Below, one piece after another: positions 1-58,718 of a stretch of DNA of 58,718 nt. The stretch's first letter is position 1. Every line of letters begins with the position of its first letter. The notes below the pieces were generated by a model. That model was given only the letters and a program-made list of their open reading frames with translations. It ran no database searches and was not told the DNA's origin. The position numbers and the translations under genes were made by a program. Source of the DNA: Bacillus sp. ISL-37 (GTDB lineage Bacteria > Bacillota > Bacilli > Bacillales > Cytobacillaceae); contig NZ_JAGGQL010000021.1 in assembly GCF_018613315.1 (NCBI RefSeq), positions 1 through 58,718 on the forward strand. Direction: 5' to 3'.

Positions 1-445
1 TTGATTATCCATCATTCCACCAACCTGCGGCATCATCGGCATTTGATTATCCATCATTCCGCCTACCTGTGGCATTTGATGCGGCATCTGACCCTGCATC
101 ATTCCGCCTACCTGCGGCATTTGATGCGGCATCTGACCCTGCATCATTCCACCAACTTGTGGCATTTGGTTTTCCATCATTCCACCGACCTGTGGCATCA
201 TCGGCATCTGACCCTGCATCATTCCGCCTACCTGTGGCATTTGATTTTCCATCATTCCACCGACCTGTGGCATCATCGGCATCTGGCCCTGCATCATTCC
301 TCCAACATGTGGCATCTGAGGCATTGGCATTTCTGATGATTCGTCATCCATCATTCCGCCTACCTGTGGCATTTGCTGATTATCCATCATTCCGCCTACC
401 TGTGGCTGCAATGGCATTTGATCCTCCATCGCTCCCGCTACCTGC
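1..445 (-). repeat. In-frame tandem repeats coding PQVGGMM units of SafA
   Basis: Ten copies of a segment coding (M/Q)PQVGGMM, separated by short QGQ, ENQ or DNQ spacers with optional MPM or MPH additions. An eleventh degenerate copy (PQVAGAMEDQ) lies near 425. Spacing varies in multiples of three bases, so the reading frame is kept. Neighbouring units are almost identical at the DNA level, which points to recent duplication or slippage. The array may continue beyond position 1. Confidence 0.9.
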
Positions 446-1548
446 GGCATATATGGCATCGGTTGCTGATATCCCTGCTCATACGGCGGGCAATATCCCG
501 GTCCAGGCATTACAGGTGAAATCGGTACACCATGGAAAGTAGGACCTGTCATTTGTGGTGCTCCATAATGAGGCATATTTTCTCCCATACCCGCGCTCAA
601 TGGCATTTGCATCTGCGCAAAGGATGACGACTCCATATCTTCGGCTGGCATTGCCATATTTGGCATCATTCCCGGGTACTGGGACATTCCCTGTACCTGA
701 GGGTATGGCATTTGCTGTCCTGGATGGCCATATGCGGGACCTGTCATGGAAGGCGCACCTGGATAACAGTTATAAGGATAAGGGATCATCGGCTGCTGGT
801 AACCTCCTTGAACGAATGGCATCATTGATGGTGATTCATCCATGAAATCATTCTTATCAATTTTTATATCGGGCTTTATTTCCGATTTTACATTTGGTTT
901 CATCTCAGCTTTTGGCAGCTGAGGCTTTACCTCTTGCTTAACCTGTGGTTTAACCTGCTGCTTGACTGGAGCCTTGACTTCAGGCTTTACCTCTGGTTTT
1001 ATTTCCGGGAAAATGTTATCTGGCTTGGGCGGGAGCTGTGGCTTTAGCTCTTGTTTTGGCTGCGGTTTTGGCTGTGGCTTTGGCTGCGGTTTTGGCTGCG
1101 GCGGCAACTGCATATTAGCCATATTCATCATATAGTAATTGTTAATATCAATCTCCGGCTTTATTTGCACTGGCATCTTAGGTTTATATGGTTTAACCGG
1201 CTCTTCCTTTGGAACAGGTTTAGGCATTTCCTTTTTCGGCTGTTCCTTAACGGGAGCCTCTTTTGGTGCTTCCTTCTTCACTTCTGGCAATGGCATCGGT
1301 TTCTCTTTGGCAATCGGCATTTCCTTTTTGCCACCCATATTGATTTTTGCTTGAGGCGTTCCACCTGCGATCGGAGCTTCTTTCTTTACTGTTCCTCCAG
1401 CGGTTGGAACTTTTATTTTCATACCGGGCATAATCATATCAGGGTTGCTGAGCTGGGCGTTCATCTTTTTCAGCTCTTCAAAGTTCACGCCGTACTTTTT
1501 GGCGATCTTCCAAAGAGTATCCCCTTTCTGTACGATATGGATTTTCAC
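1..1548 (-). CDS. safA: Spore coat morphogenetic protein SafA (partial, C-terminus beyond window)
   Basis: The frame is open for 516 codons and runs off the left edge. The start is GTG at 1548, preceded by a GGAGGGA ribosome site. Residues 1-48 form a LysM peptidoglycan-binding domain (VQKGDTLWKIAKKYGV, then NPDMIMPGMKIKVP). A Lys/Pro-rich linker of KP-type repeats follows (roughly residues 65-230), then a Met/Pro/Gln/Gly/Tyr-rich region. From about residue 370 there are ten copies of a PQVGGMM core alternating with QGQMP, ENQMP or DNQMP. SafA is a coat protein that is placed at the forespore surface with SpoVID in B. subtilis. Its place downstream of nadBCA matches that organism. The repeats make this copy longer than B. 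subtilis SafA (about 387 residues). Name is confident; true C-terminus unseen. Confidence 0.9.
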   Translation of the reverse strand, partial: MKIHIVQKGDTLWKIAKKYGVNFEELKKMNAQLSNPDMIMPGMKIKVPTAGGTVKKEAPIAGGTPQAKINMGGKKEMPIAKEKPMPLPEVKKEAPKEAPVKEQPKKEMPKPVPKEEPVKPYKPKMPVQIKPEIDINNYYMMNMANMQLPPQPKPQPKPQPKPQPKQELKPQLPPKPDNIFPEIKPEVKPEVKAPVKQQVKPQVKQEVKPQLPKAEMKPNVKSEIKPDIKIDKNDFMDESPSMMPFVQGGYQQPMIPYPYNCYPGAPSMTGPAYGHPGQQMPYPQVQGMSQYPGMMPNMAMPAEDMESSSFAQMQMPLSAGMGENMPHYGAPQMTGPTFHGVPISPVMPGPGYCPPYEQGYQQPMPYMPQVAGAMEDQMPLQPQVGGMMDNQQMPQVGGMMDDESSEMPMPQMPHVGGMMQGQMPMMPQVGGMMENQMPQVGGMMQGQMPMMPQVGGMMENQMPQVGGMMQGQMPHQMPQVGGMMQGQMPHQMPQVGGMMDNQMPMMPQVGGMMDNQ

Positions 1549-1674
1549 TCTGATTCCCTCCTATGGCATAAGTCCATATATTCTATGTTGGTGTGGGCAA
1601 ATTGCTAACAATCTTCAGAAAAACTTATGCTTCTATGTAAATAAATATGTTTTTCAGCATGAGATTAAGCTTTT
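1549..1674. other. safA upstream region
   Basis: Non-coding space between the nadA terminator and safA. It should hold the safA promoter. A CATAGAAT-like block about 35 bases before the start resembles a sigma-E -10 box, but I see no convincing -35 partner, so no promoter is called. Confidence 0.4.
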
Positions 1675-1677
1675 CCC

Positions 1678-1714
1678 ATAAAAAAAAATCCTTCCCAATC
1701 TGGGAAGGATTCCA
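1678..1714 (-). terminator. nadA (nadBCA) rho-independent terminator
   Basis: The perfect 10-bp stem AATCCTTCCC / GGGAAGGATT has a 5-base loop. On the minus strand it is followed by a long T run. It lies directly after the nadA stop codon. Confidence 0.9.
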
Positions 1715-1716
1715 AT

Positions 1717-2823
1717 TTACGATTGCTCAAGCATGCGGTTTAGGGCAAGCTTCGCATTAAATGCTGTTTCTTGATCCACTTTTATAAGATTAGTTTCCTG
1801 CCCCTGGACAACTGAATCGAGACTCCAGGCAAGATGCTGCAGGTCGATTCTATTCATTGTCAGGCATGGACACATATGTGGGTTCAAAGAAATAATTTGC
1901 TTATCCGGGTGTTGTGAAATCAGCCGGTTAACCAGATTCATTTCTGTCCCGACCGCCCATGATGAGCCGGCAGGAGAAGCTTCGATCGCTTCAATAATAT
2001 AATTTGTTGAGCCTGCCATATCTGACAACGCAACAACTTCACGTGAGCATTCAGGGTGAACAATAATTTTCATGTCCGGGTATGCTTCACGGACATGGGA
2101 GATATTTTGCACTGTAAAATTCTCATGAACAGAGCAATGTCCCTTCCAAAGTATTACCTTCACTTTTTCAAGTGGGCCATCGTACTCAAGAATGTTATCA
2201 ATCGGGTTGTAAACGGCCATTTCGTCAAGGCCGATTCCAATGTTAAAAGCAGTATTCCTGCCTAAATGCTGATCTGGAAGGAAAAGCAGGCGTTCTTTTT
2301 TTGAAAAAGCCCAGCGCACCATCTTCTCGGCGTTGGAAGACGTCACAGTAGCACCTCCATTAGCTCCGACAAATGACTTGATTGCTGCTGTTGAGTTCAC
2401 ATACGTCAACGGCAAAATAGTGTCGCCAAACAGCACCTGCAGGAACTCCCAGGCTCTTTCCGTTTGGTAAATATCCGCCATATCCGCCATCGAGCAGCCG
2501 GCCCTCATATCAGGCAGGTAGACCTTCTGGTTTTCGGTTGTTAAAATGTCTGCCGTCTCGGCCATGAAATGAACGCCGCAGAACACAATATGTTCCGCTT
2601 CCCTATTCTCTGCCGACAGCTGGGCTAATTTCAAGGAATCACCTGTCGCATCAGCGAATTGAATCACTTCATCCTTTTGATAATGATGGCCAGGGATAAA
2701 AAGTTTCTTGCCCATTTTCTCTTTAATACCCTTGATCATGTCCTCCAGTTCCTTGACAGACATATTTTTATACTTCTCAGGCAGCATCTTAGATTTCGCT
2801 TCGAGCGCCTCCAATATATTCAT
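1717..2823 (-). CDS. nadA: Quinolinate synthase A
   Basis: 368 residues. NadA condenses iminoaspartate (made by NadB) with dihydroxyacetone phosphate to give quinolinate, using a 4Fe-4S cluster. The three expected cluster cysteines are visible at residues 110 ([10 protein letters not shown]), 230 (KGHCSVHE) and 320 (HMCPC), at the positions known for the B. subtilis enzyme. Further family signatures are [10 protein letters not shown] near residue 43, [17 protein letters not shown] near 156 and HPECS near 256. It is the last gene of nadB-nadC-nadA and overlaps the end of nadC by 35 bases, so translation is probably coupled. A strong terminator follows. Confidence 0.97.
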
Positions 2824-3676
2824 ATGCTACAGCCCCTTTCGTTTCAGCCATCACTTTTGCGCTAATATCCAATGATTTTACAGAGTGCGTGAGGAAACCG
2901 AGAGAAATATAATCCACACCGCAATCCCTATAGCTATGGAGGTTATCGAGCGTAATGCCTCCAGATGCTTCTGTTAAGATCCCTGCTGGGACATTGCCGA
3001 TCCATTCCTCGATTTGTTCAGGCGGCCTATTATCGAACATGATGCAGTCAACTTCTGAGTCAATCGCTTCCAGAAGCTGGTCTTTTGTTTCAATCTCAAC
3101 CTCGACCTTCACCATATGCCCAAGATTTGACCTTACAGCTTCAACGGCATTACTGATTGAGCCCGCGAATGAGATGTGGTTATCCTTGATCATCACAGCA
3201 TCATACAACCCATAACGATGATTGAAGCCCCCGCCACAACGGACTGCATATTTCTCAAGCATCCTGAGACCAGGCGTAGTTTTGCGCGTATCACAGATTC
3301 TCGTTTTTGCGCTGTCCAATACTTTGACAGCCTCATTCGTTTTTGTCGCAATCCCGCTCATCCGCTGTACAAGGTTAAGGACGACTCTTTCTGCTTTAAG
3401 CAAAGCGGAAACCCTGCCGTTGATCAAGGCAAGTTCTTGACCCTTAACAACTTTCTCTCCATCTTTCACTTTCAGGGTAATCTGACTGTTCTCATCAAGC
3501 AGCCGGAATCCAGTATGGATGATTTGCTCACCGCAGAAAATTCCTTCATCCTTGGCGATTAAAACGAGACTTCCTCTATTTTCATTTCCGAAAATCAGTT
3601 CACTGGTGACATCACGTTCACCAATATCTTCAATAAAAAATTGTTCAAGTAGCAAGCGCAGTTTGATTGTATTCAT
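2789..3676 (-). CDS. nadC: Nicotinate-nucleotide pyrophosphorylase (quinolinate phosphoribosyltransferase)
   Basis: 295 residues from the ATG at 3676 ([13 protein letters not shown]). An ATG nine bases upstream abuts the AAAGG ribosome site and is less likely. NadC converts quinolinate and PRPP to nicotinate mononucleotide. Recognisable segments are [10 protein letters not shown] near the N-terminus, [13 protein letters not shown] (PRPP and quinolinate binding), [14 protein letters not shown] and the C-terminal [11 protein letters not shown] and [12 protein letters not shown] of the barrel. It overlaps nadB by 32 bases and nadA by 35 bases, giving a tightly coupled operon. Confidence 0.97.
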
Positions 3677-5306
3677 GCTTACCATCCTTTACGTTTTTTC
3701 GTTGATGGATGATTTGTTTTTTCATCCAATTGGCGCTATCCTCATGCGGGAAATCTTTTCGATAATGCCCGCCCCTGCTTTCTGTCCTTTCCAATGCCGC
3801 CTTTGTTATTAAAGATGCGGTGATGTACATGAACAGCCTATTTAACTCAGACGGCTGCAAATTGTCCAGCCGAGCATCCAGCCATTGGTCCAAGTTGAAC
3901 TGAGCGAGCCACTCATTTTGTAAAGTCAGCAATTCCTTTGTACGGACAATTCCTGTCCGGTCCATCATTGTTTGTTTTAGGGAGGAAATAACAGGGAGCT
4001 CAATGCTGGAAACAGTTTGATTTTCCAACATGTTACCTGCTCTTTTAACAGTTTGATTTTGGATTTCCATAATGTTGTCTGCTCTTTTGGCAGTTTGATT
4101 ATGCAAACCTCTAATAATTGCATCATCTCTTTTGGCAACTTGATGGCTGTTGATCCAATCAGCAAGATTTCCGCCAACAAACATACCTTCCAATAAGGAA
4201 TTGCTTGCCAATCTGTTTGCACCGTGGATTCCTGTACAGGCCGCTTCACCGATCGCATATAGACCCGGGATGCTTGTTCGGCCCTGCAAATCAGTCTTTA
4301 TCCCGCCCATGATAAAATGGCTCCCAGGCACAACAGGAATTAAGCCTTTATCAATATCTATCCCATGCTCAGAACAAAGCTTGCTGATCGTTGGGAAGCG
4401 GCTGCTGAAACCAGGGATGGTTGTGATATCTAGATAGATTTGAATTCCTCTACGCGAGTAATCATAAATAGTTTGGGAGACAATATGCCGCGGTGCCAGG
4501 TCCTTCAGCGGATGAATTCCTTCCATGATCCGCGTGCCTTCAGCAGTCACCAGTACGGCACCTTCACCCCTAACTGCTTCAGATATGAGGCCTCTCGTCT
4601 TTCCATTTACATAAAGAAGTGTGGGGTGAAACTGGACAAATTCCATATCGGCCAGCTCAGCACCTGCCCTGTAGGCCAGTGCCATTCCATCACCGGTTGC
4701 AGTCTCTGCATTAGAGGTGAAGGCAAAGACCTGCCCGCAGCCGCCCGTAGCAAGGACCACATGGGGAGCAAGATATACTTCATTCGTTCCATCAGGGAGT
4801 TTCGCTTTCACACCGATACAACGAGCATCACTGTCTATAAATAGCTCATATACAAATGTGGATTGTTCAATTGAAATATTGCCATCCAAGTTCGAGAGCA
4901 AAAAGTCGACCATATGCTTACCGGTCGCATCGCCTCCGCTATGGACAATCCTCTTTTCACTATGAGCCCCTTCCATCCCCAGCAGCAATTTTCCATCTGC
5001 ATCTTCATCAAAACGGCAGCCTGATCGCCATAATCCTTTGATCAACTCCGGTGCTTTTTTGGTGATTTCAAGTACAGCTTCAGAGTTATTATGGTGAGCT
5101 CCTGCTTCCATTGTGTCGAGATAATGGAAGTAAGTGTCATCGCCAGGTGCAACCGCCGCTGCAACCCCACCTTGTGCAAGATAAGAATTACCTGCTGTCA
5201 GTTCTTTCTTTGTGAGAATAATCACATTTAAACTCTTTGCTAATTTATTGGCCAATTGTAGTGCGGCAATCCCGCTGCCAACAATGATTACATCTGATTG
5301 TTTCAT
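3645..5306 (-). CDS. nadB: L-aspartate oxidase
   Basis: 553 residues, starting at the ATG at 5306 behind AGGAGG. A longer frame from 5360 lacks a ribosome site. NadB oxidises L-aspartate to iminoaspartate with FAD. The N-terminal dinucleotide fold (VIIVGSGIAALQLA), the GGVAAAVAPGDD segment, HSGGDATGKH, the FHPT segment near EFVQFHPT, and the substrate-loop/FAD region HGANRLASNSLLEG are all present. Compared with B. subtilis NadB (about 531 residues) it is about 20 residues longer. The extra length coincides with a run of imperfect repeats (NQTAKRADN, NQTVKRAGN, NQTVSS) between the FAD/capping part and the C-terminal helical domain. Confidence 0.96.
   Translation of the reverse strand: MKQSDVIIVGSGIAALQLANKLAKSLNVIILTKKELTAGNSYLAQGGVAAAVAPGDDTYFHYLDTMEAGAHHNNSEAVLEITKKAPELIKGLWRSGCRFDEDADGKLLLGMEGAHSEKRIVHSGGDATGKHMVDFLLSNLDGNISIEQSTFVYELFIDSDARCIGVKAKLPDGTNEVYLAPHVVLATGGCGQVFAFTSNAETATGDGMALAYRAGAELADMEFVQFHPTLLYVNGKTRGLISEAVRGEGAVLVTAEGTRIMEGIHPLKDLAPRHIVSQTIYDYSRRGIQIYLDITTIPGFSSRFPTISKLCSEHGIDIDKGLIPVVPGSHFIMGGIKTDLQGRTSIPGLYAIGEAACTGIHGANRLASNSLLEGMFVGGNLADWINSHQVAKRDDAIIRGLHNQTAKRADNIMEIQNQTVKRAGNMLENQTVSSIELPVISSLKQTMMDRTGIVRTKELLTLQNEWLAQFNLDQWLDARLDNLQPSELNRLFMYITASLITKAALERTESRGGHYRKDFPHEDSANWMKKQIIHQRKNVKDGKHEYNQTALAT
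4011..4146 (-). repeat. In-frame variable-length repeats inside nadB
   Basis: Units start with a (A)ACAGTTTGATT or GGCAGTTTGATT core at 4011, 4047, 4089 and (degenerate) 4134. They are 36, 42 and 45 bases long, all multiples of three. On the coding strand they spell repeats of (N)Q(T/V)(A/V)KR followed by an amphipathic stretch. They lie in a linker between domains, so the enzyme frame is intact. Confidence 0.8.
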
Positions 5307-5328
5307 ATATTGATAACCTCCTGGATTA

Positions 5329-5376
5329 ACAGGTGTCTTGACATATATATTTACACACATTTACACTGTTGACAAG
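5329..5376 (-). promoter_or_regulatory. Probable nadB promoter with NadR (NiaR) operator
   Basis: On the minus strand a TTGTCA -35 and an AAATAT -10, 17 bases apart, precede the nadB start. They overlap ACAGGTGTCTTGACAT and repeated TGTGTAAAT words. I associate the ACAGGTGTC-TTGACA word with NiaR/NadR sites in Bacillales, which would make this the NAD-responsive operator for nadBCA. This is inferred from memory of the motif and from nadR lying in the same cluster. Confidence 0.4.
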
Positions 5377-5423
5377 AACTTTTATTTTGACAGAGGAGAA
5401 AGCAAGCACTGCAGTGAGTTTAG

Positions 5424-5579
5424 CTTGTGACCGTGATACGAGTGAAAGACCGATTTGGGGCACAAGTTGCTTTTTCTTGTGACCGTGATCCGTTTGAAAG
5501 ACAGTTTTCCGGCACATGTTGGAACTTCATGTGACCGTAAACCAAGAGCAATCAAATTTTCGGGCACAAGCAAGCTATA
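5424..5579. repeat. 52-bp tandem repeat array 1 (3 units) in the nifS leader
   Basis: Three consecutive 52-base units start at 5424, 5476 and 5528. Each begins (C)TTGTGACCGT or CATGTGACCG and carries GGCACAAG or GGCACATG about 36 bases later, so each unit holds an inverted repeat (CTTGTG...CACAAG). The array ends 22 bases before the nifS start. Confidence 0.85.
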
Positions 5580-5601
5580 AATATTGAATAGGAGCGAACC
5601 C

Positions 5602-6741
5602 ATGAAATATTTCGATTATGCGGCGACATGCCCGCTTGACCGGGAAGCGGCAGATATTTTTATTCAGGCATCCACAAAGTACTATGGCAATAGCCAGAGC
5701 CTTCATGAAGCAGGCAGTGCTTCTGCTAATCTATTGGAGAGCTGCAGACAGGAATTCGCGCGCTTGCTTGGTGTTGAAAAGGCGGGGATTTATTTTACAA
5801 GTGGAGGCTCTGAAGCGAATTTTCTTGGGATTATGGCGCTCCTCTCTGCCAAAAGAAAAAACGGCAATCATATTATTACCGGGGCGGCTGAACATTCCTC
5901 CGTCTATAATTTGATGAAAAAGCTTGGAGGCGAAGGATGGGAAATCACATTTCTCCCGTTGAACAGCAGTGGCAAAATTGAGCTTGCGAGTTTCATCGAA
6001 GCTGTCCGACCCGAAACTGTGCTCGTTTCGATTCAGCATGGCAACCCTGAAGTTGGAACAATCCAGCCGATCATCAATGTGGCTGAATATTGCCGATCTG
6101 AAGAAATACTGATTCACACGGACTGTGTACAAACCTTCGGAAAAATTCCAGTTGCCCCACTGGCCGGCTGGGTAGATGCCCTTTCGATTTCAGGCCATAA
6201 GTTTTACGGACCTAAAGGAACTGGAATGGCTTATGTAAATCCGAAGCTTGCCTGGAAGCCTTACATTGATGGTACTGTACATGAAAAAGGCTTCAGGCCT
6301 GGCACGGTCAATGTACCGGGAATCGCTGCAATGACGGCAGCAGCGCAAAAAGCACATTCTCTAATGGATATAGAAACGAAAAGAGTTAATAAGTTGAGAG
6401 AGGCTCTTATCGAATCCCTTTCAGATGTCAGGGAATCAATTGAGATTTTTGGTGCAGAGGGCGATGAACAGCTTACAGGCATCATGGGAATGGCGATAAA
6501 GGGATTGGAAGGACAATATGTCCTGCTTGAATGTAACCGTCAGGGCTTTGCGATTTCCACCGGAACTGCTTGTCATACAGGCATGCTATCACCTGCAAAG
6601 ACCATGACCGCAATGGGGATCGAAGGGAAACAGGCCAAGGAATTTTTCAGAATATCCTTCGGGAGGGAAACACAGCAGGAAGATGCAGTTAATCTTGGGA
6701 AAATCCTTGCAGCAATCACCTCACAGGTGTCGGTCGTTTAA
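5602..6741 (+). CDS. nifS: Cysteine desulfurase NifS-like (NAD cluster)
   Basis: 379 residues from ATG 5602, behind AGGAGCG. A PLP enzyme that removes sulfur from cysteine. In the nad locus of Bacillus its partner is NadA, whose 4Fe-4S cluster it helps to build. The PLP lysine is K200 in SISGHKFYGPKG. The cysteine that carries the persulfide is C324 in ISTGTACHTGM. TSGGSEANFLG and AEHSSVYN mark the cofactor pocket. It is transcribed away from nadBCA and together with nadR, as in B. subtilis. Its leader carries a 52-bp repeat array. The exact promoter is not evident. Confidence 0.95.
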   Translation: MKYFDYAATCPLDREAADIFIQASTKYYGNSQSLHEAGSASANLLESCRQEFARLLGVEKAGIYFTSGGSEANFLGIMALLSAKRKNGNHIITGAAEHSSVYNLMKKLGGEGWEITFLPLNSSGKIELASFIEAVRPETVLVSIQHGNPEVGTIQPIINVAEYCRSEEILIHTDCVQTFGKIPVAPLAGWVDALSISGHKFYGPKGTGMAYVNPKLAWKPYIDGTVHEKGFRPGTVNVPGIAAMTAAAQKAHSLMDIETKRVNKLREALIESLSDVRESIEIFGAEGDEQLTGIMGMAIKGLEGQYVLLECNRQGFAISTGTACHTGMLSPAKTMTAMGIEGKQAKEFFRISFGRETQQEDAVNLGKILAAITSQVSVV

Positions 6742-6800
6742 CTTCAAGCTGTTTTTATGGTAAAATTCTCGAATGAAGAAGTCGAAGGAGAGATCGGATT

Positions 6801-7340
6801 ATGAAGGAACCTACGAAGATTCTCGGAGATGAACGCCGGGCCTATATCCTGAAACGGCTGCAGGAAAGCAGTGAGCCCATCACCGGAGGCGAGCTTTCGA
6901 CGATAACGAATGTAAGCAGACAGGTCATTGTTGGCGATATCACCTTGCTTAAAGCCAAAAACGAACCAATCATTGCTACCAGCCAGGGATATCTATATAT
7001 GCATGCATCCCGTCCTTCAGCAGCAGAAAGGACCATTGCCGTCTCCCACGGCCCTGAAAGGACAGAAGAAGAACTCCTGCTTCTTGTCGATCACGGTGTA
7101 ACTGTTAAGGACGTGAAAATCGAGCACCCTGTTTATGGGGATTTAACAGCTTCCATCATGGTCTCAAATCGAAACGAAGTAAAACAGTTCATGGAAAAAA
7201 TCAGGGCAACCAATGCTTCCTATTTATCAGAACTAACAGACGGAATCCACTTGCACACAATCTCCGCTCCGACGGAAAAAGCGCTGGATGAAGCAGAAGA
7301 AACGCTAAGAAAAGAAAAGTTACTGATTGATCTAGAATAG
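6801..7340 (+). CDS. nadR: Transcriptional repressor of NAD synthesis, NiaR/NadR (YrxA) family
   Basis: 179 residues with GGAGAG upstream. The N-terminus is a winged helix-turn-helix (residues about 10-65, GELSTITNVSRQVIVGDITLLK). The C-terminal '3H' domain carries conserved histidines in LLVDHGVTVKDVKIEHPVYGD and GIHLHTI, which bind nicotinate and metal. In B. subtilis this protein represses nadBCA and nifS-nadR when niacin is plentiful. Its position directly behind nifS fits autoregulation from the shared intergenic region. Confidence 0.95.
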   Translation: MKEPTKILGDERRAYILKRLQESSEPITGGELSTITNVSRQVIVGDITLLKAKNEPIIATSQGYLYMHASRPSAAERTIAVSHGPERTEEELLLLVDHGVTVKDVKIEHPVYGDLTASIMVSNRNEVKQFMEKIRATNASYLSELTDGIHLHTISAPTEKALDEAEETLRKEKLLIDLE

Positions 7341-7341
7341 T

Positions 7342-7380
7342 GATATAAAAAAATCCATCAATTGATGGATTTTTTATATC
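7342..7380. terminator. Bidirectional terminator between nadR and pheA
   Basis: Long palindrome GATATAAAAAAATCCATCA / ATTGATGGATTTTTTATATC. It has A and T tracts on both sides, so it can end both the rightward nadR and the leftward pheA transcripts. It overlaps the last codons of pheA. Confidence 0.9.
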
Positions 7381-8216
7381 TTATGGCTCGAATAGCTTCC
7401 AAGCATTTTAACGGTGCAGCCCAATGCCTCTAGTTCAGCAATGGCTCCTGGAATTAATACGTCATCCATTTTCAAATTAATATCGATAATGAAAAAGTAT
7501 TTTCCCAAACCTGTTTTCATTGGGCGTGATTCAATTTTAGATAGATTGAGCTTCCGCCATGAGAAAGCAGATAAGACCTGATGCAGTGCTCCTGCGCGAT
7601 CCGAAGGCAGTGTAATCATCAAACTCGTCTTGGACTCTTCAGTTGGAGCCATGAAATTGTCATGATCTTCCTTAGCCAGCACAGCAAATACGGTATGGTT
7701 ATAGCTGTAATCATGGACATTTTGCTCAACAGTGACTAATCCATATTCCTCTGCAGCAAGGCTATTCGCGATTGCCGCGATGTTTCGTCCCGGATGGTTT
7801 TGTACATACTTAGCCGCTGCGGCTGTAGATGACATATGTTCAAGAGGAATTCCTTTGAATTCTTTATGTAAAAATTTATGGCACTGAGCTAGTGCGTGTG
7901 GATGGCTGCAAATCAATTCAGCTTCCCTCCACTTTTCGATATTATCCCGATGAACCAGCAGATGCTGCATGATGGGCACCACCGCTTCACCAACAATCTG
8001 AAGGTCTGTTTCATGGACTAAATAATCAATCGTGACATTAACTGAACCCTCAATGGAATTTTCCAATGGAACGATAGCTGCATCAATTTCTCCTGCTGAA
8101 GCAGCATCCATGCATTCTGGTATACTCACAAATGGAATCCTCTTAGCCTCTTTAAACAATTGCCGGGCAGCATAGTCCGTAAATGTTGCTTCCGGTCCTA
8201 GATAACCAATAATCAA
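7374..8216 (-). CDS. pheA: Prephenate dehydratase
   Basis: 280 residues from a TTG at 8216 with GGGGGAG placed about 7 bases upstream. The ATG at 8222 sits too close to that site, and the family normally starts at the IIGYLGPEATF segment. It converts prephenate to phenylpyruvate in phenylalanine synthesis. The catalytic-domain signatures are GYLGPEATFTDYA, VPLENSIEGSVN and the SSTAAAAKYV region. A C-terminal ACT domain (from about residue 200) has the ESRP motif (KIESRPMKTGLG) that binds phenylalanine for feedback inhibition. It follows pheB by about 30 bases. Confidence 0.93.
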   Translation of the reverse strand: MIIGYLGPEATFTDYAARQLFKEAKRIPFVSIPECMDAASAGEIDAAIVPLENSIEGSVNVTIDYLVHETDLQIVGEAVVPIMQHLLVHRDNIEKWREAELICSHPHALAQCHKFLHKEFKGIPLEHMSSTAAAAKYVQNHPGRNIAAIANSLAAEEYGLVTVEQNVHDYSYNHTVFAVLAKEDHDNFMAPTEESKTSLMITLPSDRAGALHQVLSAFSWRKLNLSKIESRPMKTGLGKYFFIIDINLKMDDVLIPGAIAELEALGCTVKMLGSYSSHKI

Positions 8217-8247
8217 GCCCATCTCCCCCTGCAGCAAAGCACTCTCT

Positions 8248-8700
8248 TTAAGCTCCTGAACCCAGTACTTCAACTTTTTCTACAAATTCCAGTCTTTTCA
8301 GCCTTGCGAGCATCTCATCCATTTCGACTTTCATTTCGGTGACATTCAAGCTTAGCGTTACATTCGCCCTGCTTTGCAGAGGAATCGTTTGATGGATAGT
8401 CAGAACATTGCAGCCAGTAGCAGCAACCGTACTCAGCAGTTCGGAAAGTGTCCCCGACCGGTCTTCAAGCTGGAAAAACAGCGTAATGATCCGTTCCTTC
8501 ACAACTGTATGGAACGGAAAGACCGTATCACGATATTTGTAAAATGCACTCCGGCTCAAGTCGACCCTTTGAACGGCATCCCAGACCGACTCTGCTTTAC
8601 CACGTTCGATCATTTCCTTTGCCTCAAGCGTTTTCTTCATCGCCTCAGGCAGGACATCTTCACGAACAAGATAAAACTTCCTATCTTGATTTTGCTTCAT
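8248..8700 (-). CDS. pheB: ACT domain protein PheB
   Basis: 150 residues from ATG 8700 ([19 protein letters not shown]). A GTG nine bases upstream is the alternative. The N-terminal part resembles a helix-turn-helix with [13 protein letters not shown]. The C-terminal half is an ACT domain ([20 protein letters not shown]). In B. subtilis the gene sits between obg and pheA and is called pheB, although it is not known to be catalytic. A ligand-sensing role tied to phenylalanine metabolism is inferred. Confidence 0.9.
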
Positions 8701-8771
8701 CTCCACCACCCCATCAGAATGCCAGCCTTTTTTATTTTTGCTTTAAAAATAACCATTTTGGAAAACAACCA

Positions 8772-8972
8772 TTTTTTAAAGCTGTTTTCGTAAAGATTGT
8801 TGTTAAAATCCTAAAGCCGATTTTAACGTAATATATACCCATTTTGCAGGTCGGTATTAAGTTTGCATGCTCTTTTCTCATAAGAAGCGTCTATTCTACG
8901 AGGGAATTTAGGTGATTCACCCCAATTTTGTATTCAATAGCAACAAAGTTTGAGAAAAGAGCGTTTTTTAAA
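8772..8972 (+). mobile_element. MITE-like element, copy A, with flanking direct repeats
   Basis: The body 8781-8963 (183 bp) is flanked by the 9-bp direct repeat TTTTTTAAA (8772-8780 and 8964-8972). The ends are imperfect inverted repeats, GCTGTTTTC at the left and GAAAAGAGC at the right. Inside are a 9-bp hairpin GTTAAAATC/GATTTTAAC (8802-8827) and a 12-bp inverted pair GCTCTTTTCTCA (8869-8880) / TGAGAAAAGAGC (8951-8962). It is roughly 80% identical, in opposite orientation, to the element at 54534-54714. It encodes no protein. Confidence 0.8.
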
Positions 8973-8975
8973 GAG

Positions 8976-9011
8976 GAAAGCCGATTAACCTGTGCTGGCT
9001 AATCGACCTTC
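8976..9011 (-). terminator. obg terminator
   Basis: On the minus strand AGGtCGATTAgCC pairs with GGtTAATCGgCTTT across a 6-base loop and is followed by a modest pyrimidine run. The MITE-like copy A begins immediately beyond it. Confidence 0.6.
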
Positions 9012-9026
9012 TAAAATCATTTAAGC

Positions 9027-10319
9027 CTATTCCACGAATTCAAATTCATATTCAAGCAGTTTGACTGTATCTCCATCTTTCGCGCCTCTTTCACGAAGTC
9101 CATCATCAATGCCCATACCGCGCATCTGGCGGGCGAATCTTTGAACAGATTCATCCCTTGAGAAGTCAGTCATCTTGAACAGCCTTTCAATACTGTCACC
9201 CGAAATGACAAATGTTCCATCCGATTCACGGGTAATCTGGAATTCCTGTTCAGCTTTTTCATGCTTGTACATCACGCGGTTTTCATCTTTTTCTAATTCC
9301 TCTTCTTCAATGAGAGGGAACTCAGGAGTCTTTTCAATCAGGTCAGCTACCGCGAACAATAATTCACGCAAACCTTCTCTCGTAACAGCTGAGATAGGGA
9401 AAACAGGGTGTTCGTCCCCTAGCTTTTCCTTGAACACTTTCAGATTTTCTTCCGCATCAGGCATGTCCATTTTATTGGCTACAATTACTTGTGGTCTCTC
9501 TGTCAGCCTCAAGTTATATTCTTTCAATTCATTATTGATCGTTAAATAATCCTCATAAGGTTCGCGGCCTTCTGTTGCGGCCATGTCGATTACATGGATG
9601 ATTACTCGTGTACGTTCTATATGGCGCAGGAACTGATGCCCAAGGCCCACTCCTGAATGCGCACCTTCGATAAGACCTGGCAAGTCCGCAAGAACAAAGC
9701 TTCTGCCATCTTCCGTTTCGACCATACCGAGATTCGGAGCAATCGTCGTGAAGTGGTATTCCGCAATTTTCGGTCTAGCTGCTGAAACAACAGACAACAA
9801 CGTAGATTTCCCTACGCTTGGGAAGCCTACTAGCCCTACATCCGCAAGAAGTTTCAATTCCATGATGATTTCTTTTTCTTGCCCTGGCTCACCTTTTTCG
9901 GAAAGCTCTGGTGCCGGGTTAGCCGGTGTTGCGAAACGCGAGTTACCACGTCCGCCGCGACCGCCCTTAGCGATAACAGCCTTCTGGCCATGCTCTACCA
10001 GGTCAGCAATGATCGCGCCAGTCTCTGCATCAGATACAATTGTCCCTGGTGGAACCTTTACTATCATATCCTTCGAATTCTTACCATGCTGGTTTTTAGA
10101 CATTCCGTGCTCGCCGCGCGGTGCCTTGAAGTGGCGCTGGTATCTGAAATCCATCAGCGTGCGCAGTCCCTCTTCTACCTGGAAGACTACATTTGCACCG
10201 TTACCGCCGTCGCCGCCAGCAGGGCCGCCCTTCGGAACATATTTTTCACGTCGGAACGCGACCATTCCATCGCCGCCGTCCCCGCCTTTTACATAAATCT
10301 TAACCTGATCGACAAACAT
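9027..10319 (-). CDS. obg: GTPase Obg/CgtA
   Basis: 430 residues. An essential ribosome-associated GTPase for 50S maturation; in Bacillus it is also needed for the stress response and for starting sporulation. The N-terminal glycine-rich OBG fold occupies about residues 1-158 ([30 protein letters not shown]). The G domain has G1 [10 protein letters not shown]3 [12 protein letters not shown] and G4 [10 protein letters not shown]-terminal OCT domain ends at FEFVE. It lies downstream of spo0B, matching B. subtilis. Ribosome site GGTGG upstream. Confidence 0.97.
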
Positions 10320-10366
10320 TATGTCATTACCACCTGTCTGAAATTTGTTATCGCTTCTATGTTTCC

Positions 10367-10906
10367 CTAGAGTGATTCCAAGAAAACTTCTATCGTCAAT
10401 TCCCCATCGACTACGCCATCCGACATTACTTTCATATTGTAACCCGGCTGCTGGTCAAGGAAACTTTTCAAGCGGTTTTTATCATTTATTATTCCGCTAA
10501 AATCAAAAAAGAACCCGATTCCTTTCTCTTGCGGTTCAATTGTGACGGAGAGATGATTTTCCTGATATGGTTCAATCGAAGAATTCAATGCATCAAAAAG
10601 CTGCTCTGTCCAGTGAGTCAACACCTGGTCATCTAATCTGTGGAAGTTCTGGGAGTCCATTACTTCATATTCCAATTGGAAATGATGATTCTCCCAATTG
10701 CAGGTTAACAATGTAGAGGCAAACTGAGGAAGATGTAAATTAGATAGCTTTGCATCCTGCCTGGCTTCCATGATAATTTCTTCAATGATCTCTTTAGCCC
10801 GGTCCACTTTATTCAGCGATAAATTCCCTTTAATTAGTTGAAGCTGATTCATCCAATCATGGCGTGCATGGCGCAATACCTCGATTGTATCCCACTCTTT
10901 TTTCAT
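10367..10906 (-). CDS. spo0B: Sporulation initiation phosphotransferase Spo0B
   Basis: 179 residues from ATG 10906 ([10 protein letters not shown]) behind TAGGAG. Upstream in-frame ATGs overlap that site. Spo0B relays phosphate from Spo0F to Spo0A. The phosphorylated histidine is H16 in [19 protein letters not shown], matching H30 of B. subtilis. The remainder is a degenerate histidine-kinase-like domain. Its place between rpmA and obg is the conserved one. Confidence 0.93.
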
Positions 10907-11027
10907 ACACATACTCCTACTCATAAGACTGCTTGGTGTAAGTATAACAAAAAAGCCATTCTGCGTAAGCTAATTATGTATTTAAGTTAGTTGGATTTCT
11001 TTTATTCGTGTCCATAAGCCATAAAAT

Positions 11028-11062
11028 ACAAGAAAACCCTAACCGCAGTGGTTAGGGCTTCT
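11028..11062 (-). terminator. rplU-prp-rpmA terminator
   Basis: Perfect stem CCCTAACC / GGTTAGGG with a 5-base loop, followed on the minus strand by TTTTCTTG. It lies just after rpmA. Confidence 0.85.
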
Positions 11063-11069
11063 CTTTGGC

Positions 11070-11360
11070 TTACGCTTCTTGAGCTGCAGGATAAACACTT
11101 ACTTGCTTGCGGTCACGGCCAAGACGTTCGAATTTAACGACGCCGTCAACCTTAGCGAATAGAGTGTCATCTCCACCTTTACCCACGTTTACACCTGGGT
11201 AGATTTTAGTTCCGCGCTGACGATAAAGGATAGAACCACCAGATACGAATTGACCATCTGCACGCTTAGCGCCAAGGCGCTTAGAGATTGAGTCACGTCC
11301 GTTCTTAGTTGAACCTACACCCTTCTTAGAAGCGAAGAATTGAAGATCTAATCTTAACAT
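11070..11360 (-). CDS. rpmA: 50S ribosomal protein L27 with cleavable N-terminal extension
   Basis: 96 residues. L27 sits near the peptidyl transferase centre. The N-terminus [18 protein letters not shown] carries the Firmicutes-type extension that must be removed after FFA by the Prp protease. The mature part has the usual [19 protein letters not shown] and [10 protein letters not shown] segments. It is co-transcribed with prp and rplU. Confidence 0.97.
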
Positions 11361-11373
11361 TTTGTTCCACCTC

Positions 11374-11706
11374 CTACTGTTTGAAGGTTAATTTTATATG
11401 CTTTCCGTAATCTTTTTCCATCGATTGCAATGTAATGACCATGCTTTCAAGGAGTAGTTGGATTTTCTCCTGTGTTTCCACCGGCAAATTGTCGGGGATT
11501 TCACAGCGGAGAAAACCATCGGCACCTTGTTCAATGTCTGGGGTGACTCCTGTCAATCCGATGATGGAATTGACTGTCCCGATTGAGATGGTCGAAACAC
11601 CTGCACAGACAATGTCACTGCCATGGGCAGCGAATCCAGCGTGGCCGCTAATCGTAAACGATTGGATGCTTCCGGATTTTGTACGATTAATCGTTGCACG
11701 AATCAT
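11374..11706 (-). CDS. prp: Ribosomal-processing cysteine protease Prp (YsxB)
   Basis: 110 residues. The catalytic dyad is visible as H22 (ISGHAGFA) and C34 (DIVCAGVS), at the same positions as in the Staphylococcus aureus enzyme. It trims the N-terminal extension of L27, which is encoded next to it and has the expected cleavage motif. The gene sits between rplU and rpmA, the standard Firmicutes arrangement. Confidence 0.93.
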
Positions 11707-11721
11707 GGTAATCCGCCCTAA

Positions 11722-12030
11722 TTAAGCGTTGATCTTTTCGATAACAACTTTAGTGTAAGGCTGACGATGACCTTGCTTCTTACGATTGTTCTTTTTCGCT
11801 TTGTACTTGAAAACGATGATTTTCTTTTGACGGCCGTTCTTTTCAACTTTAGCAGTTACAGTTGCGCCTTCAACTACTGGGCTACCAACTTTAACGTTAT
11901 CGCCACCTACAAAAAGAACCTTGTCAAAAGTTACAGTTTCGCCTTCAGCTGCGTTTAGCTTTTCAATGTAGATTGCTTGTCCTTCTTCTACCTTTACTTG
12001 CTTGCCGCCAGTTTCGATAATTGCGTACAT
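11722..12030 (-). CDS. rplU: 50S ribosomal protein L21
   Basis: 102 residues from ATG 12030 ([14 protein letters not shown]) behind GAGGAGGTG. The in-frame extension to 12090 belongs to the leader RNA. The C-terminal [16 protein letters not shown] segment is the family's signature end. First gene of rplU-prp-rpmA. Confidence 0.97.
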
Positions 12031-12037
12031 TCCAGTG

Positions 12038-12145
12038 CACCTCCTCATTAGACTCAGACTCGCCAACCGCAGGCGTTTGCGTATTTGCAAAGCTTAGATA
12101 CCTGAAGTGTGCGGTTGTAGCACGGGTGCTACAAACAATAACATT
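12038..12145 (-). promoter_or_regulatory. L21 leader RNA (autoregulatory ribosomal protein leader)
   Basis: The transcribed leader before rplU contains pairing blocks: TGTAGCACCCGTGCTACA near its 5' end and CGCAAACGCCTGCGGTTGGCG nearer the gene. It also has the segments CGCACACTTCAGGTATCTAAG and GAGTCTGAGTCT. These match my memory of the L21 leader family found upstream of rplU in Bacillales, where L21 is thought to bind its own mRNA. Confidence 0.7.
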
Positions 12146-12148
12146 AAA

Positions 12149-12178
12149 ATATTACCATATGGTTAGCGAAAGTGTCAA
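12149..12178 (-). promoter_or_regulatory. rplU promoter (sigma-A type)
   Basis: Minus-strand TTGACA (12173-12178) and TAATAT (12149-12154) are separated by 18 bases. They lie just upstream of the L21 leader. Confidence 0.75.
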
Positions 12179-12215
12179 CATAATAATCGGCATTCTTTTA
12201 ATGGCCAGCTTTGGT

Positions 12216-13670
12216 TCAACTCAATTCTGTCGAAGCACCAACCTTAAGGATTTCATAAAAAGGTTTCGCCGCGTCTGACACCGAGAATTTTATCTTAAAG
12301 CCCAGTGCTTTTTCAAGCCTCAATTTATGGATATCGTTTTCACCGAAAAAAGTGTGTATGACCTCCTTCGTCGCGGCTACATGAATTTCTTCATAATCGG
12401 AGTTTTTGTACTCCCACATCGCGCGCTCTAGTGTGTATGCGACGGATTCCGTGCTCAGAACCTGTCCTGTACCTCCGCATGTCCAGCATTTTTCAGTCAG
12501 AGTCTCGGCCAGCGATTGCTTCGTCTTTTTTCTAGTCAATTGGAGGATGCCAAGTTCTGTAAAGCCGATGATCCGCGTCCTGCGCTCATCCAGTTGCAGC
12601 TCTTTTTGAATGAGTTTCAGCACCTTGTTCCGTTCCGTATCAGTCTTCATATCAATAAAATCAATCAGAATGATGCCTGCAACATCCCTTAGCCTGATTT
12701 GCCTTGCCGCTTCGACTGCCGCATTCATGTTCGTTTTCATGACAGTGTCACGCAAATCGTTTTTGCCGGAAAACTTGCCTGTATTCACATCAATCATCGT
12801 AAGTGCCTCTCCCTGGTCAATGACCATATAGGCTCCTTTTTCCAGCCAAACGATTCTTTTAAGCAGCCGCTCAATTTCCTGTTCGATTTTATAAAATGAA
12901 AAGATATGATCTTTCCCATTATAAAACTCTATCTCTATACCTTCTGTGATATGGTGCTCCATTCTTTTCTTAAAATCGAGGCAATCCGTAATCACTTCTC
13001 CATTTGTTAAAGAAAGAAGTGCTGCCACAGCCTGCTCAAAAAAATAATCGCGGCTGTGAACGATTCCAGGCTTCTTCATTGCCGACATGGTCTTTTTCAA
13101 TTGAGCGTATTGAACGCGCTGCTGCTCAAGCTCACGCATGATTGCTTCCTCGGTCTGTTTCAGGCTTTCGGTTCTGAAAATGAGGCCTTCCTCGGGCGTT
13201 TTGACCTTGCTGGCGAATTCTCTCCATTTATTCCTGGTGTCAGTTGATTCTGCCTTTTTAGATACTGCTATGTACTTCCCCTGGGGCATATAGACAAGGT
13301 TCTCGCCCTGTAATTCAATAATTCCCGTCAGCCTAGCCCCTTTTGTCCCGGCTGCATCTTTTTCAACCTGGACCAGCAGCTTTTCACCTTGATGGACATA
13401 CGAAGAGATCGAACGATTTGCTTTATTTTCGTCATCTGACTGTACGTAGGATGCCAGCTTATCTTTTTGGAGAAAACCGCTTAATTCTTCGCCGAAATTG
13501 ATGAATGCTGCGTTCATCCCTGGTATCACTTTTTCAACGATGCCAAGATAAATATTACCCACCATTGATTGCTGGCCTGGCTGTTCAATATATATTTTTT
13601 CGACTTCGCCATTTTTGACCAAAGAGAAGCGTTTCTCTCTCGAATTTGCATTGATAATTAACTGGTTCAT
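12216..13670 (-). CDS. rng: Ribonuclease G/E family endoribonuclease
   Basis: 484 residues behind AAGGAG. The order is an N-terminal RNase-H-like/S1 region (residues about 35-130), a 5' sensor and a DNase-I-like catalytic part with two metal-binding acidic patches (MIDVNTGKFSG and GIILIDFIDMKT). The zinc-link segment CWTCGGTG keeps the CxxCxGxG pattern. These enzymes process rRNA and decay mRNA. B. subtilis lacks RNase E/G and relies on RNase Y, so this gene is a real difference from that reference. It stands where other Bacillaceae carry rng, between spoIVFB and rplU. Confidence 0.93.
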   Translation of the reverse strand: MNQLIINANSREKRFSLVKNGEVEKIYIEQPGQQSMVGNIYLGIVEKVIPGMNAAFINFGEELSGFLQKDKLASYVQSDDENKANRSISSYVHQGEKLLVQVEKDAAGTKGARLTGIIELQGENLVYMPQGKYIAVSKKAESTDTRNKWREFASKVKTPEEGLIFRTESLKQTEEAIMRELEQQRVQYAQLKKTMSAMKKPGIVHSRDYFFEQAVAALLSLTNGEVITDCLDFKKRMEHHITEGIEIEFYNGKDHIFSFYKIEQEIERLLKRIVWLEKGAYMVIDQGEALTMIDVNTGKFSGKNDLRDTVMKTNMNAAVEAARQIRLRDVAGIILIDFIDMKTDTERNKVLKLIQKELQLDERRTRIIGFTELGILQLTRKKTKQSLAETLTEKCWTCGGTGQVLSTESVAYTLERAMWEYKNSDYEEIHVAATKEVIHTFFGENDIHKLRLEKALGFKIKFSVSDAAKPFYEILKVGASTELS

Positions 13671-13686
13671 TATTTCTCCTTAACCA

Positions 13687-13727
13687 CAAAAAAAATGCAG
13701 CGCAAAGAGTGTCTGCGCTGCTTTTAT
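13687..13727 (-). terminator. spoIVF operon terminator
   Basis: Perfect stem GCAGCGCA / TGCGCTGC with a 9-base loop, followed on the minus strand by ATTTTTTTTG. It separates spoIVFB from rng. Confidence 0.9.
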
Positions 13728-13736
13728 TATCCTATT

Positions 13737-14603
13737 TTAGAAGGTGTAAAGCAAATCTCCTATTTTCGCAGATAATAACTTCTCACTGAAAAAAGCATGG
13801 AGCAATTCGTTCTCATCTATAACCATTTCCTTGCCATTCTGCTGCTTGACGATGATTGGGTGCTTGCAGCCACGCTGGAACTTTTCAAGGACCTGGCCGA
13901 CCATTTCATTCTCAGCTGCATTGATCGGCTTGAGCTCTCGCAAATCAACCTGTTTCCCATAATGCCTTTCCATCAAAAAGCGCATAAAGATAAACCGACG
14001 CTGCTTCCATTCATAGTAAAGTGAAAACGCCAGGAAACCGATGATGACCCAGACATTCAATGTCAACGGGGCGATGATGATAATGACCGCCGAAAATATT
14101 ATCAATGTTCCGGCTGAAACATATATCGTCCGCAAGTGAGCTTCCTGAAATGATTTGTTAATTGATAACAAAATGAACACCAGCTTGCCTCCATCCAAAG
14201 GCCATATCGGGATAAGATTGAACAGGAGGATCATCATATTATATTGCATGAACAGCAGATGCCACTTTTCCGGAAAAACCCCTGTAATAAACAGAATATA
14301 TGACAGTGCCATCAACCAAACATGCTGCAGGGGGCCAGCCAGAACAACAATCAGCTCTTCTTTTAATGGCCTGTTCCCGTGCTCATCCATTTCAGCTACT
14401 CCGCCAAATGGGAGAAGAGCGATTTTCTTGATTCTCCACGAAAAAAAAGAAGCTGCAGCACCATGTCCCATTTCATGAACAAAAATAATCAGCAGCACCA
14501 TCATCAGCTCTATAAAATGCGCGGTCGCAACAGCAAGGGCGATGATCACCCACAACAAAGGATGGATGTGTATTTTTCGCAATAACGCAATGGCTTTATT
14601 CAA
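13737..14603 (-). CDS. spoIVFB: Stage IV sporulation intramembrane metalloprotease SpoIVFB
   Basis: 288 residues from TTG 14603 with AGGTGATC upstream. It overlaps the end of spoIVFA by 8 bases. This S2P-type protease cleaves pro-sigma-K in the mother-cell membrane around the forespore. The zinc motif is H43-E44-M-G-H47 (VHEMGHG), with the third ligand D137 in IPIWPLDGG. These residue numbers coincide with B. subtilis. Several hydrophobic segments (about 15-40, 95-115, 150-195) are membrane spans. The C-terminal cytosolic part (from about 205) corresponds to the CBS-like ATP-binding region. Confidence 0.96.
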   Translation of the reverse strand: MNKAIALLRKIHIHPLLWVIIALAVATAHFIELMMVLLIIFVHEMGHGAAASFFSWRIKKIALLPFGGVAEMDEHGNRPLKEELIVVLAGPLQHVWLMALSYILFITGVFPEKWHLLFMQYNMMILLFNLIPIWPLDGGKLVFILLSINKSFQEAHLRTIYVSAGTLIIFSAVIIIIAPLTLNVWVIIGFLAFSLYYEWKQRRFIFMRFLMERHYGKQVDLRELKPINAAENEMVGQVLEKFQRGCKHPIIVKQQNGKEMVIDENELLHAFFSEKLLSAKIGDLLYTF

Positions 14604-15375
14604 ACTTGATCACCTGGACGGGATCTACGAAGTCATCCCCTTTTTTAATGGCGAAATAAAATGAACCTTTGATTCCATCCGTACTATCCATTGCCGTACC
14701 TACCTTCGCTCCTTTAGAGATATACTCATAGAGGCTCACATCGATATTATCGAGATTTCCGTACCATGTTTCACTCTTGTCCGCATGCTGGACAATGACC
14801 GTTTTACCGAACCCCTCTTTCATGCCGACAAAGTGGACAAGCCCTTCATCCATGGCTTCCACGCCGGCACCTTTGCCAGTTTCAATCTGAATTCTCTGGC
14901 CATTGTCTCCAAAATCTTCAAGGATCTTTCCGGAAGCAGGGAGTGCATACTGGTTTTCTGGAGTTAAATCCTGTTTGTTTTCTTCATCACCACTTTTTTT
15001 GGCAGGAAGCAAGGCCAGCGGTTTGCCAAATTGGTCTTCATACCAGTCTGAAACGGCAGCAAACTGGAATTCCTGGTCCATCGTTTGCTTCACATATTGC
15101 TGGATTGTTTCTGCTTTTTCAGATGGACTCCGAAAAATAATTGCCACAATCAAAACAAGGCAAGCGGAAGCAAGTACCTTGAAGAGAAACACTTCCTTCT
15201 TGAATAGAGGATGTCCGCCTTCACCTGGACCCGTGTCATAAGATGGAATCCTGTCAAAACCATGCCGTTCTTCCTCCGTCGAGAAAAAGCGGTTATGGCT
15301 CATTTTCTCCATTCTTTCCCGCTCTCTTTTCCTTTTCATCATCCTTCTGCGTATATCATCAGCTCTCGAGTTCAT
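14596..15375 (-). CDS. spoIVFA: Stage IV sporulation protein SpoIVFA
   Basis: 259 residues. A membrane anchor and inhibitor of SpoIVFB; signalling proteases remove it during engulfment. The basic N-terminus (RRRMMKRKRERERMEK) is followed by one membrane span near residues 68-85 (VLASACLVLIVAII). An extracytoplasmic M23-like domain (about 160-259: VHFVGMKEGFGKTVIVQHAD, WYGNLDNIDV) appears to lack the metal-binding residues of an active peptidase. Operon partner of spoIVFB. Confidence 0.93.
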   Translation of the reverse strand: MNSRADDIRRRMMKRKRERERMEKMSHNRFFSTEEERHGFDRIPSYDTGPGEGGHPLFKKEVFLFKVLASACLVLIVAIIFRSPSEKAETIQQYVKQTMDQEFQFAAVSDWYEDQFGKPLALLPAKKSGDEENKQDLTPENQYALPASGKILEDFGDNGQRIQIETGKGAGVEAMDEGLVHFVGMKEGFGKTVIVQHADKSETWYGNLDNIDVSLYEYISKGAKVGTAMDSTDGIKGSFYFAIKKGDDFVDPVQVIKFE

Positions 15376-15384
15376 CCAATCCCC

Positions 15385-15450
15385 ACCATTCCCCTTGTAC
15401 TCTAAGTTAGTACAAGTCTATGACCTGTCCCACAAGAGTATGACAATTTC
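15385..15450 (-). promoter_or_regulatory. Candidate spoIVF promoter region with CTTGTACT palindrome
   Basis: A perfect inverted repeat CTTGTACT...AGTACAAG (about 15395-15417) lies just before spoIVFA. On the minus strand, GTCATAGA and AGTACAAG 15 bases apart loosely resemble a sigma-E promoter, which is the known control of spoIVF in B. subtilis. The match is weak. Confidence 0.35.
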
Positions 15451-15476
15451 ACTTATTAGAAAGTGAGGATTAAATA

Positions 15477-15520
15477 GAAAAGGCATCTGTCCTCGTATAA
15501 ACGAGGAGCAGATGCCTTGT
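15477..15520 (-). terminator. minCD terminator
   Basis: Long stem AAGGCATCTG and CCTCGT pairing with ACGAGG and CAGATGCCTT, followed by TTTCTATTT on the minus strand. It lies directly after minD. Confidence 0.9.
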
Positions 15521-15522
15521 AA

Positions 15523-16326
15523 TCAGCGAACTCCGAAGAACTTCTTAATCTTTGAAAATACGCCTTTATGATCGTTGTCTAATTGCTGCAATGGAACGGA
15601 CTCACCGAGAATCCTTCTGGCGATGTTCCTGTATGCAATTGATGCTTTGCTATTTGGATTCAGTGCGATTGGCTCACCGTGGTTTGATGCTTTGATGACT
15701 TCATCATCATCGGCAACAATCCCGATTAAGTCGATGGAAAGATGTGTCGTGATTTCGTCCACATCAAGCATGTCGCCATTTTTCATCATATGGCTGCGGA
15801 TCCGGTTGATGACAAGTTTTGGTGACTCAACATTTTCTTCTTTTTCAAGCAAGCCGATAATCCTGTCAGCATCCCTGACCGCGGATACTTCTGGTGTTGT
15901 CACGACAATCGCCTTGTCAGCACCGGCAACGGCGTTTTTATAGCCCTGCTCGATTCCAGCCGGGCAATCGATGACGATATAATCATAATCCTGCTTTAGT
16001 TCATTCACCAATTTTCTCATTTGTTCAGGCTGGACCGCAGTTTTATCGCTTGTCTGGGCAGCTGGGAGCAAATAAAGGTGGTCATCGAAGCGCTTATCTT
16101 TTACAAGTGCCTGGTGGATCTTGCATCTTCCTTCGATTACATCGACAAGATCATATATGATGCGATTTTCAAGCCCCATGACAACGTCCAGGTTACGCAA
16201 GCCAATATCTGTATCGACCAGACAGACTCTTTTGCCTTGAAGGGCCAAAGCTGTACCAATATTAGCAGAAGTTGTCGTTTTGCCAACTCCGCCTTTTCCG
16301 GATGTAACTACTATCGCTTCTCCCAC
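15523..16326 (-). CDS. minD: Septum site-determining ATPase MinD
   Basis: 267 residues from GTG 16326 (MGEAIVVTSGKGGVGKTT) behind AAGGAGG. An upstream ATG at 16344 overlaps that ribosome site. The deviant Walker A motif GKGGVGKT, the DTDIGLRNLD segment and DYIVIDCPAG are clear. The C-terminal amphipathic helix FSKIKKFFG targets the membrane. With MinC it blocks division at the cell poles. It follows minC by 1 base. Confidence 0.97.
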   Translation of the reverse strand: MGEAIVVTSGKGGVGKTTTSANIGTALALQGKRVCLVDTDIGLRNLDVVMGLENRIIYDLVDVIEGRCKIHQALVKDKRFDDHLYLLPAAQTSDKTAVQPEQMRKLVNELKQDYDYIVIDCPAGIEQGYKNAVAGADKAIVVTTPEVSAVRDADRIIGLLEKEENVESPKLVINRIRSHMMKNGDMLDVDEITTHLSIDLIGIVADDDEVIKASNHGEPIALNPNSKASIAYRNIARRILGESVPLQQLDNDHKGVFSKIKKFFGVR

Positions 16327-16327
16327 T

Positions 16328-17008
16328 TTAGAGGCCTCCTTCAAATCTAGTTAAACTAGGTCTTTTCTTCATTAAAACTTGCAATCTATCAACAACAATC
16401 TGTTGACTGTCTGATATGTAAGCACATTCCATCACGCGGTTGTCGTCTTCAGGGACATGGTCTGGAGCCCGGTTGATGCAATCACTGATCCTGAGCTGTG
16501 AGGGCTTCATGACAGAAGCAGCAATGACCGCTTCGTTATTCCCTTCCGTACCAGCATGTGCAACCCCTTTCAAGGCACCCATGATAAAAATATTCCCTGT
16601 TGCCTTCACCGTTCCTCCAGGATTGACATCCCCAATGAGCAGCAAATCCCCTGTTATCTCAAGAACTTGGCCTGAACGGATCACTTTGGCAACAGGTACG
16701 ATTTCTGTTTCCTGACGAAGCCTCTCAGCTTCCTGCCTGGTGATCACATTCGTCTCAAGGTCCTCAACGATTAAGTTTCTCTTCTGACGGATCAGGTCTT
16801 TCAGCTCTTCCTCTTGCGCCTTCGTAAGGTACCTATTTCCTACCTTCACCTTAACCGAAAGCAGCTGCTGCTCCTCCTGAACACGAGTTGAATTCGAAAG
16901 CTTCCGATCGAGTTCCTTCTTCAATTCATCATAGGAGCAAGTATCGTCCAAATGGAGCGTAAGTCCATCTTTTGTTCCTTTTATTGTCACATTTTGTGAT
17001 TTCTTCAT
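16328..17008 (-). CDS. minC: Septum site-determining protein MinC
   Basis: 226 residues with TGAGGTG upstream. An FtsZ assembly inhibitor. The N-terminal domain (about 1-100) is followed by the C-terminal right-handed beta-helix ([24 protein letters not shown] and [13 protein letters not shown]), which dimerises and binds MinD. Forms a two-gene unit with minD. Confidence 0.95.
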
Positions 17009-17027
17009 ACTGGATGTTCACCTCATA

Positions 17028-17225
17028 AGAAAAGCGCTAGCGCCTTGGTCAGCCTCGACAGGCATGAAACGTCCTGTGAGGAAGCAATTCCACAGCCTGT
17101 CAAGTACCCCGAATAAACTCCCCTTGTTGCAAAGCGACCAGGCCTAATCCCTGGGTGCAGCCTACCTCCTCGAAAGGTCTTCTTTAGAAGTCCCATGACC
17201 AGAGGAGCAGGAACGAGGGGCTATA
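17028..17225 (-). repeat. Dispersed GC-rich repeat, diverged copy between minC and mreD
   Basis: The outer sequences AAAAGCGCTAGCGCC-TTGGTCAGCC-CGACA at one end and CGAGGGGCT at the other match the ends of the repeat at 18930-19218, while the interior differs. The 378-base gap between mreD and minC holds this element, the mreD terminator and, presumably, the minC promoter. I see no gene in it. Confidence 0.6.
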
Positions 17226-17329
17226 AAGTCTGTTTTATTTCACCTAAAAGGAATTCGACAAGCTTCCCTCAGATTCCTTTATTTGAATAGGCGTGATAAT
17301 AATTCCCATACTTCGCTAATTCATTGGAA

Positions 17330-17381
17330 TCAAAAAATAATATCTGTTTTTCGAGGTGCCCTTCAAAACAAAACAGATAAT
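17330..17381 (-). terminator. mreBCD terminator
   Basis: TATCTGTTTT (17341-17350) and AAAACAGATA (17370-17379) form a 10-bp stem. On the minus strand it is followed by TTATTTTTTG. It lies just after mreD and separates mreBCD from minCD. Confidence 0.65.
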
Positions 17382-17386
17382 GATTA

Positions 17387-17905
17387 TTAATCGTTTCTAA
17401 GTCTGTCTGCAGCATTCTCGAACTGTTTTTTTAATGGATAGGCAGCCAAGATGATAAAAGCAAGATTCAAAATCAGAGTTGGGACTAGTCTTATTTTAAC
17501 ATAGGTCGAAAAGTCCAGGTCAGTAATTTTTATCAACAGCATCAACTCGTAGACTCCTACCTCCAAAAGCGCGATGCCAAGAAGCGATAGGATTGAAACG
17601 ATCAAAATATTGGTCTGGAGGATCCTCATCATATTTGCGAACAAATAGGCGATGAACGGGAACATGAATAGATAAATCCCAATGATTTCTGTGTAGATGA
17701 CATCAAAAAGCAGTCCAAAGATAATGCCATATAGAATTCCATGTTTTGGGCTCAGGTAAGCCGTCAAAAATAAAATTCCAGCCATGAGGAAATGCGGAAC
17801 AAGAATCCGGTCACTGTTGAATAATTCTGCAGGCAGAAGTTCGACAAACAAACTTTCCAGGATGAATAACAAAGCGAAAAGTGCCGGGAGCAGGAAACGG
17901 ATCAA
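17387..17905 (-). CDS. mreD: Rod shape-determining protein MreD
   Basis: 172 residues, strongly hydrophobic with five or six membrane spans. It is a small membrane protein of the elongasome. Its start overlaps the mreC stop by 4 bases, which gives translational coupling. Its assignment rests on topology, length and position. Confidence 0.9.
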   Translation of the reverse strand: MIRFLLPALFALLFILESLFVELLPAELFNSDRILVPHFLMAGILFLTAYLSPKHGILYGIIFGLLFDVIYTEIIGIYLFMFPFIAYLFANMMRILQTNILIVSILSLLGIALLEVGVYELMLLIKITDLDFSTYVKIRLVPTLILNLAFIILAAYPLKKQFENAADRLRND

Positions 17906-18792
17906 TTGCCTTCCTCCTCACCTTCACTATCTTTCAAGCTTTCTTCAAGGTCCACTGAGACCATTGATTTCTTGACAACCATGACATGTTCCAAATCATA
18001 AAGATTGGCTTCTGGCTTAATATATGCAGTTTGATTCAGGCCAAATTGATCCGGGACAACTTTGACAACCTTGCCGATTGGAAGGTCTTTCGGGAAGATT
18101 CCACCCATACCAGTTGTGACGACATTTTGTCCTTTTTCGATTTCCGCATCATACGGCAGCCCTTTTAACAAAAGAAGCTCTTTCTTCTTGTCATACCCTT
18201 CGATTGTGCCGTAAAGCGGCTTTTCTGCCTGGAGAATTGCAGAAATTCTGTTGGTCGGATCAATGGAGCTGATTAGCTGCACGGTTGCAGAAAATGGTGT
18301 CGTGCTCTTAACCTTGCCGATTAACCCTTTTGCAGTGATAACGGCCATGTTTTTTTCAACACCGTTAGAAGCACCTTTATTTATGATGATCAGTTCATTC
18401 CAGCGTTCAGGGCTTCTGGCAATCCTGACTGCCTGTATTGGTTCATAGTCTGCTAGCGATTCTTTCTTATCTAAAATTTCCTGAAGCTCCTCGTTTTCTT
18501 TTTCAAGGGAGTATACTTTTGCTTCAAGGCGGGCCATATCATCAACGCGTTTCTTCAACTCTTTGTTTTCCTGATATGTATTTTGCAAGTCTTGAAGGTT
18601 TTCGATTAAACCGGCAATATAATTCGCAGGCCTTGAGACAACGGATTGCACCCAGCTTGTAGAGTCTTTGACAAACTGCTCGGGCCATGTCAATTCTTCT
18701 CTTTCCCTTAAAGAAAATCCAATCAATGCCACGAGGACTATAATGCTCACAAGCAGCATTATCAGGCGTTTATTAAAGAAGAACTGTGGCAT
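17902..18792 (-). CDS. mreC: Rod shape-determining protein MreC
   Basis: 296 residues. One membrane span near the N-terminus (RLIMLLVSIIVLVALIGF), a coiled coil at about residues 65-110 (LEAKVYSLEKENEELQEIL) and then the extracytoplasmic beta-barrel region (VRIARSPERWNELIIINKG, VVTTGMGGIFPKDLPIG). It links MreB filaments to cell-wall synthesis enzymes. A 430-base gap with a dispersed repeat separates it from mreB. Confidence 0.95.
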   Translation of the reverse strand: MPQFFFNKRLIMLLVSIIVLVALIGFSLREREELTWPEQFVKDSTSWVQSVVSRPANYIAGLIENLQDLQNTYQENKELKKRVDDMARLEAKVYSLEKENEELQEILDKKESLADYEPIQAVRIARSPERWNELIIINKGASNGVEKNMAVITAKGLIGKVKSTTPFSATVQLISSIDPTNRISAILQAEKPLYGTIEGYDKKKELLLLKGLPYDAEIEKGQNVVTTGMGGIFPKDLPIGKVVKVVPDQFGLNQTAYIKPEANLYDLEHVMVVKKSMVSVDLEESLKDSEGEEEGN

Positions 18793-18927
18793 GATTTACA
18801 CCTCTAATCTAAAAAAATGGATTACAGAAGAGGAGGGAAGTGGATTTCCCCCGCTTCCCTTCTTCCTATTTGTTAAGAAAATTATAAAATTATTTAGGTG
18901 TGGATAACTGCATGTGGTTTTCTTAAT

Positions 18928-19220
18928 CCAGCTCCAGCGCCTAGCCCCTCGAGTCGCTTGTCTAGTTTCGCCTCCTAGAAACTCCGAAACTTCAACCCCG
19001 CCGGCAGAAGCAAAATGCGCTTCTTTGTCGGGGTCTCCAGTTTCTGCGTTTCTGGACAGTCGGCTACACATTTCAATTTCGTGCCGCCCAATGAAGTCAA
19101 AGAACGACTTCACCGGTCGGCCCTCCGAGACACAGGACATGCTAGACCCGCCAGCCACACGATGTGGCGTTTTAGGCGGGCAGCGCTTGTCGGGGCTGAA
19201 CGAGGCGCTTGCGCTTTTGT
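18928..19220 (-). repeat. Dispersed GC-rich modular repeat between mreB and mreC
   Basis: About 290 bases. The two ends form an imperfect inverted repeat: AGCGCC-TAGCCCC-TCGAG on one side, and on the other strand AGCGCC-tcgttc-AGCCCC-GAC. Inside are several hairpins, such as GAAGTC-aaagaac-GACTTC and GAAGC-spacer-GCTTC. It starts within 10 bases of the mreB stop codon. Parts recur at 17028-17225 and at the window end. There is no coding sense; a 173-codon frame across it is accidental. Confidence 0.8.
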
Positions 19221-19222
19221 TC

Positions 19223-20245
19223 TTACCTGGATTCTTTTGCTTTGTTCTTGAATAAATCGATATGATCCAATGCCTTGCCTGTACCAATTGCAACACAGTC
19301 AAGCGGGTCTTCGGCAATCAAGACCGGCATCTTTGTTTCTTCACTGATGACCTTGTCCAAATTACGAAGCAACGCACCTCCGCCTGTAAGGACAATTCCA
19401 CGGTCCATGATATCTGAAGCAAGTTCTGGCGGTGTTTTTTCAAGCGTCAGCTTAACAGCATCAACAATGGCGTATACTGTGTCACGCAGCGCTTTAGCAA
19501 TTTCTTGAGCCGTAATTTCAATTGTCTTAGGCAATCCTGTCAACAAGTCACGACCGCGGATTTCCATATTTTCAATCCCATCGGCGTCTCCTGCTGAACC
19601 AACTTCCATTTTAATCGCTTCAGCTGTTCTCTCACCGATCATTAGGTTGTAAGTTTTACGGATATAATTGATAATTGCGCCATCCATCTCATCACCAGCA
19701 ATGCGGACAGATTGAGATGTCACGATTCCGCCAAGAGAAATGATCGCGACTTCTGTCGTACCGCCGCCAATGTCGACAACCATGCTGCCAGTTGGCTCCC
19801 ATACAGGAAGGTTTGCTCCGATTGCTGCTGCAAACGGTTCCTCAATCGTAAATGCATCTCTTGCGCCTGCCTGGCGAGTTGCGTCAATAACCGCACGTTC
19901 CTCTACAGCTGTTATTCCAGAAGGAACACATACCATTACATACGGCTTGCCGGCAAACCAGCCCTTATTCTTCGTTGCCTGTTTGATATAGTATTTCATC
20001 ATTGACGCTGTTGTCTCATAATCAGCAATGACGCCATCCTTCATTGGCCTTAATGCTACCACATTACCTGGTGTACGCCCGATCATATTTTTCGCATCAT
20101 TACCGACAGCAACGATATTTTTTGTATCCGTCTGAAGCGCCACAACGGACGGCTCTCTTAAAACAATTCCTTTTCCTTTTACATAAACAAGTGTATTAGC
20201 AGTACCAAGGTCGATTCCTAGGTCTCTTGTTCCAATCCCAAACAT
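19223..20245 (-). CDS. mreB: Rod shape-determining actin-like protein MreB
   Basis: 340 residues from ATG 20245 ([20 protein letters not shown]) behind AAAGGGAG. The ATP-binding motifs are present: phosphate 1 [11 protein letters not shown], phosphate 2 [15 protein letters not shown] and adenosine [13 protein letters not shown]. It forms membrane-associated filaments that direct lateral wall growth. First gene of mreB-C-D; the C-terminus ends KNKAKESR right next to a dispersed repeat. Confidence 0.97.
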
Positions 20246-20405
20246 ATTTGTATCTCCCTTTCTTAACAAAAAATGCAATAAAAGAACAGGCAATCTATAA
20301 CAAAATTAGTTGAATGTTCATAGGCAGATTTCCTGACAAAATTTTAACTTTGTCCGCAAAAATCATAAATTATATTATATCGCAACGTCAATCAAAATCC
20401 TAGTA

Positions 20406-21095
20406 TCATACATACCCTTTTTCCTTCAAACTAACATATTTATTTTCTCCAATGATTAAATGATCTAACAATTCGATTCCGACAATTTTCCCAGACTCAG
20501 CAAGTCTTTTCGTCACTTCTATATCTTCCCTGCTAGGGGTAGGATCACCGGATGGATGATTGTGCACGCAAATGACAGACGCTGCCGACCGGCGTACCGC
20601 TTCTTTATATACCTCTCTCGGGTGGACAATGGAAGCGTTCAGGCTGCCGATAAAAATCGTCTGCCTGTGGATTACCTGATTTTTCGTATTCAAGTACAAA
20701 CAGACAAAATGCTCCTGTGTCAAAAAGCGCATATCATTCATTAAATATTTCGCACCGTCTTCCGGTGACCGGATCACATAGCGTTCATCAAGGGTATGGT
20801 TGGCGATGCGCCTGCCGATTTCAACTGCCGCGAGGACATGGATCGCTTTTGCTTTTCCGATTCCTTTTATTTGGGTTAACTCTTCCAGTGTAGCATCTTT
20901 TAAAAGGCGGAGGCCTTCAAACTGGGCAAGCATTCGGTTTGCAAGCTGGAGGACTGATTCCTCCCGCGATCCCGTACCTAGCAACAGGGCAAGCAATTCA
21001 TGATTGGAGAGGCTTTGGGGACCGATCTGGACAAATCGCTCCCGCGGCCGCTCATTTTGCGGATAATCTCTGATCATTAATGAATTTGTAGACAA
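20406..21095 (-). CDS. radC: RadC family JAB1/MPN domain protein
   Basis: 229 residues from TTG 21095 with GGGAGG eight bases upstream. The N-terminal helix-hairpin-helix part (LSNHELLALLLGTGSREESV, TLEELTQIKGIGKAKA) precedes the JAMM metalloprotease-like motif (VCVHNHPSGDPTPSREDIEVT). Function uncertain; the old DNA-repair label is not well supported. It is placed between maf and mreB, as in B. subtilis. Confidence 0.92.
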   Translation of the reverse strand: MSTNSLMIRDYPQNERPRERFVQIGPQSLSNHELLALLLGTGSREESVLQLANRMLAQFEGLRLLKDATLEELTQIKGIGKAKAIHVLAAVEIGRRIANHTLDERYVIRSPEDGAKYLMNDMRFLTQEHFVCLYLNTKNQVIHRQTIFIGSLNASIVHPREVYKEAVRRSAASVICVHNHPSGDPTPSREDIEVTKRLAESGKIVGIELLDHLIIGENKYVSLKEKGYV

Positions 21096-21160
21096 TAGAT
21101 TTTCCTCCCGGTCATTGATTATGACGAGGGAAGTGTAGAAGAAGTTTCTGTGGCTTTCTT

Positions 21161-21733
21161 TTAATAAGGAAGGTTGTAACCGATTTTTCTTAACTCCCTG
21201 ATCAACCTGGATACAGGCAGTCCAACAACTGTGTAATAATCCCCACTGATCTCTTTGACAAGCATGCTGCCGAATCCCTGGATTCCATAGCCGCCCGCCT
21301 TATCGAATGGTTCACCGCTCTTTATATAGGTGTCGATTTCTTCATCTGACAAATCCCAGAACGTCACATCTGTTTTTTCATAGAAACGCGTTTCCTTCTC
21401 AGGGGAGATGATCGATACTCCTGTGTAAACTGAATGGGTGCTCCCAGACAGCTTTTTAAGCATCTGTAAGGCTTCTTGTCCGCTTTCAGGCTTCCCAAGG
21501 ATCGTTCCATCATGGACCACGACAGTATCTGAGCCAATCACGAAACAACCCGGATAATCTTGAGCCAACGTTCCCGACTTTCTGGAAGCAAGCTCCATTA
21601 CCACGTCGGCTGGGCTCATGGTCTCACTGAAACTTTCGTCTGCATCACTGCTTGAGATTTCGAATTCCAAGCGGAGGTTTTCAAGAAGTTCTTTTCGCCG
21701 TGGAGAAGAAGAGGCTAAAATGAGGCGTTGCAT
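21161..21733 (-). CDS. maf: Nucleoside triphosphate pyrophosphatase, Maf family
   Basis: 190 residues from ATG 21733 (MQRLILASSSPRRKELL) with AAAGGTGA upstream. The Maf signature ASSSPRRKELLE, the SDTVVVHDGTILGKP loop and EPFDKAGGYGIQGFGS are present. These enzymes hydrolyse dTTP/UTP or modified nucleotides, and B. subtilis Maf can block septum formation when overproduced. Confidence 0.95.
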   Translation of the reverse strand: MQRLILASSSPRRKELLENLRLEFEISSSDADESFSETMSPADVVMELASRKSGTLAQDYPGCFVIGSDTVVVHDGTILGKPESGQEALQMLKKLSGSTHSVYTGVSIISPEKETRFYEKTDVTFWDLSDEEIDTYIKSGEPFDKAGGYGIQGFGSMLVKEISGDYYTVVGLPVSRLIRELRKIGYNLPY

Positions 21734-21935
21734 AAAATCACCTTTCTTTTCTTTTTGCATCAAAGGGAGATACAAGCTAATACTATCAAAGTTCACCATT
21801 TCAAACAATCTAAAGTCCTTATACTCGCAAAAAAAATCAGAGCCTGGCGCATTTTGCCGAAGGCTCTGTTAATTTGTACAATTTTCCGGGAAATATTCTT
21901 TCTCCATCCCGCCAAGAAATGATTGCCGGCAGAGA

Positions 21936-23057
21936 TTACTTGCCAATGGATTGATAGGCTGACAGGAATGTCAGGAGGCTTTTCTCCATTTCCGCCAGCT
22001 GATTGGCATCCTTGCTTTTTTGGTAGCTTATAAAAGCAGCACCCGCCCTCTCCATGCTCGCCTTAGCCTTCAGGACGGTTGGATTCTTTATACTCTTATC
22101 TTCAATCTTGCTTATCATGTTCTGGTAACTTTCTGCTTTTTTCACTTCCTCTGGCGCAGCTGCTGATCCACTCATCAGGATTGGATAGATTTCCGGTGCC
22201 TGCTGGAGGAATTCCGATTCAGCTGCTGTTAAGCCGGCTGCCGTTCCACCTGAAATTTCAAATGGTTTTGCGAACACCTCAACCCCTTTCGCTTTGAGTG
22301 CCTCTGCCTGTTGTTTCGCAGCCTCAATGCTTCCCGCTGTTGCTAAATAGACAGCAAACTTACCATTCACAGGAAATAACTCAGCTGTGACTCCCTGGCC
22401 ATCAAGGAGATTCATCCTCACCTTAGCATCAGCCTCTTTTGTGAAGACACCGTTCTGGACGACAAAGGTCGGAATCGATGTTAACTCAATCGACTCCTTC
22501 CCGGCTGCAGGGCTTTCTGCTGCTTGGCCGGCTTTCGGCGTGGTGACGGCTGGTGTAGCCGTATCAGGTTCTGATGGCAAGAATTTAAGGAATGTCACTC
22601 CAAATGCTGTCCCGAGCAAAACGGCAAAAAGGACATTCATAATAATAGTCGTATAATGACGATTGTTCTTTTTAGACTTAGTATTCCAAACCGAAATGCC
22701 AATACCTTTCTTTTTCGGCTTTTTTTCTTGCTTCGGAGCAATTTTGTATTCCTTGATGATTTCCTCTTCGACAGGATCAGGCAAGATCCAGTCAAAGCTC
22801 TCTTCGGCTTGTTCCTGGGCGGCCGCTGTTTCATTCAACGCTGCATCATTGTCCAGCGGATACACCTTGCTTCGGTCTCCATGGCTCTCATTGATCTGGT
22901 AACTGCTGCTTTTTTCTTTATCATATTTAGGTTTTTCAAAGGATTCTTCTTGTTTAGGTTTCTTTTTGTTGCCATTATCCTGCATTTTTTTGTCTGCGTG
23001 TACCGGACGGTCCTTGCCATTAATCTTGATAGTGATCGTCTTTCCTTGCTTGTCCAA
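21936..23057 (-). CDS. spoIIB: Stage II sporulation protein SpoIIB
   Basis: 373 residues from TTG 23057 (MDKQGKTITIKINGKDR) with GGGGGAGG eight bases upstream. The ATG at 23096 has no ribosome site. A charged cytosolic N-terminus (about 1-150, KVTING-like segment ITIKINGK) is followed by one membrane span (VLFAVLLGTAFGVTFL) and an extracytoplasmic part. That part contains a SPOR-like domain (VQNGVFTKEADAKVRMNLL, FAVYLATAGSIEAAKQQ). SpoIIB helps septal wall thinning at engulfment and recruits SpoIIDMP. Position beside maf agrees. Overall sequence is poorly conserved, so the name leans partly on context. Confidence 0.85.
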   Translation of the reverse strand: MDKQGKTITIKINGKDRPVHADKKMQDNGNKKKPKQEESFEKPKYDKEKSSSYQINESHGDRSKVYPLDNDAALNETAAAQEQAEESFDWILPDPVEEEIIKEYKIAPKQEKKPKKKGIGISVWNTKSKKNNRHYTTIIMNVLFAVLLGTAFGVTFLKFLPSEPDTATPAVTTPKAGQAAESPAAGKESIELTSIPTFVVQNGVFTKEADAKVRMNLLDGQGVTAELFPVNGKFAVYLATAGSIEAAKQQAEALKAKGVEVFAKPFEISGGTAAGLTAAESEFLQQAPEIYPILMSGSAAAPEEVKKAESYQNMISKIEDKSIKNPTVLKAKASMERAGAAFISYQKSKDANQLAEMEKSLLTFLSAYQSIGK

Positions 23058-23107
23058 TTCTTGTACCTCCCCCTGCCCGTTCCTATTTTGCTCCATCCTA
23101 TCATAGT

Positions 23108-23147
23108 GGCAAAAAAAAATAACAAGACTTTTGTCGTCTTGTTATAG
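23108..23147 (-). terminator. Terminator after pilO
   Basis: Perfect 10-bp stem ATAACAAGAC / GTCTTGTTAT with a 7-base loop. On the minus strand it is followed by a run of nine or more T. It ends the pilus operon before spoIIB. Confidence 0.92.
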
Positions 23148-23174
23148 AATGCTTTCGTCAATTTTTTTAATAGA

Positions 23175-23990
23175 TTAATTTTCGTCCGTTCCCTGTGTTT
23201 CATCAACTTCGGACTGCTCTTGTTGTAATAGATTATCCTCTGAATAATCGCCGAAAGTCGGGAATGGGTTGCGCTTATTGGCAGGGGCTGGGGTTTCGAT
23301 TTTAGGATTGTTACCTTTTAAATCATCGAAACCTGATAGGTAAAATGCATTAATTGTAAGGTTCATAATAATCTTTTTATCATCATCCGACAGCGATCGG
23401 ATTTCTTCGGGACCGCTGAATGAAATCGATTCGACCATGACGATACGCTGCAATTCTTCCAAGGTCGCAATGAACTTTTCAAGTTCAAAGTAACTCGCCG
23501 ATTCGACAGTAACCATCACCGATGTTTTTGAGACTCCATCTGGCATCTGGATAGTTTGAATATCAACATCTGAGACTGTTTCGGTTCCTTGCACTGAGTT
23601 ATCGGACTCTGTTGTCCCCTGTTCGTTACTCAAAGATTGTTCCCTATCGACAACCTGTCCATCTGTACTGAACTCCATTGCAGTTATATAGCTGTTTGAT
23701 ACTACTTCTGCTTTTTCAAGATCAAGCACGAGCTGTTCAGTCATCGGATCAACAGGAAGAGTTTTTTGCAATTCCATTGTACTGTTAAAATCACTTGAGC
23801 TCGCAGACGACAAACGAGTTTCAAGTGTCTTGCTCAGCTGTTGCTCCGCTTTAAGTTGGCTTTCTTTCAGTGCCAGACTATCTTTCATTGGTGATATATA
23901 GAGAAAATATGCGCCAATATACAGTAATATTGAGAGGAAAACCAAAGAAATCAGGATCATTATCTGTTTCTTTTCTAATTGGAGGTTCAC
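23175..23990 (-). CDS. pilO: Type IV pilus inner-membrane assembly protein PilO-like
   Basis: 271 residues from GTG 23990, overlapping the pilN stop by 4 bases, with AAGGGGG upstream. One N-terminal membrane span (MILISLVFLSILLYIGAYFLYI), a short coiled coil (about 35-65) and a ferredoxin-like C-terminal part. The pattern and position after pilM and pilN identify it; sequence similarity alone is weak. PilM-N-O form the platform that connects the cytoplasmic motor to the pilus base. The tail after about residue 235 is low-complexity and acidic. Confidence 0.8.
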   Translation of the reverse strand: MNLQLEKKQIMILISLVFLSILLYIGAYFLYISPMKDSLALKESQLKAEQQLSKTLETRLSSASSSDFNSTMELQKTLPVDPMTEQLVLDLEKAEVVSNSYITAMEFSTDGQVVDREQSLSNEQGTTESDNSVQGTETVSDVDIQTIQMPDGVSKTSVMVTVESASYFELEKFIATLEELQRIVMVESISFSGPEEIRSLSDDDKKIIMNLTINAFYLSGFDDLKGNNPKIETPAPANKRNPFPTFGDYSEDNLLQQEQSEVDETQGTDEN

Positions 23991-24622
23991 GTTCCATTAC
24001 CCCCTTTTGATGCTGTCCCTTTATCTTCCTTGAAAAGTTCAGGCTTGAATGTAATTTCAAATACTGCACTGTAACGCGGGAGAACTTTTTCTTCCTCCTG
24101 CTCAGATGAGGTATTGGTTGTTTCCACCCCAGTTCCTTCATCCTTCTTCTCTGCCACAATATTCATAAGAGTAACATCCTCAACCCAATCGGAATCCTTT
24201 AAGGAACTAAAATAAAAAGCAGCATCTCTTGAGGCATCAAGTTGAATCTTGATTACCACAGAATCCGTGTTACTATATTCAAAGTTCTGGATAAATCCAC
24301 GCTCAGGTAAAAGGGCAATTATATTTTGCAGAAGAGGCACAGTGTCAAATGGATATTGCTCAGCCCAGTTGACCGCATCTTGTAGCTTTAATGCAGAGTT
24401 GCCACTTTCCCCTTCTGCCAATTTTGCCTGTTGTACCTCATTCAACTTCTGGATACTCTCTATTTGTTTATCAAGGGAAGCCATTTTTTTCTCATAGCTG
24501 TTTCCCTGGAAGAAGACTATTGAGACAGTAATCGTAAATAAAAGGACTCCTGCAATCGCCATAATGAGCCTGGAGGATTTTTTATGTTCTTTTTTGGGTA
24601 GTAGGTTAATCTCTACAAGCAT
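23987..24622 (-). CDS. pilN: Type IV pilus assembly protein PilN-like
   Basis: 211 residues from ATG 24622 (MLVEINLLPKKEHK). An ATG immediately before it at 24625 overlaps the pilM stop as TAATG and is equally possible. The cytosolic N-terminal VEINLLPKKE is the PilN motif that docks into the groove of PilM. Next come a membrane span (about 20-40) and a coiled coil. The extracytoplasmic domain (QNIIALLPERGFIQNFEYS) resembles Fimbrial-assembly PilN domains. Translationally coupled to pilM and pilO. Confidence 0.87.
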   Translation of the reverse strand: MLVEINLLPKKEHKKSSRLIMAIAGVLLFTITVSIVFFQGNSYEKKMASLDKQIESIQKLNEVQQAKLAEGESGNSALKLQDAVNWAEQYPFDTVPLLQNIIALLPERGFIQNFEYSNTDSVVIKIQLDASRDAAFYFSSLKDSDWVEDVTLMNIVAEKKDEGTGVETTNTSSEQEEEKVLPRYSAVFEITFKPELFKEDKGTASKGGNGT

Positions 24623-24624
24623 CA

Positions 24625-25620
24625 TTACACCTCTTTTAATCCAAGACCAAGAGCCAGATTGTAGCAATTCGGTAATGACTCCTGCTCAACCCCTGGCATG
24701 CTGACCTTCAAAGTATCGACAGGAATTTCAAACAACTCTTTCATCTCAGCATGTACACGGTCGAGCATTGGATGATCCCCATTTACCAGAATTCTGCTCA
24801 CTTCTTTTTTGCCATGGGTGAGGGAATAGCGGTAAAAATCCATCAGTTTTGTTATATCCCGATAAATCTCCTCGAGTTGATAAGTCAACTCTGAGAGCTC
24901 TCCAACATAGACCATTCCTTGCTCTGATTGGCTGCTGCCTTCACCAACCTTCACGCTCCAATTTTCTTTCATATCACCTGGGATATGGCGCATGAAGACG
25001 GGAATATGCTCCTCAAATACACACATACTGACAACATCCAGGTCAAATTGGACGGAAAGCAATACCTCGTTTGCACGATGCATATCAAGCTGGTGATAAA
25101 GGCGATAGATCGCCAATGGTGAGATATCTACAGCAATCGGCTTAAGCCTGAGGCTCTTAAACAAATCTGCATACTCATTTACATATTGTTCTGGTGCAGC
25201 AAAAACAAGAATCTCCTGCTTTTTTCCTTCAACACCTAGAGGGATGACATCAAACACTGGGTCCTCAAAAGGCAAGTGAATTGAAGTCCCTAACTCCAAA
25301 TACAAATAACCGTGGATTTCATCTTCCTTAACATCAGCCGGAATAGAAACCTTTCTGATAATGACGAGTGAATCGGGCACGGTAAAGCGGATTTCCCTTT
25401 TGGCAATCTTCCAGTCATCAATGCACTCATCCAGAATGTTCATCAATGTATCAATATCCTGGATTTTGCCATCCATAATAATTCCATTGGGCAAAATCCG
25501 CTGCCCATAGTGTAATGGTATGGCCGGATTCTTTTGTTTTAATTCAACATAGCGGACTGAATGATCATTGAGAACAAGGTTGACAATCTTGTTACTGCCC
25601 GAAAAAAGGGAAAACGCCAT
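24625..25620 (-). CDS. pilM: Type IV pilus biogenesis actin-like protein PilM
   Basis: 331 residues. Actin-like ATPase fold: N-terminal LVLNDHSVRYVELK, REIRFTVPDSLVIIRKVSIP, and the central AVDISPLAIYRLY. The C-terminal DKVH-like region carries LVNGDHPMLDRV. It binds the PilN N-terminus on the cytoplasmic side. Between the prepilin peptidase and pilN in a pilus operon. Confidence 0.88.
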   Translation of the reverse strand: MAFSLFSGSNKIVNLVLNDHSVRYVELKQKNPAIPLHYGQRILPNGIIMDGKIQDIDTLMNILDECIDDWKIAKREIRFTVPDSLVIIRKVSIPADVKEDEIHGYLYLELGTSIHLPFEDPVFDVIPLGVEGKKQEILVFAAPEQYVNEYADLFKSLRLKPIAVDISPLAIYRLYHQLDMHRANEVLLSVQFDLDVVSMCVFEEHIPVFMRHIPGDMKENWSVKVGEGSSQSEQGMVYVGELSELTYQLEEIYRDITKLMDFYRYSLTHGKKEVSRILVNGDHPMLDRVHAEMKELFEIPVDTLKVSMPGVEQESLPNCYNLALGLGLKEV

Positions 25621-25635
25621 TTCGAAAACTCCTTA

Positions 25636-26397
25636 TCAAAACACAGTTAGTAAAAAATTTAAGTACAAATCAATAATTTCCTCTCCAAAGAAATAAGCAA
25701 CAAGTGTGCCTAAGGCAATAAAGGGGCCAAAAGGAATCGGCTGTTTCCGCTTGACCATTCCCGTCATCAATCCAATGAGACCAAAAAAAGCTCCAAAAAA
25801 GGTGGAGAAAAAGAAGGCAAGAAGCATTATCTTAAAACCGACAGCAAAACCAATTAGCGCGAAAAGCTTAATATCACCGCCGCCCATGCCACCTTTACTG
25901 GCAAAGGCGATCAATAGGAGAAGAACGAACCCCGCCACTGCACCAGCAAAAGAATCCCACCACGGATTAAGAGGTTGATAGACTCTCAACGCTGCAAAAA
26001 TTACAGCAAACACAATCAGTACCCTATCAGGGATAATCATGTACGCAAGATCAGAAACGGTAATGATCATGAACAATGAGATTAGTGAAAGGGCTATGAC
26101 GAGCTCAAAATCCCATCCTATTAATAAGAATGCACCCGCAAAAAGGATACCCGTCAAAAGCTCAAACAAGGGATAAACAGGAGAAATGCCGACCTTGCAC
26201 TGGCGGCATTTCCCTTTTTGAAATACATATGACAAAACTGGTAATAACTCAAATGCTGTAAGCTGGTGTCCGCACTTCGGACAAGACGAGCGCGGAGCAA
26301 CGATTGACTTTCCTTCCGGCACTCGCAGGCCTACTACGTTGTAGAAGGAGCCTAGGAGAAGGCCTAATAACGCCAACAAGATAAAAAAACTATTCAT
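25636..26397 (-). CDS. Prepilin peptidase (PilD/ComC family)
   Basis: 253 residues. The N-terminal methyltransferase-type region has two CxxC pairs (CPKCGHQL and CRQCKVGI), typical of bifunctional enzymes. Eight or so membrane spans follow. The aspartic protease residues appear in SDLAYMIIPD and GGGDIKLFALIG. It cleaves prepilin leaders and N-methylates the new first residue. It occupies the comC site of the B. subtilis map (between folC and spoIIB), so it probably serves both this pilus and the competence pseudopilus. Confidence 0.95.
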   Translation of the reverse strand: MNSFFILLALLGLLLGSFYNVVGLRVPEGKSIVAPRSSCPKCGHQLTAFELLPVLSYVFQKGKCRQCKVGISPVYPLFELLTGILFAGAFLLIGWDFELVIALSLISLFMIITVSDLAYMIIPDRVLIVFAVIFAALRVYQPLNPWWDSFAGAVAGFVLLLLIAFASKGGMGGGDIKLFALIGFAVGFKIMLLAFFFSTFFGAFFGLIGLMTGMVKRKQPIPFGPFIALGTLVAYFFGEEIIDLYLNFLLTVF

Positions 26398-26399
26398 TA

Positions 26400-26834
26400 C
26401 TAATCTTTAGATAGTCCATCAATTTCTTCTAATGTAGTACCTGTAAATGTAATTGATATATTATCCTTGGTACCCTTTCCATCAAGTTCAAGCTTTCCAT
26501 CAGAATTTACTGTAACAGTATACCCAGGAGTAACGACGCCATCATCAGCCGTTGAATCAGAAAATGTTTGTAACCCATCTAAATAAGCAGGCTCTAGCTG
26601 TGTAGAACCAATACCTGTATCAGGAATATCATTTTCAATTTTATATAGTTTAGCCGCATTCAAAATCATCCTAGCGTCAGCTTTAATTGCGTCTTCTTTA
26701 GATTTATCAATAATATTACCAATACTCGGCACTGCAATCGCTGCGATAATCCCCAAAATAACAATAACTGCAAGAAGTTCTACCAGTGTCAAACCTCTCT
26801 GGTCCTTCAACTTTTTCTTAATAGCCTTTAACAT
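26400..26834 (-). CDS. Major type IV pilin (prepilin)
   Basis: 144 residues behind AAGGAG. A basic 14-residue leader (MLKAIKKKLKDQRG) is followed by the class III signal G|LTLVELLAVIVILGIIAAIA with glutamate at mature position 5. The helix continues as VPSIGNIIDKSKEDAIKAD, then a small globular domain (TVTVNSDGKLELDG). It is the only pilin in the leftward operon and its leading position suggests the major subunit. A TATAAT at 26894-26899 (minus strand) may allow a separate, stronger promoter. Confidence 0.9.
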   Translation of the reverse strand: MLKAIKKKLKDQRGLTLVELLAVIVILGIIAAIAVPSIGNIIDKSKEDAIKADARMILNAAKLYKIENDIPDTGIGSTQLEPAYLDGLQTFSDSTADDGVVTPGYTVTVNSDGKLELDGKGTKDNISITFTGTTLEEIDGLSKD

Positions 26835-26889
26835 GTTTCCATCTCCTTATTAGTAATATTTTCCTATGACAAATGATATATGTATCTAA

Positions 26890-26925
26890 CAGTATTATAA
26901 TGGATAGATTGTTAGTTTCATATAA
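26890..26925 (-). promoter_or_regulatory. Possible pilin-specific promoter
   Basis: The 125-base gap between pilC and the pilin gene is the longest inside the pil operon. It carries a consensus TATAAT -10 on the minus strand (26894-26899). No good -35 is visible, so an activator or alternative start may be involved. Confidence 0.3.
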
Positions 26926-26959
26926 AATAATCGTAGTTTTTGTCTTTAATTGTTAGTTT

Positions 26960-28165
26960 TTAATTCACATGATTAAAGATGTCGAACATCGGGATCATGA
27001 TGGATGTGACGATTGTTCCAACAAGTCCAGCGAGTATGACGATCATGATCGGTTCAATTAATGATTTGAGCTGGTCTGTGCTTGTTTCTACTTCTTTTTC
27101 ATAGAATTCAGCGACTTTCCCTAGCATGCCATCTAGTGAACCTGTTTCTTCCCCGATTGAAATCATCTGGGTCACAAGAGGCGGAAAAGCCCAGTGATTC
27201 TTCATCGGTCCTGTCATTGACTGTCCTATTTCAAGAGAGTCCCTGGATTCTCGTACTACCCTTGAAATTACTTCGTTCTCGACAACATTTTCAACGATCG
27301 ATAATGCCTGGAGAATGGGGACTGAGCTTGTGAATAACGAACTCAATGTTCTAGTCATTCGGGCGAGCACTGCTTTTTGCATCAGTTTTCCAAAGACCGG
27401 CATTCTTAAAATAGCGTAGTCAAGATAGTATTTTGATTTCTTATTTTTTTTTGCGAAACTAAACGAAATCGCGAGGGCAAAGAAAAACAGAAGGATTAGC
27501 CACCAGTACCCCTGCATGAACTCGCTTGCACCGAGCACAAATTTTGTTATACCGGGCAATTCTCCCCCGAAATCAGCGAACATCCCAACAAACGTAGGAA
27601 CGACAGATACCAGAAGGAAAATGACAACTCCTATTGCTATCAGCCCTATGACGGCAGGATATGTCAATGCCGCTACGACCTTTTGGCGGGTGTTATGCTG
27701 CTTTTCATAATGGTCGGCTAGGCGTTCGAGGGTCTCATCCATATTTCCTCCCGCTTCGCCTGCTTTGATCATATTGATATACATGGTCGAAAAAACTTTG
27801 TCATGTTTGGCAGAAGCCTGGGATAATTGGTTACCCTCCCTAAGCTCAGCTTCAATATCAAGCAGTGCTTTCCTTAAAGCTTTACTTTCTGTCTGCCTGG
27901 CAAGGATATTTGTAGACTCAACAACCGACACACCAGCTTTTAACAAGGTTGCAAACTGGCGAAGGTAAATGACAAGATGTTGAAGTTTAACCGGATTGCC
28001 AATATTGATTTCCTTTGTCAGCAGCGTTTCCGGAACTTCGAATATATTTGTTGTACGAATCCCTTCCTCGCGCAGTTTAGCCAGCGCTTCACGTTTGGAT
28101 CCAGCTGTTATTGTACCCGATCGTTTCTTTGTCCGGTCCCGTCCGGAGTATTTGAACCGTGCCAT
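26960..28165 (-). CDS. pilC: Type IV pilus inner-membrane platform protein PilC (GspF family)
   Basis: 401 residues. The N-terminal AAALAKLREEG-type segment (KREALAKLREEGI) is followed by two GspF repeats, each with the loop FATLLKAGVSVVEST and SSLFTSSVPILQALS. Three membrane spans (about 170-195, 220-240, 370-395) follow the usual topology. It is the platform on which the PilB and PilT motors act. Confidence 0.95.
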   Translation of the reverse strand: MARFKYSGRDRTKKRSGTITAGSKREALAKLREEGIRTTNIFEVPETLLTKEINIGNPVKLQHLVIYLRQFATLLKAGVSVVESTNILARQTESKALRKALLDIEAELREGNQLSQASAKHDKVFSTMYINMIKAGEAGGNMDETLERLADHYEKQHNTRQKVVAALTYPAVIGLIAIGVVIFLLVSVVPTFVGMFADFGGELPGITKFVLGASEFMQGYWWLILLFFFALAISFSFAKKNKKSKYYLDYAILRMPVFGKLMQKAVLARMTRTLSSLFTSSVPILQALSIVENVVENEVISRVVRESRDSLEIGQSMTGPMKNHWAFPPLVTQMISIGEETGSLDGMLGKVAEFYEKEVETSTDQLKSLIEPIMIVILAGLVGTIVTSIMIPMFDIFNHVN

Positions 28166-28166
28166 T

Positions 28167-29207
28167 TTACACCAACTTCTCCTGTAAATATGGTTCAGCG
28201 GCCTCTCTTGAGATAATCCCTTGCTGGAGCAATTCTTTGATACTCATCTCAAGCGTATGCATGCCGTAAACCCTTGAAGTTTGCATAATGCTCATGATTT
28301 GGTGAATTTTTTCGTTGCGAATCAAATTCGCCACCGCTGCATTGTTGATTAGAATTTCTGTTGCCCCCCTGCGGCTCATTTTATCGGCCGTTGGAAAAAG
28401 CCTTTGCGAAATGACTGAAACCAGGACAGATGCTAGTTGAATGCGGATTTGCGCTTGCTGTCCAGAGGGAAAAACATCAATGATCCGGTTGATCGTTGCC
28501 GGAGCACTTGAAGTATGTAGTGTACCGAGCACAAGATGACCCGTTTCCGCTGCCGTAATCGCTGTCTGAATCGTATCAAGGTCACGCATCTCTCCAACAA
28601 GGATGACATCGGGATCCTGACGAAGTGCTGCCCGCAGGCCATTGGCGAAATTGTTTGTATCGAAACCAACCTCGCGTTGGTCAATAATACTATTTCCATG
28701 TTTGTGCAGATATTCAATCGGATCCTCAAGTGTGACGATATGCTTGCTCATATTTTTGTTAATATACTGGATCATAGCCGCAAGTGTAGTTGATTTGCCG
28801 CTTCCCGTCGGTCCCGTTACAAGCACCAGGCCTTGAGGCTTTTCGGCTATTTTTTTCAGAATAGATGGCATCTCCAGCTCTTCAAGTGTCGGAATCCTGG
28901 TCGGCACAACACGTGCAGCGAGAGATACACAGCCTCGCTGGTGATAAGCATTGATCCTGAATCTTGAAATCCCAGGTATTCCATAAGAAAAATCGAGTTC
29001 GCCTTTTGCCTTGAATTGATCCCATAATTTCTGCGGAATGATCGCCTTTGCCATTCCTTCCGTATCTTCAGGGACAGTTACTTCGGTTCCAAATCTCTTC
29101 AAGTCACCGTTTACCCTCATGATTGGCGGTATCCCGACTGTTATATGGATATCGGAAGCTTTTTGTTCGAAGCCTGAACTTAACAAGTGATCGATTTTAT
29201 CTTTCAT
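28167..29207 (-). CDS. pilT: Pilus retraction ATPase PilT
   Basis: 346 residues. PAS-like N-terminal domain (ASDIHITVGIPPIMRVNG), Walker A GPTGSGKSTT, Asp box LEDPIEYLH, Walker B-type DPDVILVGEMRD and His box (TGHLVLGTLHTSSA). The C-terminal retraction signature is close to AIRNLIRE (VANLIRNEKIHQIMSIMQT). It powers pilus retraction and hence twitching or DNA uptake. It separates this cluster from the comG competence pseudopilus, which lacks PilT. Confidence 0.95.
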   Translation of the reverse strand: MKDKIDHLLSSGFEQKASDIHITVGIPPIMRVNGDLKRFGTEVTVPEDTEGMAKAIIPQKLWDQFKAKGELDFSYGIPGISRFRINAYHQRGCVSLAARVVPTRIPTLEELEMPSILKKIAEKPQGLVLVTGPTGSGKSTTLAAMIQYINKNMSKHIVTLEDPIEYLHKHGNSIIDQREVGFDTNNFANGLRAALRQDPDVILVGEMRDLDTIQTAITAAETGHLVLGTLHTSSAPATINRIIDVFPSGQQAQIRIQLASVLVSVISQRLFPTADKMSRRGATEILINNAAVANLIRNEKIHQIMSIMQTSRVYGMHTLEMSIKELLQQGIISREAAEPYLQEKLV

Positions 29208-29220
29208 TCTTTCTCCCCGT

Positions 29221-30882
29221 TTACTCTGTTATTGCCACTCTTAAAACTTCTTCGGTAGTTGTAAGGCCTTGCTTGACCTTCAAAAGACCATCATCAATTA
29301 AAAAGATTGTATTGTTGCTTACTGCAATCTCCCTCAATACGTTAATAGGCTCCTCGTTCATGATTGCTCTACGCAATTCCCCATTGATTTGCAATACTTC
29401 ATGAATAGCAATACGGCCCCTGTATCCTGTCATATTGCAGGAGGAGCAACCACTTCCCCTCCAAACCCTATCAATCTGAATGCCTCTCTTTAAAAAGATG
29501 TCAATCTCCCGTTTCGTTGGTTCATGTATTTCGGCACAATCCCTGCAGACTCTCCTGACAAGTCTCTGTGCCACGATGCCACTTAACGAAGACGCCACCA
29601 GGAAAGGTTCCACTCCCATATCGATCATTCTTGTTATGGAACTTAACGCATCATTCGTATGGATGGTACTTAACACTAAGTGTCCGGTCAAAGAGGCTCT
29701 TACAGAAACCTCCACAGTCTCTTTATCACGAATTTCCCCGACCATGATGATGTCAGGATCTTGGCGCAGGATTGACCTCAGCCCTGCAGCAAAAGTCATG
29801 CCAACATTCGTGTTGACCTGTATTTGGTTGATTCCTTCCAATTGATATTCAACCGGGTCCTCAATTGTAATGATATTCACTTCTTCACTGTTCAGCTTAT
29901 TGAGAGCAGCATACAGTGTCGAAGACTTGCCTGAACCAGTTGGACCAGTGATCAAAACGATTCCATTCGGCCTGCTAATCATATCCTTGAAGCGTTCCAG
30001 GTTGTGCTGGTTGAAACCAAGCTTTTCTACATCGTTCAACGAACTCCCCAAATCGAGTATCCGCATAACAACCTTTTCCCCGAAAACAGTGGGCATAGTA
30101 GACACACGTAAATCGACTGGGTGGAAGTCAATATTGACCTTCATTCGTCCGTCCTGAGGAATACGATTCTCTGTTATGTCAAGGTTAGCCATGATTTTGA
30201 TCCTGGCGATCAGAACATTTTGCATATGCTTGGGCAATACTCGTTCAACCCTGAGGATGCCATCCACGCGATATCGAATAATGACCTTAGTTTCCTGGGG
30301 ATCAATGTGGATATCGCTGGCCTTGTTGCTGGAAGCATTCGAAAGCAGCTGGTTCACCAGCCTGATGATCGGTGAATCGGCTTCATTCAGAGTTTCTTCC
30401 TTGATTGTTTCCATCGGAGCATTCAACTCCAACAGATCTTCAAAACCTTCATTGCTATCGTAATATTTATTGATTGCCCTGAGAATATCATCCTTGGTAG
30501 CAATAGCCGTTTCTACATGAAAACCTGTTGAAAGCCTTAAATCGTCAACTGTAATAAAATCCATGGGGTCTGCCATGGCGACAAACAGTTTATCTCCTTC
30601 TTTTTTCAAAGGAATGACTAAATTCCTTTTCGCTAAGTCCTTTGGGACCAAGGTGAGTAACTTAGTATCGAAAGGATAACGATACAAGCTGATATGAGGA
30701 ATGCCTAGCTGGAATTCCAGTACCTCGATTAGCTGCTGCTCTGTAATCAGTCCTTGTTGAAGCAAGGCATCGCCGAGTTTTTGGCTATCGGCTTTATTAT
30801 TTAAAGCTTCCTGCAGCTGTTCAGCTGTGATGAGCTCTGTATCAACTAACAGGTCCCCCAGCCGCTTACGTGTTTGTCTCAT
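29221..30882 (-). CDS. pilB: Pilus extension ATPase PilB (GspE family) with MshEN domain
   Basis: 553 residues from ATG 30882 (MRQTRKRLGDLL) behind GGGAGTG. The N-terminus holds two consecutive 24-residue MshEN motifs: RLGDLLVDTELITAEQL... and KLGDALLQQGLITEQQL..., the form that binds c-di-GMP in MshE/PilB proteins. The N2 domain and ATPase follow with Walker A GPTGSGKSSTL, Asp box ITIEDPVEYQLEG, DPDIIMVGEIRD and His box LVLSTIHTNDA. A tetracysteine zinc site (CRDC ... CSSC) lies near residue 450. It drives pilus extension. Confidence 0.95.
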   Translation of the reverse strand: MRQTRKRLGDLLVDTELITAEQLQEALNNKADSQKLGDALLQQGLITEQQLIEVLEFQLGIPHISLYRYPFDTKLLTLVPKDLAKRNLVIPLKKEGDKLFVAMADPMDFITVDDLRLSTGFHVETAIATKDDILRAINKYYDSNEGFEDLLELNAPMETIKEETLNEADSPIIRLVNQLLSNASSNKASDIHIDPQETKVIIRYRVDGILRVERVLPKHMQNVLIARIKIMANLDITENRIPQDGRMKVNIDFHPVDLRVSTMPTVFGEKVVMRILDLGSSLNDVEKLGFNQHNLERFKDMISRPNGIVLITGPTGSGKSSTLYAALNKLNSEEVNIITIEDPVEYQLEGINQIQVNTNVGMTFAAGLRSILRQDPDIIMVGEIRDKETVEVSVRASLTGHLVLSTIHTNDALSSITRMIDMGVEPFLVASSLSGIVAQRLVRRVCRDCAEIHEPTKREIDIFLKRGIQIDRVWRGSGCSSCNMTGYRGRIAIHEVLQINGELRRAIMNEEPINVLREIAVSNNTIFLIDDGLLKVKQGLTTTEEVLRVAITE

Positions 30883-30906
30883 TTTTATCACTCCCGTCTC
30901 GAATGA

Positions 30907-32259
30907 TTATTTAGGCTGTTCATTCGGTTTACCCCATAGGCCGCCATCATCTGTCTCATGTTCATCATCATTAGCTTGATTGTCATTTGGCTGTTGTTGT
31001 TCGACGTCGCTGGCTGGCACAGTTGGATTTGTTCCGCTTGTTTGTCTCGGAGTACTGTCGTTTTGCTCAATCCCCGGAACCGTAACAGTATCTGAGCCAG
31101 TTGTAGAATCCGGATCAGCTTGAATAACTGCTGGTGCTAACGGTAGCACTTCGACCCGGTGGATTGGCGGATAAAAATCCTCAGATATGAATTCTGTTTT
31201 TAAAAGCTCTCCGTTTTCTCCGTAGATCTCCCTGTTGATCTTAATCAGCAGGCCCGCTATTCCTTCTGTCTGGACAGACTTTTGACCTTGCTTCAGTAGA
31301 GGAGAGTATTGATTGATAATTCTTGGTTTGAATTCCTGCTTACCCGTGGCAGTTATCTTGTATTCATATATTGGTTGTGTCCCTGTCACCACAACATCCA
31401 GTTCCTGCCCATTTAAGTTCAACTCTATCTTATAAGGTTTATCGTTTGGGTTATAGAACTTCAAATCAAGGTTTTTAGAAAAATCCACTTTCGTTTCATA
31501 TCCAAGTTCGATATTTTTTGGCAGCTGGCTGCTTACGTGCCTTTCGACGATTGAAATGTCAGATTGCAGGAGTGCCTGGTATAACGCTGAACCAATCTGA
31601 CTGAAGGTTGAAGCTGAAAGATTTGCTTGGCCGTTTTCATTTGCATACGCAGCAAGCGAAAACATTGAATCTGGCAATATCTCAATTGGAACTAGTTCCT
31701 CAATGAGTTCTGACTCAACATCAGAAGAAAGTTTTACTAAGGCACGCGAAATAATGACTGGTTCTTCAGCAGGAAGAAAGTCCTGAAGCTTGATTTCAAT
31801 TTCTGGAATCAGTTTTTGTGCGGACGCTTGCATTTTGATAGTAAGTTTTTCAGTATCAAGTTTGGCCATAATTGAGGAAGGTAAGTTCAGATGATTTAAT
31901 GCCCCCTCTTCCCAATGAACGAATAGTTCATTTTGTGCTCCACTGGTAGCTGATGAAACAGAATCCTCAACCCCAAAAACAAAACTGGTCGTATTCACTT
32001 GATAGTTTTGGCCTTTATAAGCAAGCCGTATTTTTGCCTTGGTTAACCAACTATCCACTTTCGTTTGAATATAAGTCGTTGCCTCGTCTTGTGACTTGTT
32101 TGAAACGTCAAAGCTTCCGATTGTCGTATTTTCAGAGAATCCTTGTTTCGCTGACGTCCGTGCGCTGAATATGTCCGAGCCAAAATATGTAAAGCTGAAT
32201 ATAAGAATCGAAAGAACAGAAAGGATCAGTGAAAACTTTATTATTTGCTGTTTTTTCAC
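30907..32259 (-). CDS. VanW-like domain protein of the pilus operon
   Basis: 450 residues from GTG 32259, with GGAGG eight bases upstream. One N-terminal membrane anchor (IIKFSLILSVLSILIFSFTYF). Next is a peptidoglycan-binding-4-like region (TTIGSFDVSNKSQDEATTYI, LAYKGQNYQVNTTSFVFGV). The VanW-like core follows (IGSALYQALLQSDISIVERH, ELGYETKVDFSKNLDLKFYN), and a Ser/Thr/Asn/Asp-rich tail lies after about residue 390. The GGGxCQVSSTLY motif typical of VanW is degenerate and lacks cysteine. The function of the domain is unknown. First gene of the leftward pil operon, so probably a surface or anchoring factor for the pilus. Confidence 0.7.
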   Translation of the reverse strand: MKKQQIIKFSLILSVLSILIFSFTYFGSDIFSARTSAKQGFSENTTIGSFDVSNKSQDEATTYIQTKVDSWLTKAKIRLAYKGQNYQVNTTSFVFGVEDSVSSATSGAQNELFVHWEEGALNHLNLPSSIMAKLDTEKLTIKMQASAQKLIPEIEIKLQDFLPAEEPVIISRALVKLSSDVESELIEELVPIEILPDSMFSLAAYANENGQANLSASTFSQIGSALYQALLQSDISIVERHVSSQLPKNIELGYETKVDFSKNLDLKFYNPNDKPYKIELNLNGQELDVVVTGTQPIYEYKITATGKQEFKPRIINQYSPLLKQGQKSVQTEGIAGLLIKINREIYGENGELLKTEFISEDFYPPIHRVEVLPLAPAVIQADPDSTTGSDTVTVPGIEQNDSTPRQTSGTNPTVPASDVEQQQPNDNQANDDEHETDDGGLWGKPNEQPK

Positions 32260-32422
32260 TATGTAGTCCTCCAAGTATAAAAATTAGTAGTACATCTCTT
32301 GCTAGAAATTGAGAACATGCATCGTCTATCAATGGATGTATTTATTAAAAACCTTTCAATTTTCCTACATCTTCAGACAAAATTTCACTACATCATGTGA
32401 CAATTTTCCCTATTACCTATTG

Positions 32423-32466
32423 TATAATAGATTTAGTAGATTTAGAAGACGGGAGGTCAATAGTAT
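32423..32466 (+). promoter_or_regulatory. Promoter -10 and ribosome site before the minor-pilin genes
   Basis: TATAAT at 32423-32428, with a weak GTGACA about 20 bases upstream. GGGAGG (32451-32456) lies nine bases before the TTG start at 32466. The ribosome site decides the start over longer in-frame options. The region also has to contain the divergent promoter for the leftward pil operon, which I could not pinpoint. Confidence 0.45.
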
Positions 32467-32882
32467 TGGGTAATAAGTTGGGGAACCAAAATGGTTTGAC
32501 TTTGCTGGAAGTTTTATTGTCAATTGTCATTCTTGCCATAGTCTTAACGTCCTTTGCGGGATTTTTCAGCCAATCTGCAATGTTTGTGAAGAAAAATGAA
32601 GAAAAACTCAGTACTTCTCAGACCACCCAAAAAATTGTAAATTTAATAGAATTAAACATTTCAAAAAGTAGATTACAAACGATTTCAGATTGTGCCGATT
32701 TAATATGTACATTGAATGAAGACGACCTAGAAGCCCTTTCCGGTCAGACCATTAATAGTACATATACTATATCGGCAAGTTTCACCCCTGGTGAAGAGAA
32801 CTTAATTAAAGCCAAGGTAGCAATTATTGACAGTGACGATCCGGAAAGTTCTTCGGAGACATTCACATATATAAGAAGGTGA
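32466..32882 (+). CDS. Type IV minor pilin (PilV/ComG-like prepilin)
   Basis: 138 residues from TTG 32466 with GGGAGG upstream. The short leader ends NQNG and is followed by LTLLEVLLSIVILAIVLTSF, with glutamate at mature position 5: a class III prepilin signal. The rest is a helix (KKNEEKLSTSQTTQKIVNLI) and a short beta domain. A disulfide is possible between the two cysteines of DCADLICTL. It is transcribed away from the main operon with two similar genes; such trios usually make the pilus tip that primes assembly. Confidence 0.83.
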   Translation: MGNKLGNQNGLTLLEVLLSIVILAIVLTSFAGFFSQSAMFVKKNEEKLSTSQTTQKIVNLIELNISKSRLQTISDCADLICTLNEDDLEALSGQTINSTYTISASFTPGEENLIKAKVAIIDSDDPESSSETFTYIRR

Positions 32883-32886
32883 GCAC

Positions 32887-33315
32887 ATGAACAACCAAAA
32901 AGGAATGTCATTAGTCGAGCTTCTTGCTGTAATTGCCATACTTTTTATAATTTCTGGAATTATATATGGAGTATTTTTCACCTTCAATAACAATTATGAT
33001 CGCATTTCACATAAAAGTAGCATGGACCAGACTGCCAATCTAGTGCTGGCAACCATTAAACAGTATCACCAAACAAACGATGCTTATTGGATCAAATATG
33101 ACGATTCAGGCAAAAAAGCTTACATTGGCAAAGATACAGCTAATCATTTACTGGGTGATTCCCTATATGATATGGAGATAAAAGTTGGCTACCCAACAAC
33201 AACAGCCATTAGTAACCTAAAGATAGATTCACAGCAACCACTTTCAGTTCTATTAACCTTAACTGATCAAAAAGGGCAGAAATATGAAGTTGAAACGACA
33301 GTTAAGAGGTATTAA
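32887..33315 (+). CDS. Type IV minor pilin (PilW-like prepilin)
   Basis: 142 residues. Leader MNNQKG, then MSLVELLAVIAILFIISGII with glutamate at mature position 5. A helix and a beta-rich C-terminal domain follow. It lies 4 bases behind the preceding pilin gene. PilW or PilJ-type by position; family assignment beyond prepilin is not certain. Confidence 0.82.
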   Translation: MNNQKGMSLVELLAVIAILFIISGIIYGVFFTFNNNYDRISHKSSMDQTANLVLATIKQYHQTNDAYWIKYDDSGKKAYIGKDTANHLLGDSLYDMEIKVGYPTTTAISNLKIDSQQPLSVLLTLTDQKGQKYEVETTVKRY

Positions 33316-33327
33316 GGAGGGATAGTT

Positions 33328-34302
33328 TTGAATTTGAGAAATGAAAGAGGCTATGCACTTGTCCTTGTATTAGTCATTATTACTATCACCTTCACCATGG
33401 CTCTTTCCATGAGTGGCATGGCGCTGTCAGCCCGCAAGCAATTCAATAAGACGGATGAGATCAACAAGGCAACCGACCTTGCTGAAATGGGTGTTGCCCA
33501 TTATGAAGCATGGCTTGCCAGCGCAGTCACTGAGGCTAATACATACGCCGAGACTAAAGCGGATGAAGTAATTAAAAATAATAATGGAAATAAGAAACCC
33601 CATCCTCTGGGGAAAGTAAAAAGTTGCAATAAAAATACCACTAGGTGCACTGTAGAATACGATGAACATTTTCTGCAAAATCTTAAATCAAGAATAAGTA
33701 CACTAAATAATAGTCTTATTAGAACTGTAGAAGGAAATAACTTATATGAAGTAAAAAACATTACCATTTCAGAAATCCAGGTGAATGACACGATAATCGT
33801 CAAATTTAAAAGCTATGGAAAGACAAAAGATGAAATTAAAATCCTTGAAAGTACCATCACCATCGAAAAAAACGCTGAAAGTATGGTGGGAGAAGCTAAG
33901 CCTTTACCATCAAATTATGAGGTTGTGAATTTAACTCCGATCGACTTAAAGGGCCAGGATAAACATTTAACTTTTGAAACGTCCACTTATTTCGAGAAAA
34001 AAATTGAAATTCAGGGCAATCGCATCCTAAAAGTGAATGGAGATGCCTTCTTCAAAGACAAAGTTATCTTCTCAGGCACAGCCGATATTTTTGTTTACGG
34101 AGATGCCATTTTCACTGTCACACCTGAATTTAATGGAAACGCGTATTCATTTTGTGTGTACGGAAACATCTATAAAATGGACGGACATGGCAAGCTGGTC
34201 GAGTACACCGATTTCCCTCAAGGTAAAAACAAATCCTGCCCTAGACCACAGGACGATGAATGGTATATTAACCCCGATGAAGGTGTAGAAGTACAATACT
34301 AA
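33328..34302 (+). CDS. PilX/GspK-like prepilin without Glu5
   Basis: 324 residues from TTG 33328 behind AAGGAGG. Leader MNLRNERG, then YALVLVLVIITITFTMALSM: a hydrophobic prepilin helix with leucine, not glutamate, at mature position 5, as seen in GspK/PilX tip subunits. The helix runs on with ARKQFNKTDEINKATDLAEMG. The C-terminal half (about 205-300) is built of short repeated beta-strands (ILKVNGDAFFKDKVIFSG, ADIFVYGDAIFTV), resembling a polymer-forming beta-helix. It lies last in the minor-pilin operon. Confidence 0.75.
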   Translation: MNLRNERGYALVLVLVIITITFTMALSMSGMALSARKQFNKTDEINKATDLAEMGVAHYEAWLASAVTEANTYAETKADEVIKNNNGNKKPHPLGKVKSCNKNTTRCTVEYDEHFLQNLKSRISTLNNSLIRTVEGNNLYEVKNITISEIQVNDTIIVKFKSYGKTKDEIKILESTITIEKNAESMVGEAKPLPSNYEVVNLTPIDLKGQDKHLTFETSTYFEKKIEIQGNRILKVNGDAFFKDKVIFSGTADIFVYGDAIFTVTPEFNGNAYSFCVYGNIYKMDGHGKLVEYTDFPQGKNKSCPRPQDDEWYINPDEGVEVQY

Positions 34303-34329
34303 AAGGCTGACCCCCGGGGTCAGCCTTTT
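34301..34329. terminator. Bidirectional terminator between the minor-pilin genes and the GGDEF gene
   Basis: Perfect 14-bp palindrome AAAAGGCTGACCCC / GGGGTCAGCCTTTT with one central base. It lies between convergent genes. Confidence 0.92.
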
Positions 34330-36044
34330 CACTTAACATATTCCGCAACCCGGTTCCGACCGGATCGTTTTGCTCCTACATATAATGCTCTGTCTGCATG
34401 TCTGATCAATGCGAGTGAATCTTCGGCATCCTGCGGGGCAGTGGCTACGCCGATTGACGCGGTGATATTTACCTCAAGCTGCTTTCCTTCGTCATCCATC
34501 GATTGCATTAGTGTGAACGGATTATCGGCAATCAACAGCCTGATTTGTTCCGCTAGTTTAAGGGCATCGCCTTTCATCATGTCTGGCAGCAGGATTACAA
34601 ACTCTTCCCCGCCATAACGAGCAACCGTGCCAATATTTCCGATTCGCTTGCTTAGCCGTTCACCGAGTTCGATTAAAATCTCATTACCACTTTGGTGTCC
34701 GTAAGTATCATTAACGGATTTGAAGTGATCGATGTCTAGCAGGATGAGGGATAAGCGATTTCTATGACCGAATTGCAGTTTTTCATATTCCAGGGTCAGC
34801 ATGTTTTCAAAATAGCGATAATTGTATAGCCCTGTTAATGCACAGCGCTCACTATTTTCCTTCGTTTTCTCGTGGTGCCTTGCATTTTCCACCGCAACCG
34901 CAAAATGCGAACATAGGATGTCGATAATCATCAGCTGCGATTTTTCGAATGCTCTTTTTTTGTTTGCGGCCAGGACAAGTACACCAATGACCTGGTTGTT
35001 TCGGACGATCGGTACACCGAGGATACTTTCTGCACCTGCCGGAATATAGCCTGAATTAATATGCTTCCATTGTTTTTTCGAATGGAAAAGAACAGGCTTT
35101 TTCTCTGCCCATACAAGCCCGCTTATTCCTTTCCCTTTTTCAAGAGGCTCGGCAACGGGATCCAGGACTTCCCCGAATTCCACCTTGTGGATGAGTTTTA
35201 ATTCTCTTTCTTCTTCTACATCCAAAATGTAGGCATAGTCAACCGGCAGCATCTCAATCACTTTTTTAACAAAGAGGTCAAGAACATCATCCGACTTCAG
35301 CCTTTCAGCCAGCTGGTGGCCAATCTCAGCGGCACTCTGTAAATAATGGTTCACCTTGCCGCTCGAATAGTAGAGACTTAGAATAATAGACAGACTCGCG
35401 AAGGGAATCCCGACAAACAGTAAGGAATAAAGTCCCATCTCACTCTGGTATAGTTCATAAAGTATGAAGCCGATAGGGAATGTAATCAATGTCGTAACGG
35501 TTTCCCAGATGAAATCCTTTCCGAAATAAGGTCCCTTCAGTTTTAGGACTACTGCTTGTAGTAATATCAGGAATAATGTATTAACTCCGTAATTACTAAT
35601 GCCATATATCGTTCCAAGGATGTACGTATATGGATCGTCCGTCAAATGAGCGCCATGTGTTCCTCCTAGTCCGTAAAATATCAATCCACTCACTATTGAT
35701 ACGATGAAGAACATTAATGAGTTCAGAGGGAATCTGTATAAATCAGACTTTTGTACACGAAGCCGCATTAAAAGAATTAGTACGGAAATTTGCATCAAAA
35801 CCATTTCTACGAAAATTCCGTATGACAGGAACACAGCGAGCGACACCCACTGGATCAGGAAAATCGGCGTATTATTGACGACCATAGGCATGGCAGCCAC
35901 TACAGCCATTAAGATCAGAAAGGTGAATACTTCCCATATAGAAATATCATTAGGAGGCGGATAGACCTGATAGGTAAGCCAGAGCCCAACCGGAACGATC
36001 AAGATCCAGCAAAACCAGATTGATTTTTTTACAATTGGAGTCAT
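34329..36044 (-). CDS. Membrane diguanylate cyclase (GAF-GGDEF)
   Basis: 571 residues with GGAGGTG about ten bases upstream. About seven or eight hydrophobic segments fill residues 1-215. A GAF domain (about 235-385) carries LPVDYAYILDVEEE and SILGVPIVRNNQVIGVLVL. A GGDEF domain (about 400-570) has ILLDIDHFKSVNDTYGHQSG and the active motif RYGGEEFVILLPD. I see no RxxD inhibitory site upstream of GGEEF. It makes c-di-GMP. It is convergent with the minor-pilin genes and close to a pilB whose product carries a c-di-GMP-binding domain. Confidence 0.92.
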   Translation of the reverse strand: MTPIVKKSIWFCWILIVPVGLWLTYQVYPPPNDISIWEVFTFLILMAVVAAMPMVVNNTPIFLIQWVSLAVFLSYGIFVEMVLMQISVLILLMRLRVQKSDLYRFPLNSLMFFIVSIVSGLIFYGLGGTHGAHLTDDPYTYILGTIYGISNYGVNTLFLILLQAVVLKLKGPYFGKDFIWETVTTLITFPIGFILYELYQSEMGLYSLLFVGIPFASLSIILSLYYSSGKVNHYLQSAAEIGHQLAERLKSDDVLDLFVKKVIEMLPVDYAYILDVEEERELKLIHKVEFGEVLDPVAEPLEKGKGISGLVWAEKKPVLFHSKKQWKHINSGYIPAGAESILGVPIVRNNQVIGVLVLAANKKRAFEKSQLMIIDILCSHFAVAVENARHHEKTKENSERCALTGLYNYRYFENMLTLEYEKLQFGHRNRLSLILLDIDHFKSVNDTYGHQSGNEILIELGERLSKRIGNIGTVARYGGEEFVILLPDMMKGDALKLAEQIRLLIADNPFTLMQSMDDEGKQLEVNITASIGVATAPQDAEDSLALIRHADRALYVGAKRSGRNRVAEYVK

Positions 36045-36128
36045 CTAATCTACCCACCTCCTTCCTAGGTAAAAAGTCATACTTTTTTTAATAGTTTAGC
36101 AAACTTTTTATACAATGTCATAATTTTC

Positions 36129-37442
36129 TTATTTATTTTTCAATACGTTCACGATATAAGGCTTTGCTTCTGATAAAAAGTAGAGAGAGCCTGTGATAAT
36201 GAAAATTTCATCTTTGTTCAATTCATTTATTTTCTCATCTAGATAGTTTCTATAATCAACTGCGATGCTTTTATTCCCGCTGTTGCTTCCAACTTCCATT
36301 AGTTCTTCCGCAGAAGCTGCACGCGGAAAGTCGAATGTTGTGAAAGTCAGTTGGTCGGTAGCTTCTTCAAGAGTCGCAATCATCTTGTCTAACTTTTTAT
36401 CTTTTAGAGCCGCAAAAAGGATGCTAATCTTTTTATCGGCATATCGGGAATTTATTTCACGTGCCAGAGCATTTATTCCTTCTTCATTATGTGCGCCATC
36501 AATCAGGACTAAAGGATTTTCACTTAAAATTTCAAGCCGGCCAGGCCAATAGGCTTGAGTCAAGCCTTCCCTGATATGCTTTTCCTCGATCATAAACGAA
36601 TAGTAGTTTGCGAGCACATGACTTGCCATTACAGCACATGCAGCATTGTCTACCTGATGGGAACCGATCATTGTGGTTTTCAGGTTCTGAATATGGCCGA
36701 ACATGCTGGAAAATGAAAATTTTTCTCCCCGATGTAAAGACTCTCTTGAACTTGTTGAAAATTCATCTCCCAGAAGATATAACGGTGACTTGCATTCTAT
36801 CGCTTTTTTTCTAATGACATCCAGTGCTTCAGTCTGATCCACTCCAGTAATGACGCTCACACCGTTCTTGATGATACCTGCTTTTTCAAAAGCTATTTGT
36901 TCATATGTATCACCAAGGATCGCCGTGTGATCTAGACCAATACTGGTGATGATTGATAGCAGCGGGTGAATGACGTTAGTCGAATCGAATCGTCCGCCAA
37001 GACCTACCTCGTAAATAGCAACATCCACAGGAGACATTTTCGCAAAGTAGTATAGAGACATTGCCGTGATGACTTCGAATTCAGTCGGTCCGCCCAGTTC
37101 AGTTTGGTCCAATTCATCTGCCAGAGGCTTGATCACATTTGTCAGCTCAATCAGTTCCTGATCATTGATAGGCTGGCCATTGATGCTGATTCTTTCATTG
37201 AATTGCTCAAAGTATGGTGATGTAAAAGTTCCAACTCTATATCCTGCACCTTGCAAAATCGAGCGAAGAAAGGTGACGGTGGAGCCTTTTCCATTCGTAC
37301 CGCCGATGTGGATCGTTTTAATCCTTCTTTCAGGATGGTCCAGTCTTTCTAGCATCCATTCCATTCTTGTAAGTCCTGGTTTGATTCCAAGTCTCAGTCT
37401 TGCATGGATCCAATCAATTGCCTGTTCATATGTATCAAACAT
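36129..37442 (-). CDS. folC: Folylpolyglutamate synthase / dihydrofolate synthase
   Basis: 437 residues from ATG 37442 (MFDTYEQAIDWIHAR) behind GAGGTG. The ATP-binding loop HIGGTNGKGSTVTFL, the folate region TSPYFEQFNERISING, GLGGRFDSTNV, and the Mur-ligase C-terminal part (VLIDGAHNEEGINAL) are present. It adds glutamate tails to folates. It follows valS, as in B. subtilis. Confidence 0.95.
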   Translation of the reverse strand: MFDTYEQAIDWIHARLRLGIKPGLTRMEWMLERLDHPERRIKTIHIGGTNGKGSTVTFLRSILQGAGYRVGTFTSPYFEQFNERISINGQPINDQELIELTNVIKPLADELDQTELGGPTEFEVITAMSLYYFAKMSPVDVAIYEVGLGGRFDSTNVIHPLLSIITSIGLDHTAILGDTYEQIAFEKAGIIKNGVSVITGVDQTEALDVIRKKAIECKSPLYLLGDEFSTSSRESLHRGEKFSFSSMFGHIQNLKTTMIGSHQVDNAACAVMASHVLANYYSFMIEEKHIREGLTQAYWPGRLEILSENPLVLIDGAHNEEGINALAREINSRYADKKISILFAALKDKKLDKMIATLEEATDQLTFTTFDFPRAASAEELMEVGSNSGNKSIAVDYRNYLDEKINELNKDEIFIITGSLYFLSEAKPYIVNVLKNK

Positions 37443-37462
37443 GTAACACACCTCAATTCAAG

Positions 37463-37500
37463 ATGAAGACGAACCAATACTGGTTCGCCTTCAAATTTTT
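37463..37500. other. Hairpin between valS and folC
   Basis: GAAGaCGAACCA pairs with TGGTTCGcCTTC around a 4-base loop. The T-rich flank (ATTTTTTG) lies on the plus-strand side, so it is not an ordinary terminator for the leftward valS transcript. It may be an mRNA-stabilising 3' structure. Confidence 0.5.
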
Positions 37501-37509
37501 GATCTTTAA

Positions 37510-40149
37510 TTAGTTTCTTAATTCATTGATGCGTGCTTCGACTGCTGCACGTTTTTCCAGGTAGTCTTTTTCCTTTGCGCGTTCTTCGTCAATGACTTTT
37601 TCAGGAGCTTTCTTGACAAAGCCTTCGTTTGCCAGCTTCTTCTGGACGCGTTCTACCTCTTTATCAAGCTTCTCTTTTTCCTTTTGAAGACGGGCGATTT
37701 CCTCGTCGATGTTGATCAGGCCTTCAAGCGGCATGATGATTTCGAGTCCTGTAGCGACTGCTGTCATTGCTTTTTCAGGAGCGTTGACTTCAAGCCCGAT
37801 TTCAAGGTTCTCTGGATTACAGAATCGAACGATGTAGCCACGATTATTTTCAAGCATGCTTAATGTCTTTTCATCCTTCGCCTTCAGGAACATATCAACC
37901 TTCTTGCTAAGAGGCGTGTTCACTTCGGATCGTATGTTTCGTACAGAACGGATGACTTCAACAAGAAGCTTCATATCGTCTGCTGCCTCTTTATCAGTCA
38001 GAGCCGGGTCAACCTTCGGCCAGCTTGCAACTGTAATGGACTCCCCTTCATGAGGAAGGTTTTGCCAGATTTCTTCCGTAATGAATGGCATGAATGGGTG
38101 AAGCAGGCGCATCGTATTGTCAAGAACGTATGCAAGGATGGATCTTGTCGTCTTCTTAGCTGCTTCATCTTCGCCGTAGAGCGGAAGCTTCGCCATTTCA
38201 ATATACCAGTCACAGAAATCATCCCAGATGAAGTTGTATAGCGCTCTGCCGACTTCGCCGAACTCATAGCGATCTGACAGCCTTGTGACTGTTTCAATCG
38301 TTTCATTTAGCCTTGTTAAAATCCACTTGTCGGCTACAGATTTTTCACCGCTCAAATCGATTTCTTCGTACTTCATGCCGTTCATGTTCATCAAGGCAAA
38401 ACGTGATGCATTCCAAATTTTATTGGCAAAATTCCAGGTCGCTTCTACCTTTTCCGTGCTATAGCGAAGGTCCTGGCCCGGTGAGCTTCCAGTTGTCAGG
38501 AAGTAGCGGAGTGAGTCAGCACCGTACTGGTCGATGACATCCATCGGGTCAACACCATTGCCTAGTGACTTACTCATCTTACGGCCATCTTCTGCCCGAA
38601 CGAGTCCGTGGATCAGTACATCTTTGAATGGTCTCTGGCCAGTGAACTCAAGTCCCTGGAAGATCATTCTTGATACCCAGAAGAAGATGATGTCATAACC
38701 TGTAACGAGTGCATCGGTTGGGTAGTGTCGCTTATAGTCAGCTGCTTCCTCATTCGGCCAGCCCATTGTTGAGAACGGCCATAACGCTGAGCTGAACCAG
38801 GTATCAAGAACGTCATTGTCCTGCTGCCAGTTCTCTGGGTCTGCTGGCGGCTCGTGGTCAACGTATACCTCGCCTGTTTCTTTATGGTACCAGGCAGGAA
38901 TTCGGTGGCCCCACCATAGCTGACGGGAAATACACCAGTCACGGATGTTTTCCATCCAGCGCATATAGGTGTTTTCGAAGCGCTCAGGTACGAAATTAAC
39001 TTTCTCCTCTTTGCTCTGAAGGGCGATTGCTTCATCAGCTAGCGGCTGCATTTTAACGAACCATTGAGTTGAAAGATATGGCTCGACTACTGCTCCGCTT
39101 CGCTCAGAGTGCCCTACTGAGTGCATGTGCTCTTCAATCTTGAACAGTACGCCAGCATCCTGAAGATCTTTGACGATTTGCTTGCGGCACTCGAAACGGT
39201 CCATACCCTGGTACTTGCCAGCTTTGGCGTTCATAGAGCCATCTTCGTTCATCACAAGTACTCTTTCAAGATTATGGCGGTTTCCGATTTCAAAGTCGTT
39301 AGGGTCATGTGCAGGAGTGATTTTAACTGCGCCTGAACCAAATTCCATATCGACATAATCGTCGCCGACAATCGGAATCTCACGGCCGACAATTGGCAAG
39401 GTTACCGTTTTGCCGATTAAATGCTTGTAGCGGTCATCTTCTGGATGAACAGCAACCGCAGTATCCCCGAGCATCGTTTCCGGTCTTGTTGTTGCGATTT
39501 CGATGTGGCCGCTGCCGTCTGCCAGAGGATATCTCATGTGGTAGAAAGCCCCCTGGACATCTTTATGGATAACCTCAATGTCAGATAAAGCTGTTTTTGC
39601 TGCAGGGTCCCAGTTGATGATATATTCACCGCGGTAAATCAATCCTTTACGGTATAGAGAAACGAAAACTTCTTTTACTGCCTTGGATAAGCCTTCGTCC
39701 AATGTGAAGCGCTCGCGGCTGTAGTCAAGTCCCAGTCCAAGCTTTGACCATTGCTTGCGGATATGCTGTGCATATTCCTCTTTCCATTTCCAAGATTCTT
39801 CTAAAAACTTTTCACGGCCCAGTTCATAGCGGTTGATGCCCTGGCTGCGAAGTTTTTCGTCAACCTTTGCCTGCGTCGCGATGCCAGCATGATCCATTCC
39901 CGGAAGCCAAAGAACATCGTAGCCCTGCATCCGCTTCATGCGGGTAAGGATATCCTGAAGCGCTGTATCCCACGCATGGCCCAGGTGCAGCTTCCCAGTT
40001 ACGTTTGGTGGCGGAATCACGATTGTATAAGGCTTTTTCGTTTCGTCATCCTTCGCTTCGAAAAACTTCCCTTTGATCCACCATTCATAACGTCCTTGCT
40101 CGATTGAAGACGGATCGTATTTAGTCGGCATAGACAAATTCTCTTCCAT
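37510..40149 (-). CDS. valS: Valyl-tRNA synthetase
   Basis: 879 residues from ATG 40149 ([14 protein letters not shown]), with GGAGG eight bases upstream. The ATG at 40164 overlaps that site. Class I signatures are [16 protein letters not shown] (HIGH) and [14 protein letters not shown] (KMSKS). The editing domain carries [19 protein letters not shown]-terminal coiled coil ([20 protein letters not shown]) binds tRNA. Expression is controlled by the T-box upstream. Confidence 0.98.
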
Positions 40150-40187
40150 CAGTTTTTCCTCCATTCAAATGCATTTCCTTTTGAAAA

Positions 40188-40470
40188 ATAAAAAACTCCA
40201 TTCGCCTTAAAAGGACGAATGGAGTTTGTTCGCGGTACCACCTTTTTTCCCAGCAACGGTTAAAACAGTTTTGTTGCTGGCTCAAATATGGATAACGGTT
40301 CTTCACCGTCGCCTGTTACTGGGAGTTTACCCGTTCCCAGGCGATGCTCAAGGGCGACCTTCCATGGTTCCTGCTTAGAAGTCCTCTCAGCTACTGGACT
40401 CCCTCTCTTCAAGCTGGCTGCTCATGTACTCTTCCCTGTCAAAGCTTTGCTTTATAGTGTTTTTGTATAT
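40188..40470 (-). promoter_or_regulatory. T-box leader (valine tRNA-responsive) of valS
   Basis: The minus-strand leader contains the T-box core GGTGGTACCGCG (40231-40242). It is followed at once by a terminator whose stem is AACTCCATTCG and CGAATGGAGTTTTTT (40190-40227). Upstream lie an AGTA box (GAAGAGTACATGAG) and long pairing blocks (GCCTGGGAACGGG / CCCAGTAACAGGC). A GTC triplet in GGAAGGTCGCCC is the likely valine specifier codon. Uncharged tRNA-Val should stabilise the antiterminator. Confidence 0.9.
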
Positions 40471-40475
40471 TAGTT

Positions 40476-40505
40476 ATACTACCCAAAAAAGGGGATTGAC
40501 GTCAA
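40476..40505 (-). promoter_or_regulatory. valS T-box promoter
   Basis: Minus-strand TTGACG (40500-40505) and TAGTAT (40476-40481) with an 18-base spacer, immediately before the T-box leader. Confidence 0.55.
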
Positions 40506-40629
40506 TCATCATTTCCTATTTTTTATTATTTTATACTTTTTGCTCCTTGATGTGCGAACAATAAGCACATTTTGGGCTAATCTTACATAGAATGAAAAAA
40601 GGGATACCTGATTGTTTGGAGGGATGGCG

Positions 40630-40824
40630 ATGAAGAGACGAAGGTATAATCCTTATACACTCCCGCGGTGGGCGAGGACGGCACGTGCAGTATGTGCTCA
40701 GCTCATTATTCCTTTTTGCGTGTTCCAGGGAATCCGCACACTTTTCTTTCCGACGACATTTGATGTCTTCCTGTTATCGATATTCATTATGATTGCACTG
40801 GCAATCAAATTCGAAATTATTTAA
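40630..40824 (+). CDS. Small membrane protein of unknown function
   Basis: 64 residues from ATG 40630 with GGAGGG six bases upstream. The N-terminus is strongly basic (MKRRRYNPYTLPRWARTAR). Two hydrophobic stretches follow (AVCAQLIIPFCVFQGIRTLF and FDVFLLSIFIMIALAI). I do not recognise the family. It lies alone on the plus strand between valS and ysxE and is followed by a hairpin terminator, which supports it as a real gene. Codon use looks normal. Confidence 0.6.
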   Translation: MKRRRYNPYTLPRWARTARAVCAQLIIPFCVFQGIRTLFFPTTFDVFLLSIFIMIALAIKFEII

Positions 40825-40866
40825 GGAGCCAAAGAGCATTGTTCAGCTCTGGGCTCCTTCTTGTTT
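40823..40866 (+). terminator. Terminator after the small membrane protein gene
   Basis: GGAGCC-aa-AGAGC pairs with GCTCT-gg-GGCTCC, followed by TTCTTGTTTTG. It overlaps the 3' end of the convergent ysxE gene. Confidence 0.7.
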
Positions 40867-41880
40867 TGCCTGTTCCTTTTGCTTCTCCAGTTCGTCTATC
40901 TTGGTTACTACATAACCCGTGTTGCTCAAGAGCCAGTACTGGCGCTGCAGCTTTTGGACAAACTTCCTCTCATCCACTTCAGCCTTACGCTGATGGTACA
41001 ATTCCGCTACACGGATAATGCCCGATGGAAAAGCAAGATAGCTCATAAATAACTGCATTTCATCCTCACGGAACGGAAAATACTTCAGATAGACATAAAT
41101 CCAGTCGATGATTTCGTCTCCATATTTCGGCTGTGTCTTCAGCGACCTTGCTAAAAAGGGAAGCAAATCCTGAATTGGCGATCCCTGCCGAGCCTTCTCG
41201 AAATTGATGAAATACCCGTATCCTCTTTCATCGAACAAGAAGTGTTCAGGAGAAACTTTACCATGAAGAGTAACAGTCCGCGTCTTCTTTTGTTCCTTCG
41301 TTTTTTCATTCCAACTTTCAAGTTTCTGCTTCGCGAACTGGATTGCCTGACTGATTTGAATGTAATACAGGCAGAATGTCAGTTCAAACGGTGACATATA
41401 TACTCTGTTCTCACAGCTTTCAAGGAATCCATTTATGAATTCTTCTTCCTTTTCCCATTCTTTTATCGTTTTTTCGTAATGCTCTTGCTTAACTTCCGTA
41501 CTGATTTCCATTTCCTTTAGTGATAAGGTATGCATCCTCGCCAGTTCCCTGAACAACTGTTGGTGTCTTTGTGATTGGTCCTCCCTTGCCTCATTCGGCA
41601 TCCAAGGCATTAAATAATACAGGGACTTATTATGCAATACTGCATATCTTTCGTCATTTGCCGGATATACTGGAACAATCCTGTTATAGCCTTTTTGATA
41701 AAGATGCTGGATATGCTTGATAAAATCCGTTCCCTCATACGGGTGTATTTTTTTCAGAGCGAATGTCCCTGACTTCGTATAGACTTTTTTTACTTTGCCA
41801 AAGTCCTCGGCAAAATACGGATCAATAGGGTATTGCTTTAACACTGCAGATTCTTCTTTTAAAAAATTGCGATCATCCAT
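40843..41880 (-). CDS. ysxE: CotS-family spore coat-associated protein YsxE
   Basis: 345 residues. A kinase-like fold of the CotS/YutH/YsxE group: N-lobe VKKVYTKSGTFALKKI, the catalytic-loop-like HGKVSPEHFLFDE, and GYFINFEKARQGSPIQDL. The HGD-type catalytic loop is HGK here, so enzymatic activity is doubtful. It sits directly after spoVID, as in B. subtilis, where both belong to spore coat formation. Confidence 0.88.
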   Translation of the reverse strand: MDDRNFLKEESAVLKQYPIDPYFAEDFGKVKKVYTKSGTFALKKIHPYEGTDFIKHIQHLYQKGYNRIVPVYPANDERYAVLHNKSLYYLMPWMPNEAREDQSQRHQQLFRELARMHTLSLKEMEISTEVKQEHYEKTIKEWEKEEEFINGFLESCENRVYMSPFELTFCLYYIQISQAIQFAKQKLESWNEKTKEQKKTRTVTLHGKVSPEHFLFDERGYGYFINFEKARQGSPIQDLLPFLARSLKTQPKYGDEIIDWIYVYLKYFPFREDEMQLFMSYLAFPSGIIRVAELYHQRKAEVDERKFVQKLQRQYWLLSNTGYVVTKIDELEKQKEQAKQEGAQS

Positions 41881-41922
41881 CGAATCTCGCCTACTTTCTC
41901 GACATTATATCGATAAATAGAG

Positions 41923-41949
41923 CAGGGCAGGTGTTAGACACCTGCCCAT
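41923..41949 (-). other. Hairpin between spoVID and ysxE
   Basis: GGGCAGGTGT and ACACCTGCCC form a perfect 10-bp stem with a 3-base loop, but only a weak T-rich tail follows. It is either a weak terminator or an RNA-stabilising structure. Confidence 0.5.
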
Positions 41950-42034
41950 ACTAAAAGCTATAGCAATCCCAGCCAGCAGCCAAGCCAGCCCTGACAACCA
42001 GCCTCCTTTTGGACAAGGCGCTACATGAATAATG

Positions 42035-43204
42035 TTAAGAATTGTGAACCGCTACTCCAGGAACATACAGCACCTGGCCTTCATGGACCTCATGGTCGAT
42101 GCTCAGATGGTTCACGCGCAGAAGCTGCTGCACTGGCACATCATAGCGTTCAGAGATTGACTGAAGTGAGTCTCCTTGCTGGACAATACACACTCTGATT
42201 TTGGCAACTTCTGTTTCTTCTTCCTTCCTCGCCAAAAATTCGGCGATAGAAATGCCTTGTTTCATGTTCGGCTTTTTCTTTTTCAATACTGGAGAAGATG
42301 AGCTTTCCGGGGATTCCTCCACTTCTGCAGGTATATTTTCTACCTCAGGCTGGTCTTCTACTTCCAGCTCGACTTCAACTTCCTCCTGCTCTACTTCGAT
42401 CTCTGCAACAGGCTCCGGCTCGCCTCTGAAGTCACTTAAAGCATATTCAGGAACTGGTTGGTGTTCTCTTTGCTCCTGCAGTTCAGGTTCAAATCCTTCT
42501 TCTGCATTTGCCTCTTTTTTCGCTTCTGCCCTGAAAGGCGCATACAATTCTTCTTCATAGGAATCTTGCTCTTCTTGATTTAATGTTTCATTTTGCTGGA
42601 CAAATGAATAGGCAGGAGCTTCCGGGAAGCCTTCCGTGCTATGGCTTCCTGTTTCTGCGTTTGCATCTGCTGCTTCAACCTCTGCATCAACTTCCGCAGG
42701 AGCCTCCTCACGGTAACTGACCTCCAGTTCCTCCGCTTCTTCACTGTCAGCATCCTGATCAGCTTCATGCTGTTGTTCGCCGTATAAGCCCGTGATGGCA
42801 AGATCAGCGTTCAGCTTCAGGCGGTCTTTTTCCGGAAAAACATAATCGAATCCTTCTACCTGAATATCAATGTCATAAATACTTTCAATCCGGTTTTTAG
42901 GGATTGTGATATCCACTGGGAAACGGTGAAGGAATTCATTGACCCCTTCCTCCCTCTCCATGACAGAATGGACGTACTTAAGAGCAGAGAGTTGTTCCTC
43001 ATCATTCTCTTGCTGTTGTTCGTGGCATGTATATTCCCCAGTCAACTCCAGCGATCCGCGAATGGATACGTATTGTTCATTTTCCTGGATGGTTATATTC
43101 GGATCGAGTGAAATCGAGACAAGCTCCGCGACTTCCTGTCCTCTTTGAAACCACACTGACTCTTCTAATGAAAATCGCAGGCACGATTGATTCCCCTGAG
43201 ACAA
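42035..43204 (-). CDS. spoVID: Stage VI sporulation protein D, spore coat assembly
   Basis: 389 residues from TTG 43204, with AAAGGAGGA six bases upstream. The N-terminal domain (about 1-130: LRFSLEESVWFQRGQEVAEL, ISLDPNITIQENEQYVSI) is the well-conserved coat-encasement region. A long acidic, Glu-rich low-complexity middle follows (about 135-320). A LysM domain closes the protein (CIVQQGDSLQSISERYDVP). SpoVID drives encasement of the spore and binds SafA, which is also in this window. Shorter than the B. subtilis protein (575), mainly in the middle part. Confidence 0.93.
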   Translation of the reverse strand: MSQGNQSCLRFSLEESVWFQRGQEVAELVSISLDPNITIQENEQYVSIRGSLELTGEYTCHEQQQENDEEQLSALKYVHSVMEREEGVNEFLHRFPVDITIPKNRIESIYDIDIQVEGFDYVFPEKDRLKLNADLAITGLYGEQQHEADQDADSEEAEELEVSYREEAPAEVDAEVEAADANAETGSHSTEGFPEAPAYSFVQQNETLNQEEQDSYEEELYAPFRAEAKKEANAEEGFEPELQEQREHQPVPEYALSDFRGEPEPVAEIEVEQEEVEVELEVEDQPEVENIPAEVEESPESSSSPVLKKKKPNMKQGISIAEFLARKEEETEVAKIRVCIVQQGDSLQSISERYDVPVQQLLRVNHLSIDHEVHEGQVLYVPGVAVHNS

Positions 43205-43370
43205 AGCGACTCCTCCTTTCATTCCTTAAACGTAAAATCACTATGTCATTAACACTTTATGAGTCTATATTTACTTTTATGATAATTTAGAACATAAAAA
43301 GGAGCGGTATATAGATGCACAGATTGATAAAAGACATCTTTATGAAGGAATTACTTTTAGAAAACAAATC

Positions 43371-44062
43371 TAGAGTGACTTCAGACAAATTCGCTTGTAA
43401 ATGACGGGACTTTGGTCGAACTTGGGGCTACTTCGGACAATTCCTCGTGACTATGACGGTATTTTGTCTGAACCTGGGGCTACTTCAGACAAATCTTCTT
43501 GTAAATGACGGGACTTTGGCCGAACTTGGGGCTACTTCGGACAATTCTTCGTGTCTATGACGGTGTTTTGGCCGAACCTGGGGCTACTTCGGACATTTCC
43601 TCGTGACTGTGACGGTGTTTTGACTGAACCTGGGGCTACTTCGGACATTTCCTCGTGACTGTGACGGTGTTTTGACTGAACCTGGGGCTACTTCGGACAT
43701 TTCCTTGTGACTATGACGGTGTTTTGGCCGAACCTGGGGCTACTTCGGACATTTCCTCGTGACTATGACGGTATTTTGTCTGAACCTGGGGCTACTTCAG
43801 ACAAACCTTCTTGTAAATGACGGGACTTTGGCCGAACATGGGGCTACTTCAGACATTTCCTCCTGACTATGACGGTATTTTGTCTGAACCTGGGGCTACT
43901 TCGGACATTTCCTCGTTTCTATGACGGTATTTTGTCTGAACCTGGGGCTACTTCAGACATTTCTTCGTGTCTATGACGATATTTTGTCTGAACCCAAGCT
44001 ACTTGAGACAAATCTGTTGAAGGCATCAGGGTCTTGTCCGAACGTAAGGCACTTCACACAAG
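43371..44062. repeat. 52-bp tandem repeat array 2 (12 full units)
   Basis: Twelve units of exactly 52 bases run from 43406 to 44029, with partial units at both ends (43371-43405 and 44030-44062). The core of each is TGTCTGAAC-CTGGGGCTAC-TTCGGACA, a dyad with about a 10-base loop. The spacer is CGTGACTATGACGG or TTGTAAATGACGG. Arms change together: TCTGAA with TTCAGA, and CCGAA with TTCGG. The array fills most of the 957-base spoVID-hemL gap. No gene is visible there. Confidence 0.97.
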
Positions 44063-44117
44063 TACCAATACACGCAATAACTTGTCCTGTTTCCGCAACC
44101 AACAATCTTAGTTACAA

Positions 44118-44152
44118 AAACAAAAAAACACTCCCCAAAACGGAGAGTGTGA
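44118..44152 (-). terminator. hem operon terminator (after hemL)
   Basis: On the minus strand ACACTCTCC pairs with GGGGAGTGT around GTTTT and is followed by TTTTTTTG. Directly after the hemL stop. Confidence 0.88.
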
Positions 44153-44161
44153 CACCAATTA

Positions 44162-45451
44162 TTAATTCTGCAACTTCGTAAATGCTTTCTCAGCTGCTTC
44201 AATTGTTTTTTGCAGGTCTTCGTCTGTGTGTGCTGTTGACAGGAATAATCCTTCGAACTGCGATGGCGGAAGGAACACTCCTTCGTTCGCCATTTCACGG
44301 TAGTAGGCTGCAAAAAATTCAAGATTTGATTGTTTTGCTACTTCATAGTTGATGACATTTTCGTTTGTGAAGAAGATGCCGATCATCGATCCTGCACGGT
44401 TGATTGTATGCGGAATCCCGTATTTCTCAGCCGCTGCTTTTAGTCCTTTTTCAAGGATATCAGCTTTGCGCTCAAACTCTTTGTATGATTCTGGCGTCAA
44501 CTGCTTCAATGTTTCCAGGCCAGCTGTCATCGCCAGCGGGTTGCCTGATAGCGTTCCCGCCTGGTAAATCGGTCCGCTTGGAGCGATTTGTTCCATGATC
44601 TCTCTCTTACCGCCGTATGCTCCTACTGGAAGTCCTCCGCCTATTACCTTGCCAAGGCAAGTAAGGTCAGGAGTTACATTGTAATAACCCTGAGCACAGT
44701 TATAGCCTACCCGGAAGCCTGTCATGACCTCGTCAAAAATAAGGACAGTGCCATACTGGCTTGTGATTTCGCGAAGTCCTTCTAGGAATCCTTCTACTGG
44801 TGGAACGACACCCATATTCCCGGCTACTGGTTCAACGATCACGCCGGCGATATCATCACCATATTGTTCGAATGCGTAACGGACGCTCTCAAGATCGTTA
44901 TAAGGTACTGTGATTGTGTTTTTTGCAACTCCCTCAGGAACACCCGGGCTGTCAGGCAAACCAAGCGTAGCGACGCCTGAGCCAGCTTTTATAAGCAATG
45001 AGTCACCATGTCCATGGTAGCAGCCTTCAAACTTAACGATTTTGTTTCTCCCTGTATACCCACGAGCAAGGCGCAATGCACTCATAGTCGCCTCAGTACC
45101 CGAAGATACCATTCTTACCATCTCAATCGATGGAACACGGTCAATGACCAACTGTGCAAGCTCGTTCTCAACAGTTGTCGGTGCACCGAAGCTTGTACCA
45201 AGCTCAGCCACTTTCTTGATTCCCTCAACGACCTTCTCGTTCGTGTGGCCAAGGATCAGCGGTCCCCAAGATAATACATAGTCAATATATTCATTGCCAT
45301 CGATGTCATAAATCTTTGAACCCTTCCCTTTTTCCATGAAGATCGGATCCATATTGACAGACTTGAATGCGCGGACGGGGCTGTTTACTCCTCCAGGCAA
45401 TAGTTCTTTCGCTTCTTTAAAAGCTGCAATCGATTTATCATATGAGCGCAT
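44162..45451 (-). CDS. hemL: Glutamate-1-semialdehyde 2,1-aminomutase
   Basis: 429 residues from ATG 45451 ([17 protein letters not shown]) with GAGGG upstream. A PLP enzyme converting glutamate-1-semialdehyde to 5-aminolevulinate. Motifs: [50 protein letters not shown] and the PLP lysine in [17 protein letters not shown]. Last gene of the haem operon. Confidence 0.97.
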
Positions 45452-45509
45452 AATATCCCTCATTTCTATTTAATTGGCTCTGTAGAAAATCAGAGCCTTT
45501 TTCATATCC

Positions 45510-46490
45510 TTACTGTTCCTTAAGCCAGCGTGCTGCATCCTTCGCATGATAAGTGATGATCAGGTCTGATCCGGCGCGCTTCATACCTGTCAGCATTTCC
45601 ATGACGATGCTCTTTTCGTCAACCCAGCCGTTTTGGGCTGCTGCTTTGACCATTGAATACTCACCGCTGACATTATAAATGACAACTGGCAGGTTAAAGT
45701 TATTTTTCACATCGCGGACGATGTCCAGGTATGGCATGCCCGGTTTTACGATCAGGAAGTCTGCGCCTTCCATGACATCTGAGTCTGCTTCGCGCATAGC
45801 TTCAATGCGGTTTGCTGGATCCATCTGGTAGGATTTGCGGTCGCCGAACTGCGGAGTGCTTTCTGCTGCTTCGCGGAATGGACCGTAAAATGCTGACGAA
45901 TATTTAACGGCATAGGACATGATTGGTACATCATGGAACCCTGCTTCATCCAAAGCAAAACGAATCGCTGTAACAAATCCGTCCATCATGTTTGATGGAG
46001 CAATGATATCAGCGCCGGCTTCTGCCTGGCTAACAGCCGTCTTTCCTAATAGTTCAAGAGAAGGGTCGTTAAGTACTTTGCCATCCTCAATTACGCCGCA
46101 GTGGCCATGGCTTGTGTATTCACAAAGGCAAGTATCGGCGATAACAACCATATCAGGAAAATCCTTTTTGATGACTCGGATTGCTTCCTGCAAAATTCCA
46201 TGGTCATGATACGCCTGACAGCCTACTTCATCTTTTTCGTTCGGAACGCCAAAAAGCAGCACAGATTTAATACCTAAAGATTCCACTTCAGTGATTTCTT
46301 CTTTTAGGTTATCAAGGGATAATTGATAGACTCCCGGCATTGAAGAAACTTCTTTTTTTACATTTTCTCCTTCAACGACAAAAAGCGGATAGATCAAGTC
46401 TTCAGTGCGAAGATAGTTTTCTCGTACAAGCGCGCGCATATTCGCTGTCTGACGAAGACGGCGGTGGCGGCTGAATTCAAGGTGTTTCAT
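45510..46490 (-). CDS. hemB: Delta-aminolevulinic acid dehydratase (porphobilinogen synthase)
   Basis: 326 residues. It condenses two 5-aminolevulinates to porphobilinogen. The zinc-site cysteines lie in [18 protein letters not shown]. The Schiff-base lysines lie in [15 protein letters not shown] and [13 protein letters not shown]. It follows hemD by 3 bases. Confidence 0.97.
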
Positions 46491-46493
46491 GGA

Positions 46494-47267
46494 TTACCCT
46501 CCAATATTTATATACTTGGCAATGCTGTTCAGCATCTCTTCAACGGTGTACTTTACCGGCATGGCATGGACATTCAATCCCCATTGCTCTGCCTTCCTTT
46601 TTGAGACAGGACCGATACAGGCAACGATGCAATGCTCAAGCTTGCCTCTTAAATTTTGTTCTTCTACGATTTTCATAAAATGATCAATCGTAGAAGGGCT
46701 TGTAAATGTAAGTATATCAAGACTTTCTTCGGTTAGCATCTTAACGAGCTTGTCCCTGCTTTCTTCAGGCAGGAATGTCTCATAGATAATGATTTCTTCA
46801 ACGATGGCGCCCTTTTCCTTCAGTGCATTTGAAATATAATCCCTGGCCAGGTTCCCTTTTGGAATCAGGATTCTTTCCCCCTCATTAACATGAGGTAAGA
46901 ACTCATCGATGAATCCTTCGGCAACATATTCTGCTGGTACGAAGTCTACCTTTTGTCCCATGTCTTCAAGGATTTCTTTCGTTTTTTCGCCAATCACGGC
47001 TATTTTAGGTAGAGTCCGACTCTTTTTGATAAAAGAATAGAATGTTTCCACAGTCACATTGCTCGTAAAAATGATCCAATCGTAGTTATGTAAATTTGCA
47101 AGTGTATTATGTAGGTTTTTTGAAGCTGTAACCGGCTGAAAGGCAATAAGAGGGATTTCCACGGGAATCCCTCCATTTCTTTTAACCAAATCGGAGAAAG
47201 ACTTCGCGTGAGCCTTCCCCCTTGGAATCATGACTGTTTTATTTTGCAGCGAATGCGCTGGAATCAT
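46494..47267 (-). CDS. hemD: Uroporphyrinogen-III synthase
   Basis: 257 residues. It closes and inverts ring D of hydroxymethylbilane. The family is poorly conserved; visible elements are [46 protein letters not shown] and [15 protein letters not shown]. The ATGA overlap with hemC supports coupling and the assignment. Confidence 0.93.
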
Positions 47268-48199
47268 TCACTATCAAGCTCCTGTTTTACCTTGTCGATC
47301 AAGTCTTTCGCTCCCTGATTGATCAGCTTGTCTGCAGCTAGCTCTCCCAGCTCCTCAGGATTTTTGCCTGTAACCTGTTCCTTGAAGATTATCTTTCCAT
47401 CCGGTGAGCCGACTAGGGCTGTGAGCACAATTTCTTCTTTGTCATTAAGATATGCATACCCTGCAATCGGCACCTGGCAGCCGCCTTCCATCTTGTGAAG
47501 GAAAGCTCTTTCGGCTCTTACAGTAGCACTTGTTTCAGTGCAAGTGAATTTTTCAAGCAGTTGTAGAAGCTCTTCGTCATCGCCGCGGCACTCGATTGAA
47601 AGTGCTCCCTGGCCGACAGCAGGTACACAAATATCCTCATCGATGAACTCGGTTACTGTATCACTAGCCCATCCCATGCGCTTCAAACCGGCAGCAGCAA
47701 GGATAATACCATCATAGTCTTCTGTTTCAAGCTTAGCGATCCGTGTATCAATGTTTCCGCGAATCCACTTCATTTCAAGATCAGGGCGTTGAGCCAATAG
47801 CTGCGCGCTCCTGCGAAGGCTGCTTGTTCCGATGACTGAGCCCGGTTTCAGGTCTTTAAACGCAACATGATCGTTGGAAATAAGCACATCACGGTGATCT
47901 TCCCTCTCTGGGATAGCCCCGATGACAAGCCCCTCTGGAAGTACTGCAGGCATATCCTTCATGCTATGGACAGCCATATCAATTTCTTTGTCGAGCATCG
48001 CCTGTTCGATTTCTTTCACGAAAAGACCTTTTCCTCCGACCTTTGATAGAGTCACATCAAGAATTTTGTCTCCTTTTGTGACAATTTCCTTTACTTCAAA
48101 CTCAAAAGGAGCACCTAATTTCTTCAGCTGCTCAATTACCCAATTTGTTTGTGTCAATGCTAGCTTACTCCGTCTGGAGCCAACGATAATTTTTCTCAT
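47264..48199 (-). CDS. hemC: Hydroxymethylbilane synthase (porphobilinogen deaminase)
   Basis: 311 residues behind AGGAGG. It joins four porphobilinogens on a dipyrromethane cofactor bound to the cysteine in [13 protein letters not shown]. Other motifs: [39 protein letters not shown] and [14 protein letters not shown]. Confidence 0.97.
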
Positions 48200-48212
48200 G
48201 ACAGCCTCCTAA

Positions 48213-49046
48213 TTATTGATACCAAAAATGGAAAGATGATAATTTTCCGAAAAGGAAAAAGTTGATTAAGACAATCAGGAACGATGCAACATTCCATAAG
48301 GCAAGCGATTTTCCGTACATCTCTTTGCCAACTCTCAAATATAGATAAATGCTATATACTGCAAGAACAATGAATGAACCGATCAGCTTGGCATCATACC
48401 ATGCAAGGTCAGGCACTTTGATCCACGCCCACTGAAGCCCAAGGATCAAGCTCAGAATTAGCATCGGTACACCAATGACATTCAATATGTATGACCAATA
48501 ATCAAGTTTCGTTAAATCGGTGATCCTCCATAACAGCTTACCCCACTTTTTCCGCTTTAAAAGGTCATATTGAATGAGATATAGAAGCGAAAAGACTACT
48601 GAAATCGAGAATGCCCCATATGACAGGATCGCCATGGTGATATGGATGAGCAAAAGCTCTGAGATCAGCTGCTCGGACATGACATTGGAGTCATACTGCA
48701 CCGGTGCAAAAGTATGGATCGCCATGATGATGAATCCAAGAATATTTGTAAAAAAGACAATAAAATCTACTTTTAATAGCTTATTAATCGCCAGCGACAG
48801 CGTTACCAGCACCCACGCATAAAAGTAAAGCCCTTCAAAGAGGGTCAGAACTGGAAAACGGCCTTTGTCGATCATGTAATATAACAGGAAAATTGTCTGG
48901 AATCCCCAAACAAATGCAAGTAACCAGAAAGCAACTTTGTTTGCCCTCCGGTTACTGTTAAGAAAATCGATAAAGTATAAGAGCACGCTGGCCGCATAAA
49001 TCACAATGGTTATTTCATGGAGACGTGTAATATAAAGATCACCCAT
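48213..49046 (-). CDS. hemX: HemX, membrane protein of the CcsA/cytochrome c assembly type
   Basis: 277 residues from ATG 49046 with AGAGG eight bases upstream. It has about eight membrane spans. The WAWIKVPDLAWYDAKLIGS segment resembles the tryptophan-rich haem-handling motif of the CcsA/CcmC group. In B. subtilis HemX lowers the cellular amount of HemA. Encoded directly after hemA. Confidence 0.9.
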   Translation of the reverse strand: MGDLYITRLHEITIVIYAASVLLYFIDFLNSNRRANKVAFWLLAFVWGFQTIFLLYYMIDKGRFPVLTLFEGLYFYAWVLVTLSLAINKLLKVDFIVFFTNILGFIIMAIHTFAPVQYDSNVMSEQLISELLLIHITMAILSYGAFSISVVFSLLYLIQYDLLKRKKWGKLLWRITDLTKLDYWSYILNVIGVPMLILSLILGLQWAWIKVPDLAWYDAKLIGSFIVLAVYSIYLYLRVGKEMYGKSLALWNVASFLIVLINFFLFGKLSSFHFWYQ

Positions 49047-49060
49047 GGACACTACCTCTC

Positions 49061-50407
49061 TTACGGCTGAAAAGAAGCCTGTGGCGAAGGAACTTTTACC
49101 TGCTTAGTTTCAGCTGTTTTCATTCCTTCTTGTTCAGCGACGAGCTGTTCAATATTAAAAATCTTCACGAAAAGATTAAGTGCTTCCTCTGCATCTGGAC
49201 CATCCGCAAGCTCCTTCGCCTGCAAAATCGGATCCTTCAGAAGTTGATTGATGATGCTCTTTGTATGCTTGTTAAGGACTTTAATATCACGATCTGATAG
49301 ATGAGGCAGTTTGCGTTCGATACTGTTCATCGTTTCTTGCTGGATAGAAAGAGCCTTGACCCTCAAAGCAGAAATGACCGGAACAACGCCAAGCGTATTC
49401 AGCCACTGTTTGAATTGGACAATCTCACTTTCAATCATGATAAGAATCTTCTCTGCTGCCTTCTGTCGTTCCTGCAGATTGGCTTCAACAATGCCCTCTA
49501 GATCATCGATATCATAAAGGAATACATTTTCCAGAGTCGCAATTTCCGGATCAAGATCACGGGGAACAGCGATATCCACCATGAATAATGGTTTTCCTTT
49601 TCGCTTTTGTTCGACCTTTGCCATCATATCCTTTGTGACGACAAAGTCCTTTGCACCTGTTGAACTGATAAGGATATCTGCATCCACCAGCGCAGTCTGG
49701 AGCTCATCCAAAGTTTTGGCCATGCCGGAAAAACGATTAGCCAAATCTTCAGCTTTCTGGTAAGTACGGTTGATGACCGTTACTTTCTTCGCTCCATTAG
49801 CATGAAGGTTCTGGATTGCCAGCTCGCCCATCTTGCCTGCACCAAGAATCAGCACATGCTTTTGATCAAGAGAGCCAAAAATCTTCTTGGCAAGTTCAAC
49901 AGCTGCGTAGCTGACAGAAACAGCGTTCGCACCGATATCTGTTTCGGAATGGCCACGCTTGGCAATAGTGACTGCCTGCTTGAATAGCTGGTTGAAGACG
50001 GTTCCAGTAGTGTTCTTTTCAAGGCCAAGCATGAAGCTTGAACGCACTTGCCCTAGGATTTGAGTTTCGCCCAGCACCATGGAGTTCAAGCCGCAAGAAA
50101 CCTTGAATAAATGTTCAATTGCCCCATCTTGTTCGTAAATGAACAGGAACGGCGTAAATTCTGCCTGAGGGATCCCGAACCATTCAGATAAAAACTCTTT
50201 GATATAATATCTGCCGGTGTGGAGCTGGTCCACGACAGCATATATTTCTGTACGGTTGCAAGTTGATACGATGACGTTCTCCAGGATGCTCTTCTTTTCT
50301 TGAAGGGCACTCATCGCTTCACCAAGGTTTCCCTCGTTGAATGTCAATCTTTCGCGGATTTCGACAGGGGCAGTTTTATAGTTTAGACCAACAACGATAA
50401 TATGCAT
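49061..50407 (-). CDS. hemA: Glutamyl-tRNA reductase
   Basis: 448 residues from ATG 50407 ([20 protein letters not shown]). It reduces glutamyl-tRNA to glutamate-1-semialdehyde, the first step of C5 haem synthesis. The nucleophile is C50 ([14 protein letters not shown]). The NADPH domain has [13 protein letters not shown], and a C-terminal dimerisation helix follows. First gene of hemA-X-C-D-B-L. The ribosome site GGGGGTG lies unusually far (about 10 bases) from the start. Confidence 0.97.
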
Positions 50408-50453
50408 TATTAATTGACACCCCCACATAGAAATTGCATAATTGGCTAAGGCA

Positions 50454-50482
50454 ATTATACACGACGTTTTTTACCTTTTAAT
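50454..50482 (-). promoter_or_regulatory. Probable hem operon promoter
   Basis: Minus-strand TATAAT at 50454-50459, about 47 bases before hemA. The hexamer 17 bases upstream (ATTAAA) is a weak -35. I did not find a clear PerR box, although the B. subtilis hem operon is PerR-regulated. Confidence 0.35.
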
Positions 50483-50536
50483 GTTGTAAATGTGAACAAC
50501 TGTTGAAAAAACATATATATAATAGCATTAATTAAA

Positions 50537-50565
50537 TTGAACTATTTCGTCTGTCTGTTTGTTAT
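50537..50565 (+). promoter_or_regulatory. Possible promoter of the ysxD-like gene
   Basis: TTGAAC (50537-50542) and TGTTAT (50560-50565) lie 17 bases apart, about 100 bases before the gene start. Weak match; the region is AT-rich. Confidence 0.3.
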
Positions 50566-50665
50566 ACTTTTATACTATATCAAAAGCAAATAAACATACT
50601 CCCTAATGTACCTTATCAAAGTTTGTCCCTTAATTCAAGTGAGCCTTTCTGGAAGTGGTGAAGGA

Positions 50666-51151
50666 ATGAAAAATCAGAGAATTATACCAGGAATGATATT
50701 AATAGGATTTGGAATCTATTTTTATCTTCAACAGGAAAATGTTTCGTTGTTCAATGAATTTTATACGTGGCCTACACTCTTGATCATTGTCGGGGCTGCC
50801 TTTTTAGTTCAAGGATACTGGGGCAAGGATTATGAAGCCATCTTTCCAGGTGTGATCCTCGTTGGCTTCGGTGTTCACTTTCATGTGGTCAATAAATTCG
50901 ACCTCTGGCCCGATCACCTTGGTGCTTTTATTTTAATCATTGCTCTCGGCTTCTTGCTCCGCTATCAAAAAACAGGCAATGGCTTGTTTCACGGAGTCCT
51001 CTTTCTCATTTTAGCAGGGTTGCTTCTGTTTTATGACAGAATCACTGGATGGCTTGGTTTATTAGAAAATGGAGTCGCGACAGCATGGAGATTTTGGCCG
51101 GCAGCATTGATCCTTATTGGCGTTTACCTTTTATTTATAAAAAAGAAATAA
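50666..51151 (+). CDS. ysxD: Membrane protein, YsxD-like (LiaI/LiaF-type transmembrane region)
   Basis: 161 residues from ATG 50666 (MKNQRIIPGMILIGFGIYF). Four or more hydrophobic segments occur in repeated glycine-rich form (PGMILIGFGIYFYL, PGVILVGFGVHFHV, WPAALILIGVYLLF), like the membrane part of LiaI/LiaF proteins. In B. subtilis ysxD lies at this place between engB and hemA, which gives the name. Function unknown. Here it faces engB convergently. Confidence 0.7.
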   Translation: MKNQRIIPGMILIGFGIYFYLQQENVSLFNEFYTWPTLLIIVGAAFLVQGYWGKDYEAIFPGVILVGFGVHFHVVNKFDLWPDHLGAFILIIALGFLLRYQKTGNGLFHGVLFLILAGLLLFYDRITGWLGLLENGVATAWRFWPAALILIGVYLLFIKKK

Positions 51152-51218
51152 TAAAACTGACTAGATTCAGGAGTGAGACACTAATCTTCGTGCAAAAAGT
51201 AAATACTTAATAAAGTAA

Positions 51219-51262
51219 TAAAAACCCGCACCGTGTTCATCAACGGTGCGGGTTTCTTATTG
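51219..51262. terminator. Bidirectional terminator between the ysxD-like gene and engB
   Basis: Perfect 12-bp stem AACCCGCACCGT / ACGGTGCGGGTT with an 8-base loop, AT-rich on both sides. It lies between convergent genes. Confidence 0.9.
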
Positions 51263-51269
51263 CAAACGA

Positions 51270-51854
51270 TTATTTCATGAAGCTTCCTAAAACTGACCAG
51301 GCCTTGTCTTTCCCTTCTCCTGTTTCTGATGAGAAAAGAATGATCGTGTCGTTCGGGTCTAAATCAAGGGTTTCTTTTGTAATCTTTAAATGCTTTTGCC
51401 ACTTTGACTTTGGAATTTTATCCGCTTTAGTCGCGATAATGATGACCGGAATCTCGTAATGCTTGAGGAAATCATACATCATCACATCGTCTTTTGAAGG
51501 CGGATGCCTCAGGTCAACGATCAGCAGCATCGCCTTCAATTGTTCGCGTGAGGTAATATAGGTTTCAATCATCTTGCCCCAGGCTTCACGTTCGGATTTT
51601 GATACTTTAGCGTAGCCGTAACCTGGAACATCTACAAAGTGAAGCATTTCATTGATCAGGTAAAAATTCAAGGTCTGAGTCTTTCCTGGCTTCGAGGATG
51701 TCCTGGCAAGGCTTTTCCGGTTAAGCATTTTATTGATAAAAGAAGATTTACCAACATTCGATCGGCCTGCAAGCGCGAATTCCGGCAGATTACTTTCCGG
51801 ATACTGATTCGGCCTTACGGCACTGATCACGATTTCTGCACTATTTACTTTCAT
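51270..51854 (-). CDS. engB: Ribosome biogenesis GTPase EngB (YsxC)
   Basis: 194 residues. G1 [13 protein letters not shown], switch [14 protein letters not shown]3 [12 protein letters not shown] and G4 IIATKADKI are clear. Essential for 50S subunit assembly in B. subtilis. Its ATG overlaps the lonA stop (ATGA), giving coupling. Confidence 0.97.
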
Positions 51855-54178
51855 TGAGAATCACCGCTGGCGAGAGCGTGCTTCAATACTTCATCTAAAT
51901 GAGAAACTAACACAAATTCAAGCTCCTTACGTACACTTTCTGGAATATCATCAATATCTTTTTCATTATCCTTTGGACAAATAACCTTTGTTAGACCTGC
52001 TCTGTGAGCGCTCAACGATTTTTCCTTGAGACCGCCAATTGGCAATACGCGTCCTCTAAGCGTTATTTCTCCGGTCATTCCCACTTCCCTGCGGATCGGT
52101 TTTCCTGACAAAGCAGATACAAGTGCAGTAGCAATCGTAATACCCGCTGAAGGACCATCTTTCGGAACAGCACCCTCAGGAACATGGATATGGATATCAT
52201 TCTTCTCATGGAAGTCCGGATCAATGTCCAAATCCTTCGCTTTTGAGCGCACATAGCTGAAGGCAGCCTGGGCAGATTCCTTCATGACATCCCCAAGCTT
52301 ACCAGTAAGGACGAGCTTGCCTTTTCCTGGTGACAGGGAAACTTCAATTTGGAGGGTATCGCCACCGACTGTTGTATAAGCGAGACCAGTGGCAACGCCT
52401 ATCTGGTCTTCCAACTCAGCCTGCCCATACCTGAACTTAGTCTTTCCGAGGAAGTCCTCGACGTTCTTCTCACTAACGATCACACGTTTTTTCTCTCCAG
52501 AAACAACGATTTTCGCTGTTTTCCTGCAGATGGATGCAAGCTGCCTCTCAAGGGATCGCACACCAGATTCCCGAGTATAATAACGAATTACCTTCGTAAT
52601 CGCCTCATCCTTCATCTGAAGCTGTGATTTTGACAGACCATGGTCCTTGATTTGTCTTGGAAGGAGATGATCTTTGGCAATGTGCAGCTTTTCCTGCTCT
52701 GTATAGCCTGCAATATTGATGATCTCCATTCTGTCGAGCAACGGGCCAGGTACAGTTGAAAGATTATTGGCAGTAGCGATGAACATTACTTTTGAAAGGT
52801 CATATGGCTCTTCAATGTAATGATCGCTGAAATTATGGTTTTGTTCGGGATCGAGCACCTCTAGCATCGCAGAAGAAGGATCGCCGCGGAAATCATTGGA
52901 CATTTTATCGATTTCATCAAGAAGGAAAACAGGGTTAATCGTTCCTGCCTTTTTCATCCCCTGGATGACCCTTCCCGGCATAGCACCGACATAAGTCCGT
53001 CTGTGGCCGCGAATTTCCGACTCATCACGGACACCACCTAAAGACACCCTTACAAAATTACGGTTCAGGGATTTAGCGATTGACCTGGCCAAGCTTGTTT
53101 TACCGACTCCCGGAGGTCCAGCCAGACACAGGATTGGTCCTTTTAAAGAGTTCGTCAGCTTCTGCACCGCAAGATACTCAAGAACCCTTTCCTTTACTTT
53201 TTCCAGTCCGTAATGGTCCTTATCAAGGATCTTTTCAGCTTTGCTGATATCAAGATCATCCTCCGTCGACTTTGACCAAGGCAAAGCAACAAGCCATTCA
53301 ATATAATTCCGAATTACTGCGCTTTCTGCAGAAGTCGTCGGAACCTTTTCGTAACGGTCAAGTTCCTTCAAAGCAGTTTCCTTCACATTTTCAGGCATTC
53401 CGGCAAGCTCAATTTTTTCGGTAAGCTCAGCAATTTCTCCTGTCTTTCCTTCCTTTTCACCAAGCTCCTTCTGGATGGCCTTCATCTGTTCACGCAAATA
53501 ATATTCTTTCTGAGTTCGCTCCATGGAACGCTTTACACGCTGTCCAATCTTTTTCTCGAGGCCCAGCACTTCTTTTTCATTATGAATGATTTCAATGACA
53601 CGATTCATCCGGTCCTTGATGTCAATCGTCTCGAGAATTTCCTGTTTCTCTTTAAGCTTTAGCGGAAGATGGGAAGCGATGATATCAGCCATCCTACCCG
53701 GCTCTTCAATATCAGAAACAGATGCATACGTTTCCGCAGAAATTTTCTTGGACATTTTTATGTATTGTTCGAAATACTCAAGCATTGTCCTCATTAATGC
53801 TTCATCTTCGACATCCTTTGATTCATCATCTTCAAAGGTTTTTACTTTACAGGAATAATGGTCATTCTCATCAAAAAGTTCAATGATTTCAGCTCTGGAC
53901 AATCCTTCAACCAACACGCGGATCGTCCCGTTCGGGAGCTTCAGCATTTGTTTGACGCGAGTCAATGTACCCATCTGGTACAAATCCTCCTCGCCTGGTT
54001 CATCTATGGATATATCCTTTTGGGTTGTGAGATAGATTAAATGGTCATCCACCATTGCCTTCTCCAATGCCTGTACCGATTTTTCTCGTCCTACATCCAA
54101 ATGCAGAACCATCGTCGGGTACACAAGCAAACCGCGCAGCGGCAGAAGTGGGACAGTGTGCTCATTCTTATTCGCCAT
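51851..54178 (-). CDS. lonA: ATP-dependent protease La (LonA)
   Basis: 775 residues with GGAGGTG upstream. N-terminal substrate-binding domain ([20 protein letters not shown]), coiled-coil middle ([20 protein letters not shown]), AAA+ module with Walker [12 protein letters not shown] and Walker [11 protein letters not shown]. The C-terminal protease has the Ser-Lys dyad ([16 protein letters not shown]). Degrades misfolded and regulatory proteins. Forms a unit with engB. Confidence 0.97.
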
Positions 54179-54499
54179 GACATTGCACCTCCAACATGCA
54201 TTGTATCAAACCATAAGTATAATAATACTTTGTTGTTCAATTCTATCGTATTTATTTTCAAGTGTCTAATAACAAGAGCAGTTAGCACCTTATTGCCTCA
54301 TTGATTAGTATCCTGATATTCATGTGAAAATATGTCTACATCTGAAGTTACTTTCAAAACCAAACATAAGCTTATTTCTTTTGGAAAATAGCAAATTCAG
54401 CCCGGGTACCTTCATTACACCCTCTTTCCTTTTTCAGGGAAAAATAAACCCGTTCCTACTGTTTGGTTAACTTTTGGCGAAACAGCAGCAAAACAGCGT
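54179..54499. other. lonA upstream region
   Basis: 321 bases without a gene between lonA and the lonB terminator. It is AT-rich and should hold the lonA promoter. TTAGAC and TAGAAT 18 bases apart on the minus strand are a weak candidate. No operator I can name. Confidence 0.4.
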
Positions 54500-54531
54500 A
54501 AAAAAAGAACGCCGGCAAGCGTTCTTTTTTA
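54500..54531 (-). terminator. lonB terminator, displaced by an inserted element
   Basis: AAAAAAGAACGC pairs with GCGTTCTTTTTT. The T-rich tract on the lonB side is part of the 10-bp direct repeat flanking the MITE-like copy B. The element therefore lies between the lonB stop codon and its terminator. Confidence 0.85.
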
Positions 54532-54724
54532 ATGGCTCTTTTCTCCAACTTAGTTGCTATTGACTACAAAATAGGATTGAATTACCTAAGTTCCTTTACA
54601 AAATTAACGCTTAATGTGAGAAAAGAGCTTGCAAACTTAATACCGACATACAAACTGGCTTTTATCACGTTAAAATCGGCTTTAGGATTTTAACAACATC
54701 TTTACGAAAACAGCCTTTTTTAAT
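54524..54724 (-). mobile_element. MITE-like element, copy B, with 10-bp flanking direct repeats
   Basis: The body 54534-54714 (181 bp) is flanked by CTTTTTTAAT on both sides (54524-54533 and 54715-54724). On the minus strand it starts GCTGTTTTCGTAAAGAT and ends GAGAAAAGAGCC. The internal hairpin GTTAAAATC/GATTTTAAC (54669-54694) and the paired GCTCTTTTCTC / GAGAAAAGAGC (54535-54545 and 54618-54628) are shared with copy A. Its direct repeat differs from that of copy A, as expected for target-site duplications. Confidence 0.85.
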
Positions 54725-54725
54725 A

Positions 54726-56393
54726 TTAGCTCGTCTCTTTTGCCGTTAAGTCACTGGCAGCCTTGATGATTTGCTCCCTCGGATGGTCTTTTTCAAGAGC
54801 AATTTCAAACACTTCATTCAGGTGTGTGACTGGAATGATTTCTATATCTGTGATTTCATTAAGGATGGTCTGCACATTTTCCTGCGGAATGATTACCTTT
54901 TTGGCACCTGCTTTTTTCGCTGCCTTCACTTTTGGATAGACACCGCCAATCGGCTTTACATTCCCATGGATGCTAATTTCTCCTGTCATTGCGACTGTAT
55001 GGTCCATTGGGATTTTATAGATTGCTGAATAAATTCCCGTAGCCATTGCAATTCCAGCAGATGGACCATCGATTGGGGTACCTCCAGGGAAATTGACATG
55101 GATGTCGAATTCATCAGCTGGAACACCCATTGATCTAAGAACAGTGATGACATTTTCAATTGAACCTCTCGCCATACTCTTTCTGCGGATTGATTTTCCC
55201 TGTCCGCCGATGCTCTCTTCATCGACGATGCCAGTGATATTGATTGAGCCTTTATCCTTCGCTTTGATGACTGTCACTTCGATTTCAAGAAGCGCACCCG
55301 TATTGGGCCCATACACAGCCAATCCATTGACAAGACCGACCGTTGACTTTTCATTGATTCTTCTTTCCATCCTTGGTGTGAGCTGGCTCGAATGGACGAC
55401 CCATTCAATTTCCTCTTCTTTAATGTAAGTTCGTTCGTCAGTAATTGCTAATCCTGCAGCAATCTGCACCATATTTACGGCTTCACGGCCATTTCGTGCA
55501 TAATTTGACAAGATTTCAATCGCTTTTTCACTCATATTCAGTTCTACTTTTTCAGCTGCATTCCTTGCTACTTCTGAAATTTCCTCCTGTGATAACTCAC
55601 GGAAAAACACTTCCATGCATCTCGATCTGATTGCCGGAGGGATTTCGCTTGGAGTTCTCGTCGTCGCGCCTACAAGGCGGAAGTCTGCCGGGAGCCCATT
55701 TTTGAAGATGTCGTGGATATGGCTTGGGATTTGCGTATTTTCCTCATTATAATACGCACTCTCTAAAAATACTTTCCTGTCTTCCAGTACTTTTAAAAGC
55801 TTGTTCATCTGGATTGGGTGCAGCTCACCAATTTCATCAATGAATAAAACTCCTCCATGAGCATTGGTCACTGCACCCTGTTTCGGCTGAGGAATGCCAG
55901 CCTGTCCCATCGCACCAGCCCCTTGATAAATCGGATCATGAACGGAACCGATTAATGGGTCAGCAATTCCTCTCTCATCAAACCTGGCCGTTGTAGCATC
56001 CAGCTCAACAAATACTGAAGATTTTTTGAAGGGGGATTTTTGGTTTTGCTTTGCTTCTTCTAATACGAGCCTGGCGGCGGCAGTTTTTCCTACTCCCGGT
56101 GGCCCATAAATGATGACATGCTGCGGATTGGGTCCACATAACGCTGCTTTAAGTGCCTTGATTCCATCTTCCTGCCCGACAATGTCCTTGAAGCTGGATG
56201 GCCTGACTTTTTCGGCAAGCGGTTCACTCAGGGAGACCGATCTCATCTTTCTTAACTGTTCCATTTCCTTTCGGGATTCCCGATCAATTGATACTTTTTG
56301 CGTCCGCTGATTCCTGAGTAAATTCCAGAAATACAGCCCGATGATGATTCCGAAAAACAGCTGTATAAACAAGGCGATTCCGGTCCAACTCAA
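54726..56393 (-). CDS. lonB: ATP-dependent Lon-like protease LonB (sporulation type)
   Basis: 555 residues from TTG 56393, with GGAGGG eight bases upstream. N-terminal membrane anchor (LFIQLFFGIIIGLYFWNLL). The AAA+ domain has [16 protein letters not shown] and GVLFIDEIGELHPIQ. The protease domain has the serine in IDGPSAGIAMATGIY and the paired lysine in GGVYPKVKAAKKAG. Unlike LonA it lacks the long N-terminal domain. In B. subtilis it is made in the forespore under sigma-F. Its transcript now has a ~182-base insertion before the terminator. Confidence 0.95.
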   Translation of the reverse strand: MSWTGIALFIQLFFGIIIGLYFWNLLRNQRTQKVSIDRESRKEMEQLRKMRSVSLSEPLAEKVRPSSFKDIVGQEDGIKALKAALCGPNPQHVIIYGPPGVGKTAAARLVLEEAKQNQKSPFKKSSVFVELDATTARFDERGIADPLIGSVHDPIYQGAGAMGQAGIPQPKQGAVTNAHGGVLFIDEIGELHPIQMNKLLKVLEDRKVFLESAYYNEENTQIPSHIHDIFKNGLPADFRLVGATTRTPSEIPPAIRSRCMEVFFRELSQEEISEVARNAAEKVELNMSEKAIEILSNYARNGREAVNMVQIAAGLAITDERTYIKEEEIEWVVHSSQLTPRMERRINEKSTVGLVNGLAVYGPNTGALLEIEVTVIKAKDKGSINITGIVDEESIGGQGKSIRRKSMARGSIENVITVLRSMGVPADEFDIHVNFPGGTPIDGPSAGIAMATGIYSAIYKIPMDHTVAMTGEISIHGNVKPIGGVYPKVKAAKKAGAKKVIIPQENVQTILNEITDIEIIPVTHLNEVFEIALEKDHPREQIIKAASDLTAKETS

Positions 56394-56554
56394 TTTACAT
56401 TCCCTCCCGTAAGTTGATACTATTGGCTTTAACCTAGTATCTCCCTGAGAGTGTTGGAATAAACAATATTTTCAAGTGAATTTTTCCACCCGGAGAGACC
56501 TTATTCTGGAAGGATTAAAGAGTGTTTCGTCAAAATGAATAAAGCATTTTCTGG

Positions 56555-56918
56555 TTCTGACAGCTTTTCTTCTTTTACCGCTGAACCTGTCCGAAGTTTG
56601 CTCTTGTTCTGACAGCTTTTCCTATTCCACCACCAAACCTGTCCGAAGTCGGCCTTAGTTCTGACAGCTTTTTCTCTTTCAACACCAAACCTGTCTGAAG
56701 TTGCCCTTAGTTCTGACAGCTTTTCTTCTTCCACCACCAAACTTGTCCGAAGTTGTCCCTAGTTCTGACAGCTTTTCCTCTTCCACCACCAAACCTGTCG
56801 GAAGTTGCCCTTACTTCTGACAGCTTATCCTATTCCACCACCAAACCTGTCCGAAGTCGGCCTTAGTTCTGACAGCTTTCCTTCTTTTCACACCAAACTT
56901 GTCTGAAGTTTGCTCTGG
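56555..56918. repeat. 52-bp tandem repeat array 3 (7 units)
   Basis: Seven units of exactly 52 bases begin TTCTGACAGCTTTTC and contain CACCAAACCTGTCCGAAG. TTCTGACAG and CTGTC(C/T)GAA form an inverted repeat both within a unit and across unit borders. The array fills most of the 605-base gap between lonB and clpX. A 79-codon frame on the minus strand is a by-product of the repeats. Confidence 0.97.
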
Positions 56919-56959
56919 CTCAACTAGAATTCTTTATTTCGGAGAGAGATCTTATAAAC

Positions 56960-56996
56960 GAAAAAAATCCCGGTGAATAACCACCGGGATTTTGTG
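56960..56996 (-). terminator. clpX terminator
   Basis: AAAATCCCGGTG pairs with CCACCGGGATTTT around a short AT loop. On the minus strand it is followed by TTTTTTCG. Directly after clpX. Confidence 0.92.
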
Positions 56997-56998
56997 TA

Positions 56999-58261
56999 TT
57001 ATGCTGAATTTCTTTCGTCTTTAAGGACTGTTCCGTCCTCTAGCACTAGCTTTGGCGGCATGTTGTTTTCGACTGTTTCCTTTGTGATGATACACTTTAC
57101 GATATCTTCACGGGATGGAAGGTCGAACATGACATCCAACATGATGCCTTCGATGATTGAACGAAGTCCGCGGGCACCTGTCTTGCGTTCAATTGCCTTT
57201 TTGGCAATTTCAACGAGTGCATCGTCTTCAAATTCAAGCTCGACATCATCTAGGTTTAGCATTTTTTGATACTGTTTTACAAGAGCGTTCTTTGGTTTTG
57301 TCAGGATTTCGACTAGCGCTTCTTCATCAAGCGGAGTCAGGCTGGCAATTACCGGAAGACGGCCGATGAATTCAGGAATTAATCCGAATTTAAGTAAATC
57401 TTCAGGTAGGACTTTTGACAACAATTCCTTCTTGTCTAAGTCTTCCTCTTTCTTTTCAGAGCCAAAGCCGATTACTTTCTGGCCGAGGCGACGCTTAATG
57501 ATTTGCTCGATCCCGTCGAATGCTCCGCCACAAATGAACAGGATATTCGTCGTATCGATCTGGATGAATTCTTGGTGCGGATGCTTTCGCCCACCTTGTG
57601 GCGGTACACTTGCAACTGTTCCTTCAAGAATTTTCAGTAGCGCCTGCTGCACACCTTCACCGGAAACATCTCTAGTAATAGAAGGGTTTTCGGATTTTCT
57701 AGCGATCTTATCGATTTCATCGATATAAATGATTCCTTTTTCAGCCTTTTCTACATCGTAATCAGCTGATTGGATCAATTTCAAAAGGATGTTTTCAACA
57801 TCTTCACCAACATAACCTGCTTCTGTCAGTGATGTTGCATCCGCGATTGCGAAAGGAACATTGAGAATACGGGCTAATGTTTGAGCAAGCAAAGTTTTAC
57901 CGCTTCCTGTAGGCCCGATCATCGCAATATTACTTTTTGATAGTTCAACATCATCAATCTTGCTGTTTGAGTTGATACGCTTATAGTGATTGTAAACGGC
58001 TACAGATAAGTTCTTCTTAGCCTGGTCCTGACCAATTACATACTCATTAAGAATATCGCGGATTTCCAGTGGTTTCGGAACATCCTTAAACTCAACTTCT
58101 TCTTCAGTGCCAAGTTCTTCTTCAACGATTTCTGTGCATAATTCAATACACTCGTCACAGATATAGACGCCTGGCCCTGCTACCAATTTGCGGACTTGAT
58201 CCTGCGTCTTGCCGCAGAAAGAACATTTAAGCTGTCCTTTTTCATCATTAAATTTGAACAA
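56999..58261 (-). CDS. clpX: ATP-dependent Clp protease ATP-binding subunit ClpX
   Basis: 420 residues from TTG 58261 ([17 protein letters not shown]) with AAGGGGTGAAGG upstream. The length equals that of B. subtilis ClpX, and the ATG at 58291 is upstream of that ribosome site. The zinc domain has C13, C16, C35 and C38. Walker A is [14 protein letters not shown], Walker [13 protein letters not shown], pore loop GYVGEDV, and the ClpP-binding IGF loop is VIGFGSEKK. It unfolds tagged substrates for ClpP. Confidence 0.97.
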
Positions 58262-58302
58262 TGCCTTCACCCCTTGAGAACTTCTAAACATATATAAAGC
58301 TG

Positions 58303-58440
58303 CGATTCATAAGCAAACGATAAGTTAAGTAACAGTTTTTTCTGCTGCTTTCGAGCAGGTATGTATTGCATTGTATCACATTTCGCCAGGGGACAGGAAA
58401 TGATAACCCTCGGCCATTTCAGTTTCGCGCTTATGAATCG
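58303..58440. repeat. 138-bp segment bounded by a perfect 12-bp inverted repeat upstream of clpX
   Basis: CGATTCATAAGC (58303-58314) and GCTTATGAATCG (58429-58440) are perfect inverted copies 114 bases apart. The interior holds a small CTGCT-ttcg-AGCAG hairpin. It lies in the untranslated or promoter region of clpX. No flanking direct repeat is evident. Confidence 0.6.
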
Positions 58441-58540
58441 AAAAAATATGTACTAATTCATCTTTTCCATAAATCAAGCCGTTAAATCGACTTATATGAA
58501 ATTGCTAAAAAAATTATGTATGTATATTGGTGTTAATTGT

Positions 58541-58579
58541 AGAAAACAAGGCACGATTTACTCGCGCCTTGTTTCTCTA
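58541..58579 (-). terminator. Terminator of the gene upstream of clpX (outside the window)
   Basis: AACAAGGCaCG pairs with CGcGCCTTGTT. On the minus strand it is followed by TTTTCTAC. By Bacillus gene order the terminated gene is probably tig (trigger factor), but it is not in the window. Confidence 0.75.
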
Positions 58580-58609
58580 TTATATATCTAAGTATAAAAT
58601 TCACTTCGA

Positions 58610-58718
58610 GAAATGTCTAGCTGCGGCTCCTAACTCCTCGAGACGCTTCGGTCCTGCCAATGAAGTCAAAGAACAACTTCACTGTCAGGCCCTCGGGGGC
58701 ACACGATGTGCTAGACCC
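58610..58718. repeat. Dispersed GC-rich repeat, partial copy at window end
   Basis: GTCTAGCTGCGGCTCCTAAC-TCCTCGAG, then CCAATGAAGTCAAAGAAC, ACTTCACTGTCAGGCCCTCG and GATGTGCTAGACCC follow the order found at 18930-19160, but without the central ~120-base insert. It continues beyond the window. Confidence 0.8.

Follow-up and report, generated by a model that had tools for sequence, protein, structure and literature searches.

Inverted half-sites at a fixed pitch in the 52-bp intergenic repeat arrays of a Bacillus genome, tentatively read as a lattice for a putative DNA-binding protein

Short repeat arrays with a unit of almost invariably 52 bp occur in many Bacillus-like bacteria. Why should intergenic repeat arrays that differ in sequence all keep a unit of exactly 52 bp? 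The question is raised by three arrays in a stretch of 58,718 nt from Bacillus sp. ISL-37 (the window). Bacillus repeats of constant size (52 nt), variable sequence and unknown function were described by Subirana & Messeguer in 2021 (PMC8161180), and the main text of that paper cites an article in J. Bacteriol. (2020) as the first report of the class and finds the constant 52-nt length without obvious explanation. The exact 52-bp period given to the three arrays by the first-pass annotation agrees with TRF, which calls period 52 at 5426-5538, 43401-43994 and 56554-56913 of the window, and the array bounds amount to 3 x 52, 12 x 52 and 7 x 52 bp:

5424..5579, no strand: array 1, 3 units x 52 bp; half-sites TTGTGACC -25- GGGCACAA -11-
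5425..5465, no strand: first module of array 1; TTGTGACC (5425-5432), 25 bp, GGGCACAA (5458-5465)
43406..44029, no strand: array 2, 12 units x 52 bp; TGTCYGAA or TGGCYGAA -11- TTCRGACA -25-
56555..56918, no strand: array 3, 7 units x 52 bp; half-sites TTCTGACA -25- TGTCYGAA -11-

Array 1 is flanked by divergent genes that we take to be nadB-like (minus) and nifS-like (plus), array 2 lies downstream of what is presumably hemL (44162-45463, minus), and array 3 lies between genes that we assume to be clpX (56999-58291, minus) and lonB-like (54726-56393, minus). All three arrays have one geometry, namely an 8-bp half-site, 11 bp, the inverted half-site and 25 bp, which places equivalent bases 26 bp apart; array 1 read in the other phase is GGGCACAA-11-TTGTGACC-25. 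A dyad in every unit had been claimed, and dyads are present in all three arrays, but not in every unit intact. In array 1 the dyad CTTGTG/CACAAG is exact in unit 1, with one altered arm in each of the other two units. The words of array 2 are mixed (TGTC and TGGC forms), with exact TGTCYGAA-11-TTCRGACA at 4 places, and the complete consensus unit yields no dyad scoring 5 or more. In array 3 the dyad is TTCTGACA/TGTCYGAA, and the fifth pair of the half-site is non-Watson-Crick in 7/7 units. Arrays 2 and 3 do share arm words, TGTCYGAA occurring in both, and spacers recur inside each of the three arrays. Since the half-sites are constrained, the description of the arrays as sequence-unrelated and of freely varying sequence is not supported: it is true of the spacers only, the half-site word being shared by arrays 2 and 3 and the geometry by all three.

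The anatomy of the unit is what is new in this analysis of the 52-bp class. A strong dyad was found in 147 of 170 period-52 arrays, as against 2.7% of shuffles, and 23 were without one (the loci are partly motif-chosen, not deduplicated and some orthologous), and in these 147 the dyad centre lies on a base in 141 cases (141:6). The seed word is lacking in 31 arrays, 21 of which still have the dyad (base-centred 18:3). Of adjacent half-site pairs, again from partly motif-chosen loci, 1185/1211 have a gap of 11 bp and 1178/1247 a gap of 25 bp, off-by-one gaps numbering 12/1211 and 45/1247, respectively; in the own genome alone, for gaps below 60 bp, the figures are 200/206 for gap 11 and 206/217 for gap 25. 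The half-site in most 52-bp units has the form AAAnn[T/G]G[T/G]C followed by 4-6 array-specific bases, and its words vary among arrays of one genome (CGAA, CGTCAT, ACAAG and others); the arms are unlike between arrays, yet match inside an array. A likeness to sporulation regulator sites was considered and dropped because the words differ between arrays. It may be noted that array ends have a moderate bias to the GACA-25-TGTC module (leftmost 82 vs 39, rightmost 77 vs 49), on which we place no weight.

The pattern TGTCYGAA-N11-TTCRGACA (up to 2 mismatches) has 310 matches in the own genome vs 5 for the reversed pattern. The three arrays are typical of this genome: a 400-kb sample of its contig C55 contains 26 tandem arrays 100 bp or more in length, of which 19 show a period of 51-53 (15 at 52, 2 at 51 and 2 at 53) and one more a period of 104, whereas in 39 control stretches (762,656 bp) from 19 other genomes of the class this period was found in 0 of 5 arrays. 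An extra control stretch from G525, chosen for carrying the motif, has 3 arrays with periods 51, 52 and 121. The two checks proposed at first pass came out as anticipated, with a sharp peak at 52 bp and diverse consensus sequences in the samples taken and a dyad in 147/170 arrays; neither a broad spread of periods nor dyad-less units, the refuting outcomes named beforehand, was seen. Several 52-bp families of unlike sequence coexist in one genome. Arrays can be missing: a 180-kb sample of genome G012 contains no 52-bp array, and a 200-kb sample of G019 a single one. The arrays are non-coding, as is usual for the class: on comparison with ORFs of at least 90 aa, 30 of 33 arrays judged are not mostly inside one and 3 overlap, 2 more at stretch ends being left out of this count.

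These 33 arrays are found in every type of gene context (23 tandem, 6 convergent, 4 divergent), the background on C55 being 120 tandem, 19 convergent and 25 divergent among 164 intervals longer than 100 bp. This lack of promoter bias bears on the reading that the units are clustered operators, i.e., sites of ordinary transcription factors for the neighbour genes. The inverted half-sites are of operator size, and place and word class are largely preserved across species at nifS and hemL; but the copy number is erratic and local regulation does not need a fixed 52-bp pitch, and we consider local operators distinctly unlikely.

The same loci carry arrays in congeners. With the own genome counted, 52-bp arrays adjoin the nifS-like gene in 13/21 genomes of the genus and hemL in 12/20, and arrays adjoin clpX in 15/21. 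At hemL, G008 and the window agree in 49/52 bases of the array consensus, as against 70% identity over about 550 bp for the best long match of array 2 elsewhere in its own genome, which indicates that the array has kept its place. The identity of consensus sequences between congeners is 0.92 and 0.94 in the arms vs 0.57 in the spacer at hemL, and 0.88 and 0.89 vs 0.50 at nifS. At these 2 of 3 loci the half-sites thus evolve more slowly than the 25-bp spacers, clpX being the exception, where the 25-bp spacer (0.74) is almost equal to the arms (0.80, 0.77). In a comparison with empty sites beside clpX in four genomes, the sequences are too diverged for an insertion scar to be seen. The clpX copy number ranges from 2.3 to 21.6 across congeners, which would suit neutral or selfish satellites growing and shrinking by slippage or unequal exchange, with 52 bp as the length inherited from a single ancestral unit after its spread and divergence. 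The missing arrays also suit such satellites, as does a 104-bp repeat stronger than the 52-bp one in some arrays, as two-unit duplications give. Yet indels are present and do not spread, although the nifS and hemL spacers have diverged to about half identity, and the slower half-sites at these two loci are not what satellites would give; we regard this origin as unlikely.

Our preferred reading, held tentatively at a probability of about 0.45, is that each array may be a lattice of double-stranded sites for a putative DNA-binding protein. Such a protein would occupy every inverted pair in dimeric form, in contact with the neighbour dimers; we know of none that lines up along such arrays. The helical repeat of DNA is 10.4 bp per turn, at which the 26-bp step would span 2.5 turns and the 52-bp unit 5.0. 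Successive dyads would then be exactly opposite in facing and every unit would show the same face, so that the protein could form a straight filament or bridge two DNA molecules. Copy number would change through unequal exchange, and selection would remove units of other length, which put the array out of helical register. The likeliest role would be in nucleoid organisation or topology, with a reach, by extrapolation, of a couple of hundred intergenic sites. In support we count the dyads, the near-exactness of both gaps, the slower half-sites at 2/3 loci, the shared gene neighbours and kept place, the occurrence in every gene context and the lack of covariation inside trimmed units (see below). 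The earlier suggestion that unit length is kept for a protein lattice agrees with the geometry and with what is seen across species, the protein itself staying putative. A polymerising nucleoid protein was proposed earlier by the authors of PMC8161180, as given in its main text.

If instead the dyad were retained to let a single strand fold into a DNA hairpin or cruciform, paired bases should change together. Raw covariation inside units is strong (z 8.8 and 10.3), and it is also seen between half-sites several units apart. After dropping units less than 80% identical to the consensus, z was -1.8 across the 11-bp gap and +2.0 across the 25-bp gap, with control pairings from -3.5 to +2.2. As distant half-sites share the signal and trimming abolishes it, we ascribe the raw covariation to phase slips and degenerate ends. 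On the gene strand G-U mismatches number 151 vs 122 A-C, and on the purine-rich strand 323 vs 256, the units not being independent. The near balance of the two, with no covariation after trimming, is evidence against hairpins. Arms that vary between arrays but match within an array would agree with folding, as would the clpX array of G004, in which TGTCCAAA occurs together with TTTGGACA as against the left arm TGTCCGAA in 9/15 arrays; but within arrays, poor units removed, the arms vary independently, and the fifth half-site base is paired in 64.5% of units and Watson-Crick in 0/7 of array 3. DNA folding is hence a reading we find highly improbable.

That the units are transcribed as small RNAs or RNA hairpins draws on the RNA-seq reads of 52-nt arrays in B. 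coagulans set out in the text of PMC8625621, on the purine-rich strand being the gene-sense strand in 56/75 arrays between co-directional genes, and on G-U slightly exceeding A-C. This excess is small and comes from non-independent units, the trimmed units are without within-unit covariation, and arrays are also found where the flanking genes converge or diverge. Rfam at gathering score gave no family at the arrays of the window, the hits being a T-box and an L21 leader, both elsewhere. We judge the RNA reading very unlikely.

Palindromic intergenic sequences in many copies also recall REP-type elements moved by Y1 (RAYT) transposases. The Y1_Tnp profile (PF01797), which cannot tell RAYT from IS200-type enzymes, has 0 matches in the own genome (G000) despite its 310 motif sites and none in motif-rich G020, G055, G062 and G066, but matches 8/13 genomes of genus g20, none of which has the motif. 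In addition, array 2 as query found no match in plasmids or phages, and viral contigs hold no exact motif. The distribution of the profile does not track the arrays and contradicts this origin, which we find scarcely credible. For the dedicated expansion mechanism also suggested at first pass we found no evidence, Y1 transposases being the sole enzyme family examined.

Counted against the protein lattice are the 23/170 arrays without a strong dyad and the array 2 consensus score below 5, the clpX spacer (0.74) lying near its arms (0.80, 0.77), the absence of arrays from the G012 sample and near-absence from that of G019, and the transcription in B. coagulans described in PMC8625621. The 56/75 purine-strand bias and the slight G-U excess are not predicted by a symmetric lattice. 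As half-site words vary within a genome, a single protein would have to be loosely specific, or several paralogues would be required. A wider and rather doubtful extension is a bacterial chromatin-like system, in which one or several putative paralogous lattice proteins would recognise AAAnnTGTC-type half-sites, inverted and spaced by 26 bp, and cover intergenic arrays numbering a couple of hundred, with the helical repeat fixing the unit length at 5.0 turns and the 20-21-nt arrays of the same genomes perhaps being a second, two-turn version able to replace it at a site. Arrays of 20-21 nt are also found in the own genome (L024, L035) and downstream of hemL in G006, G007 and G019. The fixed half-site geometry makes the constant-length puzzle laid out in the main text of PMC8161180 a bench question, for which array DNA can serve directly as bait, changes to the half-sites or to the pitch supplying the controls. 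A lattice protein, should there be one, would represent a novel type of nucleoid organiser, guided by sequence, among the relatives of Bacillus.

Among known systems, the arrays belong to the 52-nt constant-size class already in print (PMC8161180). As the class is described there, both have a period of 51-53, a sequence that varies, several families in one genome, patchy occurrence by species with partial conservation between strains, and short words together with their reverse in one repeat. The minimum of 4 repeats used in that paper is reached by arrays 2 and 3 (12 and 7 units), while array 1 (3 units) is below it. Its main text, supplementary tables aside, is without the dyad geometry, half-site consensus and cross-species footprint. 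The 20-21-nt constant-size repeats of the same paper likewise have constant length, near two helical turns, but our two arrays of this kind are by eye direct repeats of one word, with no inverted half-sites seen. REP/BIME elements with RAYT are similarly palindromic, intergenic and in many copies; they differ in that the own genome has no Y1_Tnp match and the arrays here keep a fixed 52-bp tandem pitch. CRISPR arrays also combine constant and variable parts at a regular pitch, but here the spacers repeat within an array instead of being unique, and the arms are short and inverted.

The three arrays that the first-pass annotation had reported in the window, at 5424-5579, 43406-44029 and 56555-56918 (arrays 1, 2 and 3, beside genes we take to be nifS-like, hemL and clpX), were borne out, with 52-bp units numbering 3, 12 and 7. 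The window is contig C14 of an own genome of 4.74 Mb in 62 contigs, in which TGTCYGAA-N11-TTCRGACA (the CGAA word class, at most 2 mismatches) has 310 sites as against 5 for the reversed pattern. A 400-kb sample of contig C55, drawn without regard to arrays, held 26 tandem arrays measuring 100 bp or more, with a period of 52 in 15 cases, 51 in 2, 53 in 2, 104 in 1 and other values in 6. This is about one array with a period near 52 bp per 20 kb, a density that, extrapolated, would give a couple of hundred per genome. As contig ends lie inside or near 52-bp arrays (C4, C12, C15, C17, C25, C35, C37, C48, C54, C59 and C62 of the own genome, G000), the assembly was probably broken by the arrays and array counts are lower bounds. 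Imperfect tandem repeats at window 8-459, with periods of 21-135 bp that are multiples of three, are probably coding, and two Rfam features of the window are ordinary:

Window 40208-40451, minus strand, T-box leader
Window 12046-12126, minus strand, ribosomal L21 leader

For arrays measuring 104 bp or more, the consensus units were scanned for inverted repeats in the window and in loci L016-L055 and L066-L235, giving 207 arrays (the period being 52 in 170, 51 in 4 and 53 in 4) in a set that is not deduplicated and includes motif-chosen loci, orthologous arrays and array 3 twice. A strong dyad (score of at least 8) was found in 147 of the 170 period-52 arrays, as against 2.7% of shuffled units, and was absent from the other 23. 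Its centre falls on a base in 141 cases and between bases in 6, compared with 42 and 49 in the shuffles. Arrays without the seed word have the dyad in 21 of 31 cases (18 base-centred, 3 not). In the own genome, a consensus dyad of score 5 was absent from 2 of 42 arrays, including array 2 of the window; this array has mixed words, with an exact motif match at 4 places.

Each half-site is opposed to one neighbour at a gap of 11 bp and to the other at a gap of 25 bp, which puts equivalent bases 26 bp apart in either direction. Between adjacent half-sites of the CGAA class the 11-bp gap is found in 1185 of 1211 cases and the 25-bp gap in 1178 of 1247 (loci partly motif-chosen); for the own genome only, with gaps below 60 bp, the 11-bp gap is found in 200 of 206 cases and the 25-bp gap in 206 of 217. 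Each gap is kept separately, beyond their sum alone. The 40 half-sites that come from the 20 seed-free arrays passing the filter give the consensus AAAnn[T/G]G[T/G]C, in which G and C never vary, an invariance somewhat favoured by the method since the frame was picked from two options partly by these letters. The core is followed by 4-6 array-typical bases (CGAA, CGTCAT, CG(A/T)TAGA, A(A/T)GA, TAAT, ACAAG, ACCAAT or ACATA). The two period-53 arrays of the own-genome sample (L026:7718-7862 and L027:18119-18325) have different arms, of CATAAGGGTAC / GTACCCTTATG type, and different spacing, and are perhaps a separate subfamily. The array at L016:13440-13917 has an autocorrelation of 0.95 at 104 bp versus 0.70 at 52, a two-unit repeat such as recent duplication of a dimer would give.

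Within the genus, a 51-52-bp array lies beside clpX in 15 of 21 genomes (TRF period 52 in 14 and 51 in one, 2.3-21.6 copies) and is missing in 6, one of them with a short flank. A 52-bp array is beside nifS in 13 of 21 genomes and beside hemL in 12 of 20, sameness of place being decided by the flanking gene and not by flank alignment. When the consensus units of different genomes are compared, the hemL arms show identities of 0.92 and 0.94 versus 0.57 for the 25-bp spacer, and the nifS arms 0.88 and 0.89 versus 0.50. No such contrast appears at clpX (0.80 and 0.77 versus 0.74), where the figures include one row, from G009, set in the wrong frame. The final three spacer bases, preceding the left half-site, are invariant in the hemL arrays, and the clpX array of genome G004 has TGTCCAAA with TTTGGACA, i.e. 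both sides changed. The best long match of array 2 elsewhere in its own genome reaches 70% identity across about 550 bp, while the hemL consensus of G008 agrees with that of the window at 49 of 52 bases; judged from these sequences, the arrays seem to be old residents of their sites. Arrays with a 20/21-bp period occur downstream of hemL in three genomes of the genus (L263 of G007, 1322-1432; L264 of G006, 2868-2978; L274 of G019, 3096-3217) and in C55 of the own genome (L024:9565-9678 and L035:1268-1380), the latter with the word TTATTGGCGA in direct repeat at spacings of 20 and 21 bp. The two classes, both of constant length, may replace one another at a site, as perhaps downstream of hemL.

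In samples from relatives, period 52 was found in 5 of 6 arrays in G003, 3 of 6 in G009, 2 of 4 plus one of 51 in G040 and 1 of 1 in G041 (100 kb each). It was found in 1 of 4 arrays in 200 kb of G019 and in neither of the 2 arrays in 180 kb of G012. As a control, stretches of 19 further genomes of the class (762,656 bp) had 0 of 5 arrays at period 51-53; a stretch of G525, chosen because that genome is motif-positive, had arrays of period 51, 52 and 121. Of the 21 genomes of the genus, 20 contain the 27-base motif (at most 1 mismatch); G019 has a single match, the same number as its control. The 60-base tandem motif (at most 2 mismatches) is present in 105 of 193 family genomes, 15 of 25 genera and 19 of 21 genomes of the genus (reversed controls 0), and in 6 of 398 genomes drawn evenly from the class, 2 of them from the own genus. 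It may be noted that these counts detect the CGAA word class alone, so a count of zero does not imply absence of 52-bp arrays; the array of G019 has another word. A longer motif form was found in at least 109 stretches of named genomes, with Mesobacillus, Neobacillus, Cytobacillus, Bacillus methanolicus, Evansella, Texcoconibacillus and others among the matches listed. Also among these are many such arrays in records titled Chryseobacterium sp. ISL-80 (L089, L098, L115, L117, L131, L132, L136 and L142), which are out of place for that genus, the record being perhaps mislabelled.

Because of the array anatomy, binding sites for a putative protein forming a lattice are the best among the rival readings, which include RNA, cruciforms, operators and neutral satellites. 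With a helical repeat of 10.4 bp per turn, 26 bp corresponds to 2.5 turns and 52 bp to 5.0 turns, and such a lattice would be straight. As for pairing at the DNA or RNA level, the fifth half-site base varies on either side and is paired in 64.5% of units, and the first permutation tests gave z of 8.8 and 10.3 for pairing, but the signal was seen at distant units too. After removing units less than 80% identical to the consensus, within-unit covariation fell to z of -1.8 and +2.0, inside the range spanned by the control pairings (-3.5 to +2.2). Mismatches are G-U versus A-C in 151 versus 122 cases on the gene strand and 323 versus 256 on the purine-rich strand. In 56 of the 75 arrays flanked by co-directional genes, the purine-rich strand coincides with gene sense, which leans opposite to the pairing results; this bias could be explained by replication polarity or by transcription polarity. 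With genes taken as plain ORFs, and hence roughly, 35 arrays from the sampled stretches and the window lie between co-directional genes in 23 cases, convergent in 6 and divergent in 4 (2 at stretch ends were unjudged; 3 of the 35 are mostly inside an ORF call), compared with 120, 19 and 25 for C55 background intervals longer than 100 bp, i.e. no strong promoter or terminator preference among the placed arrays.

The class itself is already known, and the window arrays belong to it. In the text of Subirana and Messeguer as examined here, neither a constant dyad geometry nor a half-site consensus was seen, and the length of 52 is not argued from helical turns; 21 nt is tied to two turns there (PMC8161180). 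In their 176 Bacillus genomes, 1886 of 4029 tandem repeats are of 51-53 nt, B. subtilis and its kin being repeat-poor, and the authors suggest either a nucleoid protein able to polymerise or small RNAs (PMC8161180); a companion paper reports that such arrays yield RNA-seq reads (PMC8625621). Their 52-nt class is described as constant in size and variable in sequence, with short words and their reverse often within one repeat (PMC8161180).
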